DNA from: Agrococcus jejuensis
Lineage (GTDB): Bacteria > Actinomycetota > Actinomycetes > Actinomycetales > Microbacteriaceae
Direction of reading: 5' to 3'
NCBI RefSeq assembly: GCF_900099705.1
Contig: NZ_LT629695.1
Location: 868,001-932,000, forward strand
Length of the DNA stretch: 64,000 bases
Shown one piece after another: positions 1 to 64,000 of the stretch. The translations under genes and the position numbers were made by a program. The notes under the pieces are model-generated. The model saw only the letters and a list, made by a program, of their open reading frames with translations, did not search any database and was not told the DNA's origin. The first letter of the stretch is position 1. Each line of letters starts with the position of its first letter.

Positions 1-2
1 AC

Positions 3-335
3 ATCCAGGTGCGCTCGGTGCTCGGTCGCTACCTCGAGCACTCGCGCGTGTTCTGCTTCCTCAACGGCGGCGACGAGGAGGTGTGGATCGGCTCGGCCGA
101 CATGATGCACCGCAACCTCGACCGCCGCGTCGAGACGCTCATCCGCCTCACGTCGACCGAGCACATGGACGACATCGCCGCGCACTTCGACACGGCGATG
201 GCCCCCACGACGGCGTCGTGGTGGGCAGAGCCCGACGGCACGTGGACGCGCCACGCGTTCGACGACGACGGCAAGCCGCTCGCCGACCTGCAGCGCGACC
301 GCATGATCGCGATCCAGCGGAGGCGTCGCCGGTGA
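3..335 (+). CDS. ppk1: Polyphosphate kinase 1, C-terminal end (5' part lies outside the window)
   Basis: This is the C-terminal 110 codons of a cytoplasmic polyphosphate kinase, which reversibly transfers the ATP gamma-phosphate to polyphosphate. The sequence shows the very conserved PPK1 stretch [13 protein letters not shown], then [20 protein letters not shown] and LDRRVE, which belong to the last phospholipase-D-like domain. The reading frame is open from the first bases, so the start lies upstream of the window. The stop codon overlaps the GTG start of the next gene in a GTGA tetranucleotide, implying one transcript. The neighbour is a MutT1-like gene, as I recall for ppk1 in Mycobacterium tuberculosis. 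Nearby pstSCAB fits a phosphate-metabolism neighbourhood. Confidence 0.93.
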
Positions 336-1255
336 CGCCGCAGCTCGCCGCGGGCGTCGGCCTGTGGCGTCGCACGACCGACGGCATCGAGGTGCTGCTC
401 GTCGAGCGCACGAAGCACCGCGACCTGTCGCTGCCGAAGGGCAAGCTCGACCCGGGCGAGGCGCTGCCTGCGTGCGCCGTACGCGAGCTCGAGGAGGAGA
501 CGGGCTACCGCGTCACGCTGCAGGCGCCGCTCGGCACGAGCGAGTACCGCCTGCCGACAGGGCAGGACAAGGTCGTCTACTACTGGCAGGCCGAGCTGCG
601 CGACCGGGATCCCGCGCACGCGTTCGCCCCGAACGACGAGATCATGGCGCTGCACTGGCTGCCGCTGGCCGAGGCCGTGTCGCGCTGCACGTACGAGCAC
701 GACGCCGTGCTCGTGCGCAGGCTCGCGGAGCGCATCGAGGCCGGCGAGGCCGACACGTTCGCGATCATCGCGCTGCGCCACGCGAAGGCCGCCGACCCGT
801 ACATGTGGGACCGCGACGACGCGTCGCGCACCCTCACGTCGCGCGGCGAGCGGCAGGCGCGTCAGGTGGCGCCGTCGATCGCGGCGTTCGGCGTGCAGAG
901 CGTGCTGACGTCGACGGCCGTGCGCTGCCGGCAGACCGTCGCGCCGCTCGCCGCAGTCGCGGGCCTCGAGCCGCGCGCGGTGCGCTCACTCGCGCAGGAC
1001 ACGTACATGGGTCGCGGCGACCGCCTGCTGCGCCGCGTGACGAAGGCGCTGCGGCACCGCCGCACGACGGTGCTGTGCAGCCACCTGCCGGTCATCCCCG
1101 TCATCGTCGACGCCGTCGCGACGGCGACCGCAACGCCCGACACGCCCTCGCTGCACCGCGGCGCGATGCTGCACACCGCCGACTTCACGGTGCTGCACGT
1201 CGGCGGCGCCGACGGTCGCGTGCTCGCGGTCGAGACGCACGGCGCCCCGCACTGA
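332..1255 (+). CDS. mutT1: MutT1-like Nudix hydrolase with C-terminal histidine phosphatase domain
   Basis: A two-domain protein of 307 aa, like mycobacterial MutT1, which hydrolyses 8-oxo-dGTP and diadenosine polyphosphates. The N-terminal half carries an intact Nudix box: G at the start of GKLDPGE, then REL, EE and TGY with correct spacing. The C-terminal half has the SixA-type histidine phosphatase signature LRHAKA and a second catalytic-type histidine in CSHLP. I chose GTG at 332 because GGAGG sits 8 nt upstream (319-323) and it overlaps the ppk1 stop by four bases; longer upstream in-frame starts would run through ppk1 coding sequence. Likely cotranscribed with ppk1. Substrate specificity is inferred from the family. 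Confidence 0.9.
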
Positions 1256-1359
1256 CGACGCGCGTGCGCCGTCGCCGTGACCCCGCACGCACCGCCCGCT
1301 CGGCTCCCGCGGAGGTTCGCCGGATAGGTTCCGTCACGACCCTCGGAGGTGATCCACGC

Positions 1360-1950
1360 ATGCGACGCGCACGAGCGACGACCCCGCTCGCGGCCCTCGT
1401 GCTGGTGCTGGCAGGCTGCGCCGGCACCCAGCAGGGATCCGCCGACGCGTCGCGCGTCGACGTCGCCGTGACCACCGAGTCGCCGCGCGCGGGCGAGGAG
1501 CTCGTGCCCACCGTCGAGGTCGACGGCGACGCCATCCTCGTCGACGTGCCCGACGCCACCTGGCAGCTCACGCTGCTCGACGCCGGCCCCGTCGACCTCG
1601 ACGACGTCGCGATGTTCGACGGCTCCGCGACCGAGGCGCCCTCCGACGGCACGCACGTCGTGTGGGTGTGCATGGATGCGACGCAGCTGCGGGGCGAGTC
1701 GGGGCAGTGGCTCTCCGACGCCGTGCGTGTCGAGGTGTGGGCGACCGACGACGGGCCCCGCTACGACGACCTCTCGGGCTTCGACTACGAGCCCGCCGGC
1801 CGCGCGCTCGACGTGTACGAGGCCTCCGGCAACGCGCTGAACGAGCCCTACGAGCGCGTGTGCCCCATCTTCGTCGTGCCCGACGACGTCGACGCGTCGA
1901 CGATCGCGTTCGTGCCGAACGGCGGCGAGCCCGTCGTCCTCGAGCGCTGA
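1360..1950 (+). CDS. Putative secreted lipoprotein of unknown function
   Basis: A 196-aa protein starting with a short basic N-terminus, a hydrophobic stretch and the lipobox LVLAGC, so it is probably lipid-anchored on the outer face of the membrane. The ribosome-binding site is nearly perfect (GGAGGTGATC at 1345-1354, 9 nt before ATG). The mature part is acidic, with two further cysteines (WVCMD and RVCPI) that could form a disulfide. A TAGGTT element at about 1325 could be its own -10 box. It lies between mutT1 and the convergent pstB. I do not recognise the family; a small beta-rich secreted domain is a guess. Confidence 0.8.
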   Translation: MRRARATTPLAALVLVLAGCAGTQQGSADASRVDVAVTTESPRAGEELVPTVEVDGDAILVDVPDATWQLTLLDAGPVDLDDVAMFDGSATEAPSDGTHVVWVCMDATQLRGESGQWLSDAVRVEVWATDDGPRYDDLSGFDYEPAGRALDVYEASGNALNEPYERVCPIFVVPDDVDASTIAFVPNGGEPVVLER

Positions 1951-1993
1951 GGCTCGAGCACGACGGGCTCGCACGCGGTGCTGCGGGTCGGGA

Positions 1994-2773
1994 TCAGCCG
2001 AAGCGGCCCGAGACATAGTCCTCGGTCGCCTGCACCGAGGGGTTCGAGAAGATCGTCGTCGTCTCGTCGTACTCGATGAGCTTGCCCGGCTTGCCGGTGC
2101 CCGCGATGTTGAAGAACGCCGTCTTGTCGCTCACGCGTGCAGCCTGCTGCATGTTGTGGGTCACGATCACGATCGTGTACTCCTGCTTGAGCTCCTCGAT
2201 GAGGTCCTCGATCGCGAGCGTCGAGATCGGGTCGAGGGCCGAGCAGGGCTCGTCCATCAGCACGACGTCGGGCGAGACCGCGATGGCGCGCGCGATGCAG
2301 AGACGCTGCTGCTGACCGCCAGAGAGGCCCGAGCCGGGCAGGTTGAGGCGGTCCTTGACCTCGTTCCACAGGTTCGCGCCGCGCAGGCTGCTCTCGACGA
2401 GCGCATCCTGGTCGGACTTCGCCATGCGCGCGTTGTTCAGCAGCACGCCGGCGAGCACGTTCTCGCGGATCGACATCGTCGGGAACGGGTTCGGACGCTG
2501 GAAGACCATGCCGATCTGGCGGCGCACGAGCACGGGGTCGACGCCCGCGCCGTAGAGGTCCTCGCCGTCGAGCAGCACGCTGCCCTCGACGCGGGCGCCG
2601 GCGATGACCTCGTGCATGCGGTTGAGCGTGCGGAGGAAGGTGGACTTGCCGCAGCCCGACGGGCCGATGAAGGCCGTCACCGAGCGGGGGGCGATCTCGA
2701 GGGACACGCCCTCGACCGCGAGGAAGTCGCCGTAGTAGACGTTGAGGTCGTCGACCTCGATGCGCTTGGACAC
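1994..2773 (-). CDS. pstB: Phosphate import ATP-binding protein PstB
   Basis: The ATPase of the high-affinity phosphate ABC transporter, 259 aa, the usual family length. Visible motifs are Walker [10 protein letters not shown], the PstB-typical [10 protein letters not shown] segment, the ABC signature LSGGQQQR, Walker B VVLMDEP and the switch histidine in VTHNMQQA. The start chosen is GTG at 2773 (protein begins [10 protein letters not shown]), with AGGAG about 8 nt upstream. It lies 26 nt downstream of pstA and is the last gene of pstSCAB, so expression should follow the PHO-box promoter before pstS. Acts at the cytoplasmic face of PstCA. Confidence 0.97.
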
Positions 2774-2799
2774 GGAAGTGGTCTCCTGGTTCCTGCGGC

Positions 2800-3879
2800 T
2801 CAGCCGCGCAGCTTGGGGGCGAAGATCTTGGCGATGAGGCGCGCGACGAGGTTGAGCGCCATGACGATGAGGATGAGCGTCAGCGCGCCCGCCCACGCCC
2901 TGGCGACGGCCTCGTCGGGGTTCGTGCCCTGGTTCTGGTACTGGTTGTAGACGAACACGGGCAGCGTCATCATGCGTCCGTCGAACAGGTTCATGTTGAG
3001 GCTCGTCGTGAAGCCGGCCGTGAGCAGCAGCGGCGCCGTCTCGCCGATGACGCGCGAGATCGAGAGCATGATGCCCGTCATGATGCCGGCGATCGTCGTG
3101 GGCAGCACGACCTTCACGATCGTGCGCCACTTCGGCACGCCGAGGGCGTACGCCGCCTCGCGCAGCTCGTTCGGCACGATGCGCAGCAGCTCCTCGCTCG
3201 AGCGCACGACCACGGGGATCATGAGCACGGCGAGGGCGAGCGAGCCCATGACGCCCATCGAGGCACCGGGTCCGAGGAAGATCGAGAAGACGGCGAAGAT
3301 GAAGAGGCCCGCGACGATCGACGGGATGCCCGTCATGACGTCGACGAAGAACGTGATGGCCTTCGCGATGCGACCCTTGCCGCCGTACTCGACGAGGTAG
3401 ATCGACGTCATGAGGCCGATCGGCACCGAGATGATCGTCGCGGCGAGGGTGATGAGGATCGTGCCCCAGATCGCGTGGATCGCGCCACCGCCGGTGCCGA
3501 CGACGCCGCGCATCGACGACGAGAAGTACTCGACGTCGAACCGCTCGATGCCCGACGAGATGACCGTGTAGAGCAGCGAGACGAGCGGGATGATCGCGAT
3601 GATGAACGCGCTCGACACGAGCGCGGTGACGAAGCGGTCGATCGCGTGGCGCGGGCTCTCGCTGAGGCGCGACAGCACGTAGATGACCACGAGGTAGAGG
3701 ATCGCGCCGACGACGAGCGTGCCGGCGACGTTGAAGTCCGACGCGGCCGAGCCCATGTTGATGAGCGCGAAGACGACGCCGGAGACGGCCATGGCGGCGA
3801 CGAGGGTGACCCACGTCGCCCACTTCGGCAGGCGACCTGCTGCGAGCGAGCTCGTCTCGCGCGTGACGACGGCGGTCAT
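2800..3879 (-). CDS. pstA: Phosphate ABC transporter permease PstA
   Basis: A 359-aa integral membrane permease, one of the two channel subunits of the Pst phosphate importer. The first third holds three extra hydrophobic segments, after which comes the typical permease core with the [20 protein letters not shown] coupling loop that contacts PstB. The start is ATG at 3879, which overlaps the pstC stop in a TGATG arrangement, so the two subunits are probably translationally coupled at a 1:1 ratio. The 360-residue length is somewhat longer than E. coli PstA because of the N-terminal extension. Confidence 0.96.
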
Positions 3880-4865
3880 CAGTTGGCTCCGGAGAACTGG
3901 GCGCGACGGTTGACGATCGCGCGGGCGATGGCGTTCACGAGGAACGTGACGACGAAGAGCACGAGGCCCGTGGCGATGAGCGTGTTCACGCCGTTGCCGT
4001 GCGCCTCGGGGAACTGCAGGGCGATGTTCGCGGGGATGGGCGTCGGGTTCGTCGACGTGAGCAGCTCGAAGCTGATGACGCCGGACACCGAGAGCACCAT
4101 CGTGACGGCCATGGTCTCGCCGAGCGCGCGACCGAGGGCGAGCATCGCCGCGGAGACCATGCCGCCGCGGGCGAAGGGCAGCACGGCCATGCGGATCATC
4201 TCCCAGCGCGTCGCGCCGAGCGCGAGCGCCGCCTCCTCGTGGAGTCGCGGCGCCTGCAGGAAGACCTCTCGGCAGATGGCGGTCATGATCGGCAGGATCA
4301 TGACGGCGAGCACGAGCGAGGCGGTGAGGATCGTGTTGCCCGTCGCCGACGCCTGGCCGCTGAAGAGCGGGAACCAGCCGAGGTTGGCGTTGAGCCATGC
4401 GTAGAAGGGCTGCACGAAGCCTGCGAGCGTGAGCGCGCCCCAGAGGCCGAAGACGACCGAGGGCACCGCGGCGAGCAGGTCGATGACGTAGCCGAGCACG
4501 GCGGCGAAGCGGCGCGGGGCGTAGTGGGAGATGAAGAGCGCGATGCCGATCGCGATGGGGGCCGCGATGACGAGCGCGATGAGCGACGCCCAGACGGTGC
4601 CGAACGCGAGCGGCACGACGTACTCGAGGAACGACCGGTCGCGGAGGATCGTGTTGTCCTCGCTCGACAGGCCGGGGATGCTCTGCGCGACGAGGAAGAC
4701 CGCCACCGCTGCGAGCACGAGCAGGATGATGATGCCCGCGCCGAGCGCGGTCCCCGAGAAGATCGAGTCGCCGAGGCGACGGACTGCGGGCCGCGCCTGC
4801 TGCGTGGCCTTCGGCGGCAGCGCAGGCTCTTCCTGCTGCTGCTGCGCCGTGGAGCTGGTCGTCAT
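3879..4865 (-). CDS. pstC: Phosphate ABC transporter permease PstC
   Basis: A 328-aa membrane subunit that pairs with PstA. After a Gln/Pro-rich cytoplasmic N-terminus (about residues 1-40) come six hydrophobic segments and the [20 protein letters not shown] coupling motif. The ATG at 4865 is the only sensible start; no strong Shine-Dalgarno sequence is visible before it. Upstream there is a 99-nt gap to pstS that holds a 43-nt hairpin (4907-4949), which may lower read-through so that the permeases are made in smaller amounts than the binding protein. Confidence 0.96.
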
Positions 4866-4906
4866 GCCGCGTCGGCCCTTCGTGTCGGAAGCGGTGGCAG
4901 TGGTGT

Positions 4907-4949
4907 GGGGCTGATGACCAGGATGCCCTGCATCCCGGCCATCAGCCCC
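4907..4949 (-). terminator. Long intergenic hairpin between pstS and pstC (attenuator or 3'-stabiliser)
   Basis: Read on the minus strand, GGGGCTGATG pairs perfectly with CATCAGCCCC, and the inner ten bases on each side also pair (two G-U pairs), giving a 20-bp uninterrupted stem with a 3-nt loop. No U-run follows. Such hairpins after a binding-protein gene commonly set a high binding-protein to permease ratio by partial termination or by protecting the upstream mRNA; that role is inferred. Confidence 0.8.
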
Positions 4950-4964
4950 AAGTCGATCAGAGGA

Positions 4965-6062
4965 TCAGCCCTCGACCTGGATCAGGTCGATGGCAGCCTC
5001 GATCTGCGTGCGCAGCTCGTCGTTGATCGGAGCGGAGCCGGCGTTCTCGGCAGCGGCGTCCTGGCCCTCGGCCGAGGCGACGTACGAGAAGTACGCCTGC
5101 ACGGTCGCGGCGACCTCGGGGTCCTCGTACGAGGTGCAGCCGATGAGGTACGAGACGAGCGCGATCGGGTACGCGCCGTCGGCGGCAGCGGCCGGGTCGA
5201 CGTCGAAGACGAGGTCGGCGTCGCCGCGGCCCTCCTCCTGCGTCGCACCGGCGACGAGCTCAGCAGCGGCCTCGGGCGAGAACGGGACGTACTCCTCGCC
5301 GACCTGCACCGCGACGGTGCCGAGGTCGCCGGCCTGCGACGCGTCGGCGAAGCCGATCGTGCCCTGGCCGCCGCCCACGCGGTCGACGACGCCCGAGGTG
5401 CCCTGGGCAGCCTCGCCGCCCTGGATGGGCCACTCGTCGGAGGCCTCGTAGGTCCACACGTCAGCAGCCGTGGCCTCGAGGTACGACGTGAACGTCTCCT
5501 GCGTGCCCGAGGCGTCCGAGCGGTGCACCGGCGAGACCGCGAGGTCGGGCAGCGTCGCGTCGGGGTTCTGCTCGGCGATCGCCGGGTCGTTCCAGTTCGT
5601 GATCGTGCCTGCGAAGAGGCCGGCGATCGTCGCTGCGTCGAGGTTCAGCGTGTCGACGCCGTCGATGTTGAAGATGACGGCGACGGGCGAGATGTAGACG
5701 GGGATCTCGATGATGTCGTCGGTCGTGCACGAGCCGAAGCCGCCAGCGGCGAGCTCCTCCTCGTTGAACGCGCGGTCCGAGCCGATGAAGTTCGACGCAC
5801 CGGCGAGGAAGTTGTCGCGGCCCACGCCCGAGCCCGTGGGCTCGTAGATGACGTCCGAGTCGGGGTTCGCCTCGAGGAACGCGGCGACCCAGGCCTCCTG
5901 CGCTGCCGTCTGCGATGACGCGCCCGTGGCCTCGATGGTGCCGGTGACGCCACCCTCGACGGCCTCGCCGCCCGAGGTGCCCTCGTTCGCGGCGCAGGAG
6001 GCGAGGAGGATGCTGCCGACGCCGGCGATGAGCGCCGCGCGGCCGAGCTTCGTGATCTTCAC
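4965..6062 (-). CDS. pstS: Phosphate-binding lipoprotein PstS
   Basis: The extracytoplasmic substrate-binding protein of the phosphate importer, 365 aa. It begins with a signal peptide and the lipobox LLASC, so it is membrane-anchored as expected in a Gram-positive cell. Phosphate-contact signatures of the family are visible: GASSQ near the mature N-terminus, the EPTGSGVGR segment, IGSDRA, and HRSDASGTQETF. The start is GTG at 6062 with AAAGGGA about 8 nt upstream; an ATG further upstream would add unconserved sequence. It heads the pstSCAB operon behind three 11-bp PHO-box repeats, so induction by phosphate limitation through PhoP is expected. Confidence 0.97.
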   Translation of the reverse strand: MKITKLGRAALIAGVGSILLASCAANEGTSGGEAVEGGVTGTIEATGASSQTAAQEAWVAAFLEANPDSDVIYEPTGSGVGRDNFLAGASNFIGSDRAFNEEELAAGGFGSCTTDDIIEIPVYISPVAVIFNIDGVDTLNLDAATIAGLFAGTITNWNDPAIAEQNPDATLPDLAVSPVHRSDASGTQETFTSYLEATAADVWTYEASDEWPIQGGEAAQGTSGVVDRVGGGQGTIGFADASQAGDLGTVAVQVGEEYVPFSPEAAAELVAGATQEEGRGDADLVFDVDPAAAADGAYPIALVSYLIGCTSYEDPEVAATVQAYFSYVASAEGQDAAAENAGSAPINDELRTQIEAAIDLIQVEG

Positions 6063-6138
6063 GCTGTGATCCCTTTCGGAATGTGGGGAGTGCGGGGAGG
6101 AGCCCCGCATCGTCAGGCGCAGCAAAGGCGCCTCGCCC

Positions 6139-6144
6139 ACGGTA
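6139..6144 (-). promoter_or_regulatory. Probable -10 box of the pstS promoter
   Basis: Minus-strand TACCGT lies 28 bp downstream of the PHO-box repeats and about 76 bp upstream of the pstS start. This spacing lets PhoP sit over the -35 region. Assigned by pattern only. Confidence 0.5.
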
Positions 6145-6171
6145 GGGATCGGTCATGGCCCGCATGCCCTC

Positions 6172-6204
6172 GCCAGGTGAACGACAGGTGAACGCGCTCG
6201 GAAC
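6172..6204 (-). promoter_or_regulatory. PHO box: three 11-bp direct repeats upstream of pstS
   Basis: On the minus strand three contiguous 11-mers occur: GTTCCGAGCGC, GTTCACCTGTC and GTTCACCTGGC. The last two match the actinobacterial PhoP (OmpR-type regulator) consensus beginning GTTCACC; the first is degenerate. Position just upstream of the pstS promoter makes this the phosphate-starvation control site of pstSCAB. Confidence 0.88.
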
Positions 6205-6338
6205 GTCTCGCTCGCCGATGGCGCGCATCCAGGTGCGGAGACGATGATGCCGGGCCGCGGAACGCCTCACGGCGGAAGGCCGCTCGAAGCGGCGAATATT
6301 GGAGCCCGGGGTTCGCGGCCCGGCGACGACCACTGTAG

Positions 6339-6359
6339 CGAACCCGGCCGCAGGGTTCG
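6339..6359. terminator. Small hairpin between the divergent-side pstS region and the lipoprotein gene end
   Basis: CGAACCC and GGGTTCG form a 7-bp stem around a 7-nt loop, 47 bp beyond the stop codon of the minus-strand gene ending at 6406. It could terminate that transcript. No T-run is present, so the call is tentative. The rest of 6205-6405 shows only GC-rich sequence without a convincing gene. Confidence 0.4.
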
Positions 6360-6405
6360 AGCGCGTTCGCGCGCCGCGAAGGCTCGGGCGTGTCCGCCGA
6401 GGGCG

Positions 6406-6996
6406 TCAGACGACGGGGACGGTGAAGTCCCAGACCTCGCCGGTCTCGTTGCAGGTGATGCGCCACGTGTCGAGCGCCCACGTGTCGGGCACCTGGTAGA
6501 TCGCGTCGGCGTCGACGAACGACGGCTGCCTGCCCGCCATGAACAGGTCGTCCTCCGCGTACACCGACGTGCCGGAGCTGAGGCCCCACGACTGGCCGGA
6601 CGGCTCGTCGACGAGGTGCACGCGGAACTGGAAGTAGAAGTCGGGCTCGCCGCGCAGCAGCTCGCCCGAGAGGTGCAGGATGACGAGCTGGTAGCCGGGC
6701 TCGGCCGTGACGCCGTTGACGTCGGCATCGACGCGCTGCGCCTCGGTGGCCTCGAACGACCACACGACGGCGGCGCTCGGGTCGTTCTCGAACTCGTACG
6801 GGCCGTCGAGGGGCGTCGCGCTCTCGGTGGGGTCGGTCGCCGGCTGCGTCGCGGGCGTCGACGGCGCGGAGGTCGGCTCGGTCGTCTGCGGCGTCGTCGG
6901 ACCGGGCACGGGGATGACGCAGCCCGCGAGGGTCGCGACCGCCAGCAGTGCGGCGGCGACGCTGCCGAGGCGGCGCGTGCGAGGCGTGGTGTCCAT
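6406..6996 (-). CDS. Putative lipoprotein with Thr/Pro-rich linker
   Basis: A 196-aa protein with a signal peptide ending in the lipobox LATLAGC, followed by a Thr/Pro/Ser-rich linker (about residues 30-62) and a globular C-terminal domain rich in beta-type sequence (YQLVILHLSGELL, FYFQFRVHLVD). The end (WRITCNETGEVWDFTVPV) resembles the extracytoplasmic immunoglobulin-like DUF4352 domains found in Gram-positive lipoproteins, but this is only a resemblance. GGGAGGATCC lies 5 nt before the ATG. It is a stand-alone gene between pstS and a convergently unrelated gene on the same strand. Confidence 0.75.
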   Translation of the reverse strand: MDTTPRTRRLGSVAAALLAVATLAGCVIPVPGPTTPQTTEPTSAPSTPATQPATDPTESATPLDGPYEFENDPSAAVVWSFEATEAQRVDADVNGVTAEPGYQLVILHLSGELLRGEPDFYFQFRVHLVDEPSGQSWGLSSGTSVYAEDDLFMAGRQPSFVDADAIYQVPDTWALDTWRITCNETGEVWDFTVPVV

Positions 6997-7074
6997 GGAT
7001 CCTCCCGAGGCTCGGGTCAGGATAGCCGCGCGACCCGCACGCTCCTTGGACCTTCGCTGGACGCCGCGCGAGCG

Positions 7075-7701
7075 TCAGTGGAGGGCGTCGCGCCGCTGCA
7101 GCGCCGCCGAGGCCGCGAGGTCGTCGGCGAGGGTCGCGAGCCGCGAGGCGCGCGTCGTGAGCCGCGTCGCCGCATCCGCGTCGAACGCGTCGCGCGCATC
7201 CGCCTCCGCGAGCGCGCCGGCGCCGGCGATGCGGCTGAACGCGGCTGCACGGTCGAGCGCGAGCGCGAGGTCGCCGGCGAAGACGCCGCGCAGGATCTCG
7301 TCGGCGAGCACCGCGATCTCCTCGGGCCCCGTGGGCGTCGCGGCGCCGGCCACGACGGGGTCGGCGGTGTGCAGACGCTCGACGCCGACCGTGAAGTGGG
7401 CGGCGACGTCGACCGCCTGCTGCGCCACCATCGTGCGCAGCAGGTGGATGCGCCACAGCGCGCCCGGCAGCGTGTGCGGCCGCGCGTCGGACCACAGCTC
7501 GGCGACGGAGTCGATGCCGTCGTCGGCGGCGAGGGCGAGCAGGCGCTCGACCACGTCGGCGTCGACGTCGGTGCGCACGCGCGCGAGGAGCGCGGCGGCC
7601 GTCTCGTGGGCGAGCTGCACGCGGGCGACGGGATCCATGTCGCCGACGAACTGCTCGAACCATCGCGACGCGTACCGCGCCGGTCGTGCGTGCTGGGCCA
7701 T
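7075..7701 (-). CDS. Conserved actinobacterial protein of unknown function
   Basis: A 208-aa soluble, mostly helical protein without signal peptide or membrane segment. AAGGAGGGGC is placed directly upstream of the ATG at 7701. Recognisable stretches are RYASRWFEQFVGDMDP, ETAAALLARVRTD, GIDSVAELWSDA and LPGALWRIHLLR. I recall similar Microbacteriaceae proteins, sometimes mislabelled as an RNA polymerase subunit, but nothing here resembles RpoB or RpoC. The C-terminal third is Ala-rich and likely forms a helical bundle. No operon partner. Confidence 0.75.
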   Translation of the reverse strand: MAQHARPARYASRWFEQFVGDMDPVARVQLAHETAAALLARVRTDVDADVVERLLALAADDGIDSVAELWSDARPHTLPGALWRIHLLRTMVAQQAVDVAAHFTVGVERLHTADPVVAGAATPTGPEEIAVLADEILRGVFAGDLALALDRAAAFSRIAGAGALAEADARDAFDADAATRLTTRASRLATLADDLAASAALQRRDALH

Positions 7702-7848
7702 GCCCCTCCTTCGAAGCCTCAGGATGCAGCGTCCAGGGTACCGACGGCATTCCCGGCCGATGCGATGGGCACGCGCACCGCATCCGTCCCCCGACTTCCG
7801 CCGTGCGGGGGATCCGCCGGATGCGGGCCGCTGGATAGGAAGGAGGGC

Positions 7849-9543
7849 ATGCGAAGCAGCAGACACCCCAGACCCCCTGTCCGGATGGTCGCGGCGATCG
7901 GCGCAGCAGCGCTGCTCGTCGTCGCCTCGCCCGCCATCGCGAGCGCCGCGCCCGCCCCGCAGCCGGCATCCTCCTCCCCCGCCGCGCAGGTCGACGCGCC
8001 GGTGCCCGAGCTCGCGTGGACCGCGTGCGACGGCGAGGGCCTCGAGGCGTTCGAGTGCGCGACCGCCGCCGTGCCGTCGGACTACGACGAGCCGACGGGC
8101 GACACGACGTCGATCGCGCTCACGCGCCTGCCTGCGACCGACCCGGCGCAGCGCATCGGCAGCCTCTTCCTCAACTTCGGCGGCCCGGGCGGCCCCGGCG
8201 TCTCGACGCTGCACCAGCTCGGCGCGTTCCTCGACCCGCAGGTGCACGCGCAGTTCGACGTCATCGGCTTCGACCCGCGCGGGGTCGGGCTCTCGGACCC
8301 CGTCACGTGCTTCCCCGACGCCGCCTCCGAGCAGGCGTTCCTCGCCGAGGGCATCGCCGTGCCCGTCACGCCCGAGGAGGAGGCGACGACGATCGCGCAG
8401 TTCGGCGTCATGGCGCTCGCGTGCGAGACCCTGTCGGGCTCGCGCATCGAGCACGCGTCGACCGCGAACGTCGCCCGCGACATGGACCTGCTGCGCCAGG
8501 CGGTCGGCGACGAGCAGCTGAGCTACCTCGGCTACTCCTACGGCTCGATCCTCGGCGCGACGTACGGGATGCTCTTCCCCGACCGCGTGCGCGCCCTCGC
8601 GATCGACGGCACGCTCGAGCCCTCCGGCTGGTCGGGCGGCGAGGGATCCATCGGCGTGCGCACCGGGCAGGGCGTCGCCGCGAGCGAGGTGTTCGGCGAG
8701 TTCCTCGACCTGTGCGCCGCGGCCGGCCCCGCATCCTGCTCGCTCGCCTCGACCGGCGACCCGCGCGCTGCCGTCGAGACGCTCTTCGCTCGCCTGCAGC
8801 AGCAGCCCGTCGAGATCCCGAACCCCGACGGCACGACGGTCACGATCGACTACGGCACGGCGGTCGCCGTCGCGTTCCAGTCGATGTACTCGCCCGTCGG
8901 CTTCGGCCCGCTCGCCGACACGTTCACGCAGCTGCTCGCGCTCACGGAGCCGCAGCAGACGATGACGACCCAGCAGCGCGGCGCCGAGCTGAGCGACGTC
9001 GGCGACTGGCTGCGCGAGCTCGGCCTCATCGACGACTACGCAGGCGTCGGCTCGGCGCTCGCGTCGATGTGCGTCGACGGCGAGCACCCGCTGCAGCCGT
9101 GGGACTACCCCGCGCAGGCCGACGCCGCCGACGCCGAGGCGCCGCACTTCGGGCGCTTCCGCTCGTGGGTCGGCGTGCAGTGCGACGTCGTCGAGTTCAC
9201 CGACGACGACGCGTTCATGGGCCCGTGGGACCAGCCGACGCAGGCGCCGGTGCTCGTCATCGGCACGCGCCACGACCCCGCGACGCCGTACGACCAGACG
9301 CAGCCGTACGCCGACCGCTTCGAGAACGCCTCCGTGCTGACGGTCGAGGGCTACGGACACGCGACGATCGGCGTCTCGACGTGCGCGAACGCGGCGATCG
9401 CGACCTACCTCGCGACGCCCGGCGCATCCGTGCCGTCGTCGTGCGAGCAGGACGTCGCGCCGTTCCAGGCGCCGCCCGGCACCCCCGGCACGGCGCCGGC
9501 GTCGCTCGTCGGCGCGCCGGAGGCGCTGGCGCCCGGCGTGTGA
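7849..9543 (+). CDS. Secreted alpha/beta hydrolase, tripeptidyl-aminopeptidase (TAP) type
   Basis: A 564-aa exported hydrolase like the Streptomyces SlpD/SlpE and TAP enzymes that trim peptides outside the cell. A signal peptide spans about residues 1-36 (cleavage after ASAAP-like sequence). The core shows the oxyanion segment NFGGPGGPG, FDPRGVG, the nucleophile elbow GYSYGS, the C-terminal TAP-like domain with the acid in GTRHDPATPY and the catalytic histidine in GYGHATIG. GGAAGGAGGG precedes the ATG by 3-5 nt. No lipobox, so probably released. It is transcribed alone; the dispersed palindromic repeat lies just downstream and may end its transcript. Confidence 0.9.
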   Translation: MRSSRHPRPPVRMVAAIGAAALLVVASPAIASAAPAPQPASSSPAAQVDAPVPELAWTACDGEGLEAFECATAAVPSDYDEPTGDTTSIALTRLPATDPAQRIGSLFLNFGGPGGPGVSTLHQLGAFLDPQVHAQFDVIGFDPRGVGLSDPVTCFPDAASEQAFLAEGIAVPVTPEEEATTIAQFGVMALACETLSGSRIEHASTANVARDMDLLRQAVGDEQLSYLGYSYGSILGATYGMLFPDRVRALAIDGTLEPSGWSGGEGSIGVRTGQGVAASEVFGEFLDLCAAAGPASCSLASTGDPRAAVETLFARLQQQPVEIPNPDGTTVTIDYGTAVAVAFQSMYSPVGFGPLADTFTQLLALTEPQQTMTTQQRGAELSDVGDWLRELGLIDDYAGVGSALASMCVDGEHPLQPWDYPAQADAADAEAPHFGRFRSWVGVQCDVVEFTDDDAFMGPWDQPTQAPVLVIGTRHDPATPYDQTQPYADRFENASVLTVEGYGHATIGVSTCANAAIATYLATPGASVPSSCEQDVAPFQAPPGTPGTAPASLVGAPEALAPGV

Positions 9544-9552
9544 CCTCGGACT

Positions 9553-9690
9553 GATCGGTCACTCGTTGCCGGTGATTGGTCACTCGATGCCGATGAGTGG
9601 TCAGTAGATGTCGGTGAGTGGTCAGTAGATGTCGGTGAGTGGTCAGTAGATGTCGTCGCCACGGCGTGTCGACGACATCTACTGACCACT
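9553..9690 (+). repeat. Dispersed palindromic repeat family, copy 1 (with tandem left arms)
   Basis: Two GGTCACT-containing units (9558-9585) are followed by three tandem 21-bp copies of the left arm, GAGTGGTCAGTAGATGTCG, beginning at 9595, 9616 and 9637. The last copy pairs with 9670-9690 in a perfect 21-bp stem around an 11-nt loop. The same architecture recurs at 46164-46263 and 51858-51955. The stem arms in this copy read T/A at a position where copy 2 has C/G. It sits between the hydrolase gene and tRNA-Lys. Confidence 0.9.
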
Positions 9691-9719
9691 GTTCGCGTGG
9701 TGGAAGGATTGGACGTCGC

Positions 9720-9795
9720 GGGCCTCTAGCTCAGTCGGTAGAGCAGTGGACTTTTAATCCATCGGTCGTCGGTTCGAGCCCGACGGGGCCCACCA
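9720..9795 (+). tRNA. tRNA-Lys (anticodon UUU)
   Basis: A 76-nt cloverleaf: acceptor stem GGGCCTC with GGGGCCC (one G-U pair), D arm GCTC/GAGC with loop AGTCGGTA, anticodon stem GTGGA/TCCAT with loop CTTTTAA (anticodon TTT), five-base variable loop, T arm GTCGG/CCGAC with loop TTCGAGC, discriminator A and an encoded CCA end. Confidence 0.97.
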
Positions 9796-9833
9796 TCTGA
9801 GCCCACGCAGGAGACGCGCCGTAGCCTCGCCGC

Positions 9834-10070
9834 ATGGCGCACCACATCATGCTCGGCTCGACCCAGCCCTCCTGGGCGCTGCACGCCTCCGAGGACGTCG
9901 ACCAGGTGCGCGAGCGCCTGCGCGTCGCCGCATCCACGCGGCAGGCCGTCGACGTGAAGGTCGTCATCACGGGCACGACGACCCCGACGATCCTCACGAT
10001 CAACCCGGCCCAGCTCGGCTGGTGGGGCTTCCTCGACGCCGACGCGCCGCGCGTCCCAGCAGCAGGATGA
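9834..10070 (+). CDS. Small conserved-looking protein, 78 aa
   Basis: A short protein (MAHHIMLGSTQPSWALHASE at its start) with no membrane segment or signal peptide. It has a helical stretch DVDQVRERLRVAASTR and a strand-rich section DVKVVITGTTTPTILTINPA ending near a WWGF motif. The -10 sequence TAGCCT (9822-9827) lies exactly six bases before the ATG, the leaderless arrangement used by several genes in this window, which supports that it is real. I do not recognise a family. Confidence 0.6.
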   Translation: MAHHIMLGSTQPSWALHASEDVDQVRERLRVAASTRQAVDVKVVITGTTTPTILTINPAQLGWWGFLDADAPRVPAAG

Positions 10071-10196
10071 TGCGCCGACGACGCCGCGGCGAAGGGTGCG
10101 CGACGCGCGGGTGAACGATCGTCGATCGAGCCGCCGATCGGCCTCGAGCGCGTCGCGAGCACGCCACGCTGGACGCGTCGACGTGAAGGAGACGCG

Positions 10197-10916
10197 ATGT
10201 TCGCCAGCATCCTCTCGGGCTTCGGTGGCGCGAGCCTCAACCAGATCCTGAAGGTGGGTGGCGGCGTCCTCACGGTGCTGCTGATCGTGCCCGCGCTGCT
10301 CAAGCTGTTCATCGTCACGGTCGACGAGGGCTGGGCGGCGATCCGCACGCGCAACGGCAGGCCCATCATCCGCAAGCGCGAGCACGCCGTGCGGTACACG
10401 CGCGGCCCGAAGGCCGGGCAGCTGAAGCACCCCGCGAGCCCCGAGGGCGAGCTCGTGGTGCTGCGCCCCGGCACGCACGGCGCGTTCCCGCTGCTGCTCT
10501 GGTACCGCATGGTCGACGTGCGCACGCGCGCCGCCGACCTGCCCGCCCGCCACCTCACGACCGGCACGGGCCACACGTACCTCGTGCAGGCGTCGATCGA
10601 ATGGCGCCCCGAGGTCACGGGCAAGGCGCTCCGCGTCTTCGAGCTCGAGGTGCTCAACGTGCACGAGCGCGTGTCGAACGTCGTCGGCGCCGCGCTGCGC
10701 GACGTCATCCGCGACCTCGGCGCCCCGCCGCTGCCGTCGAACGCCGACATGTCGGACCTCGTGCTCGCCGAGTGCAGGCAGCAGGTGCTCGAGGCGTGCG
10801 GCGTCGAGCTCATCCGCGTCACGCTCACGGGCGACGCGCTCACCGAGGGCTACATGCTCGCGGAGGCGATCCGCACGCGCGAGCCCGGCGACGTCGTCGT
10901 GCCGCTCTCCCGCTGA
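10197..10916 (+). CDS. SPFH/band-7 domain membrane protein
   Basis: A 239-aa protein with one N-terminal hydrophobic segment (about residues 18-42) followed by a band-7/SPFH-type domain: it opens FIVTVDEGWAAIRTRNGRPI, continues with an FPLLLWYRMVDVRTR strand-rich part, and ends with a long helix (LAECRQQVLEACGVELIRVT). Such stomatin-like proteins organise membrane microdomains or hold proteases; here no partner NfeD or FtsH gene is adjacent, so the role is open. AAGGAG lies 6 nt before the ATG. Confidence 0.8.
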   Translation: MFASILSGFGGASLNQILKVGGGVLTVLLIVPALLKLFIVTVDEGWAAIRTRNGRPIIRKREHAVRYTRGPKAGQLKHPASPEGELVVLRPGTHGAFPLLLWYRMVDVRTRAADLPARHLTTGTGHTYLVQASIEWRPEVTGKALRVFELEVLNVHERVSNVVGAALRDVIRDLGAPPLPSNADMSDLVLAECRQQVLEACGVELIRVTLTGDALTEGYMLAEAIRTREPGDVVVPLSR

Positions 10917-10984
10917 CGGGGGATGCCGCATCCAGGCCGGATGCGTAGCGTGGATGCATCGCATCCGACGCGAGGAGCACCACG

Positions 10985-12106
10985 ATGACCGCGTTCCCGG
11001 CCTCCACCTGGACCCGACCCCCGAGGCAGCGCACCGGCGTGCTCGGGCTCGGCCTCCTCGCCATCGCGGTCTCGACGTGGCTGCTCGCGCCGCAGACGCT
11101 CGCCGCCATCGGCCTCGTCGCGACGCCCGACCTCGGCCTGGTCGCCGAGGCGGCGATCTCGGCTGCGGTGCCGGCGTCGATGGTGCTGGCGCTCGGCGCC
11201 GTCGCGTCGCGCGTCGCGTGGCTGCTCGTGCTGGCGATCCCGGTGCTCGCCGTCCACGGCCTCGCGCTCGTCGTCGTCGCGATCGTCGTGGGCGCGAACG
11301 GCGCGCCCGGCGTCGTCGTGCTCGGCCACCTGGGCGACGCCGTCGCCATGGGCATCGCCGTCGCCGCCGTCATCGTGGCGCTCGTCGCGACCGCGGCGGC
11401 CCGCGCGGGCGACCGCCGCGAGGGCGCGACATGGATCGCGGCCGTCGTCGTCGCGGCGATCGCCGGCGCGATCGTCGTCGCGACGCCGTACGTGCGCTCC
11501 CCCGACGGCGGCGCGCTCACGCTGCTGCTGTCCGACACGCTCGTCGTCGCGACGCTGCTCGTCGCCGTGGGCGTCGCGGGCATCCGCCACGCGGCCGCCC
11601 GGTGGGCAGCCGCTGCGCTCGCGCTCGCCGCCGCGACGTGGATCGTGCTGCTCGAGACGGCGGTGCTGCCGTGGGGCACCGCAGGCACCATCGCGATCGC
11701 GATCGTGCGCGCCCTGCTGCTGCTGCTCGGCGGCGCGCTCGTGGCGCTGTCGACGCGGTGGCTCGCGCGACCGCACGGGGTGGCGCCGCCCGTCGTGCCG
11801 GCCCGCGCACCGCATCCCGGCGCCCCGCACGTCGCGCCGCCCGTCGTGGCCGCAGCGCCCGTCGCCCCGCCGGTCGTGCACGCGGCGAGCGTGCCCCCGC
11901 CCGTCGTGCCGAGCCCGGCCGCCGACGCAGCACCCGCATCGGTGGAGCCCGTCGCCGAGGCCCACGCACCGGGCGTGCCCGACGACGTGGATGCCGCGAT
12001 CGACCAGAGCGACCAGGAGGTGCCGACGGATGCCGCGGCACCGGTCGACGAGTCGACCGACGACGCCGACCGCGGCACGGGCGCAGCCGGCACGCAGACG
12101 CCGTAG
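10985..12106 (+). CDS. Polytopic membrane protein with Pro/Val-rich cytoplasmic tail
   Basis: A 373-aa protein with seven to eight hydrophobic segments in its first 260 residues, then a disordered tail of about 110 residues with repeated APPVV/PPPVV motifs and an acidic end. GAGGAG stands about 8 nt before the ATG, and TAGCGT at 10946 can be the -10 box. I recognise no transporter or enzyme signature. The repetitive tail suggests a protein-interaction or stalk role, which is inference only. Unlike its neighbours it has a normal leader. Confidence 0.75.
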   Translation: MTAFPASTWTRPPRQRTGVLGLGLLAIAVSTWLLAPQTLAAIGLVATPDLGLVAEAAISAAVPASMVLALGAVASRVAWLLVLAIPVLAVHGLALVVVAIVVGANGAPGVVVLGHLGDAVAMGIAVAAVIVALVATAAARAGDRREGATWIAAVVVAAIAGAIVVATPYVRSPDGGALTLLLSDTLVVATLLVAVGVAGIRHAAARWAAAALALAAATWIVLLETAVLPWGTAGTIAIAIVRALLLLLGGALVALSTRWLARPHGVAPPVVPARAPHPGAPHVAPPVVAAAPVAPPVVHAASVPPPVVPSPAADAAPASVEPVAEAHAPGVPDDVDAAIDQSDQEVPTDAAAPVDESTDDADRGTGAAGTQTP

Positions 12107-12204
12107 TCGACGCGGGCCGTCGCCGACCACGCAGGGCGCGGTCGCCGGCGCAACCCCGTCGCGTCGTTGCCCGCATCGACGCCGTCGCTCCGTATGGTTC
12201 GAGG

Positions 12205-12882
12205 ATGGAGCATCCCGTCGCCGAGGTCGTCCTGCCGTGTCTCGACGAGGCGGCAGCGCTCCCCCGCGTGCTCGGTGCGCTGCCCCCTGGCGTGCGGGCG
12301 ATCGTCGTCGACAACGGCTCGACCGACGGATCGGCCGACGTGGCACGGGCGCACGGCGCGATCGTGGTGCACGAGTCGCGGCGCGGGTTCGGCTCCGCGG
12401 CGCACGCGGGGCTGCTGGCGGCGACGGCCGACGTCGTGGCGTTCTGCGACGCCGACGGCTCGTTCGACACCGCGGAGCTCGTGCGGGTCATCGACCCGAT
12501 CGTCGACGGCTCCGCCGACCTCGTGCTCGCACGCCGCCGACCTGCGCGCTACTCGGCGTGGCCGACGCACGCGCGCATCGCGAACCTGGCGCTCGCCCGC
12601 ATCATCCGCCGCGCGACCGGGCTGCCGATGCACGACCTCGGCCCCATGCGCGCCGCGCGTCGCGAGTCCTTGCTCGCCCTCGACCTGCAGGACCGCCGCA
12701 GCGGCTATCCGCTCGAGATGCTGCTGCGCGCCGTGCAGGAGGGATGGCGGGTGCAGGAGACGGAGGCGACCTACCTGCCTCGCACGGGGCGCTCGAAGGT
12801 CACGGGCACCGTGCGCGGCACCATCACGGCGATCCGCGACATGCGAGGCGTCATCGCGCGTGTCGGCGAGGTGCGCGCATGA
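12205..12882 (+). CDS. Family 2 glycosyltransferase (DPM1/dolichyl-phosphate-sugar-synthase-like)
   Basis: A 225-aa cytoplasmic GT-A transferase. Visible are the start EVVLPCLDEAAALPRVL, the VVDNGSTDGS nucleotide-binding segment, the metal-binding DXD-type motif in AFCDADGSFD, and the acceptor-side segment HDLGPMRAARRE. It lacks the C-terminal membrane helices of full polyprenol-phosphate transferases. The start is ATG at 12205, since TATGGT stands exactly six bases upstream (leaderless). It overlaps the DUF2064 gene by ATGA and the methyltransferase follows, a three-gene operon. As I recall, M. tuberculosis Rv0539-Rv0540 has the same GT2-DUF2064 pair near pnp and galE3, so the locus seems conserved. 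Confidence 0.88.
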   Translation: MEHPVAEVVLPCLDEAAALPRVLGALPPGVRAIVVDNGSTDGSADVARAHGAIVVHESRRGFGSAAHAGLLAATADVVAFCDADGSFDTAELVRVIDPIVDGSADLVLARRRPARYSAWPTHARIANLALARIIRRATGLPMHDLGPMRAARRESLLALDLQDRRSGYPLEMLLRAVQEGWRVQETEATYLPRTGRSKVTGTVRGTITAIRDMRGVIARVGEVRA

Positions 12883-13571
12883 CGACGCTCATCGTGATCG
12901 CGAAGGAGTGCATCCCCGGCAAGGTCAAGACGCGGCTGCACCCGCCGTACTCGCTCGAGCAGGCTGCCGACATCGCGAGCGCGAGCCTGCACGACACCCT
13001 CGCGACGCTCGCCGACGTGCCCGCCACGCGGCGCGTGCTGTGCTTCGACGGCACCACGCCACCGCCCGCGGCCGCCGCGTACGAGGTCGTGCACCAGGTC
13101 GACGGCGACCTCGACGAGCGGCTCGCGGCGATCTTCGACGACGTCGACGGCGACGCGGTGCTCGTCGGCATGGACACGCCGCAGCTCGACGCCGCCGCCG
13201 TCGCCGCCGCCTTCGCGCCGTGGCCGGAGGGCGTGGATGCGTGGTTCGGCCCTGCATCCGATGGCGGCTTCTGGCTGCTGGGGCTGCGCGCGATGCCGGG
13301 CCGCGGAGACCTCATCCGCGGCGTGCCGATGTCGCGCGACGACACCGGCACGATCCAGCGCGCGCGACTCGTGGATGCCGGGCTCGGCATCCGCGATCTC
13401 GAGGCGTTGCGCGACATCGACGACGCCGAGGCGCTCGCCGCCGTCGTCGCCCGCATCCCCCGCAGTCGCACGGCTGCGGCCGCCCGCGCCTCGGGCGTGG
13501 CAATCCGCACGGTCGCGACGGAACGAACCCACGGCACGCCCAGCGCGACGCGACCGGAGACCCGGTCGTGA
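12879..13571 (+). CDS. DUF2064 / TIGR04282-type nucleotidyl- or glycosyltransferase-like protein
   Basis: A 230-aa GT-A fold protein of the CofC-like DUF2064 group. The characteristic opening is TTLIVIAKECIPGKVKTRL; the middle contains GMDTPQL and ASDGGFWLLGL, which are the conserved family signatures. Members occur beside GT2 enzymes and have been linked by annotation to arsenosugar or rSAM-associated glycosylation, but no function is proven to my knowledge. Start ATG overlaps the preceding stop (ATGA) and its stop overlaps the following GTG (GTGA), so the three proteins are probably made together. The last 30 residues are Arg/Thr rich and likely disordered. Confidence 0.88.
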   Translation: MTTLIVIAKECIPGKVKTRLHPPYSLEQAADIASASLHDTLATLADVPATRRVLCFDGTTPPPAAAAYEVVHQVDGDLDERLAAIFDDVDGDAVLVGMDTPQLDAAAVAAAFAPWPEGVDAWFGPASDGGFWLLGLRAMPGRGDLIRGVPMSRDDTGTIQRARLVDAGLGIRDLEALRDIDDAEALAAVVARIPRSRTAAAARASGVAIRTVATERTHGTPSATRPETRS

Positions 13572-14290
13572 CCGACCCGCCGGGAGCGTCCGACGAGAGG
13601 GAGCTCGTGACCGACTTCGGCGAAGGTGGCCAGGCGCCGTACGAGCACGCCCTGCGCTCCGGCAGCACCGCGATGCTGCGCCTGCGCGAGGTCGGCGGCT
13701 CCGACGAGGGCGTGACGAGCCTCATCGACGTGGCACGCTTCACGGCGTCGGCAGACGACGTCGACCTGTCGATCGTCGAGCGCGGCGAGGGTCCCGTCAT
13801 CGACCTCGGGTGCGGGCCCGGCCGCATGGTGCGCGCCGCGATCGACCTGGGTCGGCGCGCGATCGGCATCGACGTGTCGGCCTCGGCCGTGGCCCTGGCG
13901 CGCAGCCAAGGCCTGCCCGTGCTGCAGGCGTCGCTCTTCGACCCGCTGCCCGGCGAGGGCATGTGGGGTCAGGCGCTGCTGCTCGACGGCAACCTCGGCA
14001 TCGGCGGCGACGTGCCGCGCCTCCTGCGACGTGCGAGCGAGCTCGTGCACGACGACGGCACCGTCGTGGTGGAGGCGCATCCCGTCGCCGGCCACTGCCG
14101 GCGCTTCCAGGCGGTGCTCGTCGACGAGCACGGCGGCGCCAGCGAGACGTTCCCGTGGGCGGAGATGGGATGCGATGCGCTCGTCGCCGCGGTGCGCGAC
14201 GCCGGGCTCATCGTCAGGGCGCAGTGGTCGGCGGAGTGCCGGACGTTCGTCGAGATCGCACGAACCCGATCCCGGCCGCGAGCAGCGTGA
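13568..14290 (+). CDS. Class I SAM-dependent methyltransferase
   Basis: A 240-aa Rossmann-fold methyltransferase with motif I VIDLGCGPGRMV, the acidic motif IGIDVSASAVALAR, and a motif-IV region MWGQALLLDGNLGIGG. The GTG start overlaps the DUF2064 stop. The 3' end overlaps the convergent membrane-protein gene (stop at 14214) by 77 bp, so the last 25 residues are encoded opposite that gene. The substrate is unknown; operon context with two GT-A proteins points to a sugar or lipid-linked acceptor. Confidence 0.87.
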   Translation: MTDPPGASDERELVTDFGEGGQAPYEHALRSGSTAMLRLREVGGSDEGVTSLIDVARFTASADDVDLSIVERGEGPVIDLGCGPGRMVRAAIDLGRRAIGIDVSASAVALARSQGLPVLQASLFDPLPGEGMWGQALLLDGNLGIGGDVPRLLRRASELVHDDGTVVVEAHPVAGHCRRFQAVLVDEHGGASETFPWAEMGCDALVAAVRDAGLIVRAQWSAECRTFVEIARTRSRPRAA

Positions 14291-14663
14291 CGGCGGCGAT
14301 CGCCGCCCACAGCAGCAGCAGGTCGCGCACGTAGTCGCCGGCGAGCACGCTCTCGTTGCGTGCGCCGCGCGCCTGGGCGATGACGAGCGGCACGGCCAGG
14401 AGCGTCAGGCACGCGCCGACTCCCCACGCCATGCGGATGACGGTGCGCGACCGGTCGGGCAGCACGTGCCCGACGCGGTCGAGCGTGCGGGTGGTGAGCG
14501 TCGTCGCGGGCGCGAGGATGCCGTCGTGCACGATGATCGCGCCGGCGAGCCACGCGCCGAGCGACAGCAGCTGGTCGAACCGCTGCGTGACGAGCAGCAG
14601 CACGACGCCGAAGCCGGTCGCGCCGACCCCCGCCGCGAGCAGTGCGATGCGCGCGATCCTCAT
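14214..14663 (-). CDS. Small four-helix membrane protein
   Basis: A 149-aa protein with four hydrophobic segments (about residues 5-25, 35-52, 75-95 and 110-132) and a charged C-terminus ending in RRTSGTPPTTAP-type sequence. Its ATG overlaps the stop of the molybdopterin oxidoreductase gene (ATGA), so it is the third gene of that operon. No family recognised. Its end overlaps the convergent methyltransferase gene by 77 bp. It could be a membrane partner of the oxidoreductase or of the glycan locus. Confidence 0.72.
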   Translation of the reverse strand: MRIARIALLAAGVGATGFGVVLLLVTQRFDQLLSLGAWLAGAIIVHDGILAPATTLTTRTLDRVGHVLPDRSRTVIRMAWGVGACLTLLAVPLVIAQARGARNESVLAGDYVRDLLLLWAAIAAVTLLAAGIGFVRSRRTSGTPPTTAP

Positions 14664-15265
14664 GACAGCACGTCGATCCGTGCGAGCCACTTCGTCTGCA
14701 GCACCCCGGGCCGACCCGGGGCGATGATGCGCGCCGGGTAGCCGTGATCGAGCGACAGCGCCTCGCCGTTCAGCTCGAGCGCCACGAGCGTCGTGGGGTC
14801 GTCGACGAACTCGGGTCCCATCTCGGTGACGCGGTAGTTGCCGCTCGGCTGCAGGCTCGTGATGCGCACGCCGCGATGCTGCTGCCCGGTCGCGGCGACG
14901 AGCTCGAGCAGGCGCACCCCGCGCCAGTCGGCCGTGGTGCTCCATCCCTCGACGCAGGCGATCGGCAGGCGGGAGGCCGTCTGCCCCGTGCCGAGCAGCT
15001 GGTCGCGCGTGAACGAGAGCGTGGATCCGCCGCCGCGCACGATGAGGCGCCACGTGTCGGCGGTCGCGAGGTCGAGCACGCCCGCCTCCTCCGCGGTGCG
15101 GTTGATGGGCACGCCCTGCGGGCCCTCGCCGGCGCGACGCGGGGCGAATGCCGCGAACGGGGCGAGCGGCGCGATCGTCTGCCCCGCAGTGACGGCGGTG
15201 ACGGCGAGCGTCGCGAGTCCCACGCCCGTGAGGAACGTACGGCGGCTGCGGGGGTCGTCGGTCAT
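14660..15265 (-). CDS. Tat-exported molybdopterin oxidoreductase, sulfite-oxidase fold
   Basis: A 201-aa protein with a twin-arginine signal (SRRTFLTGVGLA) and a compact sulfite-oxidase-type Moco domain. The molybdenum-ligand cysteine is visible in PIACVEGWS, followed by WRGVRLLELV and, near the end, the family segment GYPARIIAPGRPG. It resembles the MsrP/YedY-type catalytic subunit but is shorter. The adjacent upstream gene encodes a cytochrome-b-like membrane protein, which would feed electrons, in the manner of MsrP-MsrQ. Start ATG overlaps the cytochrome gene stop (ATGA). The substrate is unknown. Confidence 0.88.
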   Translation of the reverse strand: MTDDPRSRRTFLTGVGLATLAVTAVTAGQTIAPLAPFAAFAPRRAGEGPQGVPINRTAEEAGVLDLATADTWRLIVRGGGSTLSFTRDQLLGTGQTASRLPIACVEGWSTTADWRGVRLLELVAATGQQHRGVRITSLQPSGNYRVTEMGPEFVDDPTTLVALELNGEALSLDHGYPARIIAPGRPGVLQTKWLARIDVLS

Positions 15266-15954
15266 GCGCCGTCTCGCTCTCGCGTGGTCGCGGTCGCCGG
15301 CGCGTCCGCACCGACCGGATCCGTCGGGTCGTTCGCGTCGGGAGTCGCGGGGCGCACGATGCGTGGCGTCGGCCGAGGCGTCTCGCCGCGGTCGCGGCGC
15401 CAGTGCGCGACGATCTGCGGCAGCTTCGCGGCGACGTGCACCGCGAGCGACCCGATCACCACCCATGCGAGCGCCAGGTGCACGCGTCGGAACGAGAACT
15501 CCCACGGGTACCACTGCAGCGTGTTGAGGAAGCCGATGGCGACCTGCACGAGCGAGCTCGACACGAGCATCGCGATCGACAGGCGCTCGAGCCCGTGCAG
15601 GGGCGAGTCGAGGGGCGGCCACGAGAACAGTCGGGGGTAGACGATCCAGAGCTTGCCGAGCAGCAGCGGGATCGCAGCCGTGCCGGAGATGACGTGCAGG
15701 CCCTGCGTCCACTGGTAGATCCACGTCGGCCGCGTCGGGAAGACCATCCACGGCAGCGGATCCTGCAGGGCGTGGCTGTACATGCCCGTCGCGAAGCAGA
15801 CGACGAAGGCGAGGCCGAGGAGCCGACCGACGACGACCGCCGACCGCGTCGTGCGCGCAGGCGAGTCGAGCGCCGTGCGCGCCCACGCGAACCGCGCCTC
15901 GAGGAACCGCGTGGCCATCGCGGGCACGCGGCGCCGTCCTCGTGCGGTGCCCAT
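15262..15954 (-). CDS. Cytochrome-b561-like membrane protein
   Basis: A 230-aa protein with four to five hydrophobic segments and several membrane histidines (YSHALQD, GLHVISG, FRRVHLALAW, LAVHVAAK) in the spacing expected for di-heme cytochrome b. A proline/threonine-rich cytoplasmic tail follows. I chose ATG at 15954; an alternative ATG at 15918 would remove a basic N-terminus, and no Shine-Dalgarno sequence decides it. It is the first gene of the operon with the molybdopterin oxidoreductase and probably passes quinol electrons to it. Confidence 0.82.
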   Translation of the reverse strand: MGTARGRRRVPAMATRFLEARFAWARTALDSPARTTRSAVVVGRLLGLAFVVCFATGMYSHALQDPLPWMVFPTRPTWIYQWTQGLHVISGTAAIPLLLGKLWIVYPRLFSWPPLDSPLHGLERLSIAMLVSSSLVQVAIGFLNTLQWYPWEFSFRRVHLALAWVVIGSLAVHVAAKLPQIVAHWRRDRGETPRPTPRIVRPATPDANDPTDPVGADAPATATTRERDGA

Positions 15955-16134
15955 CACTGCAGTATGCGTCGCGGGCGGACCAATCGGATCGCGCCGAGCG
16001 CTGCGAACGCCGATCGGATCGGCGCGCCGTCGCCGCATCCGCCTGCGACGCGCCACAGCGTCCGACAGCGACGGGCGGATGCGGCGGCAGACTGAGCGTC
16101 GACGACCGACGATGGAACGACGAGGGTGGACAGC

Positions 16135-16998
16135 ATGGCAGGCACGGGCATCGAGCCGAGGATCGGCGTCATCGGAGGATCGGGGCTGCAGCGTCTGCTG
16201 CCGGAGGGCCAGGGCGAGGAGCTCGACGTCGCGACGCCGTTCGGGCCGACCTCGGGACCCATCACGGTCGGCGAGCTCGGTGGCACGGGCGTCGCCTTCC
16301 TGGCACGGCACGGCCGCGGCCATTCCGTCGCGCCGCACGAGATCCCTGCGAAGGCGAACGTGTGGGCGCTCGCGAGCCTCGGCGTGCGTGCGATCGTCTC
16401 GTCGACCGCCGTCGGCGGGCTGCGCGAGGAGCTCGCGCCCGGCAGCCTCGTCGTGCCCGACCAGCTCATCGACATGACGCGGGCCCGCGGGGGCGACGAG
16501 CGACGGGACACGTACTTCGGGGCGGGCGTCGTCGAGCACCTGACGTTCGCCGACCCGTGCACGCCATCGCTCGTCGCCGCCGCACGTGCGGCGCTCGCGC
16601 GCATCGGCGAGGTCGCCGTGAGCCCCGCGACGACGGTCGTGATCGACGGGCCGCGCTTCTCGACGCGCGCCGAGTCGCGGTGGTACCGGTCGCTCGGCGG
16701 CGACATCGTGAACATGACGCAGTACCCGGAGTCGGCGCTCGCCGCCGAGCTCGGCCTCGGCTACGTGAACCTGTCGTTCGTGACCGACACCGACGCCGGC
16801 GTCGCATCGGCGGTCGACGACGAGGATGCGGTCGACGCGTCGCGCGTGTTCGAGCGCCTCGCGGCTGCGCAGCCGCGCATCGTCGCGGCCATCGCCGCGA
16901 TCGTCGCCGCCGTGCCCGACGACCTCCGGCTCTCGTCGGGGATCGCCCGCGAGCACGTGGATGCCGTGCTGGCGATGGCGCCGAGGGTCTCCGCATGA
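16135..16998 (+). CDS. S-methyl-5'-thioadenosine phosphorylase-like enzyme (purine phosphorylase family 2)
   Basis: A 287-aa cytoplasmic phosphorylase that would split methylthioadenosine or another purine nucleoside with phosphate. Visible family motifs: IGVIGGSGLQ at the N-terminus, the phosphate-binding LARHGRGH, HEIPAKANVWAL, and the substrate segment NMTQYPESALAAELGL. GAGGGTGG lies about 7 nt before ATG 16135; an in-frame GTG at 16126 is possible. Its stop overlaps the next ATG (ATGA), tying it to a sugar epimerase and a membrane protein. M. tuberculosis pnp (Rv0535) is, from memory, likewise followed by galE3. Confidence 0.88.
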   Translation: MAGTGIEPRIGVIGGSGLQRLLPEGQGEELDVATPFGPTSGPITVGELGGTGVAFLARHGRGHSVAPHEIPAKANVWALASLGVRAIVSSTAVGGLREELAPGSLVVPDQLIDMTRARGGDERRDTYFGAGVVEHLTFADPCTPSLVAAARAALARIGEVAVSPATTVVIDGPRFSTRAESRWYRSLGGDIVNMTQYPESALAAELGLGYVNLSFVTDTDAGVASAVDDEDAVDASRVFERLAAAQPRIVAAIAAIVAAVPDDLRLSSGIAREHVDAVLAMAPRVSA

Positions 16999-18083
16999 GC
17001 GCGGCGACGACGCTGCTCGTCACGGGCGGCGCGGGCTTCATCGGCTCGCACGTCGTCGAGGCGGCGCTCGCGCGCGGCTGGCGCGTCCGCGTGCTCGACT
17101 CGCTGCGCCGCGACGTGCACGGCGACGGCACGATGCGCGTGCCGGCGCAGGACGGGCTCGAGATGGTCGTCGGCGACGTCGCGCGCGAGCGCGACGTCGC
17201 ATCCGCGCTCGAGGGCGTCGACGTCGTCTGCCACCTCGCCGCGAAGGTGGGCCTCGGCGTCGACTTCGGCGATGCCGCCGACTACGTCGCGAGCAACGTG
17301 GGGGCGACGGCGGTGCTGCTGCAGGCGATGCGCGTCGCGCAGGTGCGCAGGCTCGTGCTCGCCTCGTCGATGGTCGTGTACGGCGAGGGCGCCTACCGCG
17401 ACGCGGAGGGCCCCCTCACGGTGCCACCGCGCGCCGCCGACGATCTCGAGGCCGGCCGGTTCGAGCCGATCTCGCCCCGCACCGGCGAGCCCGTGGAGCC
17501 GCTGCTCGTCGACGAGGCGGCGCCGAGCGATCCGCGCAACGTCTACGCGGCGTCGAAGCTCGCGCAGGAGCACCTCGCCGCCGCATGGGCTCGCGGTGGC
17601 GACGGCACGGCCGCGCTGCTGCGGTTCCACAACGTCTACGGGCCGCACATGCCGATGGGCACGCCCTACGCGGGCGTCGCATCCCTGTTCCGCTCGGCGC
17701 TCGAGCGAGGGGAGGCGCCCCGCGTCTTCGAGGACGGTCGTCAGCGACGGGACTTCGTGCACGTGCGCGACGTCGCCGACGCGAACCTCGCGGCGGCCGA
17801 CTGGACCGCGAGCGCGCCCGCGGGCACCGTCAGGGCGTTCAACGTCGGCAGCGGCGTCGTGCACACGATCGGCGAGATGGCGACGGCGCTCGCCGACGCG
17901 TTCGGGGGGCCCGATCCCGTCGTGACCGGCGAGTTCCGGCTCGGCGACGTGCGCCACGTCACGGCGTCGTCGCAGCGCGCCGCCGACGAGCTCGACTGGC
18001 GTGCGGCCATCGGCTTCGAGGAGGGCATGCAGCAGTTCGCGCACGCGCCGCAGCGTCCGCCCGCAGGCGGAGGCGACACGTGA
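16995..18083 (+). CDS. NAD-dependent sugar epimerase/dehydratase (extended SDR, GalE-like)
   Basis: A 362-aa extended short-chain dehydrogenase. The dinucleotide-binding motif TGGAGFIGS is at the N-terminus, the serine region SSMVVYGEG in the middle, and the catalytic YxxxK in VYAASKLAQEH. It also has the FHNVYGPHMP and QRRDFVHVRDVA substrate-domain signatures of nucleotide-sugar epimerases. Overlaps the preceding and following genes by ATGA and GTGA. It would supply a nucleotide sugar to the glycosyltransferases of this locus; the sugar cannot be told from sequence. Confidence 0.9.
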   Translation: MSAATTLLVTGGAGFIGSHVVEAALARGWRVRVLDSLRRDVHGDGTMRVPAQDGLEMVVGDVARERDVASALEGVDVVCHLAAKVGLGVDFGDAADYVASNVGATAVLLQAMRVAQVRRLVLASSMVVYGEGAYRDAEGPLTVPPRAADDLEAGRFEPISPRTGEPVEPLLVDEAAPSDPRNVYAASKLAQEHLAAAWARGGDGTAALLRFHNVYGPHMPMGTPYAGVASLFRSALERGEAPRVFEDGRQRRDFVHVRDVADANLAAADWTASAPAGTVRAFNVGSGVVHTIGEMATALADAFGGPDPVVTGEFRLGDVRHVTASSQRAADELDWRAAIGFEEGMQQFAHAPQRPPAGGGDT

Positions 18084-19465
18084 GCGACGACCCGGGGGCA
18101 GCCGTCGGCACGACGACCCGTCGGTCGCGCGCGATCGCGATCCTGCGCCATCCGATCACGCTCACGCTCGTCGGCGTCGCCGTCGTCATCACGATCATGG
18201 TGCTCGCCCACGTGCTGCCGAAGGCGTTCGACTGGGAGGTGCGCTCCCGCAACTACCCGCCGCTGCACGCCACGTGGATGCCGCGCACCGGACCGGGCAC
18301 GCCGTACGCGATCGCGACCGCCGTGCTGCTGCTCATCGTCGGCGAGCGGGTCGCACGCACGCTCTCGTGGCGCTGGCTCCTGCTCGTGAGCGGCGTCGCC
18401 GCCTTCGTGTGGATGCTGGCGCTCGCGTTCGTCGACGGGTGGGCCGGCATCGCCGACGTGCTCGACGCCGACATCGAGTACCTGCAGACCGCGAGACGCA
18501 TCGACGACGTCGGCAGGATGCTGCACCAGTTCGTCGACCGCATCCCCATGGACTCGCCAGGGCAGTGGGTCGTGCACGTCGCGGGCCATCCGCCTGGTGC
18601 GCTGCTCACGTTCATCGGGCTCGACCGCATCGGGCTCGGGTCGGGCGGCGCCGCGGGCATCGTCGTGATGGTGCTCGCCGCGTCGATCCCGGCGGCCGCC
18701 ATGCTCACGCTCCGCATCCTCGGGGCCGAGCGGCACGCGCGGCTCGCAGCCCCGTTCCTGGTCGCGGGGCCGTCGGCGATCTGGATGGCGGTGTCGGGCG
18801 ATGCGCTCTTCGCCGCCGTCGCCGCGTGGGCGACCGTGCTGCTCGCCGCCGCGGCGACGACGACGCGCCGCTGGCCACGCGCCGCCCTCGGCGTCGCATC
18901 CGGCCTGCTCTACGGCTGGTGCGTCTTCCTGTCGTACGGCCTGCTGCTGCTCGGCATCCTCGCCGTCGGCGTGCTCGTCGCCGCGCGGGCGTGGAAGCCG
19001 CTGCCGTGGGCGATCTGCGGCGCGCTCGCGGTGGTCGCGGCATTCGCCGCCAACGGGTTCCTCTGGTGGGAGGCGTACCCGGTGCTCGTCGAGCGGTACT
19101 ACGCAGGCATCGCGAGCGAGCGGCCCTACTCGTACTGGGTGTGGGCGAACCTCGCCGTCTTCGGCTTCAGCGCCGGTCCCGTCTTCGGCGCGGCGGTCGC
19201 GCTCGCGCTCTCGCGACTGCGCGCGCTGCGCGACGGCGGCGCGCTCGGCGTGCTCGTGACGCTGTGCCTGGCCGGCTTCGCGATGGTGCTCGCTGCCGAC
19301 CTCTCGGGCATGAGCAAGGCGGAGGTCGAGCGCATCTGGCTGCCGTTCGTGCCGTGGGTGCTGCTCGGCACGGCGCTGCTGCCTCGGGCGCTGCGCGTCC
19401 CTGCGTTCGCGCTGCAGCTGGGCACCGCGCTGCTCATGCAGCACATCGTCTTCTCCCAGTGGTGA
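18080..19465 (+). CDS. Polytopic membrane protein, probable GT-C-type mannosyltransferase-like protein
   Basis: A 461-aa protein with about eleven hydrophobic segments. After the first membrane helix there is an extracytoplasmic loop with FDWEVRSRNYPP, then VVHVAGHPPGALL, a motif I associate with actinobacterial polyprenol-dependent GT-C membrane enzymes. A last loop, DLSGMSKAEVERIWLPF, resembles conserved loops in that group. GTG start overlaps the epimerase stop. A polyprenol-phosphate-sugar made by the GT2 enzyme could be the donor, which would join the three operons of the locus; this is inference. Confidence 0.75.
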   Translation: MSDDPGAAVGTTTRRSRAIAILRHPITLTLVGVAVVITIMVLAHVLPKAFDWEVRSRNYPPLHATWMPRTGPGTPYAIATAVLLLIVGERVARTLSWRWLLLVSGVAAFVWMLALAFVDGWAGIADVLDADIEYLQTARRIDDVGRMLHQFVDRIPMDSPGQWVVHVAGHPPGALLTFIGLDRIGLGSGGAAGIVVMVLAASIPAAAMLTLRILGAERHARLAAPFLVAGPSAIWMAVSGDALFAAVAAWATVLLAAAATTTRRWPRAALGVASGLLYGWCVFLSYGLLLLGILAVGVLVAARAWKPLPWAICGALAVVAAFAANGFLWWEAYPVLVERYYAGIASERPYSYWVWANLAVFGFSAGPVFGAAVALALSRLRALRDGGALGVLVTLCLAGFAMVLAADLSGMSKAEVERIWLPFVPWVLLGTALLPRALRVPAFALQLGTALLMQHIVFSQW

Positions 19466-19477
19466 CGCGTTCCGAAC

Positions 19478-19510
19478 GGTCACGAGAAGGTCACGGAACG
19501 GTCACGAAGC
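19478..19510 (+). promoter_or_regulatory. Three 11-bp direct repeats (PhoP-like operator) upstream of a lipoprotein gene
   Basis: GGTCACGAGAA, GGTCACGGAAC and GGTCACGAAGC follow one another without gaps. The 11-bp period and GGTCAC core fit an OmpR-family response-regulator site such as PhoP. They lie about 82 bp before the lipoprotein ATG at 19592. Confidence 0.6.
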
Positions 19511-19591
19511 AGATCCATCCCATCCGGATGCGGAGGCAGGTGCGAACCCAGGCCACGACATTCGCGAACACGTGAAACGGAAGGAACTGCC

Positions 19592-20299
19592 ATGAAGATC
19601 ATGAACAGCACTCTCGGCAAGACCACCCTGGGCGTGCTCGCCGCAGGCGCTCTCGCCTTCTCCCTCGCAGCCTGCTCGACGCCGGCCGCAGAGGAGCCGG
19701 CCGAGTCGAGCAGCTCGGCGAGCCCGGAGTCCACGGAGGCACCCGACCCCACGGCCGTCATCGACGAGCTCGGCGGCGTCGACACCCAGGTCACCCTCGA
19801 CCAGGGCTTCCTCGACGCGATCACCAGCCTCGGCCTCACGCCGGGCGTCGTGGGCACCGCCACGCTGACGGACGGCGTCCTCGCCTTCCCGATCACCGGC
19901 GGCAACGTCGAGTACTGGGACCCGGACCTCGGCTACCGCCCCTACGTCCAGGGCTCGATCGAGCACGACGGCTCGGGCATCTCGCTCTCGGCCGGCGGCA
20001 CCACCGTCGAGCTCACCGACTTCCGGATCGACCCGGGCACGTCGGAGCTCTTCGGCACCGTCACGGCCAACGGCGAGGAGGTGGGTCAGGACATCCTGAT
20101 CTTCTCCCTCAACGGCCGCACCCTGAACCCGCTGCAGGAGGGCCCGAACGGCGAGGCCATCCTGCAGGGCACCGAGGTCTACGTGTCGGAGGACGCCGCG
20201 GCGCTCCTGAACGACACGTTCGGCACCGACGCAGTCGTGGGCGGTCGCGACGGCCTGCTCGTCGGCGTCGCCCAGATCACGGCAGTCCCCGCCGAGTAA
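19592..20299 (+). CDS. Putative surface lipoprotein with repeated-strand domain
   Basis: A 235-aa lipoprotein: signal peptide, lipobox FSLAAC, a Ser/Glu-rich linker (about residues 30-50), then a globular domain. That domain (VTLDQGFLDAITSLGLTPG, DGVLAFPITGG, ISLSAGGTTVELTDF) resembles the beta-rich HtaA-type domains of actinobacterial surface proteins, but no heme-binding residues are obvious. GGAAGGAA precedes the ATG. Codon use is more strongly biased to C-ending codons (ACC, ATC, CTC) than in neighbours, suggesting high expression. Likely controlled by the 11-bp repeats upstream and ended by the hairpin at 20319-20349. Confidence 0.78.
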   Translation: MKIMNSTLGKTTLGVLAAGALAFSLAACSTPAAEEPAESSSSASPESTEAPDPTAVIDELGGVDTQVTLDQGFLDAITSLGLTPGVVGTATLTDGVLAFPITGGNVEYWDPDLGYRPYVQGSIEHDGSGISLSAGGTTVELTDFRIDPGTSELFGTVTANGEEVGQDILIFSLNGRTLNPLQEGPNGEAILQGTEVYVSEDAAALLNDTFGTDAVVGGRDGLLVGVAQITAVPAE

Positions 20300-20318
20300 G
20301 GCACGCGGAACGACCGGA

Positions 20319-20349
20319 GGCCCGTCGCACACCACTGGTGCGGCGGGCC
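20319..20349 (+). terminator. Terminator-like hairpin after the lipoprotein gene
   Basis: GGCCCGTCGCAC pairs with GTGCGGCGGGCC (one G-U pair) around a 7-nt loop, 20 nt after the stop codon, followed by TTCGCC rather than a T-run. The 12-bp GC-rich stem is typical for high-GC actinobacterial terminators. Confidence 0.75.
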
Positions 20350-20381
20350 TTCGCCATGTCCGGGCGCGGGGAGGATCGCGG

Positions 20382-21278
20382 ATGATGGGGTGCATGCCGA
20401 CCATCTGGCGATCCGCGCGACCGCTGCTGCGCACGCGGTCGTCGACGCACGACCTGCGCTGGCTCAGCCGCCGAGCGTTCGATGCGCGATGGTTCCCGCA
20501 GGGCATCGACGTGGGCACATGGCGCGGTCGCCGCACGATCGCCGTGACCTGGTACCGCAAGGATGCGACGGGCGAGGGGCACGAGGCGTCGAGGGTGACG
20601 CTCATCGACGTGCGGCGCAGCACGAGCGTCGACCTGGCACTCGCGGTCGAGACGGCCGACGGCACGCTCGAGCCCGCGCGCATCCACGCGGGCGGGCTCG
20701 CATGGCTCGACGACGGTCGCCTGCTCGTCGCCGCGACGTTCGAGGGCCTCTGGGAGTTCGACGTGCACGCGACCCGCACCGTCGTCGGCGCCGACGCTCG
20801 TCGGCTCTCGGGGTCGCGGCGCCGCGGCGCGCGCTGCGAGGTGCTCGTGCGCACGCGCGTGCACGACGTGCCGTTGCGCTGCTCGTTCGTGGGTCGCGTC
20901 ACGCCTGCGGCTCCCGGCGTGCCCCGGATCGTCGCCGGCGAGTACCGCAGCGACGCCGAGGGCAGGATCGGCTGGCACGACGTGCCCGCCGGAGACGGTC
21001 CGTGGGACGCGTGGAGCCTCGAGCCGACCTCCATCCCGCGGATGCAGGGCGTCGTCGACCTCGACGGCGAGCTGCTGATCTCGCAGTCGCGCGGCATGCA
21101 GCCCGGCCGGCTCTGGCGCGGCAGGCGCGGCGCCATGACGAGGTCGCGGCATGCGCTCCCGATCGGCTGCGAGGACCTCGCCGTCGACGAGGCGGCCGGC
21201 ATGCTCTGGACCGTGGCAGAGCATCCGTGGCGGCGGCGGGTGCACGGCATCCCGCTCGCCGCCCTCGGCGCTCAGTAG
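20382..21278 (+). CDS. Conserved hypothetical protein, possible beta-propeller
   Basis: A 298-aa protein without signal peptide or membrane helices. It contains several short strand-like repeats (GGLAWLDDGRLLVAATFEGL, GVVDLDGELLISQSRGM, EDLAVDEAAGMLWTVAEHPW) that suggest a small beta-propeller. GGGGAGG lies 7 nt before ATG 20382; in-frame ATGs at 20385 and 20394 are alternatives. Similar proteins in Streptomyces are annotated only as hypothetical or secreted. It converges with the flavin reductase gene, whose stop codon (21272) overlaps this gene's end by 7 bp. Confidence 0.7.
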   Translation: MMGCMPTIWRSARPLLRTRSSTHDLRWLSRRAFDARWFPQGIDVGTWRGRRTIAVTWYRKDATGEGHEASRVTLIDVRRSTSVDLALAVETADGTLEPARIHAGGLAWLDDGRLLVAATFEGLWEFDVHATRTVVGADARRLSGSRRRGARCEVLVRTRVHDVPLRCSFVGRVTPAAPGVPRIVAGEYRSDAEGRIGWHDVPAGDGPWDAWSLEPTSIPRMQGVVDLDGELLISQSRGMQPGRLWRGRRGAMTRSRHALPIGCEDLAVDEAAGMLWTVAEHPWRRRVHGIPLAALGAQ

Positions 21279-22810
21279 CCGGCGAACGCGTCCACGAGCA
21301 CGCGGCGAGCGCCTGCCGCCTTGGCGATGCGCCGCAGCCTGCCGACCTGCTCCGACGATCCCGAGACGAGCACCTGCCGCTCGGCGACGTCGGGCACGAG
21401 CGCACGCAGCCGGTCGCCGTCGATGCGGCCCGACTCGTGCTCCCAGCGCTCCGGCACGCCCTCGGGCGCGGTCGGCGTCACGATGACCACGCGAGCGTGC
21501 GCCTTGGCGAGCGCGGCGGCGAACGGCACGGGCTCGCCGTCGCGCACGAGCAGCACGAGCACGGTGTCGTCGTCGCCTGCTGCGAGATGCGACAGGAACG
21601 GCGTCACGCCGATGCCGGCCGCGACGAACAGGCGCGGCACGCCGGGCTTCGGCGTGAAGTCGCCGCCCTGCCGCGTGACCGCGACGGTGTCGCCCGGCGC
21701 CATGTCGAGCAGGTGCTGCTTGAACGACGAGATGGGCGCGGCGGCGCGGATGCCGAGGCGCACCTCGAGCGAGCCGGGCGGGGAGGCGACGCTGAACACG
21801 CGCCGCTCGCCGCGCAGGTCGGCGCGGTGCGGCAGGCTCAGCTCGACCCACTGGCCGGGACGGTGCGCGAGCTCGGGCTCGGCGACGAACCGCAGGTCGA
21901 CGAGGTCGCCGTCGCGCTCCATGCCCGTGAGCCGCAGCACGGTGCCGTGCCGCGAGCCGAGCAGGAAGGCGACGACGTTGCCGACGACGAGCGCGGCAGC
22001 CTGGAGGAAGTAGAAGACGCCGAACCCGAGCGGGATGCCGACGACGCCAGCGAGCGACGGGAGGGCGACGAGCACGCCGACGAGGACGCCGACTGCGATG
22101 CGCTGCGTCCGAAGCGGCGGGAGCGTCACGGGCTCCGAGAACATGAACGACGCGAGGAACAGGGTCGGCATGCCCCAGATGGCGTACGCGAGGGCGCTCG
22201 CCGCATCGCCGACGATCGCGATCTGCGCGATGGTGACGAGCACGACTGCCGTCACGACCAGCGCGAGGGTCGGCGCGACGATTCGCGTGCGGATCGCGAC
22301 GAGCGCACCTCCGACGATCGTGAGCGGCAGGATGAGCGGCGAGGCGATCCACCACCCCTCGACCGCAGCGTTCACGCCGATGAGCGGGAGCAGGATGCCC
22401 GCGATGACGAGTCCGGCCGCTGCCGGATTCACGACGAGACGGCCACGCCAGACGATGAGCGCCTTCGCCGCGGCCGCCAGGGCGCAGACGGCAGCGACGA
22501 CCGCGAGGTCGACGATGCCCGACGGCCGGTCCATGCTCGGCGGGAATGCGATGAGAGCGATCAGCAGTCCGGTGATCGCAGCGCTCGGCACGTGCGCTGG
22601 GCGCCGTGCGATGCGTCCGAAGAGCAGGCTGGCCGCGATCGACACGACGACGGCGACGACCGCCGAGGCGAGGATGCCTGCACCGTCGCGGCCGAGCACG
22701 CCCGCGAACGACAGCAGCGCGGCGAGCACGACGTGCGCCGACAGGATCGCGCCCACGAGCACGTGCATGGGCACGGCGTCGAGCCGTGCGATGGGGGTCT
22801 TGGCGCTCAC
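21272..22810 (-). CDS. NqrB/RnfD-like membrane domain fused to a ferredoxin-NADP-reductase-type flavoprotein
   Basis: A 512-aa fusion. The N-terminal ~290 residues hold eight to ten hydrophobic segments similar to NqrB/RnfD/RnfE subunits, including VNPAAAGLVIAGILLPL and the FMSEPVTLPP loop (written here FSEPVTLPP). The C-terminal ~220 residues form an FNR-like domain: ERRVFSVASPPG (FAD binding; the usual RxYS reads RVFS), TRQGGDFT, AGIGVTPFLSHL (NAD binding). GTG start overlaps the apbE stop (GTGA). With the FMN-binding lipoprotein and ApbE it should carry electrons from NAD(P)H across the membrane to a covalently bound flavin. Confidence 0.87.
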   Translation of the reverse strand: MSAKTPIARLDAVPMHVLVGAILSAHVVLAALLSFAGVLGRDGAGILASAVVAVVVSIAASLLFGRIARRPAHVPSAAITGLLIALIAFPPSMDRPSGIVDLAVVAAVCALAAAAKALIVWRGRLVVNPAAAGLVIAGILLPLIGVNAAVEGWWIASPLILPLTIVGGALVAIRTRIVAPTLALVVTAVVLVTIAQIAIVGDAASALAYAIWGMPTLFLASFMFSEPVTLPPLRTQRIAVGVLVGVLVALPSLAGVVGIPLGFGVFYFLQAAALVVGNVVAFLLGSRHGTVLRLTGMERDGDLVDLRFVAEPELAHRPGQWVELSLPHRADLRGERRVFSVASPPGSLEVRLGIRAAAPISSFKQHLLDMAPGDTVAVTRQGGDFTPKPGVPRLFVAAGIGVTPFLSHLAAGDDDTVLVLLVRDGEPVPFAAALAKAHARVVIVTPTAPEGVPERWEHESGRIDGDRLRALVPDVAERQVLVSGSSEQVGRLRRIAKAAGARRVLVDAFAGY

Positions 22811-23691
22811 GCGGCCGCCTTCCTGACGTGCAGTCCTGCTGCGAATCGGCCGGTCGCCTCGACCTGGCCTCCCGCGTACATCCTCGCGTGCTCGAACGAC
22901 CAGTGGCGCGCGAGCAGCCCGACGGGCGCGAACGACAGCGCGGTCGCGATCGCGTCGGCGACCATGGCGCGCTCCGCGATCACCCACGTGCCGATGACCT
23001 CGTCGGTCGGGGCGCCGGTGCGGCCGTCGAGGATGTGGTGGCGCCCCGCCCAGCGGCGGCGGTTGCCCGCCGATGCGCAGAACGCCTCTCCCTCGACCTC
23101 GACGACGCCGATGGCGTGGCCGACCGCGCGCGGATCCTCGAGCGCGACCCGCGTCGCCCTCCCCTGGTCGCCGGCGCCCGCGTGGCGCAGGTCGCCGGAG
23201 GCGTCGACGACGCGGTCGTGGATGCCGTGGGCGTCGAGCACGTCGCCCACGAGGTCGACGAGCTGGCCCTTGCCCGCGGCGCCGACGTCGAGCACGAGCG
23301 GTGCCGTCGTGCGGAGCGTCGTGCCCTCCCACTGCAGCACGGCATCCCACGCGGGCGGCGCCTCGGGCGCGAGGCCCGTGTCGGCGACGCCGTCGGCGCG
23401 GTAGCCGAGCCGTTCGAGCGATGCGCCGACGAGCGGCGTCACGGCGCCGTCGGTGACGTCGTGCAGCCGCCGGTAGAGCGTCGCGAGCTCCGCCGACTCG
23501 GCGGGCATGCGCACCTCGCCCGCTGCCTGGGCGAGCGGGGCGATCGTCGCGTCGGGCCGGAACCGCGACCAGGCGCGGTCGTAGGCGTCGATGCGGTCGC
23601 GGATGGCCGCGACGACCTCGTCGCCGAGCGGCTCCTGCGTGTCGATCGACCAGCGCGTGCCGATGGCGTCGAAGCGGAGCCTCGCAGGCAT
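22807..23691 (-). CDS. apbE: FAD:protein FMN transferase (ApbE)
   Basis: A 294-aa flavin transferase that attaches FMN covalently to Ser/Thr of exported flavoproteins. Family features are AWSRFRPDATIAPL near the start, DVGAAGKGQLVDLV (usual GgiaKGya-D pattern), DASGDLRHAG, and the DGRTGAPTDEVIGTWV region. No signal peptide or lipobox is seen, so it would act in the cytoplasm unless the true start is elsewhere. The ATG lies 2 nt after the stop of the FMN-binding lipoprotein gene and its stop overlaps the reductase start; the partner substrate is therefore encoded next door. Confidence 0.9.
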   Translation of the reverse strand: MPARLRFDAIGTRWSIDTQEPLGDEVVAAIRDRIDAYDRAWSRFRPDATIAPLAQAAGEVRMPAESAELATLYRRLHDVTDGAVTPLVGASLERLGYRADGVADTGLAPEAPPAWDAVLQWEGTTLRTTAPLVLDVGAAGKGQLVDLVGDVLDAHGIHDRVVDASGDLRHAGAGDQGRATRVALEDPRAVGHAIGVVEVEGEAFCASAGNRRRWAGRHHILDGRTGAPTDEVIGTWVIAERAMVADAIATALSFAPVGLLARHWSFEHARMYAGGQVEATGRFAAGLHVRKAAA

Positions 23692-23693
23692 GC

Positions 23694-24152
23694 CTAGGCG
23701 GCTGCCTCGTCGCGGATGGTCTCGAGGGCATCCTCGAAGCCACCGCTCGTGAGGCTCGAGCCGCCGACGCGGTCGACCGACACGTCGTCGAGCGGCACGC
23801 CCACGACCTCGGCGGCGATGCCGTCGATGAACTCGCCCTGGTAGCGCAGCGAGTTGGGGTTCGTGGTCTCGTCGTTCGTGACCTCGACGTCCTCGATCAC
23901 GCCGTCGGCGAGCGTCACCGTGACGGTGATGGTCTCCTCGCCGCCGGGCGACGTGTACGAGCCGTCGGCCGTGTAGGTGCCGTCGGCGTAGGCGCTCGTG
24001 CCGGTCGCCGCGTCGTCGGTCGTCGACGTCTCGGGCGTCGTCGACTCGTCGGTCGTGTCCGCGGGCTCGTCGGCGGTGGCGCAGGCGGCGAGGCCGAAGG
24101 CTGCGAGAGAGGTCGTGGCGAGCGCGAGGGCTGCGCGGCGGCGAGGGGTCAT
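23694..24152 (-). CDS. FMN-binding-domain lipoprotein (NqrC/RnfG-like flavin carrier)
   Basis: A 152-aa exported lipoprotein: signal peptide with lipobox FGLAAC, a Thr/Asp/Glu-rich linker to about residue 55, then an FMN-binding domain (DGTYTADGSYTSPGGEE, VTVTVTLADGVIEDVEV, YQGEFIDGIAAEVVG). The flavinylation motif D-x-x-G-G-S-S-L-T-S has Ser where NqrC has Thr in SGAT, so the acceptor would be that serine, recognised by the adjacent ApbE. AGGAG lies 6 nt before ATG. First gene of the three-gene electron-transfer operon; a TACCGT -10 box is visible near 24185 on the minus strand. Confidence 0.88.
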   Translation of the reverse strand: MTPRRRAALALATTSLAAFGLAACATADEPADTTDESTTPETSTTDDAATGTSAYADGTYTADGSYTSPGGEETITVTVTLADGVIEDVEVTNDETTNPNSLRYQGEFIDGIAAEVVGVPLDDVSVDRVGGSSLTSGGFEDALETIRDEAAA

Positions 24153-24307
24153 GAGGGCTCCTGTCGTCGGGGTCGTCGGTCACGGTAGCCGTGGGGTGCG
24201 ACGCGCCCGCCATCAGGCGCATTGGAGATTCCCATGATGCCGCATGGCGATCCCGAGGCGACGGCCCTGTGCACCGGTCCGGACGCGCCGAGTCGGGGCT
24301 CGATGGG

Positions 24308-25249
24308 TCAGACGAGGCCGACGGGCGCGATGCCCCAGCGCCCCGTCCACGTCTCGCCCGGCTCGAGCCATACGAGCCCGTCGCCCGAGTTCAGCGCATC
24401 CGCCGGCGCCGACATCGGCTCGACCGCGACGGCCTGGTGCACGCCGTCGACGCCGGGGAAGTCGCGCGGCGTGAACACGACGGCGTACCCGAAGGCCTCG
24501 TCCTGCCACAGCCGCACGCCGCGCCCGGCGTCGTCGAGCAGCGTCGAGACCGCGATGCCGTCGACGTGCGCGACGTCGGCGAGCCCCAGGTCGAGGTCGA
24601 GCTCCGAGACCCGGCGGCCCGCCCGCAGGTCGGCGCCCGCAGGCGCATCCGCGTCGTCGACCGCGACCGTGCGCACGGGCAGCAGCCGCTCGTCGGTGAG
24701 CAGGGCGGATGCGGCCGGCACCGTGAGCGTGAGCGCGGATGCCGGCGTCGCGCCGAGCGCGAGGTACGGATGGGCGCCGCACGCCCAGGGCGCACGCGTC
24801 GGCCCCGCGTTGACGGCCTCGTGCGTCACCGTGAGCCCCGACTCGTCGACCTCGTAGCGCACGAAGGTGTCGAGCAGGAAGGGGAAGCCGGGCTGCGGGT
24901 GGATCGTCGCCTGCAGCAGCACCGACGCGTCGCCGTGCTCGAGCACGCGATACGAGGCGTAGCGCAGCAGCCCGTGGCTCGCGTTGCCGCGGGCGGGCTC
25001 GGTGAGCGCGAGCTGCTGCGGGGCGCCGTCGAGCGTCCATCGCCCGTCGCGCACGCGCCCGCCCCACGGGGCGAGCACGATGCCCTGGCCCTTCGCGGGG
25101 CTCGCGTCCTCGCGGAACGGCTCGACGAGGTCGACGTCGCCGAGCACGAGCTCGCGCAGGCCGGCGGCGACCTCGGTGACGGTCGCGCGCAGGCGCACGC
25201 CACCCACGGTCGACGAGATGGTCAGCTGCTGGCCGGAGGGGGGACGCAC
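24308..25249 (-). CDS. Aldose 1-epimerase (mutarotase) family protein
   Basis: A 313-aa galactose-mutarotase-fold protein that would interconvert alpha and beta sugar anomers. Motifs: APWGGRVRDGRW, the histidine in GNASHGLLR, the second catalytic-type histidine in CGAHPYLALG, and the acid in the C-terminal QAVAVEPMSAP. The start is set at GTG 25249, because TAGGAT ends exactly 7 nt upstream on the minus strand (leaderless); longer in-frame readings are Arg-rich and would cross the divergent promoter. It shares a 35-bp intergenic region with the divergent membrane-protein gene. Cytoplasmic, no operon partner. Confidence 0.85.
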   Translation of the reverse strand: MRPPSGQQLTISSTVGGVRLRATVTEVAAGLRELVLGDVDLVEPFREDASPAKGQGIVLAPWGGRVRDGRWTLDGAPQQLALTEPARGNASHGLLRYASYRVLEHGDASVLLQATIHPQPGFPFLLDTFVRYEVDESGLTVTHEAVNAGPTRAPWACGAHPYLALGATPASALTLTVPAASALLTDERLLPVRTVAVDDADAPAGADLRAGRRVSELDLDLGLADVAHVDGIAVSTLLDDAGRGVRLWQDEAFGYAVVFTPRDFPGVDGVHQAVAVEPMSAPADALNSGDGLVWLEPGETWTGRWGIAPVGLV

Positions 25250-25256
25250 AGGAGCG

Positions 25257-25278
25257 ATCCTATGGATCGGGCTAGGGT
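25257..25278. promoter_or_regulatory. Back-to-back leaderless promoters
   Basis: The minus-strand -10 box TAGGAT (25257-25262) serves the epimerase gene and the plus-strand box TAGGGT (25273-25278) serves the membrane-protein gene, in a 35-bp gap. Each is 6-7 nt from its GTG start, so the two core promoters must overlap. Confidence 0.7.
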
Positions 25279-25284
25279 CGAGGG

Positions 25285-26103
25285 GTGAGCCAGCCGAGCG
25301 CCTACCCGCCCGCAGCGTCGTTCCGTCCCGCGAGCGGCTGGCAGTTCGGCGAGCAGCCTCCGCAGCCCGTGGCGCGCACGGTCGCACTGCCCGCGCTCAC
25401 GGCGACGGTGCTCGTCGTCGCCGCCTACCTCGTCATGGTGCAGGGCATCGTCGCGGTCGTGACGGTGAGCGACGCGGCCCCCGACGCCGTCGTGCGCACC
25501 GCGTTCACGTGGCTCGCGGGCGGTGCCGCCCTCGCGGTGCTGTTCGCGCTGCCGTCGCGCTCGCTGCCGTTGCTCGTCGCCACGGGCGCCATCGCGCTCG
25601 TCGACGCCATCGCGTACGTCGTGCTCGGCGCCATGGGCCTCACGGGCGCCTACGACCCTGCGATCGTCGCCGTCGCACTGCTGCTGAGCGCCGCCGCCGC
25701 GGCCATCGGCGTCGCGAGCGTCGCGGCGTCGAAGGCGTCGCTCATGACGCCGGCCATCGTGCTCGGCGCGCTCGGCGTCGTCGCCTTCTACGGCATCTCG
25801 ATCGTGTCGCCCATCCTCGTCAACGGCGTCGTCGACCAGACGCTCTCGACCGCGGGCCGCACCGTGCCGGTCGCGGCCCTCGCGGTCGCCGCCGGCGTGC
25901 TGCTGCACCGCACCGACGGCGCGCTGGGCGTGCTCGCCGGGGCCGTGCTCGGCGTCTTCGGCCTGTCGCTCGCCATCGCGCCCGTCGTCTCGGCGATCCT
26001 CGGCACGCCGCCCGCCGCGGGCTCGATCGTCGTCGTCGTGCTGCGGGTCGCGCTCGTGCTCGCCGCCGCGGCGCTCGTCGTCGTGCAGTCGCGCCGCCGC
26101 TGA
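25285..26103 (+). CDS. Polytopic membrane protein of unknown function
   Basis: A 272-aa protein with a Pro/Gln-rich N-terminal tail of about 30 residues and seven to eight hydrophobic segments. No transporter or enzyme motif is recognised. Leaderless GTG start: TAGGGT lies exactly six bases upstream. Similar proteins are usually called hypothetical in Microbacteriaceae. It is followed 22 nt later by the carbonic-anhydrase-like gene, which has its own leaderless promoter. Confidence 0.72.
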   Translation: MSQPSAYPPAASFRPASGWQFGEQPPQPVARTVALPALTATVLVVAAYLVMVQGIVAVVTVSDAAPDAVVRTAFTWLAGGAALAVLFALPSRSLPLLVATGAIALVDAIAYVVLGAMGLTGAYDPAIVAVALLLSAAAAAIGVASVAASKASLMTPAIVLGALGVVAFYGISIVSPILVNGVVDQTLSTAGRTVPVAALAVAAGVLLHRTDGALGVLAGAVLGVFGLSLAIAPVVSAILGTPPAAGSIVVVVLRVALVLAAAALVVVQSRRR

Positions 26104-26125
26104 CCCCGCTCGGTACGCTCGCGGC

Positions 26126-26653
26126 ATGACCGTCCACGAGCGCGCCACCGTCATCCCCCTGCCCGGCCGCGAGCCGCGCATCCCCGACTCGGCGTACGTG
26201 CTGCCGAACGTCGTGATCGCGGGCGACGTGCACGTCGGCGAGCGCGTCGGCATCTACCCCGGCGCGAGCCTGCGAGCCGAGGAGGAGGCCATCGTCATCG
26301 GCGACGACTCGAACGTGCAGGACTCGTGCTCGCTGCACGTCGACGCCGGCTCGCCGCTCACGATCGGCCGGCGCGTGTCGATCGGGCACAACGCCGTCGT
26401 GCACGGCTGCACGATCGGCGACGACGTGCTCGTGGGCATGCACGCGACGATCATGAACGGCGCCGTCGTCGGCGAGGGCTCGCTCATCGCGGCCGGCGCG
26501 CTCGTGACGCAGGGGCAGGTCGTGCCGCCGCGCTCGCTCGTCGCCGGCGTGCCCGCGAAGGTGCGACGCGAGGTCACCGACGACGAGCTCGCGTCGATCC
26601 ACCGCAACGCGGCCGTGTACGTCGAGCGCACGGCGCAGTACCGCGCGCTCTGA
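26126..26653 (+). CDS. Gamma-carbonic-anhydrase-like hexapeptide-repeat protein
   Basis: A 175-aa left-handed beta-helix protein (hexapeptide repeats such as VVIAGDVHVGERVGIYPGA). Family features are NVQDSCSLHVD and the two metal-type histidines in IGHNAVVHGCTIGDDVLVGM, close to the YrdA/PaaY group, which bind zinc and may hydrate CO2 or act as thioesterase-like enzymes. TACGCT lies exactly six bases before the ATG (leaderless). Cytoplasmic. The function in this host is not known. Confidence 0.87.
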   Translation: MTVHERATVIPLPGREPRIPDSAYVLPNVVIAGDVHVGERVGIYPGASLRAEEEAIVIGDDSNVQDSCSLHVDAGSPLTIGRRVSIGHNAVVHGCTIGDDVLVGMHATIMNGAVVGEGSLIAAGALVTQGQVVPPRSLVAGVPAKVRREVTDDELASIHRNAAVYVERTAQYRAL

Positions 26654-26717
26654 CCCCTTCGAGGCTCGCTCCGCTCGCACCTCAGGGAGCGGAACCTCGC
26701 GCGTCGAGGAGTCCTCG

Positions 26718-27599
26718 CTAGAGCAGCGCGCGCTCGGCGGCGCTCACGACGTTGTCGAGCAGCATGACGCGCGTCATGGGACCGACGCCGCCGGGCACGG
26801 GCGACAGCCAGCCCGCGACGTCGGCGACGCCCGGATGCACGTCGCCCAGCAGACGCGCCTTGCCGTTGTCGAGCACGCGCTCGCGCGTGATGCCGACGTC
26901 GAGCACGGCAGCGCCGGGCTTGATCCACTCGGGCTGCACGAGGTGCGGGCGTCCGACGGCCGCGACGACGACGTCGGCCGTGCGCACGTGCTCGGCGAGG
27001 TCGGGCGTGCGCGAGTGCGTGAGCGTGACCGTGGCGTCGACGCCGCGGCGCGTGAGCAGCAGGCCGATCGAGCGGCCCACCGTGAGGCCGCGGCCGATGA
27101 CGCACACCTCGGCGCCCGCGAGCGGCACGCCGTGGCGCGCGAGCAGCTGCACGCACGCGGTCGGCGTGCACGGCAGCGGCGCGTCGATCGGCCCCTGCAC
27201 CCCCAGCACGAGCCTGCCGAGGTTCGTCGGATGCAGGCCGTCGGCATCCTTCGCGGGATCGATCGCCTCGAGCATCGCCTGCTCGTCGAGCCCCGCGGGC
27301 AGCGGCAGCTGCACGATGAAGCCCGTGACCTCGCGCGCGGCGTTGAGGTCGCGGATCGCGGCGTGCACGTCGGCGTTCGTCGCCGACGCCGGCAGCTCGA
27401 CGCGCACCGACGCGATGCCCACCTCGTCGCAGTCGCGGTGCTTGCCCGAGACGTACGAGCGCGACGCGGGGTCGTCGCCGACCATGAGCGTCGCGAGCCC
27501 GGGCGTCACGCCGACGCCCCGCAGGGCGTCGACGCGGGCTCGCAGCTCGGCCTTGACGGTCGCCGCGGTCGCGACGCCGTCGAGGCGCTGCGCGGTCAC
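26718..27599 (-). CDS. folD: Bifunctional methylenetetrahydrofolate dehydrogenase/cyclohydrolase FolD
   Basis: A 293-aa enzyme converting 5,10-methylene-THF via methenyl-THF to 10-formyl-THF with NADP. Visible: [10 protein letters not shown] with the catalytic lysine, the [10 protein letters not shown] motif, DADGLHP, the nucleotide site [16 protein letters not shown], and the terminal [10 protein letters not shown] signature. GTG start overlaps the glyA stop (GTGA), so FolD is made with GlyA under the same ZTP riboswitch. A weak inverted repeat around 26660-26700 may end transcription between this gene and the convergent carbonic-anhydrase-like gene. Confidence 0.96.
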
Positions 27600-28873
27600 A
27601 GGGTCGGGTAGAGCGGGAAGGCGCCGGCGAGCGCGTCGACGCGAGCGCGCAGGGCTGCGACGTCGGCGCCGGGCAGCAGCGCGAGCGCGATGACGTCGGC
27701 GACCTCGCGGAACTCGTCGTCGCCGAAGCCGCGCGTCGCGAGCGCGGGCGTGCCGATGCGCAGGCCCGAGGTCACCATCGGCGGACGCGGGTCGTTCGGC
27801 ACCGAGTTGCGGTTCACCGTGATGCGGATCTCGTGCAGCAGGTCCTCGGCCTGCTTGCCGTCGATCGCGGCGTCGCGCAGGTCGACGAGCACGAGGTGCA
27901 CGTCGGTGCCGCCCGAGCGCAGCGAGATGCCGGCGTCCGCGACGTCCTGCTGCGTGAGGCGCTCGGCGAGGATCTGCGCGCCGCGCACGGTGCGCTCCTG
28001 GCGCTCCGTGAACTCCGGCTCGGCCGCGAGCTTGAACGCCGTCGCCTTGGCGGCGATGACGTGCATGAGCGGGCCGCCCTGCTGGCCCGGGAAGACGGCC
28101 GAGTTGATCTTCTTCGCGATGTCGGCGTCGTTCGTGAGGATGAAGCCCGAGCGGGGGCCGCCGATGGTCTTGTGCACCGTCGACGAGACGACGTGCGCGT
28201 GCGGCACGGGGCTCGGGTGGATGCCGGCGGCGACGAGGCCCGCGAAGTGCGCCATGTCGACCCACAGCAGCGCGCCGACCTCGTCGGCGATCGCGCGGAA
28301 CGCGGCGAAGTCGAGCTGGCGCGGGTACGCCGACCAGCCGGCGATGATGACCTTCGGCTTGTGCTCGACGGCGAGGCGACGCACCTCGTCCATGTCGACG
28401 CGGCTCGTCTCGGCGTCGACGCCGTAGGCGACGATGTCGTAGAGACGGCCCGAGAAGTTGATCTTCATGCCGTGCGTCAGGTGGCCGCCGTGGTCGAGCG
28501 ACAGGCCGAGGATCGTGTCGCCGGGGCGCGCGATCGCGTGCAGCACGGCCGCGTTGGCCGACGCGCCCGAGTGGGGCTGCACGTTGGCGAACTCGGCGCC
28601 GAACAGCGCCTTGGCGCGCTCGATGGCGAGCGACTCGGCGACGTCGACGAACTCGCAGCCGCCGTAGTAGCGGCGGCCGGGGTAGCCCTCGGCGTACTTG
28701 TTCGTGAGCACGGAGCCCTGGGCCTCGAGCACGGCGACGGGCACGAAGTTCTCGGATGCGATCATCTCGAGGTACTGCTGCTGGCGGCCGAGCTCGTCGT
28801 CGAGCACGGCAGCGATCTCGGGGTCGACGGTGGCGAGGGAGTCGTTGAACGTCGAGGGAAGTCGGTCGGACAC
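27596..28873 (-). CDS. glyA: Serine hydroxymethyltransferase GlyA
   Basis: A 425-aa PLP enzyme making glycine and 5,10-methylene-THF from serine. Recognisable are [24 protein letters not shown], the PLP-lysine motif in [16 protein letters not shown], and SGLRIGTPA. The start is taken as GTG 28873 ([10 protein letters not shown]...), because AAGGAG lies about 9 nt upstream; the ATG at 28882 directly abuts that AAGGAG and cannot use it. A ZTP riboswitch precedes it at 28903-28978, so GlyA and FolD should rise when 10-formyl-THF is scarce. Confidence 0.96.
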
Positions 28874-28902
28874 GAAAGGCATCTCCTTCAGATGTGCGGA
28901 TG

Positions 28903-28978
28903 GCCCAGGCGCGCGACCGAGTCTCAGGTCGGCCGCTCCCCGGTGGTCCCCCACCCAAGCGCCAGTCGCGGCCGCTGC
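28903..28978 (-). promoter_or_regulatory. ZTP (pfl) riboswitch controlling glyA-folD
   Basis: On the minus strand: the arms CGGCCGC and GCGGCCG enclose the conserved GACUGGCG, a GGUGG/CCACC hairpin and CCGGGGAGC; a spacer hairpin follows, then the second conserved strand GCGCCUGGGCC, which forms the ligand-binding pseudoknot. These are the hallmark pieces of the pfl/ZTP motif, and glyA/folD are its usual targets. It ends 21-30 nt before the Shine-Dalgarno, suggesting translational control. Confidence 0.92.
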
Positions 28979-29091
28979 CGATGCTACTCGTCGGCGCCGA
29001 CGGCATCCACATGCGCACGCCGTGTGACGCGACATCCTCGACGCTGCGCTCGAGCTGCTCGATCGCCGGCAGCGCCTCGTGCTCCGACGCG

Positions 29092-30312
29092 TCAGGCCGC
29101 GTTGGATGCGCGCCGCGCGCGGGCGAGCCGGGCGCCGTCGGCGAGCACGAGCACGAGCCCGACGACCAGGGCGCCGAGCAGCACGGCGGGCAGCGCCTGG
29201 ATGCCGACGCCCTCGTAGACGAGCGCGCCGAGCAGCGCACCGCCGCCGATGCCGAGGTTGAAGCCCGTCGTGTACCAGGCGGTCGACGACTGCAGCATGT
29301 GCGTGGGCGACGCCTGCAGCATGCGCGTCTGCAGCAGGGGCGGCAGCGCGCCCATCGCGAGGCCCCACAGCAGCACGGCCGCGAACGCGACCGACAGGGT
29401 GCTCGTGGCCGACAGCACGACGCACACGATGGCCATGACGACCATGCAGCCGACGGCGCCCGCGAACGGCTTGCGGCCGAGCCACACCGAGACGACGGCG
29501 ACGGCGAGCGCGCCCATGAGCCCGTACGACAGCAGGGCGGGGCTCAGCCACACCTCCGGCAGCTCGACGCGCTCGACGAGGTACGGCGTGATGTACGTGT
29601 AGAAGGCGTACTGGCCGAGCATGATGACCGCGGTCGCCGTCACCGCCACGGCGACGCCGATCGTCGACCGGCCGGGCTCGCGCTGCGGCATCGCCACCGA
29701 GCCCGTCTCGGTCGTCGCGACGTCGGGCAGGTGGTTCACGGCCGGCAGCATGCGGCGCACGAGCAGCGCACCCGCGAGGCACGCGACGCCGAAGACCGCG
29801 AACGACCAGCGCCAGCCGAGCGCCTGCCCCAGCAGCGTCGACAGCGGCAGGCCGAGCACGAACGCGAGCGAGCCACCCGCGCTCGTGATGCCGACGGCGC
29901 GGCCGAGCTCCTCCTTGGGCACGAGGTACGCGGCGTAGGCGCCGACCACGGTCCAGAACACGCCGTGCGCGAGCCCTGCGACGACCCGCAGCGCCACGAT
30001 CATCCAGTACTCGGGCGCCGCGGCCGTGAGCAGGTTCACGACGCCGAAGACGATGAGCACCGTCACGACGAGCACGTGCCTCGGCACGCGGCGCGTGAGA
30101 TGCACGAGCGTCGTCGAGGTGAGCACGACGGCGCCCGCGAACACCGTCACGAGCAGGCCGATCGCGCCCTCGCCGACGCCGAGGTCGCGGCTCATCGGCA
30201 GCAGCAGACCCATCGGCAGCATCTCGACGGAGATGTTCACGAAGATCGCGAACGCGAGCGTCAGCAGCGCCACCAGGGGGAAGGTGGATGAGGTCTCACG
30301 CGGCGTCGTCAT
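29092..30312 (-). CDS. Major facilitator superfamily exporter (DHA1-type)
   Basis: A 406-aa transporter with twelve hydrophobic segments. The N-half shows [17 protein letters not shown] and the loop [13 protein letters not shown]; the motif-C-like [22 protein letters not shown] lies in TM5, typical of proton-coupled drug or sugar-efflux MFS proteins (SetA/AraJ-like). ATG at 30312 with a TAGGCT -10 box about 11 nt upstream, so the leader is only a few bases. Divergent to the first DivIVA-repeat gene. The substrate is not predictable. Confidence 0.88.
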
Positions 30313-30358
30313 GGCGACCGCCCAGCCTACTCGGCGCTGCCGTGGCTAGCGTGGCCGC

Positions 30359-30754
30359 ATGTCGAGCATCGTGCACGCCCAGACCGTCGCCGAGGCCGAC
30401 CTGCCGCGCACGTCGTGGCGCGGCTACGACCAGCGTGAGGTCGACGCGCTCATGGATCGCGCCTACCGCACGCTCGCCCAGCACGAGGGCGGCCCCGACC
30501 GACTCGCCGCCGACGTCGCCTCGATGCGCGCCGTCGCCGACGACGCATCGCAGACCGACGGTGCCCGCGAGCTCGCCGGGCGCCTCGCCGAGGCGACCGA
30601 GCAGCAGAACGCGGCGTTCGTGCCGCTCCGCGCGACCGACCTCGAGGGCATCGGCTTCACGACGCGCCTCGCGGGCTCCGGATACCAGCGGGGCGCGGTC
30701 GACGCGATGCTCGCCCGCATCCACCAGGCGCTCGTCGCGCACGAGTCGCGCTGA
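30359..30754 (+). CDS. Small protein with two DivIVA-type (DivI1A) repeats, gene 1 of 3
   Basis: A 131-aa soluble protein. It has one clear DivIVA-type repeat near the N-terminus (LPRTSWRGYDQREVDALMD) and a weaker one at the C-terminus (FTTRLAGSGYQRGAVDAM). The consensus is an aromatic-x-x-GY-x-x-x-x-VD-x-x-(L/M) unit of about 25 residues, which in Wag31/DivIVA binds curved membrane. No long coiled coil follows, unlike true DivIVA. Leaderless: TAGCGT exactly six bases before ATG. First of three neighbouring genes of the same type. Confidence 0.78.
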   Translation: MSSIVHAQTVAEADLPRTSWRGYDQREVDALMDRAYRTLAQHEGGPDRLAADVASMRAVADDASQTDGARELAGRLAEATEQQNAAFVPLRATDLEGIGFTTRLAGSGYQRGAVDAMLARIHQALVAHESR

Positions 30755-30800
30755 CGCGCGGCGCCGCGGTCTCGCAGCGTCGCCCGGATACGGTCGGCCC

Positions 30801-31460
30801 ATGGATGACGTGCTGCCCACGCCCGAGGACGTCGTGACCCGCACGTTCACGACCACCCGCTTCCGCCAGGGCTACGACATGGACGAGGTCGACACCCACC
30901 TCGACGCCCTCGTGCAGGTCATGCGCGCCCACGAGCAGGGCGCACGCACCGACGACCTGCCCCACTCGAGCCAGGCGTCGGGCATCGCCTTCACCCTCAC
31001 GCGCTGGCGCGACGGCTACGACCCCGAGGAGGTCGACGCCTTCCTCATCCTCGTGCAGCTCGCGATCGCCAGGCTCGAGGCGGGCGATCGTCGCTCAGAC
31101 GCTGCGGCGCCATCCGCGGCCGCCTCGCCCGAGGCCGCCTCCGTCGGCCAAGCACCCGTCGCGCCCGGCACGAGCGACCCGACTCGGCTCACGTCGTTCG
31201 ACGTCTCCGCCGCGGCCTTCTCGGTGGTGACGCTCGGCGCCGCGTACGACGACGACCAGGTCGACGACTACCTCGACCGCTGCCTCGCCGCGATGCGCGC
31301 GCTCGAGGACGGCGCGCAGCCCGATGCCGACGCCCCGACGTCCGTCGAAGTGCGGTCGACGCGCTTCGCGATGGCGTCGTTCGAGGGCGGCTACGCCACG
31401 GCGGAGGTCGACGCGTTCCTGCAGCGCATCGCCGACGCCCTCGCGGCGCGCGGGCGCTGA
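30801..31460 (+). CDS. Protein with four DivIVA-type (DivI1A) repeats, gene 2 of 3
   Basis: A 219-aa protein with four copies of the module: FTTTRFRQGYDMDEVDTHL (about residues 16-42), FTLTRWRDGYDPEEVDAFL (65-90), FSVVTLGAAYDDDQVDDYL (136-160) and FAMASFEGGYATAEVDAFL (190-215). Repeats 1-2 keep the GYD(x)3VD core best; repeat 3 has AYDDDQVD. An Ala/Pro/Ser linker of about 40 residues separates the two pairs. TACGGT stands exactly six bases before ATG (leaderless). No membrane helix. Possibly a multivalent membrane-curvature or scaffold protein; function unknown. Confidence 0.82.
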   Translation: MDDVLPTPEDVVTRTFTTTRFRQGYDMDEVDTHLDALVQVMRAHEQGARTDDLPHSSQASGIAFTLTRWRDGYDPEEVDAFLILVQLAIARLEAGDRRSDAAAPSAAASPEAASVGQAPVAPGTSDPTRLTSFDVSAAAFSVVTLGAAYDDDQVDDYLDRCLAAMRALEDGAQPDADAPTSVEVRSTRFAMASFEGGYATAEVDAFLQRIADALAARGR

Positions 31461-31503
31461 CGGCGCGAGCGGACTCGCAGGGGCGTGCGGCTACGGTCGA
31501 GCC

Positions 31504-31932
31504 ATGACCGAGTCCGCGCCGCTCACCCCCGACCAGATCGTCGAGTGGACGTTCTCGACCACCCGGTTCCAGGGCGGCTATGACCAGGACGAGGTCGACA
31601 ACCTGCTCGACCGCTGCGTCGCGCAGCTGCGCGCCGGCGCCCCCGAGGTCGACGAGCGCTCGCCCGAGCAGATCCTCGCCGACATCCGCACCGCCGCCGA
31701 GGATCGCTCGCAGGGCTGGTTCGCACGCCGAGCGGCGAAGCAGTGGCTGCGGAAGGTCGAGGCGGATCCGTCGCTGCTCGCGCAGCCGTCGCACGAGTCG
31801 ATCACGGCCGCGCAGCTCGCCGACCACCACTTCACCGTGACGCGCTTCCGCGACGGCTACGACCCCGCCGAGGTCGACGCGCTGCTCGACCGCCTCATCG
31901 CGATGCTGCACGAGCGCGAGCAGCACGCCTGA
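31504..31932 (+). CDS. Protein with two DivIVA-type (DivI1A) repeats, gene 3 of 3
   Basis: A 142-aa protein with an N-terminal module ([20 protein letters not shown]) and a C-terminal module ([20 protein letters not shown]), joined by a charged middle containing [19 protein letters not shown], which could be an amphipathic helix. Leaderless promoter TACGGT exactly six bases upstream of ATG. Sequence and promoter are very like those of the gene before, so the trio probably arose by duplication. No known partner. Confidence 0.82.
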
Positions 31933-31974
31933 CGCCGTCCCCTGCGCTCGGGCGACCGGCGTAGGGTGTGCCCC

Positions 31975-31995
31975 ATGGCAAGGGTGCCTGCGTGA
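31975..31995 (+). CDS. Leaderless six-codon upstream ORF before the GAF regulator gene
   Basis: ATG-GCA-AGG-GTG-CCT-GCG-TGA encodes MARVPA. The -10 box TAGGGT (31962-31967) ends seven bases before this ATG, so transcription should start at or next to it. Its stop overlaps the GTG of the regulator (GTGA), so translation of the regulator is probably coupled to this tiny ORF. Confidence 0.55.
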
Positions 31996-33194
31996 CGACG
32001 CTGAGCCCCTGGCTCGCGCAGCCAGGCAGCAGCGAGGAGCGCGCCGTCGTGCGCGCATCCTGGGATCGCGCACGCCGCGAGCGCCTCGCGCCCGACGCCT
32101 CTGCATCCCTCGCCCTCGACGGCGCCGCGCTCGAGGCGACCCGCGCCGCGCATCCCCTCACGCCCGCCCTGCCGGTCATCTCCCGGCTGCTGCACCGGGA
32201 TGCCGACGACGGCTCGGGCGTGCTCGTCGCCGTCGGCGACGCCATGGGGCGACTGCTGTGGGTCGACGGCGACCGCAGCCTCAAGGCGCGCGCCGAGTCG
32301 ATGCTGTTCGTCGCCGGCGCCGACTGGTCGGAGCGCCAGGTCGGCACGAGCGCGCCAGGCACGGCCCTCGCGATCGACCACGCCATCCAGATCCACCGCA
32401 CCGAGCACTTCGCCGAGGTCGTGCAGCCGTGGAGCTGCTCGGCCGTGCCCGTGCACGACCCCGAGCACGGCGGCCTGCTGGGCGTCATCGACATCACGGG
32501 CGGCAGCGAGGTCGTCGACCCGCACGTGCTGCCGCTGCTCGAGGCGACCGCGGCGGCCGTCGAGCGCGAGCTGCTCGTGCAGCGCCTCACCCAGGCCCGC
32601 AGCGCGCAGCCGATCGACGTGCCCGTGCTCGCGTGCCTCGGCGTCGACACCGGCACCGTCACCGACGGCCGCGAGCGCCGCCTCACGATGCGCCACACCG
32701 AGATCCTCGCGCTGCTCGCCCTGCACCCCGAGGGACTGTCGGGCGGCGAGCTCGCCGCGATGCTCTCGGAGCACGACACCTCCCCCGTCACGCTGCGCGC
32801 AGAGATGACGCGCCTCAAGCGGGCGCTGTCGGGCATCGTGCGCGTGGAGTCGCGGCCCTACCGGCTCGCGACGGCGCTCGAGACCGACGTCGACCGGCTG
32901 CTGTCGCTGCTCGATCGCGGCGCGCACCGCGTCGCCCTCTCCTGCTACCGCGGCCCGCTCGTGCCCGGCTCGGCCGCGCCCGGCATCGTCGCCGCCCGCG
33001 ACGAGATCGCCGGGCGGCTGCGCACCGCCATCCTCACGTCGGCATCGGCCGAGGTGCTCTACGACTTCGCCTCGACGCACGGCCGCACCGACCGGGATGC
33101 GTGGATGCAGCTGCTGCACGGGCTGCCGCCGCGCTCGCCGCGCCGCGCCGCGGTCGTCGAGCATCTGGAGCGGTTGGACCGAGAGCTGGCGTAG
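31992..33194 (+). CDS. GAF-domain transcriptional regulator of the adjacent aldehyde dehydrogenase
   Basis: A 400-aa cytoplasmic regulator. The N-terminal ~210 residues form a GAF-like sensor ([60 protein letters not shown]) as in AcoR-type regulators. The C-terminal part has a winged-helix-like region ([33 protein letters not shown]) and ends in helices. No sigma-54 AAA domain. Such regulators are commonly placed before acetaldehyde dehydrogenase genes in actinobacteria, as here. Start GTG 31992 overlaps the tiny upstream ORF. Confidence 0.83.
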
Positions 33195-33207
33195 GGCGCT
33201 CCCCCAG

Positions 33208-33365
33208 CAGCTGGTCGAGGAGCGCGCGAGCCGCCGGGCGAGCCCGCGTCACGAGACCACGCGACCGCCGCTCCCGACCAACCACGCGCATGGTCGCGTC
33301 GGGCGGGCACGTCGCGTGGTCTCGTGACGGCTGCAGCCTGCGGCTGCGGCCTCCTCGACCAGCTG
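33208..33365. repeat. Nested long inverted repeat in the regulator-dehydrogenase gap
   Basis: Outer arms CAGCTGGTCGAGGA (33208-33221) and TCCTCGACCAGCTG (33352-33365) and inner arms CGTCACGAGACCACGCGAC (33247-33265) and its complement (33311-33329) form a 158-bp nested palindrome. A direct repeat GCGGCTGCGGCCTCCTCGACC follows at 33340 and 33370. It may be a Microbacteriaceae dispersed repeat or a terminator. Beyond it, TAGCGT near 33438 and two CTGCAAC copies near 33412-33429 probably belong to the dehydrogenase promoter. Confidence 0.8.
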
Positions 33366-33493
33366 GTGGGCGGCTGCGGCCTCCTCGACCGGCCGGTGGG
33401 GCGCGTCACCCCCTGCAACCTCCTGCAACGTCGCCGCGCGTAGCGTGCCGCGCAACGGCAACCCGCCGGACAACGACGTCAGAGAGGGTGACC

Positions 33494-35017
<1,524 letters not shown>

Positions 35018-35126
35018 TCGGCGTCGGGCTGCCGTGCGACCCCACGGCAAGCCCTCGCCACGCGCGGTCCGCGGTGCCATCCTGGTGCCGCGGGCCGCGC
35101 CCCGCATCCGCCACAGGAGGTCGACG

Positions 35127-35543
35127 ATGACCGAGTCCACGAACCCCGCCACGATCGAGCGCGTCGCGCTCACCGAGGCCGCCGCCGACCTCATCCGGCA
35201 GCTCGTCGAGGCCCACGGCCCCGTGATGTTCCACCAGTCGGGCGGATGCTGCGACGGCTCCGCACCCATGTGCTACCCCAAGGGCATGTTCCGCACCGGC
35301 CAGTCGGACGTGCTGCTCGAGGAGCTCGTGATCGACGGCGTCGACGAGCCTGCGCCGTTCTACATGAGCGCGTCGCAGTACGAGCTGTGGAAGCACACGC
35401 ACATCACGGTCGACGTCGTGCAGGGCCGCGGCTCGGGCTTCTCGCTCGAGGCGCCCGAGGGCAAGCGGTTCCTCATCCGCTCGCGCATCTTCTCGGACGA
35501 CGAGTACCGCTCGCTCGTCGACGCGGGCGTGCTCGCGGGCTGA
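35127..35543 (+). CDS. DUF779 family protein, partner of acetaldehyde dehydrogenase
   Basis: A 138-aa DUF779 protein. The signature MFHQSGGCCDGSAPMCYP contains three cysteines and a histidine able to bind a metal; the second half has the YMSASQYELWKHTH motif with a further His pair. AGGAGG lies 6 nt before ATG. DUF779 genes are almost always beside ExaC-type dehydrogenases, but their biochemical role is not established as far as I know. Located 109 nt downstream of the dehydrogenase, likely on the same transcript. Confidence 0.9.
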   Translation: MTESTNPATIERVALTEAAADLIRQLVEAHGPVMFHQSGGCCDGSAPMCYPKGMFRTGQSDVLLEELVIDGVDEPAPFYMSASQYELWKHTHITVDVVQGRGSGFSLEAPEGKRFLIRSRIFSDDEYRSLVDAGVLAG

Positions 35544-35580
35544 CCCCGGTCGCTCCCAGCGAGCGGCGGGAGGATGCGGC

Positions 35581-36336
35581 ATGCGCATCCGCTCGCTCGC
35601 CACCGCCTGCCTGGGGATCGTCGTGCTGGCCGGATGCGCGTCGACGGCAGCGGACGACGATGCGAGCGCCGTGCCCGCTGCGTCGAGCGCATCCCCCTCC
35701 TCGACACCCTCGCCGACCGCCGAGCCGGGCGCGACGATGCCGCCGCCGAGCCTCGCGCACTCGACGACCGTGACGACCGACGAGCAGCACGCGCTGCTCG
35801 CGACCCTCGAGGACCTGCCTGCAGGGTGGGTGCACGTCGAGAGCGGCTACTTCCTGCTGGTGCAGCCGCAGTTCGCGCCGTGCGGCGACACGGCGTTCGA
35901 GTACGTCGTCGGCAGCCCCGTCGAGGCCGACGACCTGTACGTCGCCCAGGAGATGCACGCCGCTCGCCAGCTCTCGGCGGCCGACGACCCGCCGTCGCTC
36001 TGGCAGGAGCTGCGTGCGACGCCCGACGCCGAGGCGGCGCTCGACCGCATCCGCACCGACCTCGCGGCGTGCCCGCAGGTGGTGCCGGACGGCATGACCT
36101 TCACGCCGCACACGCTCGACGGCGCTCCGGATGCGGCGTGCTTCGTGACGACGCTCGCGGGCGTCGACGACGGCGTGCCGAGCGCGCTCACGACCTGCTG
36201 GGCCGCCGCGGGCGACCTGCTCGCCACGGTGACCGTGCGCCAGGTGCCCGTCGACGGGCAGCCGCTCGAGCTCGACGAGCGGGCGGTGGATGCGCTGCTG
36301 CTGACGGCGCTCGACCACATGGGCCTCGCGGGCTGA
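35581..36336 (+). CDS. Putative secreted lipoprotein
   Basis: A 251-aa lipoprotein with signal peptide and lipobox IVVLAGC, followed by an Ala/Ser/Pro/Thr-rich linker to about residue 60. The mature domain has four cysteines in two likely pairs (FAPCGDTAFEY, AACPQVVPD, AACFVTT, TTCWAAAG), suggesting a disulfide-stabilised sensor-like domain similar to actinobacterial PknH/LpqN-type extracytoplasmic domains; that resemblance is weak. GGGAGG lies about 7 nt before ATG. No operon partner. Confidence 0.78.
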   Translation: MRIRSLATACLGIVVLAGCASTAADDDASAVPAASSASPSSTPSPTAEPGATMPPPSLAHSTTVTTDEQHALLATLEDLPAGWVHVESGYFLLVQPQFAPCGDTAFEYVVGSPVEADDLYVAQEMHAARQLSAADDPPSLWQELRATPDAEAALDRIRTDLAACPQVVPDGMTFTPHTLDGAPDAACFVTTLAGVDDGVPSALTTCWAAAGDLLATVTVRQVPVDGQPLELDERAVDALLLTALDHMGLAG

Positions 36337-36351
36337 GCCCCGCGTCGGCAG

Positions 36352-36597
36352 CTAGGTGCCGAGCACCGTCGGCGTGACGGCGGCGGCGAGCTCCTGCCAC
36401 ACGTCGGCCTGCAGGCCGGTCACGAGCACGAGCCGGCCATCCGCGAACGCGCACGCGCGACCGTCGCCCGTGTACGACGGCGCGGGCAGGGACTCGACGA
36501 CGGACGGGTGCTCGAAGGGGCGAGCCGTGGGCACGTACATCGTGCCGCTCGCGATCGCCGCCGCCTCCGGCGAGTCGAGGTCGGCGCACGTCGTCAT
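36352..36597 (-). CDS. Small hypothetical protein, 81 aa
   Basis: A short soluble protein with a GDGRACAFADGRLVLVTGLQ central part and a C-terminal DVWQELAAAV helix. It has no signal peptide. A GACGAT -10-like box lies exactly six bases before the ATG, and the stop does not overlap a gene. The two strand-like pieces resemble the Cys-containing domain ends of small actinobacterial secreted proteins, but a signal is missing, so it may be a remnant. Not recognised. Confidence 0.5.
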   Translation of the reverse strand: MTTCADLDSPEAAAIASGTMYVPTARPFEHPSVVESLPAPSYTGDGRACAFADGRLVLVTGLQADVWQELAAAVTPTVLGT

Positions 36598-36683
36598 GCC
36601 TCCATCGTCGCCGTCGACCCCGAGCGCGGGCTGGCAGCCCGGCGCATCGCGGTCGGCGCCCTCGCCGCTCGTAGACTCGGCGG

Positions 36684-37532
36684 GTGCCGAATCACTGGAT
36701 CCTCTCGTTCGCGTGCGACGACCGCGCGGGCATCGTGCATGCCATCACGGGAGCGATCGTCGCGTGCGGCGGCAACATCACCGAGTCGCAGCAGTTCTCG
36801 TCTGCCGACACCGACCGCTTCTTCATGCGGCTGCAGGTCGAGGCGGATGCGCCGCGCGAGGACTTCGAGCGCGAGCTCGCCCCCGTCGTCGAGCGGTACG
36901 ACATGCAGTGGCAGCTCGACGACGTCGGTCGCCCGCTGCGCACGCTCGTGCTCGTGTCGAAGGCGGCGCACTGCCTCAACGACATGCTCTTCCGGCAGCG
37001 CGCGGGCCAGCTCGCCGTCGACATCCCGCTCGTGCTGTCGAACCACCCCGATCTCGGCGATCTCGCCGCCTTCTACGACGTGCCGTTCGAGCACGCCGCG
37101 GTGACGGATGCCGAGTCGAAGGCCGCGTTCGAGGCGCGCGTGCTCGAGGTCGTCGAGCAGCACGACATCGAGCTCGTCGTGCTCGCGCGCTACATGCAGA
37201 TCCTCTCCCCCGAGCTCTGCGAGCGCCTCGCCGGCAAGGTCGTGAACATCCACCACTCGTTCCTGCCGGGCTTCAAGGGCGCGAACCCCTACCGCCAGGC
37301 GCACACGCGCGGCGTGAAGCTCATCGGTGCGACGGCCCACTTCGTGACGAGCGACCTCGACGAGGGCCCGATCATCGAGCAGAGCGTCGTGCGCGTCGAC
37401 CACACGAAGACGCCCGCGCAGCTCGTCGCGATCGGCCAGGACGAGGAGTCGCGCACGCTGACGAAGGCGGTGCAGTGGTTCTCGGAGGATCGCGTGCTGC
37501 TCGACGGCGCGCGCACCATCATCTTCCAGTAG
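36684..37532 (+). CDS. purU: Formyltetrahydrofolate deformylase PurU
   Basis: A 282-aa enzyme that hydrolyses 10-formyl-THF to formate and THF, balancing one-carbon pools. An N-terminal ACT domain (about residues 4-80: ILSFACDDRAGIVHAITGAI) is followed by a formyltransferase-like domain with the catalytic-type segments VVNIHHSFLPGFKGANPY and ATAHFVTSDLDEGPII. The GTG start is leaderless: TAGACT lies exactly six bases upstream. Related function to glyA-folD 8 kb away, but under a different promoter. Confidence 0.96.
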   Translation: MPNHWILSFACDDRAGIVHAITGAIVACGGNITESQQFSSADTDRFFMRLQVEADAPREDFERELAPVVERYDMQWQLDDVGRPLRTLVLVSKAAHCLNDMLFRQRAGQLAVDIPLVLSNHPDLGDLAAFYDVPFEHAAVTDAESKAAFEARVLEVVEQHDIELVVLARYMQILSPELCERLAGKVVNIHHSFLPGFKGANPYRQAHTRGVKLIGATAHFVTSDLDEGPIIEQSVVRVDHTKTPAQLVAIGQDEESRTLTKAVQWFSEDRVLLDGARTIIFQ

Positions 37533-37648
37533 CGGGAGGCGGCGGCCGTGACCGCCGATTCCGCACCTGTTGGGGCGCAAGTCCTATGCATTCCGTCGTT
37601 CGGACCCCCATACTGGGTGGCATCCGGTAGCGAAGGAGCGCGATTTCC

Positions 37649-39013
37649 ATGGAGTATCAGGTCGTCAACCCGTCCACGGGCGAGACCGGCGAGGTGCACC
37701 CCACCGTCACCGCCGACGAGCTCGAGACCGCGATCGCGGGCGCCTGGAGCGCGTGGCACGTGCTCGCCGCCGAGTCCGTCGCCGACCGCGCCGCCCGCAT
37801 CGCCAAGGTCGCCGACCTGCACGAGGAGCGCGTCGACGAGCTCGCCGCGATCATCATGCGCGAGATGGGCAAGCCGAGGAGCCAGGCCACCGGCGAGGTC
37901 GAGTTCGCCGCCGCCATCTACCGCTGGTACGCCGACCACGCCGAGGAGCTGCTCGCCGACCTGCCGCTGCAGACCGACGACGGCCGAGCGGTCGTGCGCA
38001 AGTCGTCGATCGGGCCGCTGCTGGGCATCATGCCCTGGAACTTCCCCTACTACCAGGTCGCCCGCTTCGCCGGCCCGAACCTCGTCGTGGGCAACCCCAT
38101 CCTGCTCAAGCACGCGCCGCAGTGCCCCGAGTCGGCCCTCGCGATCCACGCGATCTTCGCCGAGGCGGGCTTCGAGGTCGGCGCGTACACGAACGTGTTC
38201 CTCACGAACGACCAGGCCGCCGAGGTCATCGCCGACCCGCGCGTGCGCGGCGTCTCGCTGACCGGCTCCGAGCGCGCAGGCGCCGCCGTCGCCGAGGTCG
38301 CGGGCCGCAACCTCAAGAAGGCCGTGCTCGAGCTGGGCGGCTCCGACCCGTTCATCCTGCTGTCGACCGACGACCTCGACCAGGTCGTCGAGGATGCCGT
38401 CAACGCCCGCCTCGACAACACCGGCCAGTCGTGCAACGCCGCCAAGCGCTTCATCGTGCACGAGGACCTGTACGACGCGTTCGCCGAGAAGATGACGGCG
38501 AAGATGGCCGAGCAGGCACCCGGCCAGCCCGACGACGATCTTCTGCTCGGCCCGCTCTCGTCGAAGGCTGCGGCCGACCGTCTCGAGGCGCAGATCGAGG
38601 CCGCGATCTCGGCAGGCGCCACCGCGCTGCTGCGCGGCGCCGCACCGCACGGCGACGGCGGCGCGCACGTCGGCACGACGGTGCTCGCCGACATCGCCCC
38701 CGAGAACCCCGCGTACCAGCAGGAGTTCTTCGGGCCCGTCGCATCCCTCTACAAGGTCTCGAGCGAAGACGAGGCGATCGAGGTCGCCAACGCCACGCCG
38801 TTCGGCCTCGGCTCGTACCTCTACACGACAGACGAGGGCCAGGCGTCGCGTCTCGCCGACCGCATCGACGCCGGCATGGTGTTCGTCAACGCCGTGCTCG
38901 CCGACGAGGCCGGCCTGCCGTTCGGCGGCGTCAAGCGCTCGGGCACGGGCCGCGAGATGGGCGTGCTCGGCATCGAGGAGTTCCTCAACAAGAAGGTCGT
39001 GCGCCTGCCGTAG
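37649..39013 (+). CDS. gabD: Succinate-semialdehyde-type NAD(P) aldehyde dehydrogenase
   Basis: A 454-aa aldehyde dehydrogenase of the GabD/Sad group, which oxidises succinate semialdehyde or related aldehydes. It starts with VVNPSTGE, contains [18 protein letters not shown], the catalytic glutamate in [10 protein letters not shown], the cysteine in [11 protein letters not shown], and [12 protein letters not shown]. Length is typical. AAGGAG stands about 9 nt before ATG 37649. A strong terminator hairpin follows at 39031. The GABA aminotransferase partner is not in this window, so the substrate is inferred from family. Confidence 0.9.
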
Positions 39014-39030
39014 GCACGGATCGCACGCTC

Positions 39031-39068
39031 GGATGGGGCGCGTCGGCTGCGGCCGGCGCGCCCCATCC
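39031..39068 (+). terminator. Terminator hairpin after the succinate-semialdehyde-type dehydrogenase
   Basis: GGATGGGGCGCGTCGGC pairs with GCCGGCGCGCCCCATCC (17 bp, one G-U pair) around a 4-nt loop, 17 nt after the stop codon. No T-run, as common in high-GC actinobacteria. Confidence 0.85.
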
Positions 39069-39200
39069 GCGTGTCCGGTGGACCTTCGGAGGCGAATCCG
39101 AGCAAGGTTCATCGAATCGTCACGAACCACGCGGACGTGTCGTCACAGGATCTGGCTAGGTTGAGCGGCAACCCCCTGACCACCGGACCTTGGACCACGC

Positions 39201-42200
39201 ATGCCTCAGGCCCTCCGACGCTCGCTGAGCGTCGCCACCGCGACTGCGCTCGCGGCATCCGCCCTCGTGGCGCTGGGAGGTGCCGGCGTCGCGAACGCCG
39301 CCACCTACCCGACGATCAACGAGTTCTCGAACGACATCGACGGGACGAACGACCCCGAGTACGTCGAGATCCACGCCCCCGAGGGCACGAACCTCGCCGG
39401 CACCACGCTGCTCGTCGTGCGCAGCGGCACGACCAACAGCCCCGCGTTGCAGGGCAGCGTCTACCGCAGCACGCCGCTGACGGGCACGGTGGGTGCGAGC
39501 GAGCTGCAGCTCGTGACGCTGCCGGTGAACCACATCCTGAACTCGACCGTCACGCTCATGCTCGTGCAGGGCACGGCACCGAGCGCCGGCACCGACCTCG
39601 ACACGAACGACGACGGCACGCTCGACGCGGGCCTGTCGTTCACGATCGTCGACTCCGTGGGCACCACCACGCCCGACGGCGCGGGCTTCGCCTACGGCGA
39701 CACCATCCTCACCCCGACGTTCGACGGCGGCAGCGCCTACGTCGGCGGCGCGAGCCGCCGCGTCGCGGGCGTCGACACGGGCTCGCCCGCGGACTGGGTG
39801 CGCAACATCTACAGCGGCTTCGGCCTGCCCGAGCGTCCGTCCGCCGCGCCCGTCAACGGCCAGGCCGTGAACACCCCCGGCCAGCCCAACGTCATCTACG
39901 ACGACGGCACCCCGCCCGTCGAGCCCGGCACGCTCGAGTGCGCCGCCGAGGGCGCGACCCTCGTGAGCGCCATCCAGGGCGCCGGCGCCTCGAGCCCGAT
40001 CGTCGGCCAGACCGTGCAGGTCGAGGCCGTGGTCACCGCCGTGCACCCCGGCCTCGTGGGCGGCACCACCGGCACCGGCACCTTCGCCGTGCAGGAGGAG
40101 CTCGCCGACCAGGACTCGAACCCCGCGACGAGCGAGGGCATCTACGTCGAGGCGACGACCGCCGCGATGGCGAGCGTCGCCGTCGGCCAGCAGGTGCGCC
40201 TCGAGGGCGTCGTGTCGGAGCAGTACGGCCGCACGCACGTCGACATGAGCGCCATGATCCTGTGCGCCGAGGTCGGCGAGACGATCGAGCCCACGGCCAT
40301 CGAGCTGCCGCTCGCGAACGCCGAGGCGTTCGAGGGCATGCTCGTGACGATGCCGCAGGACCTCGCGGTGCTCGAGACGTACCGCTTCGCGCAGTACGGC
40401 GAGATCTCGATCGGCACCGAGCGTCAGTTCCAGCCGACCGCCCTCGCGACCCCCGGCTCCGCCGAGGCGACCGCGATCGCCGCATCGAACGCCGCGAACC
40501 GCATCATCCTCGACGACGCCCGCACGGCGCAGAACGCCAACCCGGCGCTGCACCCGAACGGCCAGCCGTTCACGCTCGACAACCTGTTCCGCGGCGGCGA
40601 CACCCTCACGAACGTCACCGGCATCCTCGACTACGGCTTCAGCGCCTGGCGCATCCAGCCCACCGAGGGCGCCGACGTGACGTCGTCGAACCCCCGTCCC
40701 GACGTGCCCGTCGTGGGCGGCGACCTGCAGGTCGCGTCGTTCAACGTGCTGAACTACTTCACGACGCTCGGCAGCCGCGGCGCGCGCAACGCCACGGAGT
40801 TCGACCGCCAGGAGTCGAAGATCGTCTCGGCGATCCTCGAGCTCGACGCCGACATCGTCGGCCTGCTCGAGATCGAGAACAACGACGGCTTCGCGCTCGA
40901 CACGCTCGTCGCCGCGCTCAACGAGGAGGCCGGCGATCCCGGCCGCTACGCAGCGCTCGACACGGGCACGATCGGCACCGACGAGATCACGACGGCGCTC
41001 ATCTACCAGCCCGACGCCGTGACCCCCGAGGGCTCGTACGCGCTGCTCGACTCGAACGTCGACCCGCGCTTCGACACGACGCGCAACCGCCCGTCGCTCA
41101 TCCAGACGTTCGCGACGAACGACACGGGTGCGCTGCTCACCGTCTCGGTCAACCACCTGAAGTCGAAGGGCTCGGAGTGCTCCGGCGACCCCGACCTCGG
41201 CGACGGCGCAGGCAACTGCAACGTGACGCGCACGGACGCGGCGGCAGCGCTCGCCGACTACCTCGCCAACGACCCGACGGGTGCGGGCACCGACAACGTG
41301 CTCATCCTCGGCGACCTCAACTCGTACGACCACGAGCAGCCCATCACGACCCTCGAGACGGCCGGCTACACCGACCTGCTCGAGGCGTTCCAGGGCGAGG
41401 AGGCGTACACGTACGTGTTCGACGGCCAGCTCGGCTACCTCGACTACGCGCTCGCAGGCCCCGGCCTCGGCGACCAGGTCGTGGACGCGGCAGCGTGGAC
41501 GGCGAACTCGGACGAGGTGCCGATCATCGACTACAGCACGCAGTACAAGCAGCCGGCGCAGCAGGCGATCTTCGCGCCCGACGCGTACCGCGCATCCGAC
41601 CACGACGCCGTGCTCGTCGGGCTCACGCTCGACGTGCCCACGGAGCCCGAGGTCGAGGTGACGACGTTCGCCGGCGCCGACCGCTACGAGACGAACGTGC
41701 AGGTGTCGGAGGCGCTCTTCGACGCAGGCACCGACGTGTTCCTCGCCTCGGGCGAGGGCTTCGTCGACGCGCTCGCCGCCGGCCCGGCAGCCGCGCACGA
41801 GGGTGCGAGCCTGCTGCTCACGCCCACGGGTCGCCTGCTCGACACGACGGCAGCCGAGCTCGAGCGCCTCGCGCCCGAGACGATCACGATCGTCGGCGGC
41901 GAGCCGTCGGTGTCGGCAGCCGTCGAGGCCGCCGTCGCCGCGCTGCTGCCCGACGCGACGATCGAGCGCATCGCCGGCGCCGACCGCTTCGAGACCGCGG
42001 CAGAACTCGCGACCTCGACGTTCGGCACCGTCGACGGCGCGTTCCTCGCGAGCGGCCTGTCGTTCGCCGACGCCCTGTCGGCGAGCGGCGTCGCCGCCCA
42101 GCGCGACGACGTGCCGGTGCTGCTGACGATGCCCGACTCGCTGCCCGCAGCGACGGCATCGGCGCTCGACGAGCTCGACGCAGGCGCGGTCGTGGTGCTC

Positions 42201-42548
42201 GGCAGCCGCGTCACCGTGGCCGACGGCGTCATCCGCCAGGTGCGCGCCTACGGCGACGTGGTGCGCGTCGCCGGTGCCGACCGGTACGCGACGAACGCGC
42301 TCATGGTGGGCATCTACGGGATGCCCGGCAGCGAGGGCGCCATCGCGGTCGCGTCGGGGGCGAACTTCCCCGACGCGCTCTCGGCCACGGCCGTCGCCGG
42401 ACGGCTCGGTGCGCCGCTGCTGCTCTCGCCCGGCCAGTGCGTGCTGCTCGAGACCGAGGACGCCATCGCGTCGCTCGACCCGCAGCGGGTCGTGAACGTG
42501 GGTGGCCGCCCGACGCTCGAGTCCGACGCATGGCAGACCGCCTGCTGA
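39201..42548 (+). CDS. Secreted ExeM/NucH-type endonuclease with three cell-wall-binding type 2 repeats
   Basis: A 1115-aa exported nuclease. Signal peptide about residues 1-33 (cut after GVANAA); a lamin-tail-like domain (YPTINEFSNDIDGTNDPEY); an OB-fold-like region near residues 250-380; an endonuclease/exonuclease/phosphatase domain about 508-800 with SFNVLNYF, LLEIENNDG, the NHLKSKGSECSG segment, LGDLNSYD and the final catalytic SDHDAVL; then three CWB2 repeats (817-1115) starting FAGADRYETN, IAGADRFETA and VAGADRYATN. The CWB2 repeats should hold it on the cell wall. TAGGTT at 39157 is a likely -10 box. Role: DNA scavenging, perhaps of phosphate. Confidence 0.93.
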   Translation: MPQALRRSLSVATATALAASALVALGGAGVANAATYPTINEFSNDIDGTNDPEYVEIHAPEGTNLAGTTLLVVRSGTTNSPALQGSVYRSTPLTGTVGASELQLVTLPVNHILNSTVTLMLVQGTAPSAGTDLDTNDDGTLDAGLSFTIVDSVGTTTPDGAGFAYGDTILTPTFDGGSAYVGGASRRVAGVDTGSPADWVRNIYSGFGLPERPSAAPVNGQAVNTPGQPNVIYDDGTPPVEPGTLECAAEGATLVSAIQGAGASSPIVGQTVQVEAVVTAVHPGLVGGTTGTGTFAVQEELADQDSNPATSEGIYVEATTAAMASVAVGQQVRLEGVVSEQYGRTHVDMSAMILCAEVGETIEPTAIELPLANAEAFEGMLVTMPQDLAVLETYRFAQYGEISIGTERQFQPTALATPGSAEATAIAASNAANRIILDDARTAQNANPALHPNGQPFTLDNLFRGGDTLTNVTGILDYGFSAWRIQPTEGADVTSSNPRPDVPVVGGDLQVASFNVLNYFTTLGSRGARNATEFDRQESKIVSAILELDADIVGLLEIENNDGFALDTLVAALNEEAGDPGRYAALDTGTIGTDEITTALIYQPDAVTPEGSYALLDSNVDPRFDTTRNRPSLIQTFATNDTGALLTVSVNHLKSKGSECSGDPDLGDGAGNCNVTRTDAAAALADYLANDPTGAGTDNVLILGDLNSYDHEQPITTLETAGYTDLLEAFQGEEAYTYVFDGQLGYLDYALAGPGLGDQVVDAAAWTANSDEVPIIDYSTQYKQPAQQAIFAPDAYRASDHDAVLVGLTLDVPTEPEVEVTTFAGADRYETNVQVSEALFDAGTDVFLASGEGFVDALAAGPAAAHEGASLLLTPTGRLLDTTAAELERLAPETITIVGGEPSVSAAVEAAVAALLPDATIERIAGADRFETAAELATSTFGTVDGAFLASGLSFADALSASGVAAQRDDVPVLLTMPDSLPAATASALDELDAGAVVVLGSRVTVADGVIRQVRAYGDVVRVAGADRYATNALMVGIYGMPGSEGAIAVASGANFPDALSATAVAGRLGAPLLLSPGQCVLLETEDAIASLDPQRVVNVGGRPTLESDAWQTAC

Positions 42549-42567
42549 TCGAGCACCCCTGACGACT

Positions 42568-42597
42568 GCGGCGTCCGACCCTCGGGTCGGGCGCCGC
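42568..42597. terminator. Bidirectional terminator between the nuclease gene and dnaE2
   Basis: GCGGCG-CCGACCC and GGGTCGG-CGCCGC form a 13-bp stem with one bulged pair and a TC loop, between two convergent genes. The stem can form on both strands. Confidence 0.8.
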
Positions 42598-42628
42598 TGT
42601 CGCGTGCTGGGGGCTTCGTCGGCTGAGG

Positions 42629-45600
42629 TCAGCGGAAGTCGCGCGACGGCGGCGCCGCCGCGTCGAACGGCACGATCTGGTCGGCCATCATCGTCACGAC
42701 GCCCTGCGAGTGCTGCAGGATGCCGCGCACCTTGAGCGCCGCCGAGTGCTTCGCGATGCTGCGGTACCGCTTCCACAGCCCGACCGAGCAGAGCACGTTG
42801 AGCATGCCCGTCTCGTCCTCGATGTTCATGAACGTGACGCCCTGCGCCGTCTGCGGCCGCTGCCGGTGCGTGACGATGCCCGCCGCCCACCGGCGCCGCC
42901 CGGGCTCGAGGTCGACGAGGCGCGCGATGGGCACGACGCCGTCGGCGTCGAGCGCCGCCCGCGCATGCCGCACGGGATGGTCGTCGGGGCTCACGCCCGT
43001 CGCCCAGATGTCGAGCGCCGTCTGCTCGGCCTCCGACAGGATCGGCAGCAGCGGCGGCTGCACCGTCACCGACGTGCCCTCGAGCTGATCCTCGCGCTCG
43101 GTGGATGCGGGGGCCGCGAGCCACAGCGCCTCGCGCCGCTCGAGGCCGAGGCGCTCGAACGCGCCCGCGGTCGCGAGCGACTCGAGCTGCCTGCGATCGA
43201 GCCTCGCGCGCCGCGCGACGTCGTCGATGCCCGTGAACGGCGACTCCTCGCGCGCCGCGACGATGCGCTCGGCGTCGGCCTCGCCCACGTGCGCGACGCT
43301 CGACAGCCCCAGCCGCACCGCGAACCCGCGATCGCGCCGATGCCGTGCGTGGTCGTTGGGGCCGGGCGTCCACGGCACCTCCGGCTGATGGGGCTCGAGG
43401 CACGCATCGTCGCCCGCGACGCGGTCGCCGTGGGCCTCGAGGTCGGCGGTCGCCGCCGAGCGCACGATGTCGGGCCCCAGCACCTCCACGCCGTGCCTGC
43501 GCGCATCCGCGCTGAGCGTCTGCCCCGACCAGAAGCCCATGGGCTGCGCGCGCAGCAGGCCCGCGAGGAACGCCGCCGGGTGGTGCAGCTTCAGCCACGA
43601 CGACGCGTAGACGAGCTTGCCGAACGCGAGCGAGTGCGACTCCGCGAAGCCGAAGCCGGCGAACGCCTCGATCTTGCGCCAGATGCTCTCGGCGAGGTCG
43701 CCGACGATGTCGTTCGCCTGCATGCCTGCGAAGAGCCGATCGCGCAGCTGCGCGACGCGCTCCTTGCTGCGCTTCGACGCGATCGACCGCCGCAGCTCGT
43801 CGGCCGCCGCCGCGTCGAAGTCGCCCACGAGCACCGCGATCTGCATGAGCTGCTCCTGGAACAGCGGCACGCCGAGCGTGCGCGCGAGCGCATCCTCGAG
43901 CAGCGGATGCGGGTACGTGATCGGCTCCTGCCCGCTGCGCCTGCGCAGGTAGGGGTGCACGGCGTCGCCCTGGATGGGCCCGGGCCGGATGAGCGCGATC
44001 TCGATGACGAGGTCGTAGAACGAGCGCGGCCTGAGCCTCGGCAGCGTGGCGAGCTGCGCCCGCGACTCGACCTGGAAGACGCCCACGGCATCCGCGGCGC
44101 ACAGCATGTCGTAGACGCCCGCCTCCTCTGCGGGGATCGTCGCGAGCGTCCACTCCTCGCCGAGGTGCTCCCTCGCGATGTCCATCGTGTGCTGCATCGC
44201 GCCGAGCATGCCGAGCCCCAGCAGGTCGAACTTCACGAGCCCCATCCACTCGCAGTCGTCCTTGTCCCACTGCAGCACCGTGCGATCCACCATGCGCGCG
44301 GGCTCGATGGGGCTCACGTGGCCGACGGGCTCCTTCGTGAGCACCATGCCGCCCGAGTGGATGCCGAGGTGGCGCGGCGCGTGCAGGAAGTCGTCGGCGA
44401 GCGACAGCACGGGATCGGGGATGCCCTCGGTGCCGTCGACCGACGGCGCGCTCCACCCCTCGACGCGCTTCGACCACGCGTTCTGCTGCCCGACGGCGTA
44501 GCCGAGCGCCTTCGCCGCGTCGCGCACCGCCGACTTCGGCCGGTACGTGATGACGTTGGCGACCTGCGCCGCGTTGCGCCTGCCGTACCGCTCGTAGACG
44601 TGCTGGATGACCTCCTCGCGGCGCGCGGCGTCGAAGTCGATGTCGATGTCGGGCTCCTCGGTGCGGATCATCGAGATGAACCGCTCGAACGGCAGCCGGT
44701 AGAGGATCGGGTCGACGGCCGTGATGCCGAGGATGAAGCACACGGCGCTCGCCACCGCCGAGCCGCGGCCCTGGCAGAGGATGCCGCGCGAGTGGGCGAA
44801 GTCGGCGATCTCGCTGACGATGAGGAAGTAGCCGGCGAAGCCCTTGTCGTCGATGAGGCGCAGCTCGTGGGCGAGGCGCTCGTCGACCTTGCGCTGATCG
44901 ACGTGCGGGTCGCCTGGCGGGTAGACGCGGTCGCGCCGCTCGGCGACGAGCTGCCGCAGCCACGACATCTGCGTGTGACCCTCGGGCACCTCGGTGTCGG
45001 GCAGGCTCGGGCTCGCGGCCCTGAGCGAGAATGCGAGGTCGCGGCCGATGCCTGCGGCCCGCTCGACGACGCCGTCGAACTGGCGGAAGCGCCACGCCAT
45101 CTCGGCGCCCGACCGCAGCCTCGGCACGCCGCCTGCAGGCAGCCATCCGTCGAGCTCGTCGATGCTGCGGCGCGCGCGCACGGCCGCCATCGCATCGCCC
45201 AGCAGCTGCTGCCTGGGGCTCGCGACGTGCGCGTTCGTCGTCGCCACCACCGGCAGGCCGCGCCGCTCGGCGAGGGTCGCGAGCGCCTGGTTGCGCTCCC
45301 CGTCGTCGGGCTGGCCGAGGTCGGTGAGCTCGACCATGACGCCGTCGCGGCCGAAGAGCGACACGAGCCGGTCGAGCTCGACGCCTGCCGCATCCGCCCC
45401 CTCCCGCTCGAGCGCACGGCGCACGGCGCCCTTGCGGCAGCCCGTGGACACCATCCACTCCCCCGCGCGCTCGGCGACCTGCTCGAGGTGCAGGATGGGG
45501 CGGCCCTTCTCGCCGCCCGCGAGGTACCCGTCGGTGAGCGTCGCGGCGAGCCTGCGATACCCCTCCGCGCTGCGGGCGAGCACGAGCAGGTGGTCGCCGA

Positions 45601-45979
45601 CCGGGTCGGCGACGCCGTTCTGGGGCTCGGGCAGCTCGAGGCTCAGCTCGGCGCCGAAGATCGTCGCGAGGCCCACGTGGTCGGCGGCCTCGGCGAAGCG
45701 CACGGCGCCGTAGAGGCCGTCGTGGTCGACGAGCGCGAGCGCCTCGAGGCCCAGCGCCGTCGCCTCGGTGACGAGCTGCGCGGGGCTCGAGGCGCCGTCG
45801 AGGAACGAGTAGTGCGAGTGCGCGTGCAGCTCGGCGTACGGCACGATGCGCTCGGGGTCGGGTCTGCTGCGTCGTTCGCGCACCTCGGGGTTCGGCGTCA
45901 GCGAGGGCGCGTCGGTGGCGCGGCCGTCGAGGATCGCCTCGAGCTCGCGCCACGGCATCGGCGGATTGCGCCAGCCCAT
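42629..45979 (-). CDS. dnaE2: Error-prone DNA polymerase III alpha subunit DnaE2 (ImuC)
   Basis: A 1116-aa C-family polymerase that performs mutagenic translesion synthesis with ImuA' and ImuB. The PHP domain starts YAELHAHSHYSFLDG; the polymerase active-site region reads RTEEPDIDIDFDAARREEV; AGFGFAESHSLAFG is the helix-hairpin region; and the OB domain is near the C-terminus (WAAGIVTHRQRPQT). It is shorter than replicative DnaE1 and lacks the tau-binding tail, as usual for DnaE2. ATG at 45979 has GGAGGGGG upstream. A LexA box at 46109-46124 about 130 bp upstream implies SOS induction. Confidence 0.96.
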   Translation of the reverse strand: MGWRNPPMPWRELEAILDGRATDAPSLTPNPEVRERRSRPDPERIVPYAELHAHSHYSFLDGASSPAQLVTEATALGLEALALVDHDGLYGAVRFAEAADHVGLATIFGAELSLELPEPQNGVADPVGDHLLVLARSAEGYRRLAATLTDGYLAGGEKGRPILHLEQVAERAGEWMVSTGCRKGAVRRALEREGADAAGVELDRLVSLFGRDGVMVELTDLGQPDDGERNQALATLAERRGLPVVATTNAHVASPRQQLLGDAMAAVRARRSIDELDGWLPAGGVPRLRSGAEMAWRFRQFDGVVERAAGIGRDLAFSLRAASPSLPDTEVPEGHTQMSWLRQLVAERRDRVYPPGDPHVDQRKVDERLAHELRLIDDKGFAGYFLIVSEIADFAHSRGILCQGRGSAVASAVCFILGITAVDPILYRLPFERFISMIRTEEPDIDIDFDAARREEVIQHVYERYGRRNAAQVANVITYRPKSAVRDAAKALGYAVGQQNAWSKRVEGWSAPSVDGTEGIPDPVLSLADDFLHAPRHLGIHSGGMVLTKEPVGHVSPIEPARMVDRTVLQWDKDDCEWMGLVKFDLLGLGMLGAMQHTMDIAREHLGEEWTLATIPAEEAGVYDMLCAADAVGVFQVESRAQLATLPRLRPRSFYDLVIEIALIRPGPIQGDAVHPYLRRRSGQEPITYPHPLLEDALARTLGVPLFQEQLMQIAVLVGDFDAAAADELRRSIASKRSKERVAQLRDRLFAGMQANDIVGDLAESIWRKIEAFAGFGFAESHSLAFGKLVYASSWLKLHHPAAFLAGLLRAQPMGFWSGQTLSADARRHGVEVLGPDIVRSAATADLEAHGDRVAGDDACLEPHQPEVPWTPGPNDHARHRRDRGFAVRLGLSSVAHVGEADAERIVAAREESPFTGIDDVARRARLDRRQLESLATAGAFERLGLERREALWLAAPASTEREDQLEGTSVTVQPPLLPILSEAEQTALDIWATGVSPDDHPVRHARAALDADGVVPIARLVDLEPGRRRWAAGIVTHRQRPQTAQGVTFMNIEDETGMLNVLCSVGLWKRYRSIAKHSAALKVRGILQHSQGVVTMMADQIVPFDAAAPPSRDFR

Positions 45980-46108
45980 CGCTCGGCCCCCTCCTGCGGT
46001 GCGGATGCGCGCATCCGCTGCTCTCGTGCTGCGTGGGATGCGGGTGCATCCACGTCGTGCGCATCGGGCCGGCCTCCACGATGGTGCGCTGCGCACGATA
46101 CGCCTGAG

Positions 46109-46124
46109 TCGAACGTATGTTCGA
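46109..46124 (-). promoter_or_regulatory. LexA (SOS) box upstream of dnaE2
   Basis: TCGAACGTATGTTCGA is a perfect 16-bp palindrome and matches the actinobacterial/Bacillus-type SOS box GAAC-N4-GTTC. On the minus strand it includes TACGTT, a possible -10 box, so LexA would cover the promoter. The same 16-mer precedes imuA at 51635. Confidence 0.9.
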
Positions 46125-46163
46125 CCTCCGACGCGAACTCGCCTCAAGGTGCGCTGGAGGGTT

Positions 46164-46263
46164 GGCGATTGGTCACTTGTGGTCGATGAGTGGCCACTTG
46201 ATGCGCGGCGAGTGGTCAGCAGATGTCGTCGACACGCCGTAGCGACGACATCTGCTGACCACT
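46164..46263 (+). repeat. Dispersed palindromic repeat family, copy 2
   Basis: Two GGTCACT/GGCCACT units (46166-46200) are followed by a 21-bp perfect inverted repeat: left arm 46211-46231, 11-nt loop ACACGCCGTAG, right arm 46243-46263. Relative to copy 1, both arms carry a complementary T-to-C/A-to-G change (AGCAGATG with CATCTGCT), so pairing is kept. It lies 40 bp beyond the SOS box of dnaE2. Confidence 0.9.
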
Positions 46264-46347
46264 GTTGGCGCAGGTGGGATGCGCCGACGGGCCACGCCGA
46301 CGGCGCGCCTGGGCGGTCGTGTCGGAGGTCGGTGCGACCCTCATGCC

Positions 46348-46578
46348 ATGACCGATCAGCACGACGAGCTCGAGCTCCAGCTCTGCGAGAGCGCGTGGTG
46401 CACGGCTGCCTTCGTGCCCGAGGAGGGCTTCGGCGGTCGGTGCCCCGCGTGCCTCGCGGTCGCCGACGAGCACCACGCCTACGGTCACGCGACGGCGGTC
46501 GACGACTGCCTCGTGTGCGACCGCATCCCGAGCCTCGGCGCGGCGCGGTCGCGCATCCGCTCGGCGAGCGCCGCGTAG
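46348..46578 (+). CDS. Small cysteine-rich (zinc-ribbon-like) protein, 76 aa
   Basis: A short acidic protein with six cysteines: CESAWC, CPACLA and DCLVCD, arranged as CxxxxC and CxxC pairs that could bind one zinc. It has no membrane segment. A GACCCT -10-like box lies exactly six bases before the ATG, in line with other leaderless genes in the window. Convergent with the neighbouring membrane-protein gene. Not recognised as a known family. Confidence 0.62.
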   Translation: MTDQHDELELQLCESAWCTAAFVPEEGFGGRCPACLAVADEHHAYGHATAVDDCLVCDRIPSLGAARSRIRSASAA

Positions 46579-46606
46579 CCGCTCCCCGGCGACGCCGCCT
46601 GAGCGA

Positions 46607-46981
46607 CTAGGCCGACTGCGCCCGCTCGTCGCGGGTCGACGCCTGGCTGCGCCACCACCGCCGCTCGCCGCGCACGAGCAGCCAGAGCGCGCCGAGGCCG
46701 ACGACCAGCGAGCCGAGCACGAGCGCGACGCCCTGCGCGACGAACGCGAGCACGGCATCCGCGGCGACGCCGTCGGCGAGGCGCGCGGGCACCCCAGCGA
46801 CGAGTCCCACGACCCCGGCGACCGCGACCATGAGCGCGGCGACGGCCACGACGAGGCCGAGCACCTGCTGCCACGTGACGCGGCGCTGCGGTGCTGGCTC
46901 GGCTGCGCGCACGGGCATCTCGGCGGGTGCGGCGAGGTCGCGATCGCGCACGACGTCGTCGCTGCGCTCGCTCTGGACCAT
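46607..46981 (-). CDS. Small two-helix membrane protein, 124 aa
   Basis: An N-terminal charged cytoplasmic part of about 35 residues, two long hydrophobic segments (about 40-66 and 75-103) and a basic C-terminus (RGERRWWRSQ). No family recognised. GATCAT, a -10-like box, is exactly six bases before the ATG. Located in the SOS locus between dnaE2 and the four-module protein, but without a LexA box of its own. Confidence 0.68.
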   Translation of the reverse strand: MVQSERSDDVVRDRDLAAPAEMPVRAAEPAPQRRVTWQQVLGLVVAVAALMVAVAGVVGLVAGVPARLADGVAADAVLAFVAQGVALVLGSLVVGLGALWLLVRGERRWWRSQASTRDERAQSA

Positions 46982-47032
46982 CCGTCGATGATCCCACGTC
47001 CGCGCGCCGGTCCACGACGCACGCGCGGCGTC

Positions 47033-48994
47033 TCAGCCGTCGGCGTCGAACGCGTCCATCGTCTCGACGGGCACGCTCGCACGCCGCAGCACGTCGCGCT
47101 CGTCGGCGCGCAGCGGGCCGCGCTCGCGGTGCGAGAGCACGCCATAGGTGCGCACCGGATCGCGAGTGCGAGCGAGCCGTAGGGCCAGCGCCTCCCTCTC
47201 GTCGGCCGTCGTCGCGCCGTCGACCGACGCACCCCAGCGGGCGACGTCGTCGGGTCGACCGAGCCGCCTGGAGGCGTCGACGAGCACGTGGCGCGCGGTG
47301 CGACGCGTGCGCGCAACCCGCGACTCCAGCGCGCCGATCGCGAGGGAGCGCCGTTCCGCCGGATCCTTGAGACCAGGCAGCCGCCACCGGAGCTCACGGG
47401 CGTACGGGTCGCGTCGCGGCGCTCGTGCCTCGAGGCGATCGCCGAGCACGAACGCCGCCCAGCCGACCAGCCCTGCGACGACCACCGTGCTGGCGCAACC
47501 GGCGATGGTGGGCCAGAGCCAGCCGGGCGGCTCGATCGAGAGCAGACCGAGCACGCCGCCGACGGGCAGGAGCAGCACGCCGACGACGAGCGCAAGCACG
47601 CCGACGATCGCGACGAGCGATCCCACTGTCACGAGCGGATGCTCGGGCCGTTCGCCCCGCCGCTCGAGATCCGCGACGGCCTTCGGCAGTCGCTCGCCAT
47701 ACGCGAGGCCCAGGTAGGTGCGCGTGGCATGCGTGGGCCGCTGTTCGAGCAGGTCGAGGCGCAGCGCACGCACCTCGTCGTCCGTCGCCCAGCCGTCGTG
47801 CGCGACGCCCCAGCGACCCGCCTGCTCGGGCTTGCCCAGCGCGCGGTAGTGCTCGGCGAGCAGTCGACGGACCTCGGGGTTCGGGGCCCGAGTCGCCGCG
47901 CGCACGATCGCCGCGCGCTCGTGTCGCAGCTGCTCGGTCGGCGTCGCGAGCAGCTCGTCGAGCACGCGCGCGACGCGCTCGTGCTCGATCTCCGTGAGCC
48001 GGTCGGCGTTCGTCATCCACCGCCGGTCGATGGTCTCCGCCGCGACGCCCGCCCGGATGAGCGCATCGCGCTCGTCGGCGCCGAGCCGGCTCGGCGCACG
48101 CTCGGTGCGCTGCTCGAGCTCGAGCATCCACTCGTCGTCCGCGCGCAGCGTCGCGGCGAACCGCGTGCGCTCGTCGGGCGTCGTCAGGCCGTCGACCGCG
48201 ATGCCCCAGCGCCCGGCCTCCGCCGGTCGGCGTCGCTCGCGGGCGAGCTCGACGAGCATCCTGCGCACCGGCTCCTGCATGTCGGGCGTCCAGGTCTGAT
48301 CCAGCCAGCCGCGCAGCAGCGCATGCCGCTCGCCGTGCAGCACGAGCGACGGCAGCACCGCCTCCACGCGTCGCTGCGCGTCCTGCTGGAGCCGACGACG
48401 CCAGTCGGTGCGCGACGGTCGCGGATGCCGTCGCAGCCACAGGAGACCCACGAGCCAGATGGCACCCGCGACGAGCGCCTCGACTCGCACGTCGCGCAGC
48501 GCATCGAGCACCTCCACGCCCTGCGTCATGGCCACGATGGCGCGGGCGATGGCGGTGCCCCACCAGAGCAGGCCGCCGAGCCACGCGATCCCGGCGAGGA
48601 GGCGCATGCGACTGCCGCGAGCCGCGGCCGGCCGCTCGGGCACCTCCATGAGATCGGCGATGCTCGCCGGCGCCTGCTCGCGCGAGCCGAGGTGGAGGTA
48701 TCCCCGCGCCATGCCGCTCGCGACGCGGGCGGCGAGCACGCGGCGCAGTGCGCGCAGCTCGCTCGCACGCACCCATCCCGGGATCGAGATGCCCCATCGT
48801 GCTGCCTGGTCCAGCGCACCGATCGTCCGGTAGTGCTCGGCGAGCATGCGCCGAATGGCCGGATCTGCTGGGATGCCCTTCCACAGCATGGCTCGACGCT
48901 CGTGACGCAGCTCGGGCGTCGGCATCGCACGCGACCGTTCGAGCAGGGCCGCGAGACGAGTGGCGTCGCGGGGTCGCTGCTCGGATCCGGTCAT
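47033..48994 (-). CDS. Large protein with four repeated DUF6584-like helical modules and two membrane-helix pairs
   Basis: A 653-aa protein of unknown function made of four related modules. Each holds a helix like RRLLAEHYRALG followed by xxQAGRWGVxxDG and a T-x-D-E-(x)n-LRL helix: RRMLAEHYRTIGALDQAARW (about residues 48-70), VRRMLVELARERRRP (about 245), VRRLLAEHYRALGKPEQAGR (about 375) and ARHVLVDASRRLGRP (about 568). Two membrane-helix pairs interrupt the array (about 130-190 and 450-510). The module resembles the actinobacterial DUF6584 domain, from memory. A GATGCT -10-like box lies six bases before ATG 48994, on the same strand as imuB. Function unknown. Confidence 0.78.
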   Translation of the reverse strand: MTGSEQRPRDATRLAALLERSRAMPTPELRHERRAMLWKGIPADPAIRRMLAEHYRTIGALDQAARWGISIPGWVRASELRALRRVLAARVASGMARGYLHLGSREQAPASIADLMEVPERPAAARGSRMRLLAGIAWLGGLLWWGTAIARAIVAMTQGVEVLDALRDVRVEALVAGAIWLVGLLWLRRHPRPSRTDWRRRLQQDAQRRVEAVLPSLVLHGERHALLRGWLDQTWTPDMQEPVRRMLVELARERRRPAEAGRWGIAVDGLTTPDERTRFAATLRADDEWMLELEQRTERAPSRLGADERDALIRAGVAAETIDRRWMTNADRLTEIEHERVARVLDELLATPTEQLRHERAAIVRAATRAPNPEVRRLLAEHYRALGKPEQAGRWGVAHDGWATDDEVRALRLDLLEQRPTHATRTYLGLAYGERLPKAVADLERRGERPEHPLVTVGSLVAIVGVLALVVGVLLLPVGGVLGLLSIEPPGWLWPTIAGCASTVVVAGLVGWAAFVLGDRLEARAPRRDPYARELRWRLPGLKDPAERRSLAIGALESRVARTRRTARHVLVDASRRLGRPDDVARWGASVDGATTADEREALALRLARTRDPVRTYGVLSHRERGPLRADERDVLRRASVPVETMDAFDADG

Positions 48995-49040
48995 CCGCCG
49001 AGCATCCCACGGTCGAGACTCCGCGTCGCGCCGCGACGCG

Positions 49041-50693
49041 TCAGTCGTACCGCCCCTCCGCGCGCCACCCGGCGGCGTCGCCCAGCAGCACCCACGCATC
49101 CCCTGCGCCGTCGACGACCTGGATGCGCGCGAGCGCCTCGACGTGCGCCCCCGCGCGCATGCGCAACGGCCACGGCCCCGCCCACGCCGCGACGCGTCGC
49201 CGGTCGCCCGACGGCGTGCGGAACCACGTCGGCGGACGGATGCGCTCGCCCGTCCCGACCTCCCCGCCGTCGGCATCCAGCAGCACCACCGGCTGCGGCG
49301 GACGGAACACCGTCGCCGGCCGCGGCTCGGGCAACGACCCCGGCCACGGGCCCTCGCGCGCCTCGGCGACCGCATCGCCCCACGGCGTCAGCACGCCACG
49401 CTCGGCGAGCAGCCGCCCGCCGCCGAGGCTCGCCACGACGACGCCCTCACGCCCCAGCACCCCCTGCAGGCGCTCGATGACGCCGCGCGTGCGCTCGTCG
49501 ACGCCGCGCCCGCCCCACAGGCCGGGCATGTGCTCGGTGTCGCGCTCGAGCCGCTCGGGCGTGATGCGCACCTCGACGAGCGCGCTGTCGAGGCCGCTCT
49601 CGGCCAGCTGCCACCTGGCGCGGTCGACGACGTCGCGCGCGCGGAAGAAGCCCGGCTTGCGCCACGTGCGCTCGCTGATGCCGCCGAGGTCGGCGCGCAG
49701 CAGGATGCGCACCTCGGCCACGACGAGGCGGCGGGCGGCGAGCTCGGCGACGTACGCATCCGCCCGGCTCTGCAGCGCGAATCCCAGCTCCTCGCCGCCC
49801 TCGATGCCGGGCTCGAACTCGAGGGCGAGCGCGTCGGGCGGATGGTCGGATCCCGGCTCGACGCGGCGATCGTCGAGGCCGCGGGCGCGCTGCAGGTCGC
49901 GCAGCCCCTCGGCGCCGAAGCGGTCGCGCACGCTCGCGTCGGGCAGCGCCGCGAGGTCGCCGAGCGTGCGCAGGCCGAGACGCAGCAGCATGCCGGCGAG
50001 CTCGCCGCCGAGCACCGTCACCGGCACGGGCGCGAGGAACGCGCGGGAGGCGCCGGGGTCGACGATGCGGATGGGGGCGGGGTGCTGGCCGTCGGCTTCG
50101 GCGGGGCTCGCGCCGACTTCCGGCACGAGGTGACGCTGAGCGGGGGTTCGTGTGCGATATGCGGACGAAGGCTCGCTCCGCGTCACCTCGTGCCCGGCTG
50201 CAGCAGTCGCCGGCGCACGGTGCGGCTCCTCCACGGCCACCCGCTCGGCGAGCTCGGCCGTGAACCGGTCGTCGGCCACGCCCACGCGCACGCGCAGGCC
50301 GAGCGGCGCGAGGGCGGCGACGATCGCCGCGACCGCCTCGCGCTCGCCGCCGTAGAAGCGAGCGGCGCCGCGCATCGGCAGCGCGAGCGCGCCGTCGCCG
50401 AGCCCCTGCACCCCCGGCACCACGGACTCGACCGCCCGGATGACGTGCGCGAACGCGAGCACCTCGCCCACGGCATCCGCATCCGAGAGCACGAGCGACG
50501 GCGCACCGGCCTGCGCGTCGCGCACCCGCTGCCCCACGCGCACGCCCGCCGCGCGGGCGAGGTCGTCGCAGGCGACGATGCGGTGCAGGTGTGCCGTCGC
50601 CACGGGCACGCCGCCCGGCAGCTCGCCCGCGGCGCGCGCCACCTCGACCGACCAGTCGGGCACGCGCACGACGGCGATGCGACGGGTGGTCAC
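49041..50693 (-). CDS. imuB: ImuB, Y-family polymerase-like mutasome protein
   Basis: A 550-aa inactive Y-family polymerase relative that bridges DnaE2 and the beta clamp. It opens RIAVVRVPDWSVEVARA, where active Y polymerases have a metal-binding DMD motif; here the acidic residues are missing, as typical of ImuB. It keeps GVRVGQRVRDAQA, LRVRVGVADDRFTAELAERV and a helix-hairpin part LGLRTLGDLAALPDASVRDR. An unusual linker (about residues 165-192) is encoded by an inverted repeat. GTG 50693 has AGGAG just upstream. The separate imuA gene and LexA box lie upstream. Confidence 0.9.
   Translation of the reverse strand: MTTRRIAVVRVPDWSVEVARAAGELPGGVPVATAHLHRIVACDDLARAAGVRVGQRVRDAQAGAPSLVLSDADAVGEVLAFAHVIRAVESVVPGVQGLGDGALALPMRGAARFYGGEREAVAAIVAALAPLGLRVRVGVADDRFTAELAERVAVEEPHRAPATAAAGHEVTRSEPSSAYRTRTPAQRHLVPEVGASPAEADGQHPAPIRIVDPGASRAFLAPVPVTVLGGELAGMLLRLGLRTLGDLAALPDASVRDRFGAEGLRDLQRARGLDDRRVEPGSDHPPDALALEFEPGIEGGEELGFALQSRADAYVAELAARRLVVAEVRILLRADLGGISERTWRKPGFFRARDVVDRARWQLAESGLDSALVEVRITPERLERDTEHMPGLWGGRGVDERTRGVIERLQGVLGREGVVVASLGGGRLLAERGVLTPWGDAVAEAREGPWPGSLPEPRPATVFRPPQPVVLLDADGGEVGTGERIRPPTWFRTPSGDRRRVAAWAGPWPLRMRAGAHVEALARIQVVDGAGDAWVLLGDAAGWRAEGRYD
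50122..50194. repeat. Inverted repeat inside imuB coding sequence
   Basis: GGCACGAGGTGACGC (50122-50136) and GCGTCACCTCGTGCC (50180-50194) are perfect inverted arms 43 nt apart, with an inner GAGC/GCTC pairing. They lie in-frame within ImuB between the palm-like and clamp-binding parts, adding about 25 residues (HEVTRSEPSSAYRTRTPAQR region). Confidence 0.8.
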
Positions 50694-50723
50694 GGGAGGC
50701 TCCTGCGTGGGCGCTGACGCGGG

Positions 50724-50963
50724 GTGGAGCCGTTGCGAGGTGCGGTTCGCGGTTGCGAGGTGCGCTTGCTGCGCTCAGGTGCGGCTCGTGATTGCGAGGT
50801 GCGGTTGCTGCGTTCGGGTGCGGTTGCAACCGCACCTGAACGCACGAAGCGCACCTCGGAACCGCAGCCGGGGTGGTCACCGCGCGCCGAGGTGCGGTTG
50901 GTGCGCTCGGATGCGGAAGGAGCCGCACCCGAGCGCACGAAGCGCACCTCGGAGCCGGGGCGC
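50724..50963. repeat. Cluster of GAGGTGCGGTT-type palindromic repeats between imuA and imuB
   Basis: Units GCGAGGTGCGGTT and TGCGTTCGGGTGCGGTT are repeated in direct order and then in reverse complement (AACCGCACCTGAACGCACG, AGCGCACCTCGG) to form two large palindromes, about 50751-50860 and 50888-50963. A related inverted segment occurs at 53390-53480. The 310-bp gap 50694-51003 contains no gene. Confidence 0.75.
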
Positions 50964-51003
50964 GAGCATCCCCGCATCCGCAGCGCACCGCATCCCGCCG
51001 CCG

Positions 51004-51624
51004 TCACCGCGCACCGCCCAGGTCGACGACCGCGCGCCTGGGCACGCGGTCGCCCGCCGACACCTCGACCTCGAGCCGGGCGGTGCGGATGCGGCCGAGG
51101 CCGTCGTCGGCGCCCGCCCAGGTGGCGCCGAGCGTGCGGATGCGGCTCGCCGGCTGCGGCCAGTCGCCGAGCACGAGCAGGCAGCCGTCGGCGCCGCGCA
51201 CGCGGGCGGCGAGGCGCGCGGCCTCGGCGGGAGCGAGCCGCGACGGGGCGGCGGCGAGCACGACGGGCAGCACCTCGGCGAACCCCGCGACCGCCGACGC
51301 CCACGCCTCCCCCGGCTGCGGCACGAGCACGACGCGGTCGACGGGCACGCCCGCATCGGCCGCCGCCTCGACGCCGACGTCGGCGAGGCCGATCATCGCG
51401 CCCCATCCGCCCGGCGGCAGCGCCGCGGCGAGCATGCGCAGCGCGAGCGAGCGCGAGTCGACCGCGTGCACGCCGCCGATGCGCAGCGCGGGCAGCACGC
51501 GCTGCAGCGCGGCGGGCGTGGGTAGGCCGACGACCTCGACGGCGGTCGACTCCATGCCGCGCATGCGCGAGCGCAGCGCCTCGATCGTCGCGGCCTTGCC
51601 GCGGTCGAGGTCTGCGATCGTCAC
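51004..51624 (-). CDS. imuA: ImuA' mutasome accessory protein
   Basis: A 206-aa RecA-like protein that lacks a Walker A loop, the actinobacterial ImuA' type. It shows LALRMLAAALPPGGWGAMIG, VPVDRVVLVPQPGEAWA and LADVGVEAAADAG, with the C-terminal region TARLEVEVSAGDRVPRRAVV. GTG start at 51624; a 3-codon leaderless ORF overlaps it by GTGA, and a perfect LexA box lies 10 bp upstream of the GTG. Together with imuB (310 bp away) and dnaE2 it forms the SOS mutagenesis cassette. Confidence 0.86.
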   Translation of the reverse strand: MTIADLDRGKAATIEALRSRMRGMESTAVEVVGLPTPAALQRVLPALRIGGVHAVDSRSLALRMLAAALPPGGWGAMIGLADVGVEAAADAGVPVDRVVLVPQPGEAWASAVAGFAEVLPVVLAAAPSRLAPAEAARLAARVRGADGCLLVLGDWPQPASRIRTLGATWAGADDGLGRIRTARLEVEVSAGDRVPRRAVVDLGGAR

Positions 51625-51632
51625 GCATCCAT
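51621..51632 (-). CDS. Leaderless three-codon upstream ORF before imuA
   Basis: ATG-GAT-GCG-TGA (MDA) begins five bases after the -10-like TACGTT that is embedded in the LexA box, and its stop overlaps the imuA GTG (GTGA). The layout copies the six-codon ORF at 31975-31995, which supports a real translation-coupled upstream ORF. Confidence 0.5.
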   Translation of the reverse strand: MDA

Positions 51633-51634
51633 GA

Positions 51635-51650
51635 TCGAACGTATGTTCGA
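51635..51650 (-). promoter_or_regulatory. LexA (SOS) box at the imuA promoter
   Basis: TCGAACGTATGTTCGA, identical over 16 bp to the box before dnaE2. On the minus strand its TACGTT can be the -10 box for imuA, so LexA binding would block the promoter directly. The 386-bp gap 51625-52010 holds this site, repeat copy 3 and the malQ promoter; a 98-codon plus-strand reading frame starting in the box is not convincing. Confidence 0.9.
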
Positions 51651-51857
51651 ATGCGGCAAGTCGGTGCGGCGTGTCCTCGAGCGACTCGTGCCCCGGATGC
51701 GCGCGTCGCGGAACGTGCGGATCGCGCGCTCGAGCGGCGGCTGCGGACGCTCGCTACGGGCCGTCTCGCTCGAGCATCCCCGGCACCCCCGACACGGCGC
51801 TCGCGCGCCGCTCATCCGCCGCCCGAATCCCTCCCGCGCATCCCGCACCGCGCCAAC

Positions 51858-51955
51858 AGTGGTCAGTAGATGTCGCCGTAGCGGCGTGTCGGCGACATCT
51901 ATTGACCACTCACCGCGCAACAAGTGACCAATCACCGGCAACACGTGACCCATCG
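51858..51955 (-). repeat. Dispersed palindromic repeat family, copy 3 (inverted orientation)
   Basis: Left arm 51858-51878, 11-nt loop TAGCGGCGTGT, right arm 51890-51910 (21 bp, one G-T mismatch), followed by two units, AAGTGACCAATCACCGGCAA and ACGTGACCCATCG. Read on the minus strand it has the same order as copies 1 and 2. Both arms share a complementary T/A-to-C/G substitution (GTCGCCG with CGGCGAC). It lies about 210 bp from the imuA SOS box. Confidence 0.9.
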
Positions 51956-52010
51956 ACGGGGTGCCCGCAAGTCCGCGCACCGCACCTCGGGCGTCTGCCA
52001 GGCTCGAGGC

Positions 52011-53234
52011 GTGCTCCCCGATCGCGCGAGCGGCATCCAGCTGCACCTCACGTCCCTGCCCGACGGTCGCCTCGGCGCATCCGCCCACCGCTTCGTCGAC
52101 TGGCTCGCCGACGCCGGCCAGACCGTGTGGCAGGTGCTGCCGCTCACGGTGCCCGACGCGTTCGGCTCGCCATACGCGTCGCCGTCGGCGTTCGCCGCGA
52201 GCCCGGCGCTGCTCGAGCATCCGGATGCGCCAGTCAGCCAGGAGGAGGTGCGCGCGTTCGCCGAGCGGCACGCCTACTGGGCGCCGTCGTGGGTCGCGCA
52301 CGGCGGCGACCTCGCCGACCAGGTGCGCTTCGACCGCGAGTGGGGCGCGCTGCGCGCGTACGCGACCGAGCGCGGCGTGAAGATCCTCGGCGACGTGCCG
52401 ATCTACGTCGCGCAGGGCGGCGCCGACGAGGCCGCCTGGCCGGAGTTCTTCCGGTCGGACGCCGTCGCCGGCGTGCCGCCCGACGCGTACGCCGCGACGG
52501 GCCAGCTGTGGGGCAACCCGCTGTACGACTGGGATGCCCTCGCCGCCGACGGCTACCGCTGGTGGATCGAGCGCCTGCGCCGCACGTTCGACCTCTACGA
52601 CCTCGTGCGCATCGACCACTTCCGCGCGTTCAGCGACTTCTGGGCCGTGCCGGCCGGGGACGCGACGGCCGAGCGTGGCGTGTGGGAGCCCGGGCCTGGG
52701 CGCGCGATGTTCGACGCCGCGACCGCCGAGCTCGGCCCGCTGCCCGTGCTCGCCGAGGACCTCGGCGACATCGACCAGCCCGTGCTCGACCTGCGCGACG
52801 CCCTCGGCCTGCCAGGCATGGCCGTGCTGCAGTTCGCGTTCGAGGGCGACGCGACGAGCCCCCACGAGCCCGCGAACCTCACGCGCGAGCAGGTCGTCTA
52901 CACGGGCACGCACGACAACGACACCGTCGTCGGCTGGTGGTCGGGCCTGTCGCGGTCGCGGCGTCGCGCGGCGCGGAAGGCGATGCGCTCGGCAGGCGCG
53001 CGGTGGTCGACGCGGCGCCGTGAGCCGTCATGGGGACTCATCGAGGTCGCGCAGCACGGCCCGAGCCGCCTCGCGATGGCGCAGGCGCAGGACGTGCTCG
53101 CCCTCGGCTCCGATGCCCGCATGAACACGCCCGGCACGGCATCCACGTGGGGCTGGCGGATGGATGCGGACGCCCTGACCCCGGCGCACGCGGCGAGGCT
53201 GCGCGCGATCACGGAGGCCGCGGGCCGCGTCTGA
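52011..53234 (+). CDS. malQ: Compact 4-alpha-glucanotransferase (GH77, MalQ-type)
   Basis: A 407-aa amylomaltase that would disproportionate maltodextrins. Catalytic landmarks are present: SGIQLHLTSLPDGRLG, WQVLPLTVP, RIDHFRAFSDFWAVP with the nucleophile aspartate, LAEDLGDID with the acid/base glutamate, and TGTHDNDTVVGWW with the third carboxylate. It is about 90 residues shorter than typical bacterial MalQ. GTG 52011 follows CAGGCT by six bases (leaderless pattern with C instead of T). Cytoplasmic, no operon partner; repeat copy 3 lies just upstream. Confidence 0.9.
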   Translation: MLPDRASGIQLHLTSLPDGRLGASAHRFVDWLADAGQTVWQVLPLTVPDAFGSPYASPSAFAASPALLEHPDAPVSQEEVRAFAERHAYWAPSWVAHGGDLADQVRFDREWGALRAYATERGVKILGDVPIYVAQGGADEAAWPEFFRSDAVAGVPPDAYAATGQLWGNPLYDWDALAADGYRWWIERLRRTFDLYDLVRIDHFRAFSDFWAVPAGDATAERGVWEPGPGRAMFDAATAELGPLPVLAEDLGDIDQPVLDLRDALGLPGMAVLQFAFEGDATSPHEPANLTREQVVYTGTHDNDTVVGWWSGLSRSRRRAARKAMRSAGARWSTRRREPSWGLIEVAQHGPSRLAMAQAQDVLALGSDARMNTPGTASTWGWRMDADALTPAHAARLRAITEAAGRV

Positions 53235-53289
53235 CGCTGCGGCCGATCGCCGTCGGACTGCCACCGCCCGCCGAGATCCGCCGCGGCAC

Positions 53290-53480
53290 GCAGCGAGGTA
53301 CGCCTCTCGCGGCGAGGTACGCCAATTGGCGCACCTCGCGACGAGACGCGTCCCTCGCGACGACCGACGCGGCGCAGCCCCGAGCCGCGGTCGCCACGTT
53401 CAGGCGCGGTGCGGTCCTCACGTGAGGACAGGTTCGCGAGGGCCGCTGGGACCCGCACCTGAACGCGGTGATCGCGACTC
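53290..53480. repeat. Palindromes between malQ and the chaplin-like gene
   Basis: GCGAGGTACGCCAA and TTGGCGCACCTCGC (53312-53339) form a 28-bp palindrome with one mismatch and no spacer; a direct copy of the left half is at 53293. Further on, TCCTCACGTGAGGA (53415-53428) is a perfect 14-bp palindrome, and a GCACCTGAACGC segment matches the repeats at 50724-50963. The 359-bp gap 53235-53593 shows no gene. Confidence 0.7.
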
Positions 53481-53593
53481 GGAGCCGCGCCGATCGAAGA
53501 TGCGGCCATCGTCGGCCGCCGACCGAGGTCGACGGCCGACGCGACCGGGAGGTGGCACGGGCGCGATGGGGCGCGCCCGCGCCACCGGATGGC

Positions 53594-55912
53594 TCACCGC
53601 TGGCGGCGCGTCCGCAGGCGCGCCCCCACCACCAGCATCAGGCCGAGCAGCATCGCGATGGCCGCGATGCCGCCGACGCCCGTCGTCTCCACGCCCGTCT
53701 GCGGCAGGGTCGCCGCGGCGGTCGTCGTGGCGGGTGCGTCGGCCTTCGGCGAGTCCGGCGTGACGGTGCCGGGCTGGCCCGGGCTCGTCTCGCCGGGCGT
53801 GCCCGGGTCGGTCGGCGTCGCCGGGGTTCCCGGGTCGGTCGGCGTCGTAGGCGTGCCAGGCTCGGTCGGCGTTCCGGGGTCGGTCGGCTCGCCAGCCGAG
53901 GTGGCGCAGTCGGCGCCGCTCGTGCTCGCATCCCCGAGGCCGCTGACGGCGGTGCCGCACAGCCCCACGGGCACACGGATCACGATGGGCAGGCCCATGC
54001 CCGAGCCGATGCCCTCGTCGCCGTCGGTCGACGTGCCGGGCGTGCCCGGCTCGACGCTCGACTCGACGACCGAGTCCTCGGTCGTGGCGTCGCCGCCCAC
54101 CGAGATGGCCGAGCCGCCGATCACGACAGGCGCCGCGGCGTCGACGGGCAGCTGGGTGCCGCTCGCCACGCCCTCGTCGCCCGACGTCGACGATCCCTGG
54201 CCCTCGCCGGAGGTCGTCGCGCTCGAGTCGGTGGATGCGCCAGTCGAGGTCGCCTCGCCGAGGCCGCTGACGGCGTTGCCGCCCACGGTCACGGGTGCGG
54301 CGGCATCGACGGGCGCCTGGGTGCCGGATGCGACGCCCTCGTCGCCCGAGGTGGTGCCGGCGTCGGCCGAGCCGGATGCGGAGGCACCCGTCACGGTCGT
54401 CGCACCCGTCGACGCCGCGTCGTCGCCGACCGAGATGGCGTTGCCGCCCACGGTCACGGGCGCCACGGCGTCGATCGGAGCCTGCGTACCCGAGAGCAAG
54501 CCCTCGGAGCCCGTGGTCGAGCCCGACGAGCCGGAGCTCGCCGTCGCGGCCGAACCGGTCGAGGCACCGCTCGTCGTCGCCTCGCCGAGACCGCTGATGG
54601 CGTTGCCACCCACGGTCACCGGCGCCACGGCGTCGATCGGAGCCTGCGTGCCCGAGGCCACGCCCTCGTCACCCGAGGTCGAGCCGGTGCCGCTCGCGCC
54701 GGACGCCGAAGCGCCCGTCACGGTCGTCGCACCCGTCGAGGTCGCGTCATCCGCGACCGAGATGGCATTGCCACCCACGGTCACGGGCGCCACGGCGTCG
54801 ATGGGCAGCTGCGAGCCCGAGAGCACGCTCTCGTCGCCCGAGGTCGAGCCGCCGGACCCGCCGGATGCCGAGGCACCCGTCGCGGTCGTCGAACCCGTCG
54901 AGGTCGCGTCATCCGCGACCGAGATGGCATTGCCACCCACGGTCACCGGTGCCACGGCGTCGATCGGCAGCTGGGTGCCAGAGGCCACGCCCTCGTCACC
55001 CGAGGTCGAGCCGCCAGCATCCGACGAGCCGGAGCTCGCAGCAGCAGCGGTCGTCGCATCCGACGACGTCGCGTCGCCGAGCACCGACACGGCGTTGCCG
55101 CCCGCGGTGATCGGTGCAGCGACGCCGACCGGCGCCTGCGTGCCAGAGGCCACGCCCTCCGAGCCGGAGGTCGTGCCCGCCGCATCCGACGAGCCGGAGC
55201 CCGCCGATGCCGCGGTCGTCGCACCCGACGACTCCGCGTCGCCCAGCACCGACACGGCGTTGCCGCCGACGGCCACCGGCGCGACGGCCGAGACCGGCGC
55301 CTGCGTGCCCGAGAGCACGCCCTCGTCACCCGAGGTCGTCCCCGACGCCGCGCCCGAGCCGGAGCCCGCCGCCGCAGCGGTCGCGGCGTCCGTCGACGAC
55401 GCATCGCCCAGCACCGAGACGGCATTGCCGCCCACGGCCACCGGCGCGGCGACCGCGACGGGAGCCTGCGTGCCCGAGGCCACGCCCTCCTCGCCGGAGG
55501 TCGTGCCCGCCGACGGCGCGGCCGCGGGTGCGACTGCCTCCGTCGCAGCGCCCGACGAGTCAGCGTCGCCCAGCACCGAGACGGCGTTGCCCGTCACGGT
55601 CACCGGCACGTCGACCGAGACGAGGGCCTGCGTGCCCGAGAGCACGCCGTCGAGCCCGGACGTGGTGTCGACCGAGGCCGACGGTGCCGCGGTCTGCTGC
55701 GACGTCGCGGCACCCGAGGTGCTCGCGTCGCCGCCGCCGATCGCGGTGCCCGTCACGGTGACGGGCAGCTGCACGGCGACGACGGCCTGGGATCCCGATC
55801 CCGTGCCCTCGACCCCCGTGGTGTCTGCGGCACTGGCGACTGCCGTGCCTGCGGCCCAGAGGCCGCCTGCGGTCGCTGCCAGCAGCAGCCCCCGCATCAC
55901 ATGCTTGTGCAT
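53594..55912 (-). CDS. Giant chaplin-like surface protein with 12 repeats and an LPXTG anchor
   Basis: A 772-aa exported protein. Signal peptide about residues 1-28, then twelve tandem repeats of about 50-60 residues with the core PVTVGGNAISVLGDA-S, which matches the chaplin fold (PVNVCGNxVNVVG). Repeats alternate with Gly/Ser/Ala linkers and a TSGDEGVASGTQAP spacer. Only the twelfth repeat keeps the chaplin cysteine pair (VPVGLCGTAVSG with ADCATS). A Pro/Thr linker and the sortase signal LPQTG with a hydrophobic tail and RTRRQR end follow. Chaplins assemble amyloid fibres on Streptomyces hyphae; here the role may be surface hydrophobicity or adhesion. AGAAGGG precedes ATG 55912. Confidence 0.87.
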   Translation of the reverse strand: MHKHVMRGLLLAATAGGLWAAGTAVASAADTTGVEGTGSGSQAVVAVQLPVTVTGTAIGGGDASTSGAATSQQTAAPSASVDTTSGLDGVLSGTQALVSVDVPVTVTGNAVSVLGDADSSGAATEAVAPAAAPSAGTTSGEEGVASGTQAPVAVAAPVAVGGNAVSVLGDASSTDAATAAAAGSGSGAASGTTSGDEGVLSGTQAPVSAVAPVAVGGNAVSVLGDAESSGATTAASAGSGSSDAAGTTSGSEGVASGTQAPVGVAAPITAGGNAVSVLGDATSSDATTAAAASSGSSDAGGSTSGDEGVASGTQLPIDAVAPVTVGGNAISVADDATSTGSTTATGASASGGSGGSTSGDESVLSGSQLPIDAVAPVTVGGNAISVADDATSTGATTVTGASASGASGTGSTSGDEGVASGTQAPIDAVAPVTVGGNAISGLGEATTSGASTGSAATASSGSSGSTTGSEGLLSGTQAPIDAVAPVTVGGNAISVGDDAASTGATTVTGASASGSADAGTTSGDEGVASGTQAPVDAAAPVTVGGNAVSGLGEATSTGASTDSSATTSGEGQGSSTSGDEGVASGTQLPVDAAAPVVIGGSAISVGGDATTEDSVVESSVEPGTPGTSTDGDEGIGSGMGLPIVIRVPVGLCGTAVSGLGDASTSGADCATSAGEPTDPGTPTEPGTPTTPTDPGTPATPTDPGTPGETSPGQPGTVTPDSPKADAPATTTAAATLPQTGVETTGVGGIAAIAMLLGLMLVVGARLRTRRQR

Positions 55913-55993
55913 GATGAAACCCTTCTGATGGATGGTCCGCGCATCCGGATGGATGCTCGGCGCGTGCCGCGAGTGCTCGCGGCAGCGCATCCG

Positions 55994-57067
55994 TCAGTCG
56001 GGGCTCGAGTCGTGCTCGCCGACCACCGAGGTGGGCAGTCGGTCGTCGTGGTCGCGCGTGACCGCGGATGCGGTGCGCGCGGGCTGGGAGTCGTGGGTCG
56101 CGTCGGCGACGGCGGTGGCGCCGACGCCCGGCGCGGCGACGGTGCCGAGCGGGCCGGCGTCGCGGGCGCCCGCGGGCGCGGGGTCGCCGGGTGCGGCGCG
56201 CGACGCGTCGACGGCAGGGGTGGGCAGCGCCACGGACGCCGAGTCGTCGGATGCGTCGGCATCGACCGCGAGCGCGGTCGCGGCACGCGCGGGCGCGCTC
56301 GCTCCCTGCGCGGCGCCCACGGAGGCGACGGCGTCGGACGCGGCGGCGGGCGGGACGTCGGCGGGCGGCGACGTCGGCAGCAGCGGCACGACGGCCTGCG
56401 GCGCGAGCGCCTCCACGACGGGCTCCGTCACCTGGCCGACGACGTCGACCGTGGTGCCGAGCGTGCCGTCGACGAGGTCGGTGACGGGCGTGAGCACCGC
56501 GTGCACCGGCGCGGTCGCGAGGCGGTCGACGAGCGGCACGGCGGCGAGCGTCGCGTCGAGCGCGTCGACGAGCGGGGCCGTCGCATCGGCGAGCGAGATC
56601 GTCTCCGCAGACGGCGCGGGGACGGGCGTCGCGGGGGTCGGCTCGACCGGCGCCGCCGGGGCGGCGGGCGCGGGCGCGGGAGCCGGAGCGGCGGGAACCG
56701 GAGCGGGCGCGGGCGACGCAGGCGCAGGTGCCACCGCATCCACGACCGGCTGCACGACCTGTTGCGCCACGGGCGTCGTCACGGCCGCAGCCGCCTGCCC
56801 GACACCCGCGAGGGTCGCGTCGAGCGCCTGATCGGTGGCGGAGACGGTGCTGCCGACCGTGCCGAGCACGCCGTCGAGCAGCGCGGGCGACCCGGCATCC
56901 GTCGCTCCCGAGTCCGCAGCGATCGCGACGCCTGAGCCGTCATCCGCCGATGCCGACGGTCCCCCGAGCGCGAGCCCGACGACGACGGCAGCGCCACCGG
57001 CGACGAGCGACCCGAGCAGCAGCCGCAGGGCGCGGGAGCGGAGGGCTTCGGCCCTCGACGCATCCAT
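55994..57067 (-). CDS. Exported Ala/Pro-rich protein upstream of the chaplin-like gene
   Basis: A 357-aa protein with a hydrophobic N-terminal signal/anchor (LLLGSLVAGGAAVVVGLALG, ending in ASADD). The mature part has two regions of valine/leucine-rich helices (LLDGVLGTVGSTVSATDQAL and LVDRLATAPVHAVLTPVTDL) around a PA-repeat stalk (PAPAPAAPAAP). It resembles secreted actinobacterial proteins next to chaplins, though not a family I can name. AAGGGGG precedes ATG 57067 by 7 nt. 81 bp separate it from the chaplin-like gene, so the two may be cotranscribed and act together. Confidence 0.72.
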   Translation of the reverse strand: MDASRAEALRSRALRLLLGSLVAGGAAVVVGLALGGPSASADDGSGVAIAADSGATDAGSPALLDGVLGTVGSTVSATDQALDATLAGVGQAAAAVTTPVAQQVVQPVVDAVAPAPASPAPAPVPAAPAPAPAPAAPAAPVEPTPATPVPAPSAETISLADATAPLVDALDATLAAVPLVDRLATAPVHAVLTPVTDLVDGTLGTTVDVVGQVTEPVVEALAPQAVVPLLPTSPPADVPPAAASDAVASVGAAQGASAPARAATALAVDADASDDSASVALPTPAVDASRAAPGDPAPAGARDAGPLGTVAAPGVGATAVADATHDSQPARTASAVTRDHDDRLPTSVVGEHDSSPD

Positions 57068-57202
57068 CGCTGTCCCCCTTCGGCAGTGCAACCAGGGGAC
57101 ACCTGAGGACGGTTCATGCGAAATGGGGTTGCGAGAATCCCTCGACGGGTCTACGCACGCACGCGTACGTCACGGGCGCCCGATCGGATTGCCCCAGACG
57201 AT

Positions 57203-57234
57203 GAACGCCGCCTCCCCGAGGGGAGACGGCGTTC
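57203..57234. terminator. argG terminator hairpin
   Basis: GAACGCCG and CGGCGTTC outer arms with CTCCCC/GGGGAG inner arms form a 14-bp stem with a single C-A mismatch, 19 nt beyond the argG stop. Confidence 0.8.
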
Positions 57235-57252
57235 GAACCCGAAGGAGGAGCG

Positions 57253-59934
<2,682 letters not shown>

Positions 59935-59947
59935 GACCTCAACGCTC

Positions 59948-60730
59948 CTAGGCGCCGGGCTGCACGACCCCGCGGTGCTCGACCGTGTAGCGGTAGTAGT
60001 CGGTGAGGGTGAGCTCGGATGCGGCCGCCTCGTCGATCACGATCGTCGCGTGACGGTGCAGCTGCAGCACCGATCCCGGCCACATCGACGACACGGGGCC
60101 CTCGACGATCTGCGCGATCGCGTGGGCCTTCGACGCCCCCTGCGCCACGAGCAGCGCGCGCTTCGCGTCGAGGATCGTGCCGAGGCCCTGCGTGAGGCAG
60201 TGCATCGGCACCTGGTCGAGGCTGTCGAAGAAGCGCGCGTTCGCCTCGCGCGTCGCGGGCGCGAGCGTCTTGACGCGCGTGCGGGATGCGAGCGACGACG
60301 TGGGCTCGTTGAAGCCGATGTGGCCGTTGCCGCCGATGCCGAGCAGCTGCACGTCGACGCCTCCCGCCGCGGCGATCTGCGCCTCGTAGTCGTCGGCGGC
60401 GGCGTCGAGGTCGGCGGCGAGGCCGTTCGGCACGCGCACGCGGGCCGCGTCGAGGCCGAGCGGCTGCACGACCTCGCGGTCGACGACCGCGTGGTACGAC
60501 TCGGGGTGGTCGTGGGCGATGCCCACGTACTCGTCGAGCGCGAACGCCGAGACGCGCGAGAGGTCGAGGCCCGCGTCGCGGCGCGCGGCGAGCGCACGGT
60601 ACGTCTCGAGCGGGCTCGAGCCGGTCGCGACGCCCAGCACCGCCTCGGGCTTCGCCGCGACGATCTCGGCGATCCGTCCGGCTGCGAACGCTCCGACCTC
60701 GACCGGTCCTGCGACGATCACGACTTCCAC
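59948..60730 (-). CDS. nagB: Glucosamine-6-phosphate deaminase NagB
   Basis: A 260-aa enzyme converting glucosamine-6-phosphate to fructose-6-phosphate and ammonia. It shows LGVATGSSPLETYRAL, SAFALDEYVGI with the catalytic aspartate, GIGGNGHIGFNEPTSS and LTQGLGTILDAKR. GTG 60730 lies within the end of the ROK kinase gene (13-nt overlap), with GGGGAG upstream. Last gene of the permease-nagZ-ROK-nagB operon. Confidence 0.95.
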   Translation of the reverse strand: MEVVIVAGPVEVGAFAAGRIAEIVAAKPEAVLGVATGSSPLETYRALAARRDAGLDLSRVSAFALDEYVGIAHDHPESYHAVVDREVVQPLGLDAARVRVPNGLAADLDAAADDYEAQIAAAGGVDVQLLGIGGNGHIGFNEPTSSLASRTRVKTLAPATREANARFFDSLDQVPMHCLTQGLGTILDAKRALLVAQGASKAHAIAQIVEGPVSSMWPGSVLQLHRHATIVIDEAAASELTLTDYYRYTVEHRGVVQPGA

Positions 60731-61623
60731 GCGCTGCTCCCCACGATCGCGGCCCCGACGGCGGCCGGCTGGCTGCCTGCTGGGACCATGTGCACCCTCG
60801 ACGGTATCGCCAACGCGGCGAGGAAGGGCGACGCCGCCGACCATGCGCCGAGGCGCTCGCGGATGCCGTCGAGCAACGGTGCGCCGAGGCCGCGCATGCC
60901 GCCACCGATGGCGACCGCGTCGACGTCGACCGTCAGCACGAGCATGCGCACGGCGTGCGCGAGCGCGTCGACGACGACGTGCCATTCGGCGGATGCGGTG
61001 GCCGAGCCCGAGCGGGCAGCCTCGAGCATGCGAGCGGCGGGCCACGGCTCGCCCCAGCGCTCGGCGAGCGCCCATCCGGCGGCGACGGTCTCGAGGCATC
61101 CCGTCTGCCCGCAGCGGCACACGGCGGTCGCGCCGGGCACGGGCACGTGGCCGATCTCGCCCGCGACGCCCGTCGCGCCGCGCCAGATGACGCCGTCGAG
61201 CAGCACGCCCGCGGCGATGCCGGTGCCGAGGCCCAGGTAGGCGAACGCATCCGCGTCGCTGCCGAGCAGGTGCCGAGCGCCGAGCGCGGCGGCGTTGACG
61301 TCGTTCTCGACGAGCACGCGCGTACCGAGCCGGTCGCCGACCGCGGCGCCGACGTCGAACGCGCCGAGGCCCAGGTGCACGGCGTTGCGGATGCGCGAGC
61401 GGTCGGCATCCACCTGGCCGGGGATGCCGAGGCCGACGCCCTCGAGGTCGCTCACGCCGATGCCGACGTCGCGCAGCACGAAGCGCGCGGCGGCGATGAC
61501 GGAGTCGACGACGCCCTCGCCGAGCTCGGTCGGCACCTGATGCTGACCGACGACGGCGCCGTCGGGCGCGAGCAGCACGGCGGCGGTCTTCGTGCCGCCC
61601 ACGTCGATGCCGAGGCGCATCAT
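60718..61623 (-). CDS. ROK-family sugar kinase, probable N-acetylglucosamine kinase
   Basis: A 301-aa ROK kinase. Phosphate-binding motif GIDVGGTKTAAV at the N-terminus, LGLGTGIAAGVLLDG, the catalytic-region GEIGHVPVPG, and the zinc motif CRCGQTGCLE. The lack of an N-terminal helix-turn-helix makes it a kinase rather than a NagC-type repressor. Its start overlaps the nagZ stop (ATGA), and the neighbours are nagZ and nagB, so phosphorylation of imported or NagZ-released GlcNAc is the likely job. Start ATG 61623; ATG 61620 is an in-frame alternative. Confidence 0.9.
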   Translation of the reverse strand: MMRLGIDVGGTKTAAVLLAPDGAVVGQHQVPTELGEGVVDSVIAAARFVLRDVGIGVSDLEGVGLGIPGQVDADRSRIRNAVHLGLGAFDVGAAVGDRLGTRVLVENDVNAAALGARHLLGSDADAFAYLGLGTGIAAGVLLDGVIWRGATGVAGEIGHVPVPGATAVCRCGQTGCLETVAAGWALAERWGEPWPAARMLEAARSGSATASAEWHVVVDALAHAVRMLVLTVDVDAVAIGGGMRGLGAPLLDGIRERLGAWSAASPFLAALAIPSRVHMVPAGSQPAAVGAAIVGSSAWKS

Positions 61624-63062
61624 GCGTGCTCGATCCAGCGGCGCACGGCGGCGCCGACGGCGGCGGACGCGCCGAACGTCGCGACGTCGGCGAGCTCGCC
61701 CGCCGACCAGCCGAGGTCGATCGCGAGCACGTCGTGGGTCGCACGCAGCCCGTCGATCGTCGCGCGCGACTCGGGCCCGCGCTCGAGGTCCTTGCCCACG
61801 ACCACGACGGGTCCGGGCTCGAGCGTCGGCACGGCGCCGGGCTCGACGACGGATGCGGCGAACGGGTCCCACGGCACGGCGCCGGCCGCGATGTTCGCGG
61901 CGCGCTCGATGCGCACCGTCGTCGTGAGCCGGTCGGCGCCGCGGAAGCGCCGCAGCCACTCGCGCGCGTGGTCGGAGAGCGCGAACGTCGACGCGATGCG
62001 GTCGAGCTCGCCCTCGTCGACGTCCGACAGCTCCGCGAACGGCAGCGGCGCGGGCGCGGATGCCGCCAGCGCGCGCACCCGTGCCGCGGCGTCGCGCACG
62101 CGCGCCTCCGGCAGCCGCCCCTCGGCGACCGCGGCGAGCACGGCCTCCTCGATCGCGTCCATGCCGTCGGGCCCCGTCGCGGTGCCGAGGCACAGCAGGT
62201 CGCAGCCGGCCGCGAGCGCGCGCACCGCGGCCTCGGGGATGCCGGTCTCGCCCGACGCGCCCGCCATGTCGAGCGCATCCGACACGATCACGCCATCGAA
62301 GCCGAGCTCGCCGCGCAGCAGCCCCTGCAGGATGCGCGACGACAGCGTCGCCGGCACGTCGTCGAGCGCCGGCAGCACGATGTGCGACGTCATGATCGTC
62401 GCCGCGCCAGCGGCGATCGCCGCGCGGAACGGCGCGAGCTCGCGCGCGTGCAGCAGCTCGACCGACGCGTGCACGACCGGCAGGCCGAGATGCGAGTCGA
62501 CGGCGGTGTCGCCGTGGCCCGGGAAGTGCTTCGCGCTCGTCGCGACGCCCGTCGCCTGCACGCCCTCGACCCACGCACCCACGTGCCGGGCGGCGAGGTC
62601 CGCATCCGCCCCGAACGAGCGGACGCCGATGACGGGGTTGCGCGGATCGACGTTGACGTCGGCCACGGGGCCGAACGTGAGAGTGCAGCCCGCGGCGCGC
62701 ACGTCGCGCCCCACGCGCTCCCCCACCGACCGCGTCCACGTCGTGTCGTCGGCGCGGCCCAGCACCGCCGAGCCCGCGTACGGGGCGCCGGTGGCGTAGT
62801 GGATGCGCGTGACGTCGCCGCCCTCCTCGTCGATCGCGACGATCGCATCCGGGCGCGCGGCCCGCACCGCGTCTGCGAGCGTGCGCACGGTCGCGGCATC
62901 GGGGGCGTTCTCGCCGTACAGGCACACCGAGGCGAGGCCGTCTGCGAGCCGCTCGGCGACCCAGGTCGGCAGCGTCAGCCCTGCGAACCCCGGAATGAGC
63001 GTGGCCCGCACGTCGTGCAGCAGGGGGCTCATCCCTGCAGCGCTCATCCCTGCAGCGCTCAT
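61620..63062 (-). CDS. nagZ: Beta-N-acetylhexosaminidase, GH3 (NagZ-type)
   Basis: A 480-aa GH3 enzyme that would cleave GlcNAc from chitin or peptidoglycan fragments. Motifs: IAIDEEGGDVTR, SAKHFPGHGDTAVDSH (the NagZ catalytic His loop) and VIVSDALDMAG with the nucleophile aspartate. A long C-terminal domain (about 130 residues) resembles the extra domain of Gram-positive NagZ. No signal peptide, so it acts on imported sugars. The start lies in a 15-nt tandem repeat giving three in-frame ATGs; the first, at 63062, overlaps the permease stop (ATGA). Confidence 0.93.
   Translation of the reverse strand: MSAAGMSAAGMSPLLHDVRATLIPGFAGLTLPTWVAERLADGLASVCLYGENAPDAATVRTLADAVRAARPDAIVAIDEEGGDVTRIHYATGAPYAGSAVLGRADDTTWTRSVGERVGRDVRAAGCTLTFGPVADVNVDPRNPVIGVRSFGADADLAARHVGAWVEGVQATGVATSAKHFPGHGDTAVDSHLGLPVVHASVELLHARELAPFRAAIAAGAATIMTSHIVLPALDDVPATLSSRILQGLLRGELGFDGVIVSDALDMAGASGETGIPEAAVRALAAGCDLLCLGTATGPDGMDAIEEAVLAAVAEGRLPEARVRDAAARVRALAASAPAPLPFAELSDVDEGELDRIASTFALSDHAREWLRRFRGADRLTTTVRIERAANIAAGAVPWDPFAASVVEPGAVPTLEPGPVVVVGKDLERGPESRATIDGLRATHDVLAIDLGWSAGELADVATFGASAAVGAAVRRWIEHA
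63032..63062 (-). repeat. Tandem 15-nt repeat carrying three nagZ start codons
   Basis: The minus strand repeats ATGAGCGCTGCAGGG twice, followed by ATGAGC, so the nagZ N-terminus reads MSAAGMSAAGMS. Any of ATG 63062, 63047 or 63032 may be used; slippage would change the N-terminus by five residues without a frameshift. Confidence 0.85.
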
Positions 63063-63910
63063 CCCTTCACCGCCCCGCTCACGAGGCCGCTCGTCATGCG
63101 TCCCTGCACGATGAGGAAGAAGATGACGACCGGGATGGCCATGAGCGTCGAGCCCGCCATGATCGCCGCCCAGTTCGTCGTGCCGTTGAGCGCGAGGAAC
63201 GTGCGCAGCCATACGGGCAGCGTCATGAGCTGCGGGTCGGTGTTGACGATGAGGGCGATGAGGAACTCGTTCCAGGCCTGGATGAACGCGAAGACGCCGG
63301 TGGCGACGAGGCCGGGCGCGAGCAGCGGGAAGGTGACGCGGAAGAACGCGCCGACGCGCGAGCAGCCGTCGATCATCGCCGCCTCCTCGAGCTCGATCGG
63401 CACGCCGTCGACGAAGCCGCGCAGCGTCCAGATCGTGAACGGCAGCACCGTCGCCGTGTAGACGAGCACGAGCGCGAGGATGGTGTTGAGCAGCTGCCAG
63501 CCGTCGAGCACGCGGTAGAGCGACACCATCATCGCCTCGAGCGGCAGCATCTGGATGACGAGGATCGCCACGATGAACATGCGGCGGCTCTTGAAGCGGA
63601 AGCGCGAGATCGCGACGGCCGCGAGGAACGCGAGCACCGCGGCGATGAGCACGGTCGCGGTCGTCGCGATGAGCGACGTGCCGAGCGCCGGCAGGAAGGG
63701 CGTGCGGCCCGGATCGAACAGCACGGTCTCGTAGTTGCGCAGCGTCCACGTCTCGGGCCACAGCTGCAGCGACGTCGAGCGCACCTCGGAGTTCGGCTGG
63801 AACGACGTCTTCACCATCCAGTACACGGGGAACACCGAGCAGACGAAGATCAGCACCGCGACGGCGCACCACAGCACCGTCATGCCGCGGTAGGCGGGCG
63901 AGCGCCTCAC
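63059..63910 (-). CDS. Sugar ABC transporter permease (CUT1, MalG-type)
   Basis: A 283-aa membrane permease with six hydrophobic segments. The EAA coupling loop reads EAAMIDGCSRVGAFFRVTFP, typical of the MalG/DasC/NgcG side of CUT1 importers. GTG 63910 overlaps the preceding permease stop (GTGA). Followed by nagZ, so chitobiose or GlcNAc oligomers are the likely cargo; the binding protein and the multi-sugar ATPase are not in the window. Confidence 0.92.
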   Translation of the reverse strand: MRRSPAYRGMTVLWCAVAVLIFVCSVFPVYWMVKTSFQPNSEVRSTSLQLWPETWTLRNYETVLFDPGRTPFLPALGTSLIATTATVLIAAVLAFLAAVAISRFRFKSRRMFIVAILVIQMLPLEAMMVSLYRVLDGWQLLNTILALVLVYTATVLPFTIWTLRGFVDGVPIELEEAAMIDGCSRVGAFFRVTFPLLAPGLVATGVFAFIQAWNEFLIALIVNTDPQLMTLPVWLRTFLALNGTTNWAAIMAGSTLMAIPVVIFFLIVQGRMTSGLVSGAVKG

Positions 63911-63999
63911 GAGTCCGCTCGCAGCATCCGGCGCACGAGCGCGATCGACGCGACCGAGATCGCCGCCATCGTGATGATCGCGAGCGCGCCGCCCTCGCC
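63907..63999 (-). CDS. Sugar ABC transporter permease (MalF-type), C-terminal end
   Basis: Only the last 30 codons are in the window (GEGGALAIITMAAISVASIA then LVRRMLRADS), a final hydrophobic segment with a basic tail, as in CUT1 MalF-type permeases. Its stop overlaps the start of the MalG-type gene (GTGA), supporting the pairing. The start lies beyond the window edge. Confidence 0.75.
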   Translation of the reverse strand, partial: GEGGALAIITMAAISVASIALVRRMLRADS

Positions 64000-64000
64000 G

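What the first reader, a model, noticed from the sequence alone, without database searches (positions are those of the whole stretch)
9553..51955. A three-copy dispersed palindrome family whose arms change in complementary pairs
Copies at 9553-9690, 46164-46263 and 51858-51955 share one architecture: two GGTCACT-type units, then a 21-bp inverted repeat with an 11-nt loop. The arms differ between copies but the changes are complementary: copy 2 has AGCAGATG/CATCTGCT where copy 1 has AGTAGATG/CATCTACT, and copy 3 has GTCGCCG/CGGCGAC where copies 1 and 2 have GTCGTCG/CGACGAC. Pairing is thus kept, which argues for a selected hairpin rather than plain decay. I know no named family with this sequence.
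Basis: seen in the sequence. Interest (0 to 1): 0.75.

Follow-up and report, generated by a model that had tools for sequence, protein, structure and literature searches.

The report
Dispersed gene-gap hairpins that swap sequence
Short mirror-image DNA repeats sit between genes of an actinobacterium and its close relatives; their positions are inherited, but their sequence is often replaced while the two arms stay able to pair, much like known bacterial hairpin repeats but without the usual partner enzyme being found.

Summary
In detail: three copies with 21-bp arms and 11-nt loops, and the stated paired changes are there (copy 3 also has one G.T mismatch). "Three copies" is an undercount. A covariance model finds about 29 places in this 3.4-Mb Agrococcus genome, dozens of hits in two sister species, and weaker hits in up to 25 of 85 Microbacteriaceae genera and in six other families of the order. 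Pairing is kept well beyond chance: 238 two-sided changes across 64 copies, 111 in shuffles.

Orthologous gaps are the most telling. At 15 of 21 shared sites the species carry different sequence types, although DNA nearby is about 91% identical (elements 57%). Loops are inverted at 4 of 15 sites. Elements are enriched at gene ends, but window copies 2 and 3 lie upstream of genes. I found no RAYT domain, Rfam match or U-tract, and no clear excess of G-U over A-C mismatches.

Best reading: a REPIN-like, non-autonomous palindromic repeat, homogenised by copying between loci and by template switching, and tolerated or used as a 3'-end hairpin. "Selected hairpin" is only partly supported. Enzyme and function are inferred, not shown.

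The parts
9552..9637 (+). copy 1: four satellite half-units (GATCGGTCACTCGTTGCC.., GATTGGTCACTCGATGCC.., then GAGTGGTCAGTAGATGTCGGT twice), spaced about 21 nt
   Evidence: sequence; two of the units are exact matches to the arm word
9638..9690 (+). copy 1 hairpin: 21-nt arms, perfect pairing, loop CCACGGCGTGT
   Evidence: model score 78.7 bits on the - strand; predicted -41.6 kcal/mol on either strand
9720..9795 (+). tRNA-Lys (ttt) downstream of copy 1; the gap between the hydrolase gene (7885-9543) and this tRNA holds a different hairpin type in G007
   Evidence: orthologous site
46164..46210 (+). copy 2: two satellite half-units (GATTGGTCACTTGTGG.., GAGTGGCCACTTGATG..)
   Evidence: sequence
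46211..46263 (+). copy 2 hairpin: 21-nt arms, perfect pairing, loop ACACGCCGTAG
   Evidence: 77.4 bits; -41.3 / -41.8 kcal/mol
51858..51910 (-). copy 3 hairpin: inverted, 21-nt arms with one G.T mismatch, loop TAGCGGCGTGT on +
   Evidence: 74.9 bits on the - strand; -40.3 / -33.6 kcal/mol
51911..51955 (-). copy 3: two satellite half-units (..AAGTGACCAATC, ..CACGTGACCCATC)
   Evidence: sequence

Best explanation
A non-coding, REPIN-like dispersed palindromic repeat of gaps between genes. The core is a 53-nt inverted repeat: conserved ends (TGGNCA..TGNCCA), arms that vary in pairs, and often a conserved centre CGACACGCC. Satellite half-units of about 20-21 nt stand in the same register on one or both sides. 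SHOWN here: dispersal, pairing kept with arm turnover, fixed geometry, inherited positions, wholesale change of sequence type at the same sites, loop inversions, enrichment at gene ends. INFERRED: (1) copies are rewritten from other copies in the same genome, by an unknown recombination or transposition activity; (2) template switching between the arms repairs mismatches and flips loops; (3) at gene ends the hairpin is kept because any strong hairpin there helps to end or protect transcripts. The third step is the least certain, and it does not explain the elements that lie between divergent genes.
For: Dispersal. Pairing: 238 two-sided cells against 111.1 +/- 9.0 in shuffles, covariation score 0.397 against at most 0.142 in slid registers, 64 sequences; in a smaller set of 16, 29 cells against 12.3. 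At the orthologous site 914211 the G013 arms differ from G000 at 5 pairs, all compensated. Geometry: direct spacing peaks at 20-21, convergent spacing at 23, 43-44, 64-65 and 84-86, no peak for divergent pairs (overlapping loci were counted more than once). Turnover: 21 orthologous groups; mean element identity 57% against 90.6% for DNA 120-900 bases away, 34 comparisons; 49 of 56 elements are closer to a copy in their own genome than to any ortholog (biased, since there are more paralogs to choose from); the ortholog's mean fractional rank among all elements of the other genome is 0.43, where 0.5 means no memory, 100 directed comparisons. Gene ends: in tandem gaps 32 of 39 are nearer the upstream stop, p = 7e-5, and 21 of 63 element gaps are convergent against 9 of 82 others, p = 0.0016. 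Slot idea: at the dppC 3' gap 12 of 17 testable Agrococcus genomes have a hairpin above all 60 shuffles, 9 of them not of this family.
Against: No partner enzyme was found. 15 of 87 elements lie between divergent genes and 4 inside called genes; window copies 2 and 3 themselves lie upstream of genes. In family-free gaps strong hairpins are not confined to gene ends: convergent 3 of 9, divergent 7 of 29, tandem 6 of 45. At the dppC gap 5 of 17 have no such hairpin. No U-tract follows the hairpins (T is 15.6% of the next 12 nt, 39 rows). Five of 21 sites kept their type. The orthologous sites of three species are not independent of one another.
Confidence: 0.5

Rival explanations
1. RNA hairpins under direct selection (intrinsic terminators or mRNA 3'-end stabilisers); the paired changes are ordinary two-step compensation, and the repeats are only a source of hairpins.
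For: Near stop codons, with convergent enrichment; about -34 to -42 kcal/mol for the three copies; unrelated hairpins fill the same dppC gap in other species. Terminators without a U-tail are claimed for actinobacteria (passage of PMC8355165).
Against: No clear G-U over A-C excess (24 against 18); no U-tract; a title in the reference list of PMC8355165 says mycobacterial RNA polymerase needs a U-tract (title only seen). Does not explain loop inversion, shared types inside a genome, or elements between divergent genes.
Confidence: 0.2
2. Arrays of DNA-protein binding sites: a protein binds the half-units with TGGNCA on one face of the helix every two turns, and arm sequences follow changes in its specificity genome-wide.
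For: 20-21 bp phasing and fixed convergent distances; ends and centre conserved, species-specific types at the same sites.
Against: Several types coexist in one genome (G000: W, C, D), and the arm sequence between the conserved words varies while pairing holds, which a fixed protein would not require. No candidate protein was identified or sought systematically.
Confidence: 0.15
3. MITE-like remnants of a transposon with multiple terminal repeats (IS21- or Mu/Tn7-like), both ends brought together.
For: Convergent arrays of about 21-bp units look like such ends (resemblance recalled, not from a call).
Against: No IS21-type IstB in the own genome: the only above-cut-off hit overlaps dnaA. In the genus 1 of 24 genomes has IstB at E <= 1e-30, and the two loci there show no such arrays by a simple motif scan. 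Positions are shared between species. No match in the plasmid or phage collections at E <= 1. Other transposase families were not searched.
Confidence: 0.1

Closest known systems
REPINs (REP doublets forming hairpins) moved by RAYT transposases
   Same: Dispersed, extragenic; two inverted conserved ends with a variable hairpin between; compensatory changes on both sides common; tandem clusters exist (PMC3116915, passages).
   Different: No RAYT domain in the own genome. Longer perfect stems (about 18-21 bp here; GTAG and CGTC REPs 5-13 and 8-9 bp, PMC3733652 passage). Phased half-units. Positions inherited while sequence type is replaced.
GTAG/CGTC-tagged REPs
   Same: Palindromic, many families, hypothesised roles in termination and mRNA stability (PMC3733652 passages).
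   Different: No unpaired GTAG or CGTC tag at the foot seen; the paper's passages list no Actinobacteria (the word actinobacter occurs 0 times in its main text).
Quasipalindromes corrected by template switching
   Same: Arm homogenisation and spacer inversion, as seen here (PMC8604942, PMC8794818 passages).
   Different: That is a mutational process, not a repeat family; it does not explain dispersal or sharing of types between sites.
Repeated terminator-like hairpins of actinobacteria (TRIT of M. tuberculosis, recalled; my search did not surface that paper)
   Same: Many similar hairpins after genes, no U-tract.
   Different: Comparison rests on recall; some elements here lie between divergent genes.

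Membership tests
REP/REPIN | dispersed, extragenic, palindromic, inverted conserved ends | tested here: met
   (83 of 87 elements not inside called genes)
REP/REPIN | RAYT (Y1_Tnp, PF01797) in the same genome | tested here: not met
   0 of 1 genome at E <= 0.001; the control rang in 5 of 14 named genomes. Not tested in the other genomes.
REP/REPIN | GTAG or CGTC unpaired tag at the foot | tested here: inconclusive
   None seen at the foot in the 64-row alignment by eye; GTAG occurs inside the paired arms of some types
MITE of a DDE transposon | parent element with the same ends and a transposase | tested here: inconclusive
   only IstB (PF01695) searched:
MITE of a DDE transposon | target-site duplication at an empty/occupied site | tested here: inconclusive
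   no clean empty site found; G013 lacks the family at the tRNA-Lys site but has another short hairpin there
Intrinsic terminator | GC-rich hairpin at gene 3' end | tested here: inconclusive
   enriched there but 15 of 87 lie between divergent genes
Intrinsic terminator | U-tract after the hairpin | tested here: not met
   T 15.6% of 12 nt, at most 3 T in 8, 39 rows
Any Rfam 15 RNA family | match at gathering score | tested here: not met
   window: only a tRNA and a ZTP riboswitch; 10 element loci: 0

The most novel reading that the evidence does not exclude
Positional inheritance without sequence inheritance: a set of chromosomal hairpin slots is kept for as long as species of a clade exist, while an active, unidentified process rewrites the hairpins in place, so that whole genomes drift from one palindrome type to another with pairing intact. 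The conserved centre CGACACGCC and ends TGGNCA would be what that process, or its enzyme, recognises.
Probability: 0.3. Interest if true: 0.75.

Novelty: new variant of a known kind. Interest (0 to 1): 0.52.

Why it matters
Paired changes are widely taken as proof of a selected RNA structure. Here they occur together with loop inversion and genome-wide swapping of sequence types at inherited sites, so the family is a natural test of how far template switching and copying between loci can imitate, or maintain, structural selection. It also points to an undescribed REPIN-like system, without a RAYT in the genome at hand, in Microbacteriaceae and perhaps more widely in the order.

Tried and rejected
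IS21-type ends: rejected for lack of IstB. RAYT: not found in the own genome. Plasmids and phages: no match at E <= 1 (BLAST's low-complexity filter was on). A scan of genome contigs for GTGGTCAGYAGATGTCG gave 18 stretches, one of them Agrococcus jejuensis; the other 17 come from scattered taxa by title, and I did not inspect them. Replication-origin bias: dnaA lies at 1,674,941, the 29 places look sparse near the terminus, but for 21 clusters the KS test gives p = 0.12, so I drop it. Empty-site comparison: the protein searches for the genes beside copies 1 and 3 found orthologs in only 3 of 24 genomes each, so there was no outgroup. Hairpins after genes in general: not stronger at 3' ends outside the family. 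Literature: the words of the arms occur in 4 papers, unrelated by title, none opened; searches for Agrococcus or Microbacteriaceae repeats and REP in Actinobacteria showed no description of this family in their listings; the Agrococcus pavilionensis genome paper has no occurrence of repeat, palindrom or terminator. Absence from print is claimed only for these searches and this library.

Dropped rows: 6 of 39 tandem rows before the G-T/A-C count, and 6 of 70 G000/G007/G013 rows before the 64-row alignment (fewer than 13 pairs in the 53-nt register; some are true elements with 54-nt spacing). For G007 23 places and for G013 17 places were fetched, not every listed hit; the listing was capped. 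My gene caller is a codon-usage script, and it missed a small ORF beside copy 2, so that copy was counted as tandem.
Full report
What is there. The three copies read as described. Each is a 53-nt inverted repeat (21-11-21) with half-units of about 20-21 nt beside it: four before copy 1, two before copy 2, two after the inverted copy 3. Copy 3 has one G.T mismatch in the arms. The arm word occurs 9 times in the window with up to 3 mismatches, against 0.76 expected.

Where it occurs. The window is G000:C1:868001-932000 of a 3,400,078-base genome. An ungapped alignment of 16 hairpins (A2) gave model R1. In the genus R1 hits 14 of 24 genomes at E <= 0.1: 51 hits in G000, 43 in G007 and 35 in G013 counted on both strands, and 0 to 7 in the rest. 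These three are one clade: DppC is 96-97% identical between G000 and the two others, 70-75% to the remaining matches. In the family R1 hits 32 of 249 genomes and 25 of 85 genera at E <= 0.01; in the order 15 of 297 genomes at E <= 1e-4, the own one included, from six other families. E-values of R1 are rough, and some weak hits may be chance. In the listed loci of other genera the arms differ greatly from those of the window (for example GAGTTGGCAGTTGTTGTCGCC, GAGGTGCTCGTAGATGCTGTC) but the length of about 51-55 nt recurs, and in several (L111, L118, L123, L124, L204) so does GGCGTGTC or a close form in the loop. R1 itself favours that length and loop, so common descent beyond the genus is not proven.

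Pairing. In 64 copies from three species 15 of 21 pairs change on both sides, in 238 cells against 111.1 +/- 9.0 after shuffling; the covariation score is 0.397 against 0.162 shuffled and at most 0.142 in slid registers. The count of pairs with a two-sided change alone is not above shuffles (15 against 14.2). At the site of copy 2 the G013 arms differ from those of the window at 5 pairs and all 5 are compensated (G013 has one extra loop base). Oriented by tandem genes, mismatches are 24 G-T, 18 A-C and 77 others in 693 pairs from 33 elements: no clear sign of RNA pairing as the constraint, but a small sample.

Geometry. Distances between TGGNCA-type words peak at 20-21 (direct) and at 23, 43-44, 64-65, 84-86 (convergent); divergent pairs show no peak (overlapping loci inflate the counts).

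Position. Of 87 elements 39 lie in tandem, 29 in convergent and 15 in divergent gaps, and 4 inside called genes. In tandem gaps 32 of 39 are nearer the upstream stop (median 29 against 107 bases). Element gaps are 30 tandem, 21 convergent, 12 divergent; other gaps of 75 bases or more in the same stretches are 45, 9 and 28; Fisher p for convergent = 0.0016. The three species are not independent. Copy 1 follows a hydrolase gene and precedes tRNA-Lys. Copies 2 and 3 do not follow genes: copy 2 lies upstream of a DNA polymerase III alpha-type gene (42629-45979, -), copy 3 between a gene on - (51004-51624) and a 4-alpha-glucanotransferase gene (52011, +).

Inherited sites, replaced sequences. Flank comparison gives 21 groups of orthologous sites (groups assembled by hand, printed). 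By nearest of four type strings that I made by eye, with the register-shifted rows judged by eye, 15 of 21 sites carry different types in different species, 5 the same (914211, 919858, 1127360, 176484, 2104231) and 1 is unclear (2039748). For example 2142016 is D in G000, C-like in G007 and B in G013, with the same flanks. Identity between G000 and orthologous elements averages 57%, and 90.6% for DNA 120-900 bases away (34 comparisons). 49 of 56 elements are closer to a copy in their own genome than to an ortholog; this comparison favours paralogs because there are more of them. The fairer test is the rank of the ortholog among all elements of the other genome: mean 0.43, with 19 of 100 below 0.05, so there is little but not zero memory. 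The loop word is labelled in two or more species at 15 sites; at 4 (877638, 1403684, 2142016, 2804339) it is inverted.

One slot across the genus. Downstream of dppC, 22 of 24 genomes gave a match. 17 gaps could be tested: 12 hold a hairpin above all 60 shuffles, 3 of this family and 9 of other sequences, such as CGTCGAACTTCCCCGAAC.. in G015 and relatives of it in G008 and G019; 5 do not (G021, G002, G006, G010, G004); one gap was too short and four had no next gene called. So that gap tends to hold a hairpin of whatever sequence. But outside the family, hairpins above 40 shuffles occur in 3 of 9 convergent, 7 of 29 divergent and 6 of 45 tandem gaps, which is not a gene-end pattern. One slot is one case.

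How it may work. Shown: a dispersed palindrome with paired arm turnover, fixed register, inherited places and type replacement. Inferred: copying between loci plus template switching. Template switching is known to homogenise arms and invert spacers (passages of PMC8604942) and to make and keep hairpins (passages of PMC8794818; there loop inversion with compensation was rare). It does not spread types between sites; for that an unknown copying activity is needed. No RAYT domain, no IstB and no Rfam match were found. A role at transcript ends is suggested by position, but U-tracts are absent and the divergent cases do not fit.

What is known. REPINs are the nearest kind: inverted ends, a hairpin, compensatory changes, clusters (PMC3116915 passages). 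The membership feature RAYT was tested in the own genome and not met, so I do not file this as a REPIN; it may still work like one.

Noticed in passing
window 46109-46124 and 51635-51650: Two identical exact copies of TCGAACGTATGTTCGA, the form I recall for the actinobacterial LexA (SOS) box, upstream of a DNA polymerase III alpha-type gene (42629-45979, -) and of the gene at 51004-51624 (-); with an impB/mucB/samB-family gene at 49041-50693 this looks like an imuA-imuB-dnaE2 mutagenesis cluster (names inferred). Copies 2 and 3 stand just beyond the two boxes.
   Followed up: partly
L032 2200-2520 and 4530-4830; L033 3480-3640; L035 1800-2120; L042; L079: Further arrays with other half-units (ACTGGTCACTCGTTGCG.., ACTGGTCGCAGTTGCACC..), often two different arrays in one gap, with the same 53-nt convergent spacing. 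Not included in the counts.
   Followed up: partly
L222, L224, L226 (downstream of dppC in G015, G008, G019): A second palindrome family, CGTCGAACTTCCCCGAAC..GTTCGGGGAAGTTCGACG, whose arms also differ in complementary pairs between species.
   Followed up: no
L090, L091, L092, L101, L104, L105: In other Agrococcus genomes the words TGGTCA and CGACACGCC, end and loop in the window copies, lie next to each other inside one arm (GGGTGGTCACGACACGCC..). Unexplained.
   Followed up: no
window 28896-28979 (-): A ZMP/ZTP riboswitch aptamer (Rfam RF01750, 51.5 bits).
   Followed up: no
window 53983-55823: A run of about ten direct copies with 159-165-nt spacing inside a gene called at 53594-55912 (-), a repeat-rich protein.
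   Followed up: no
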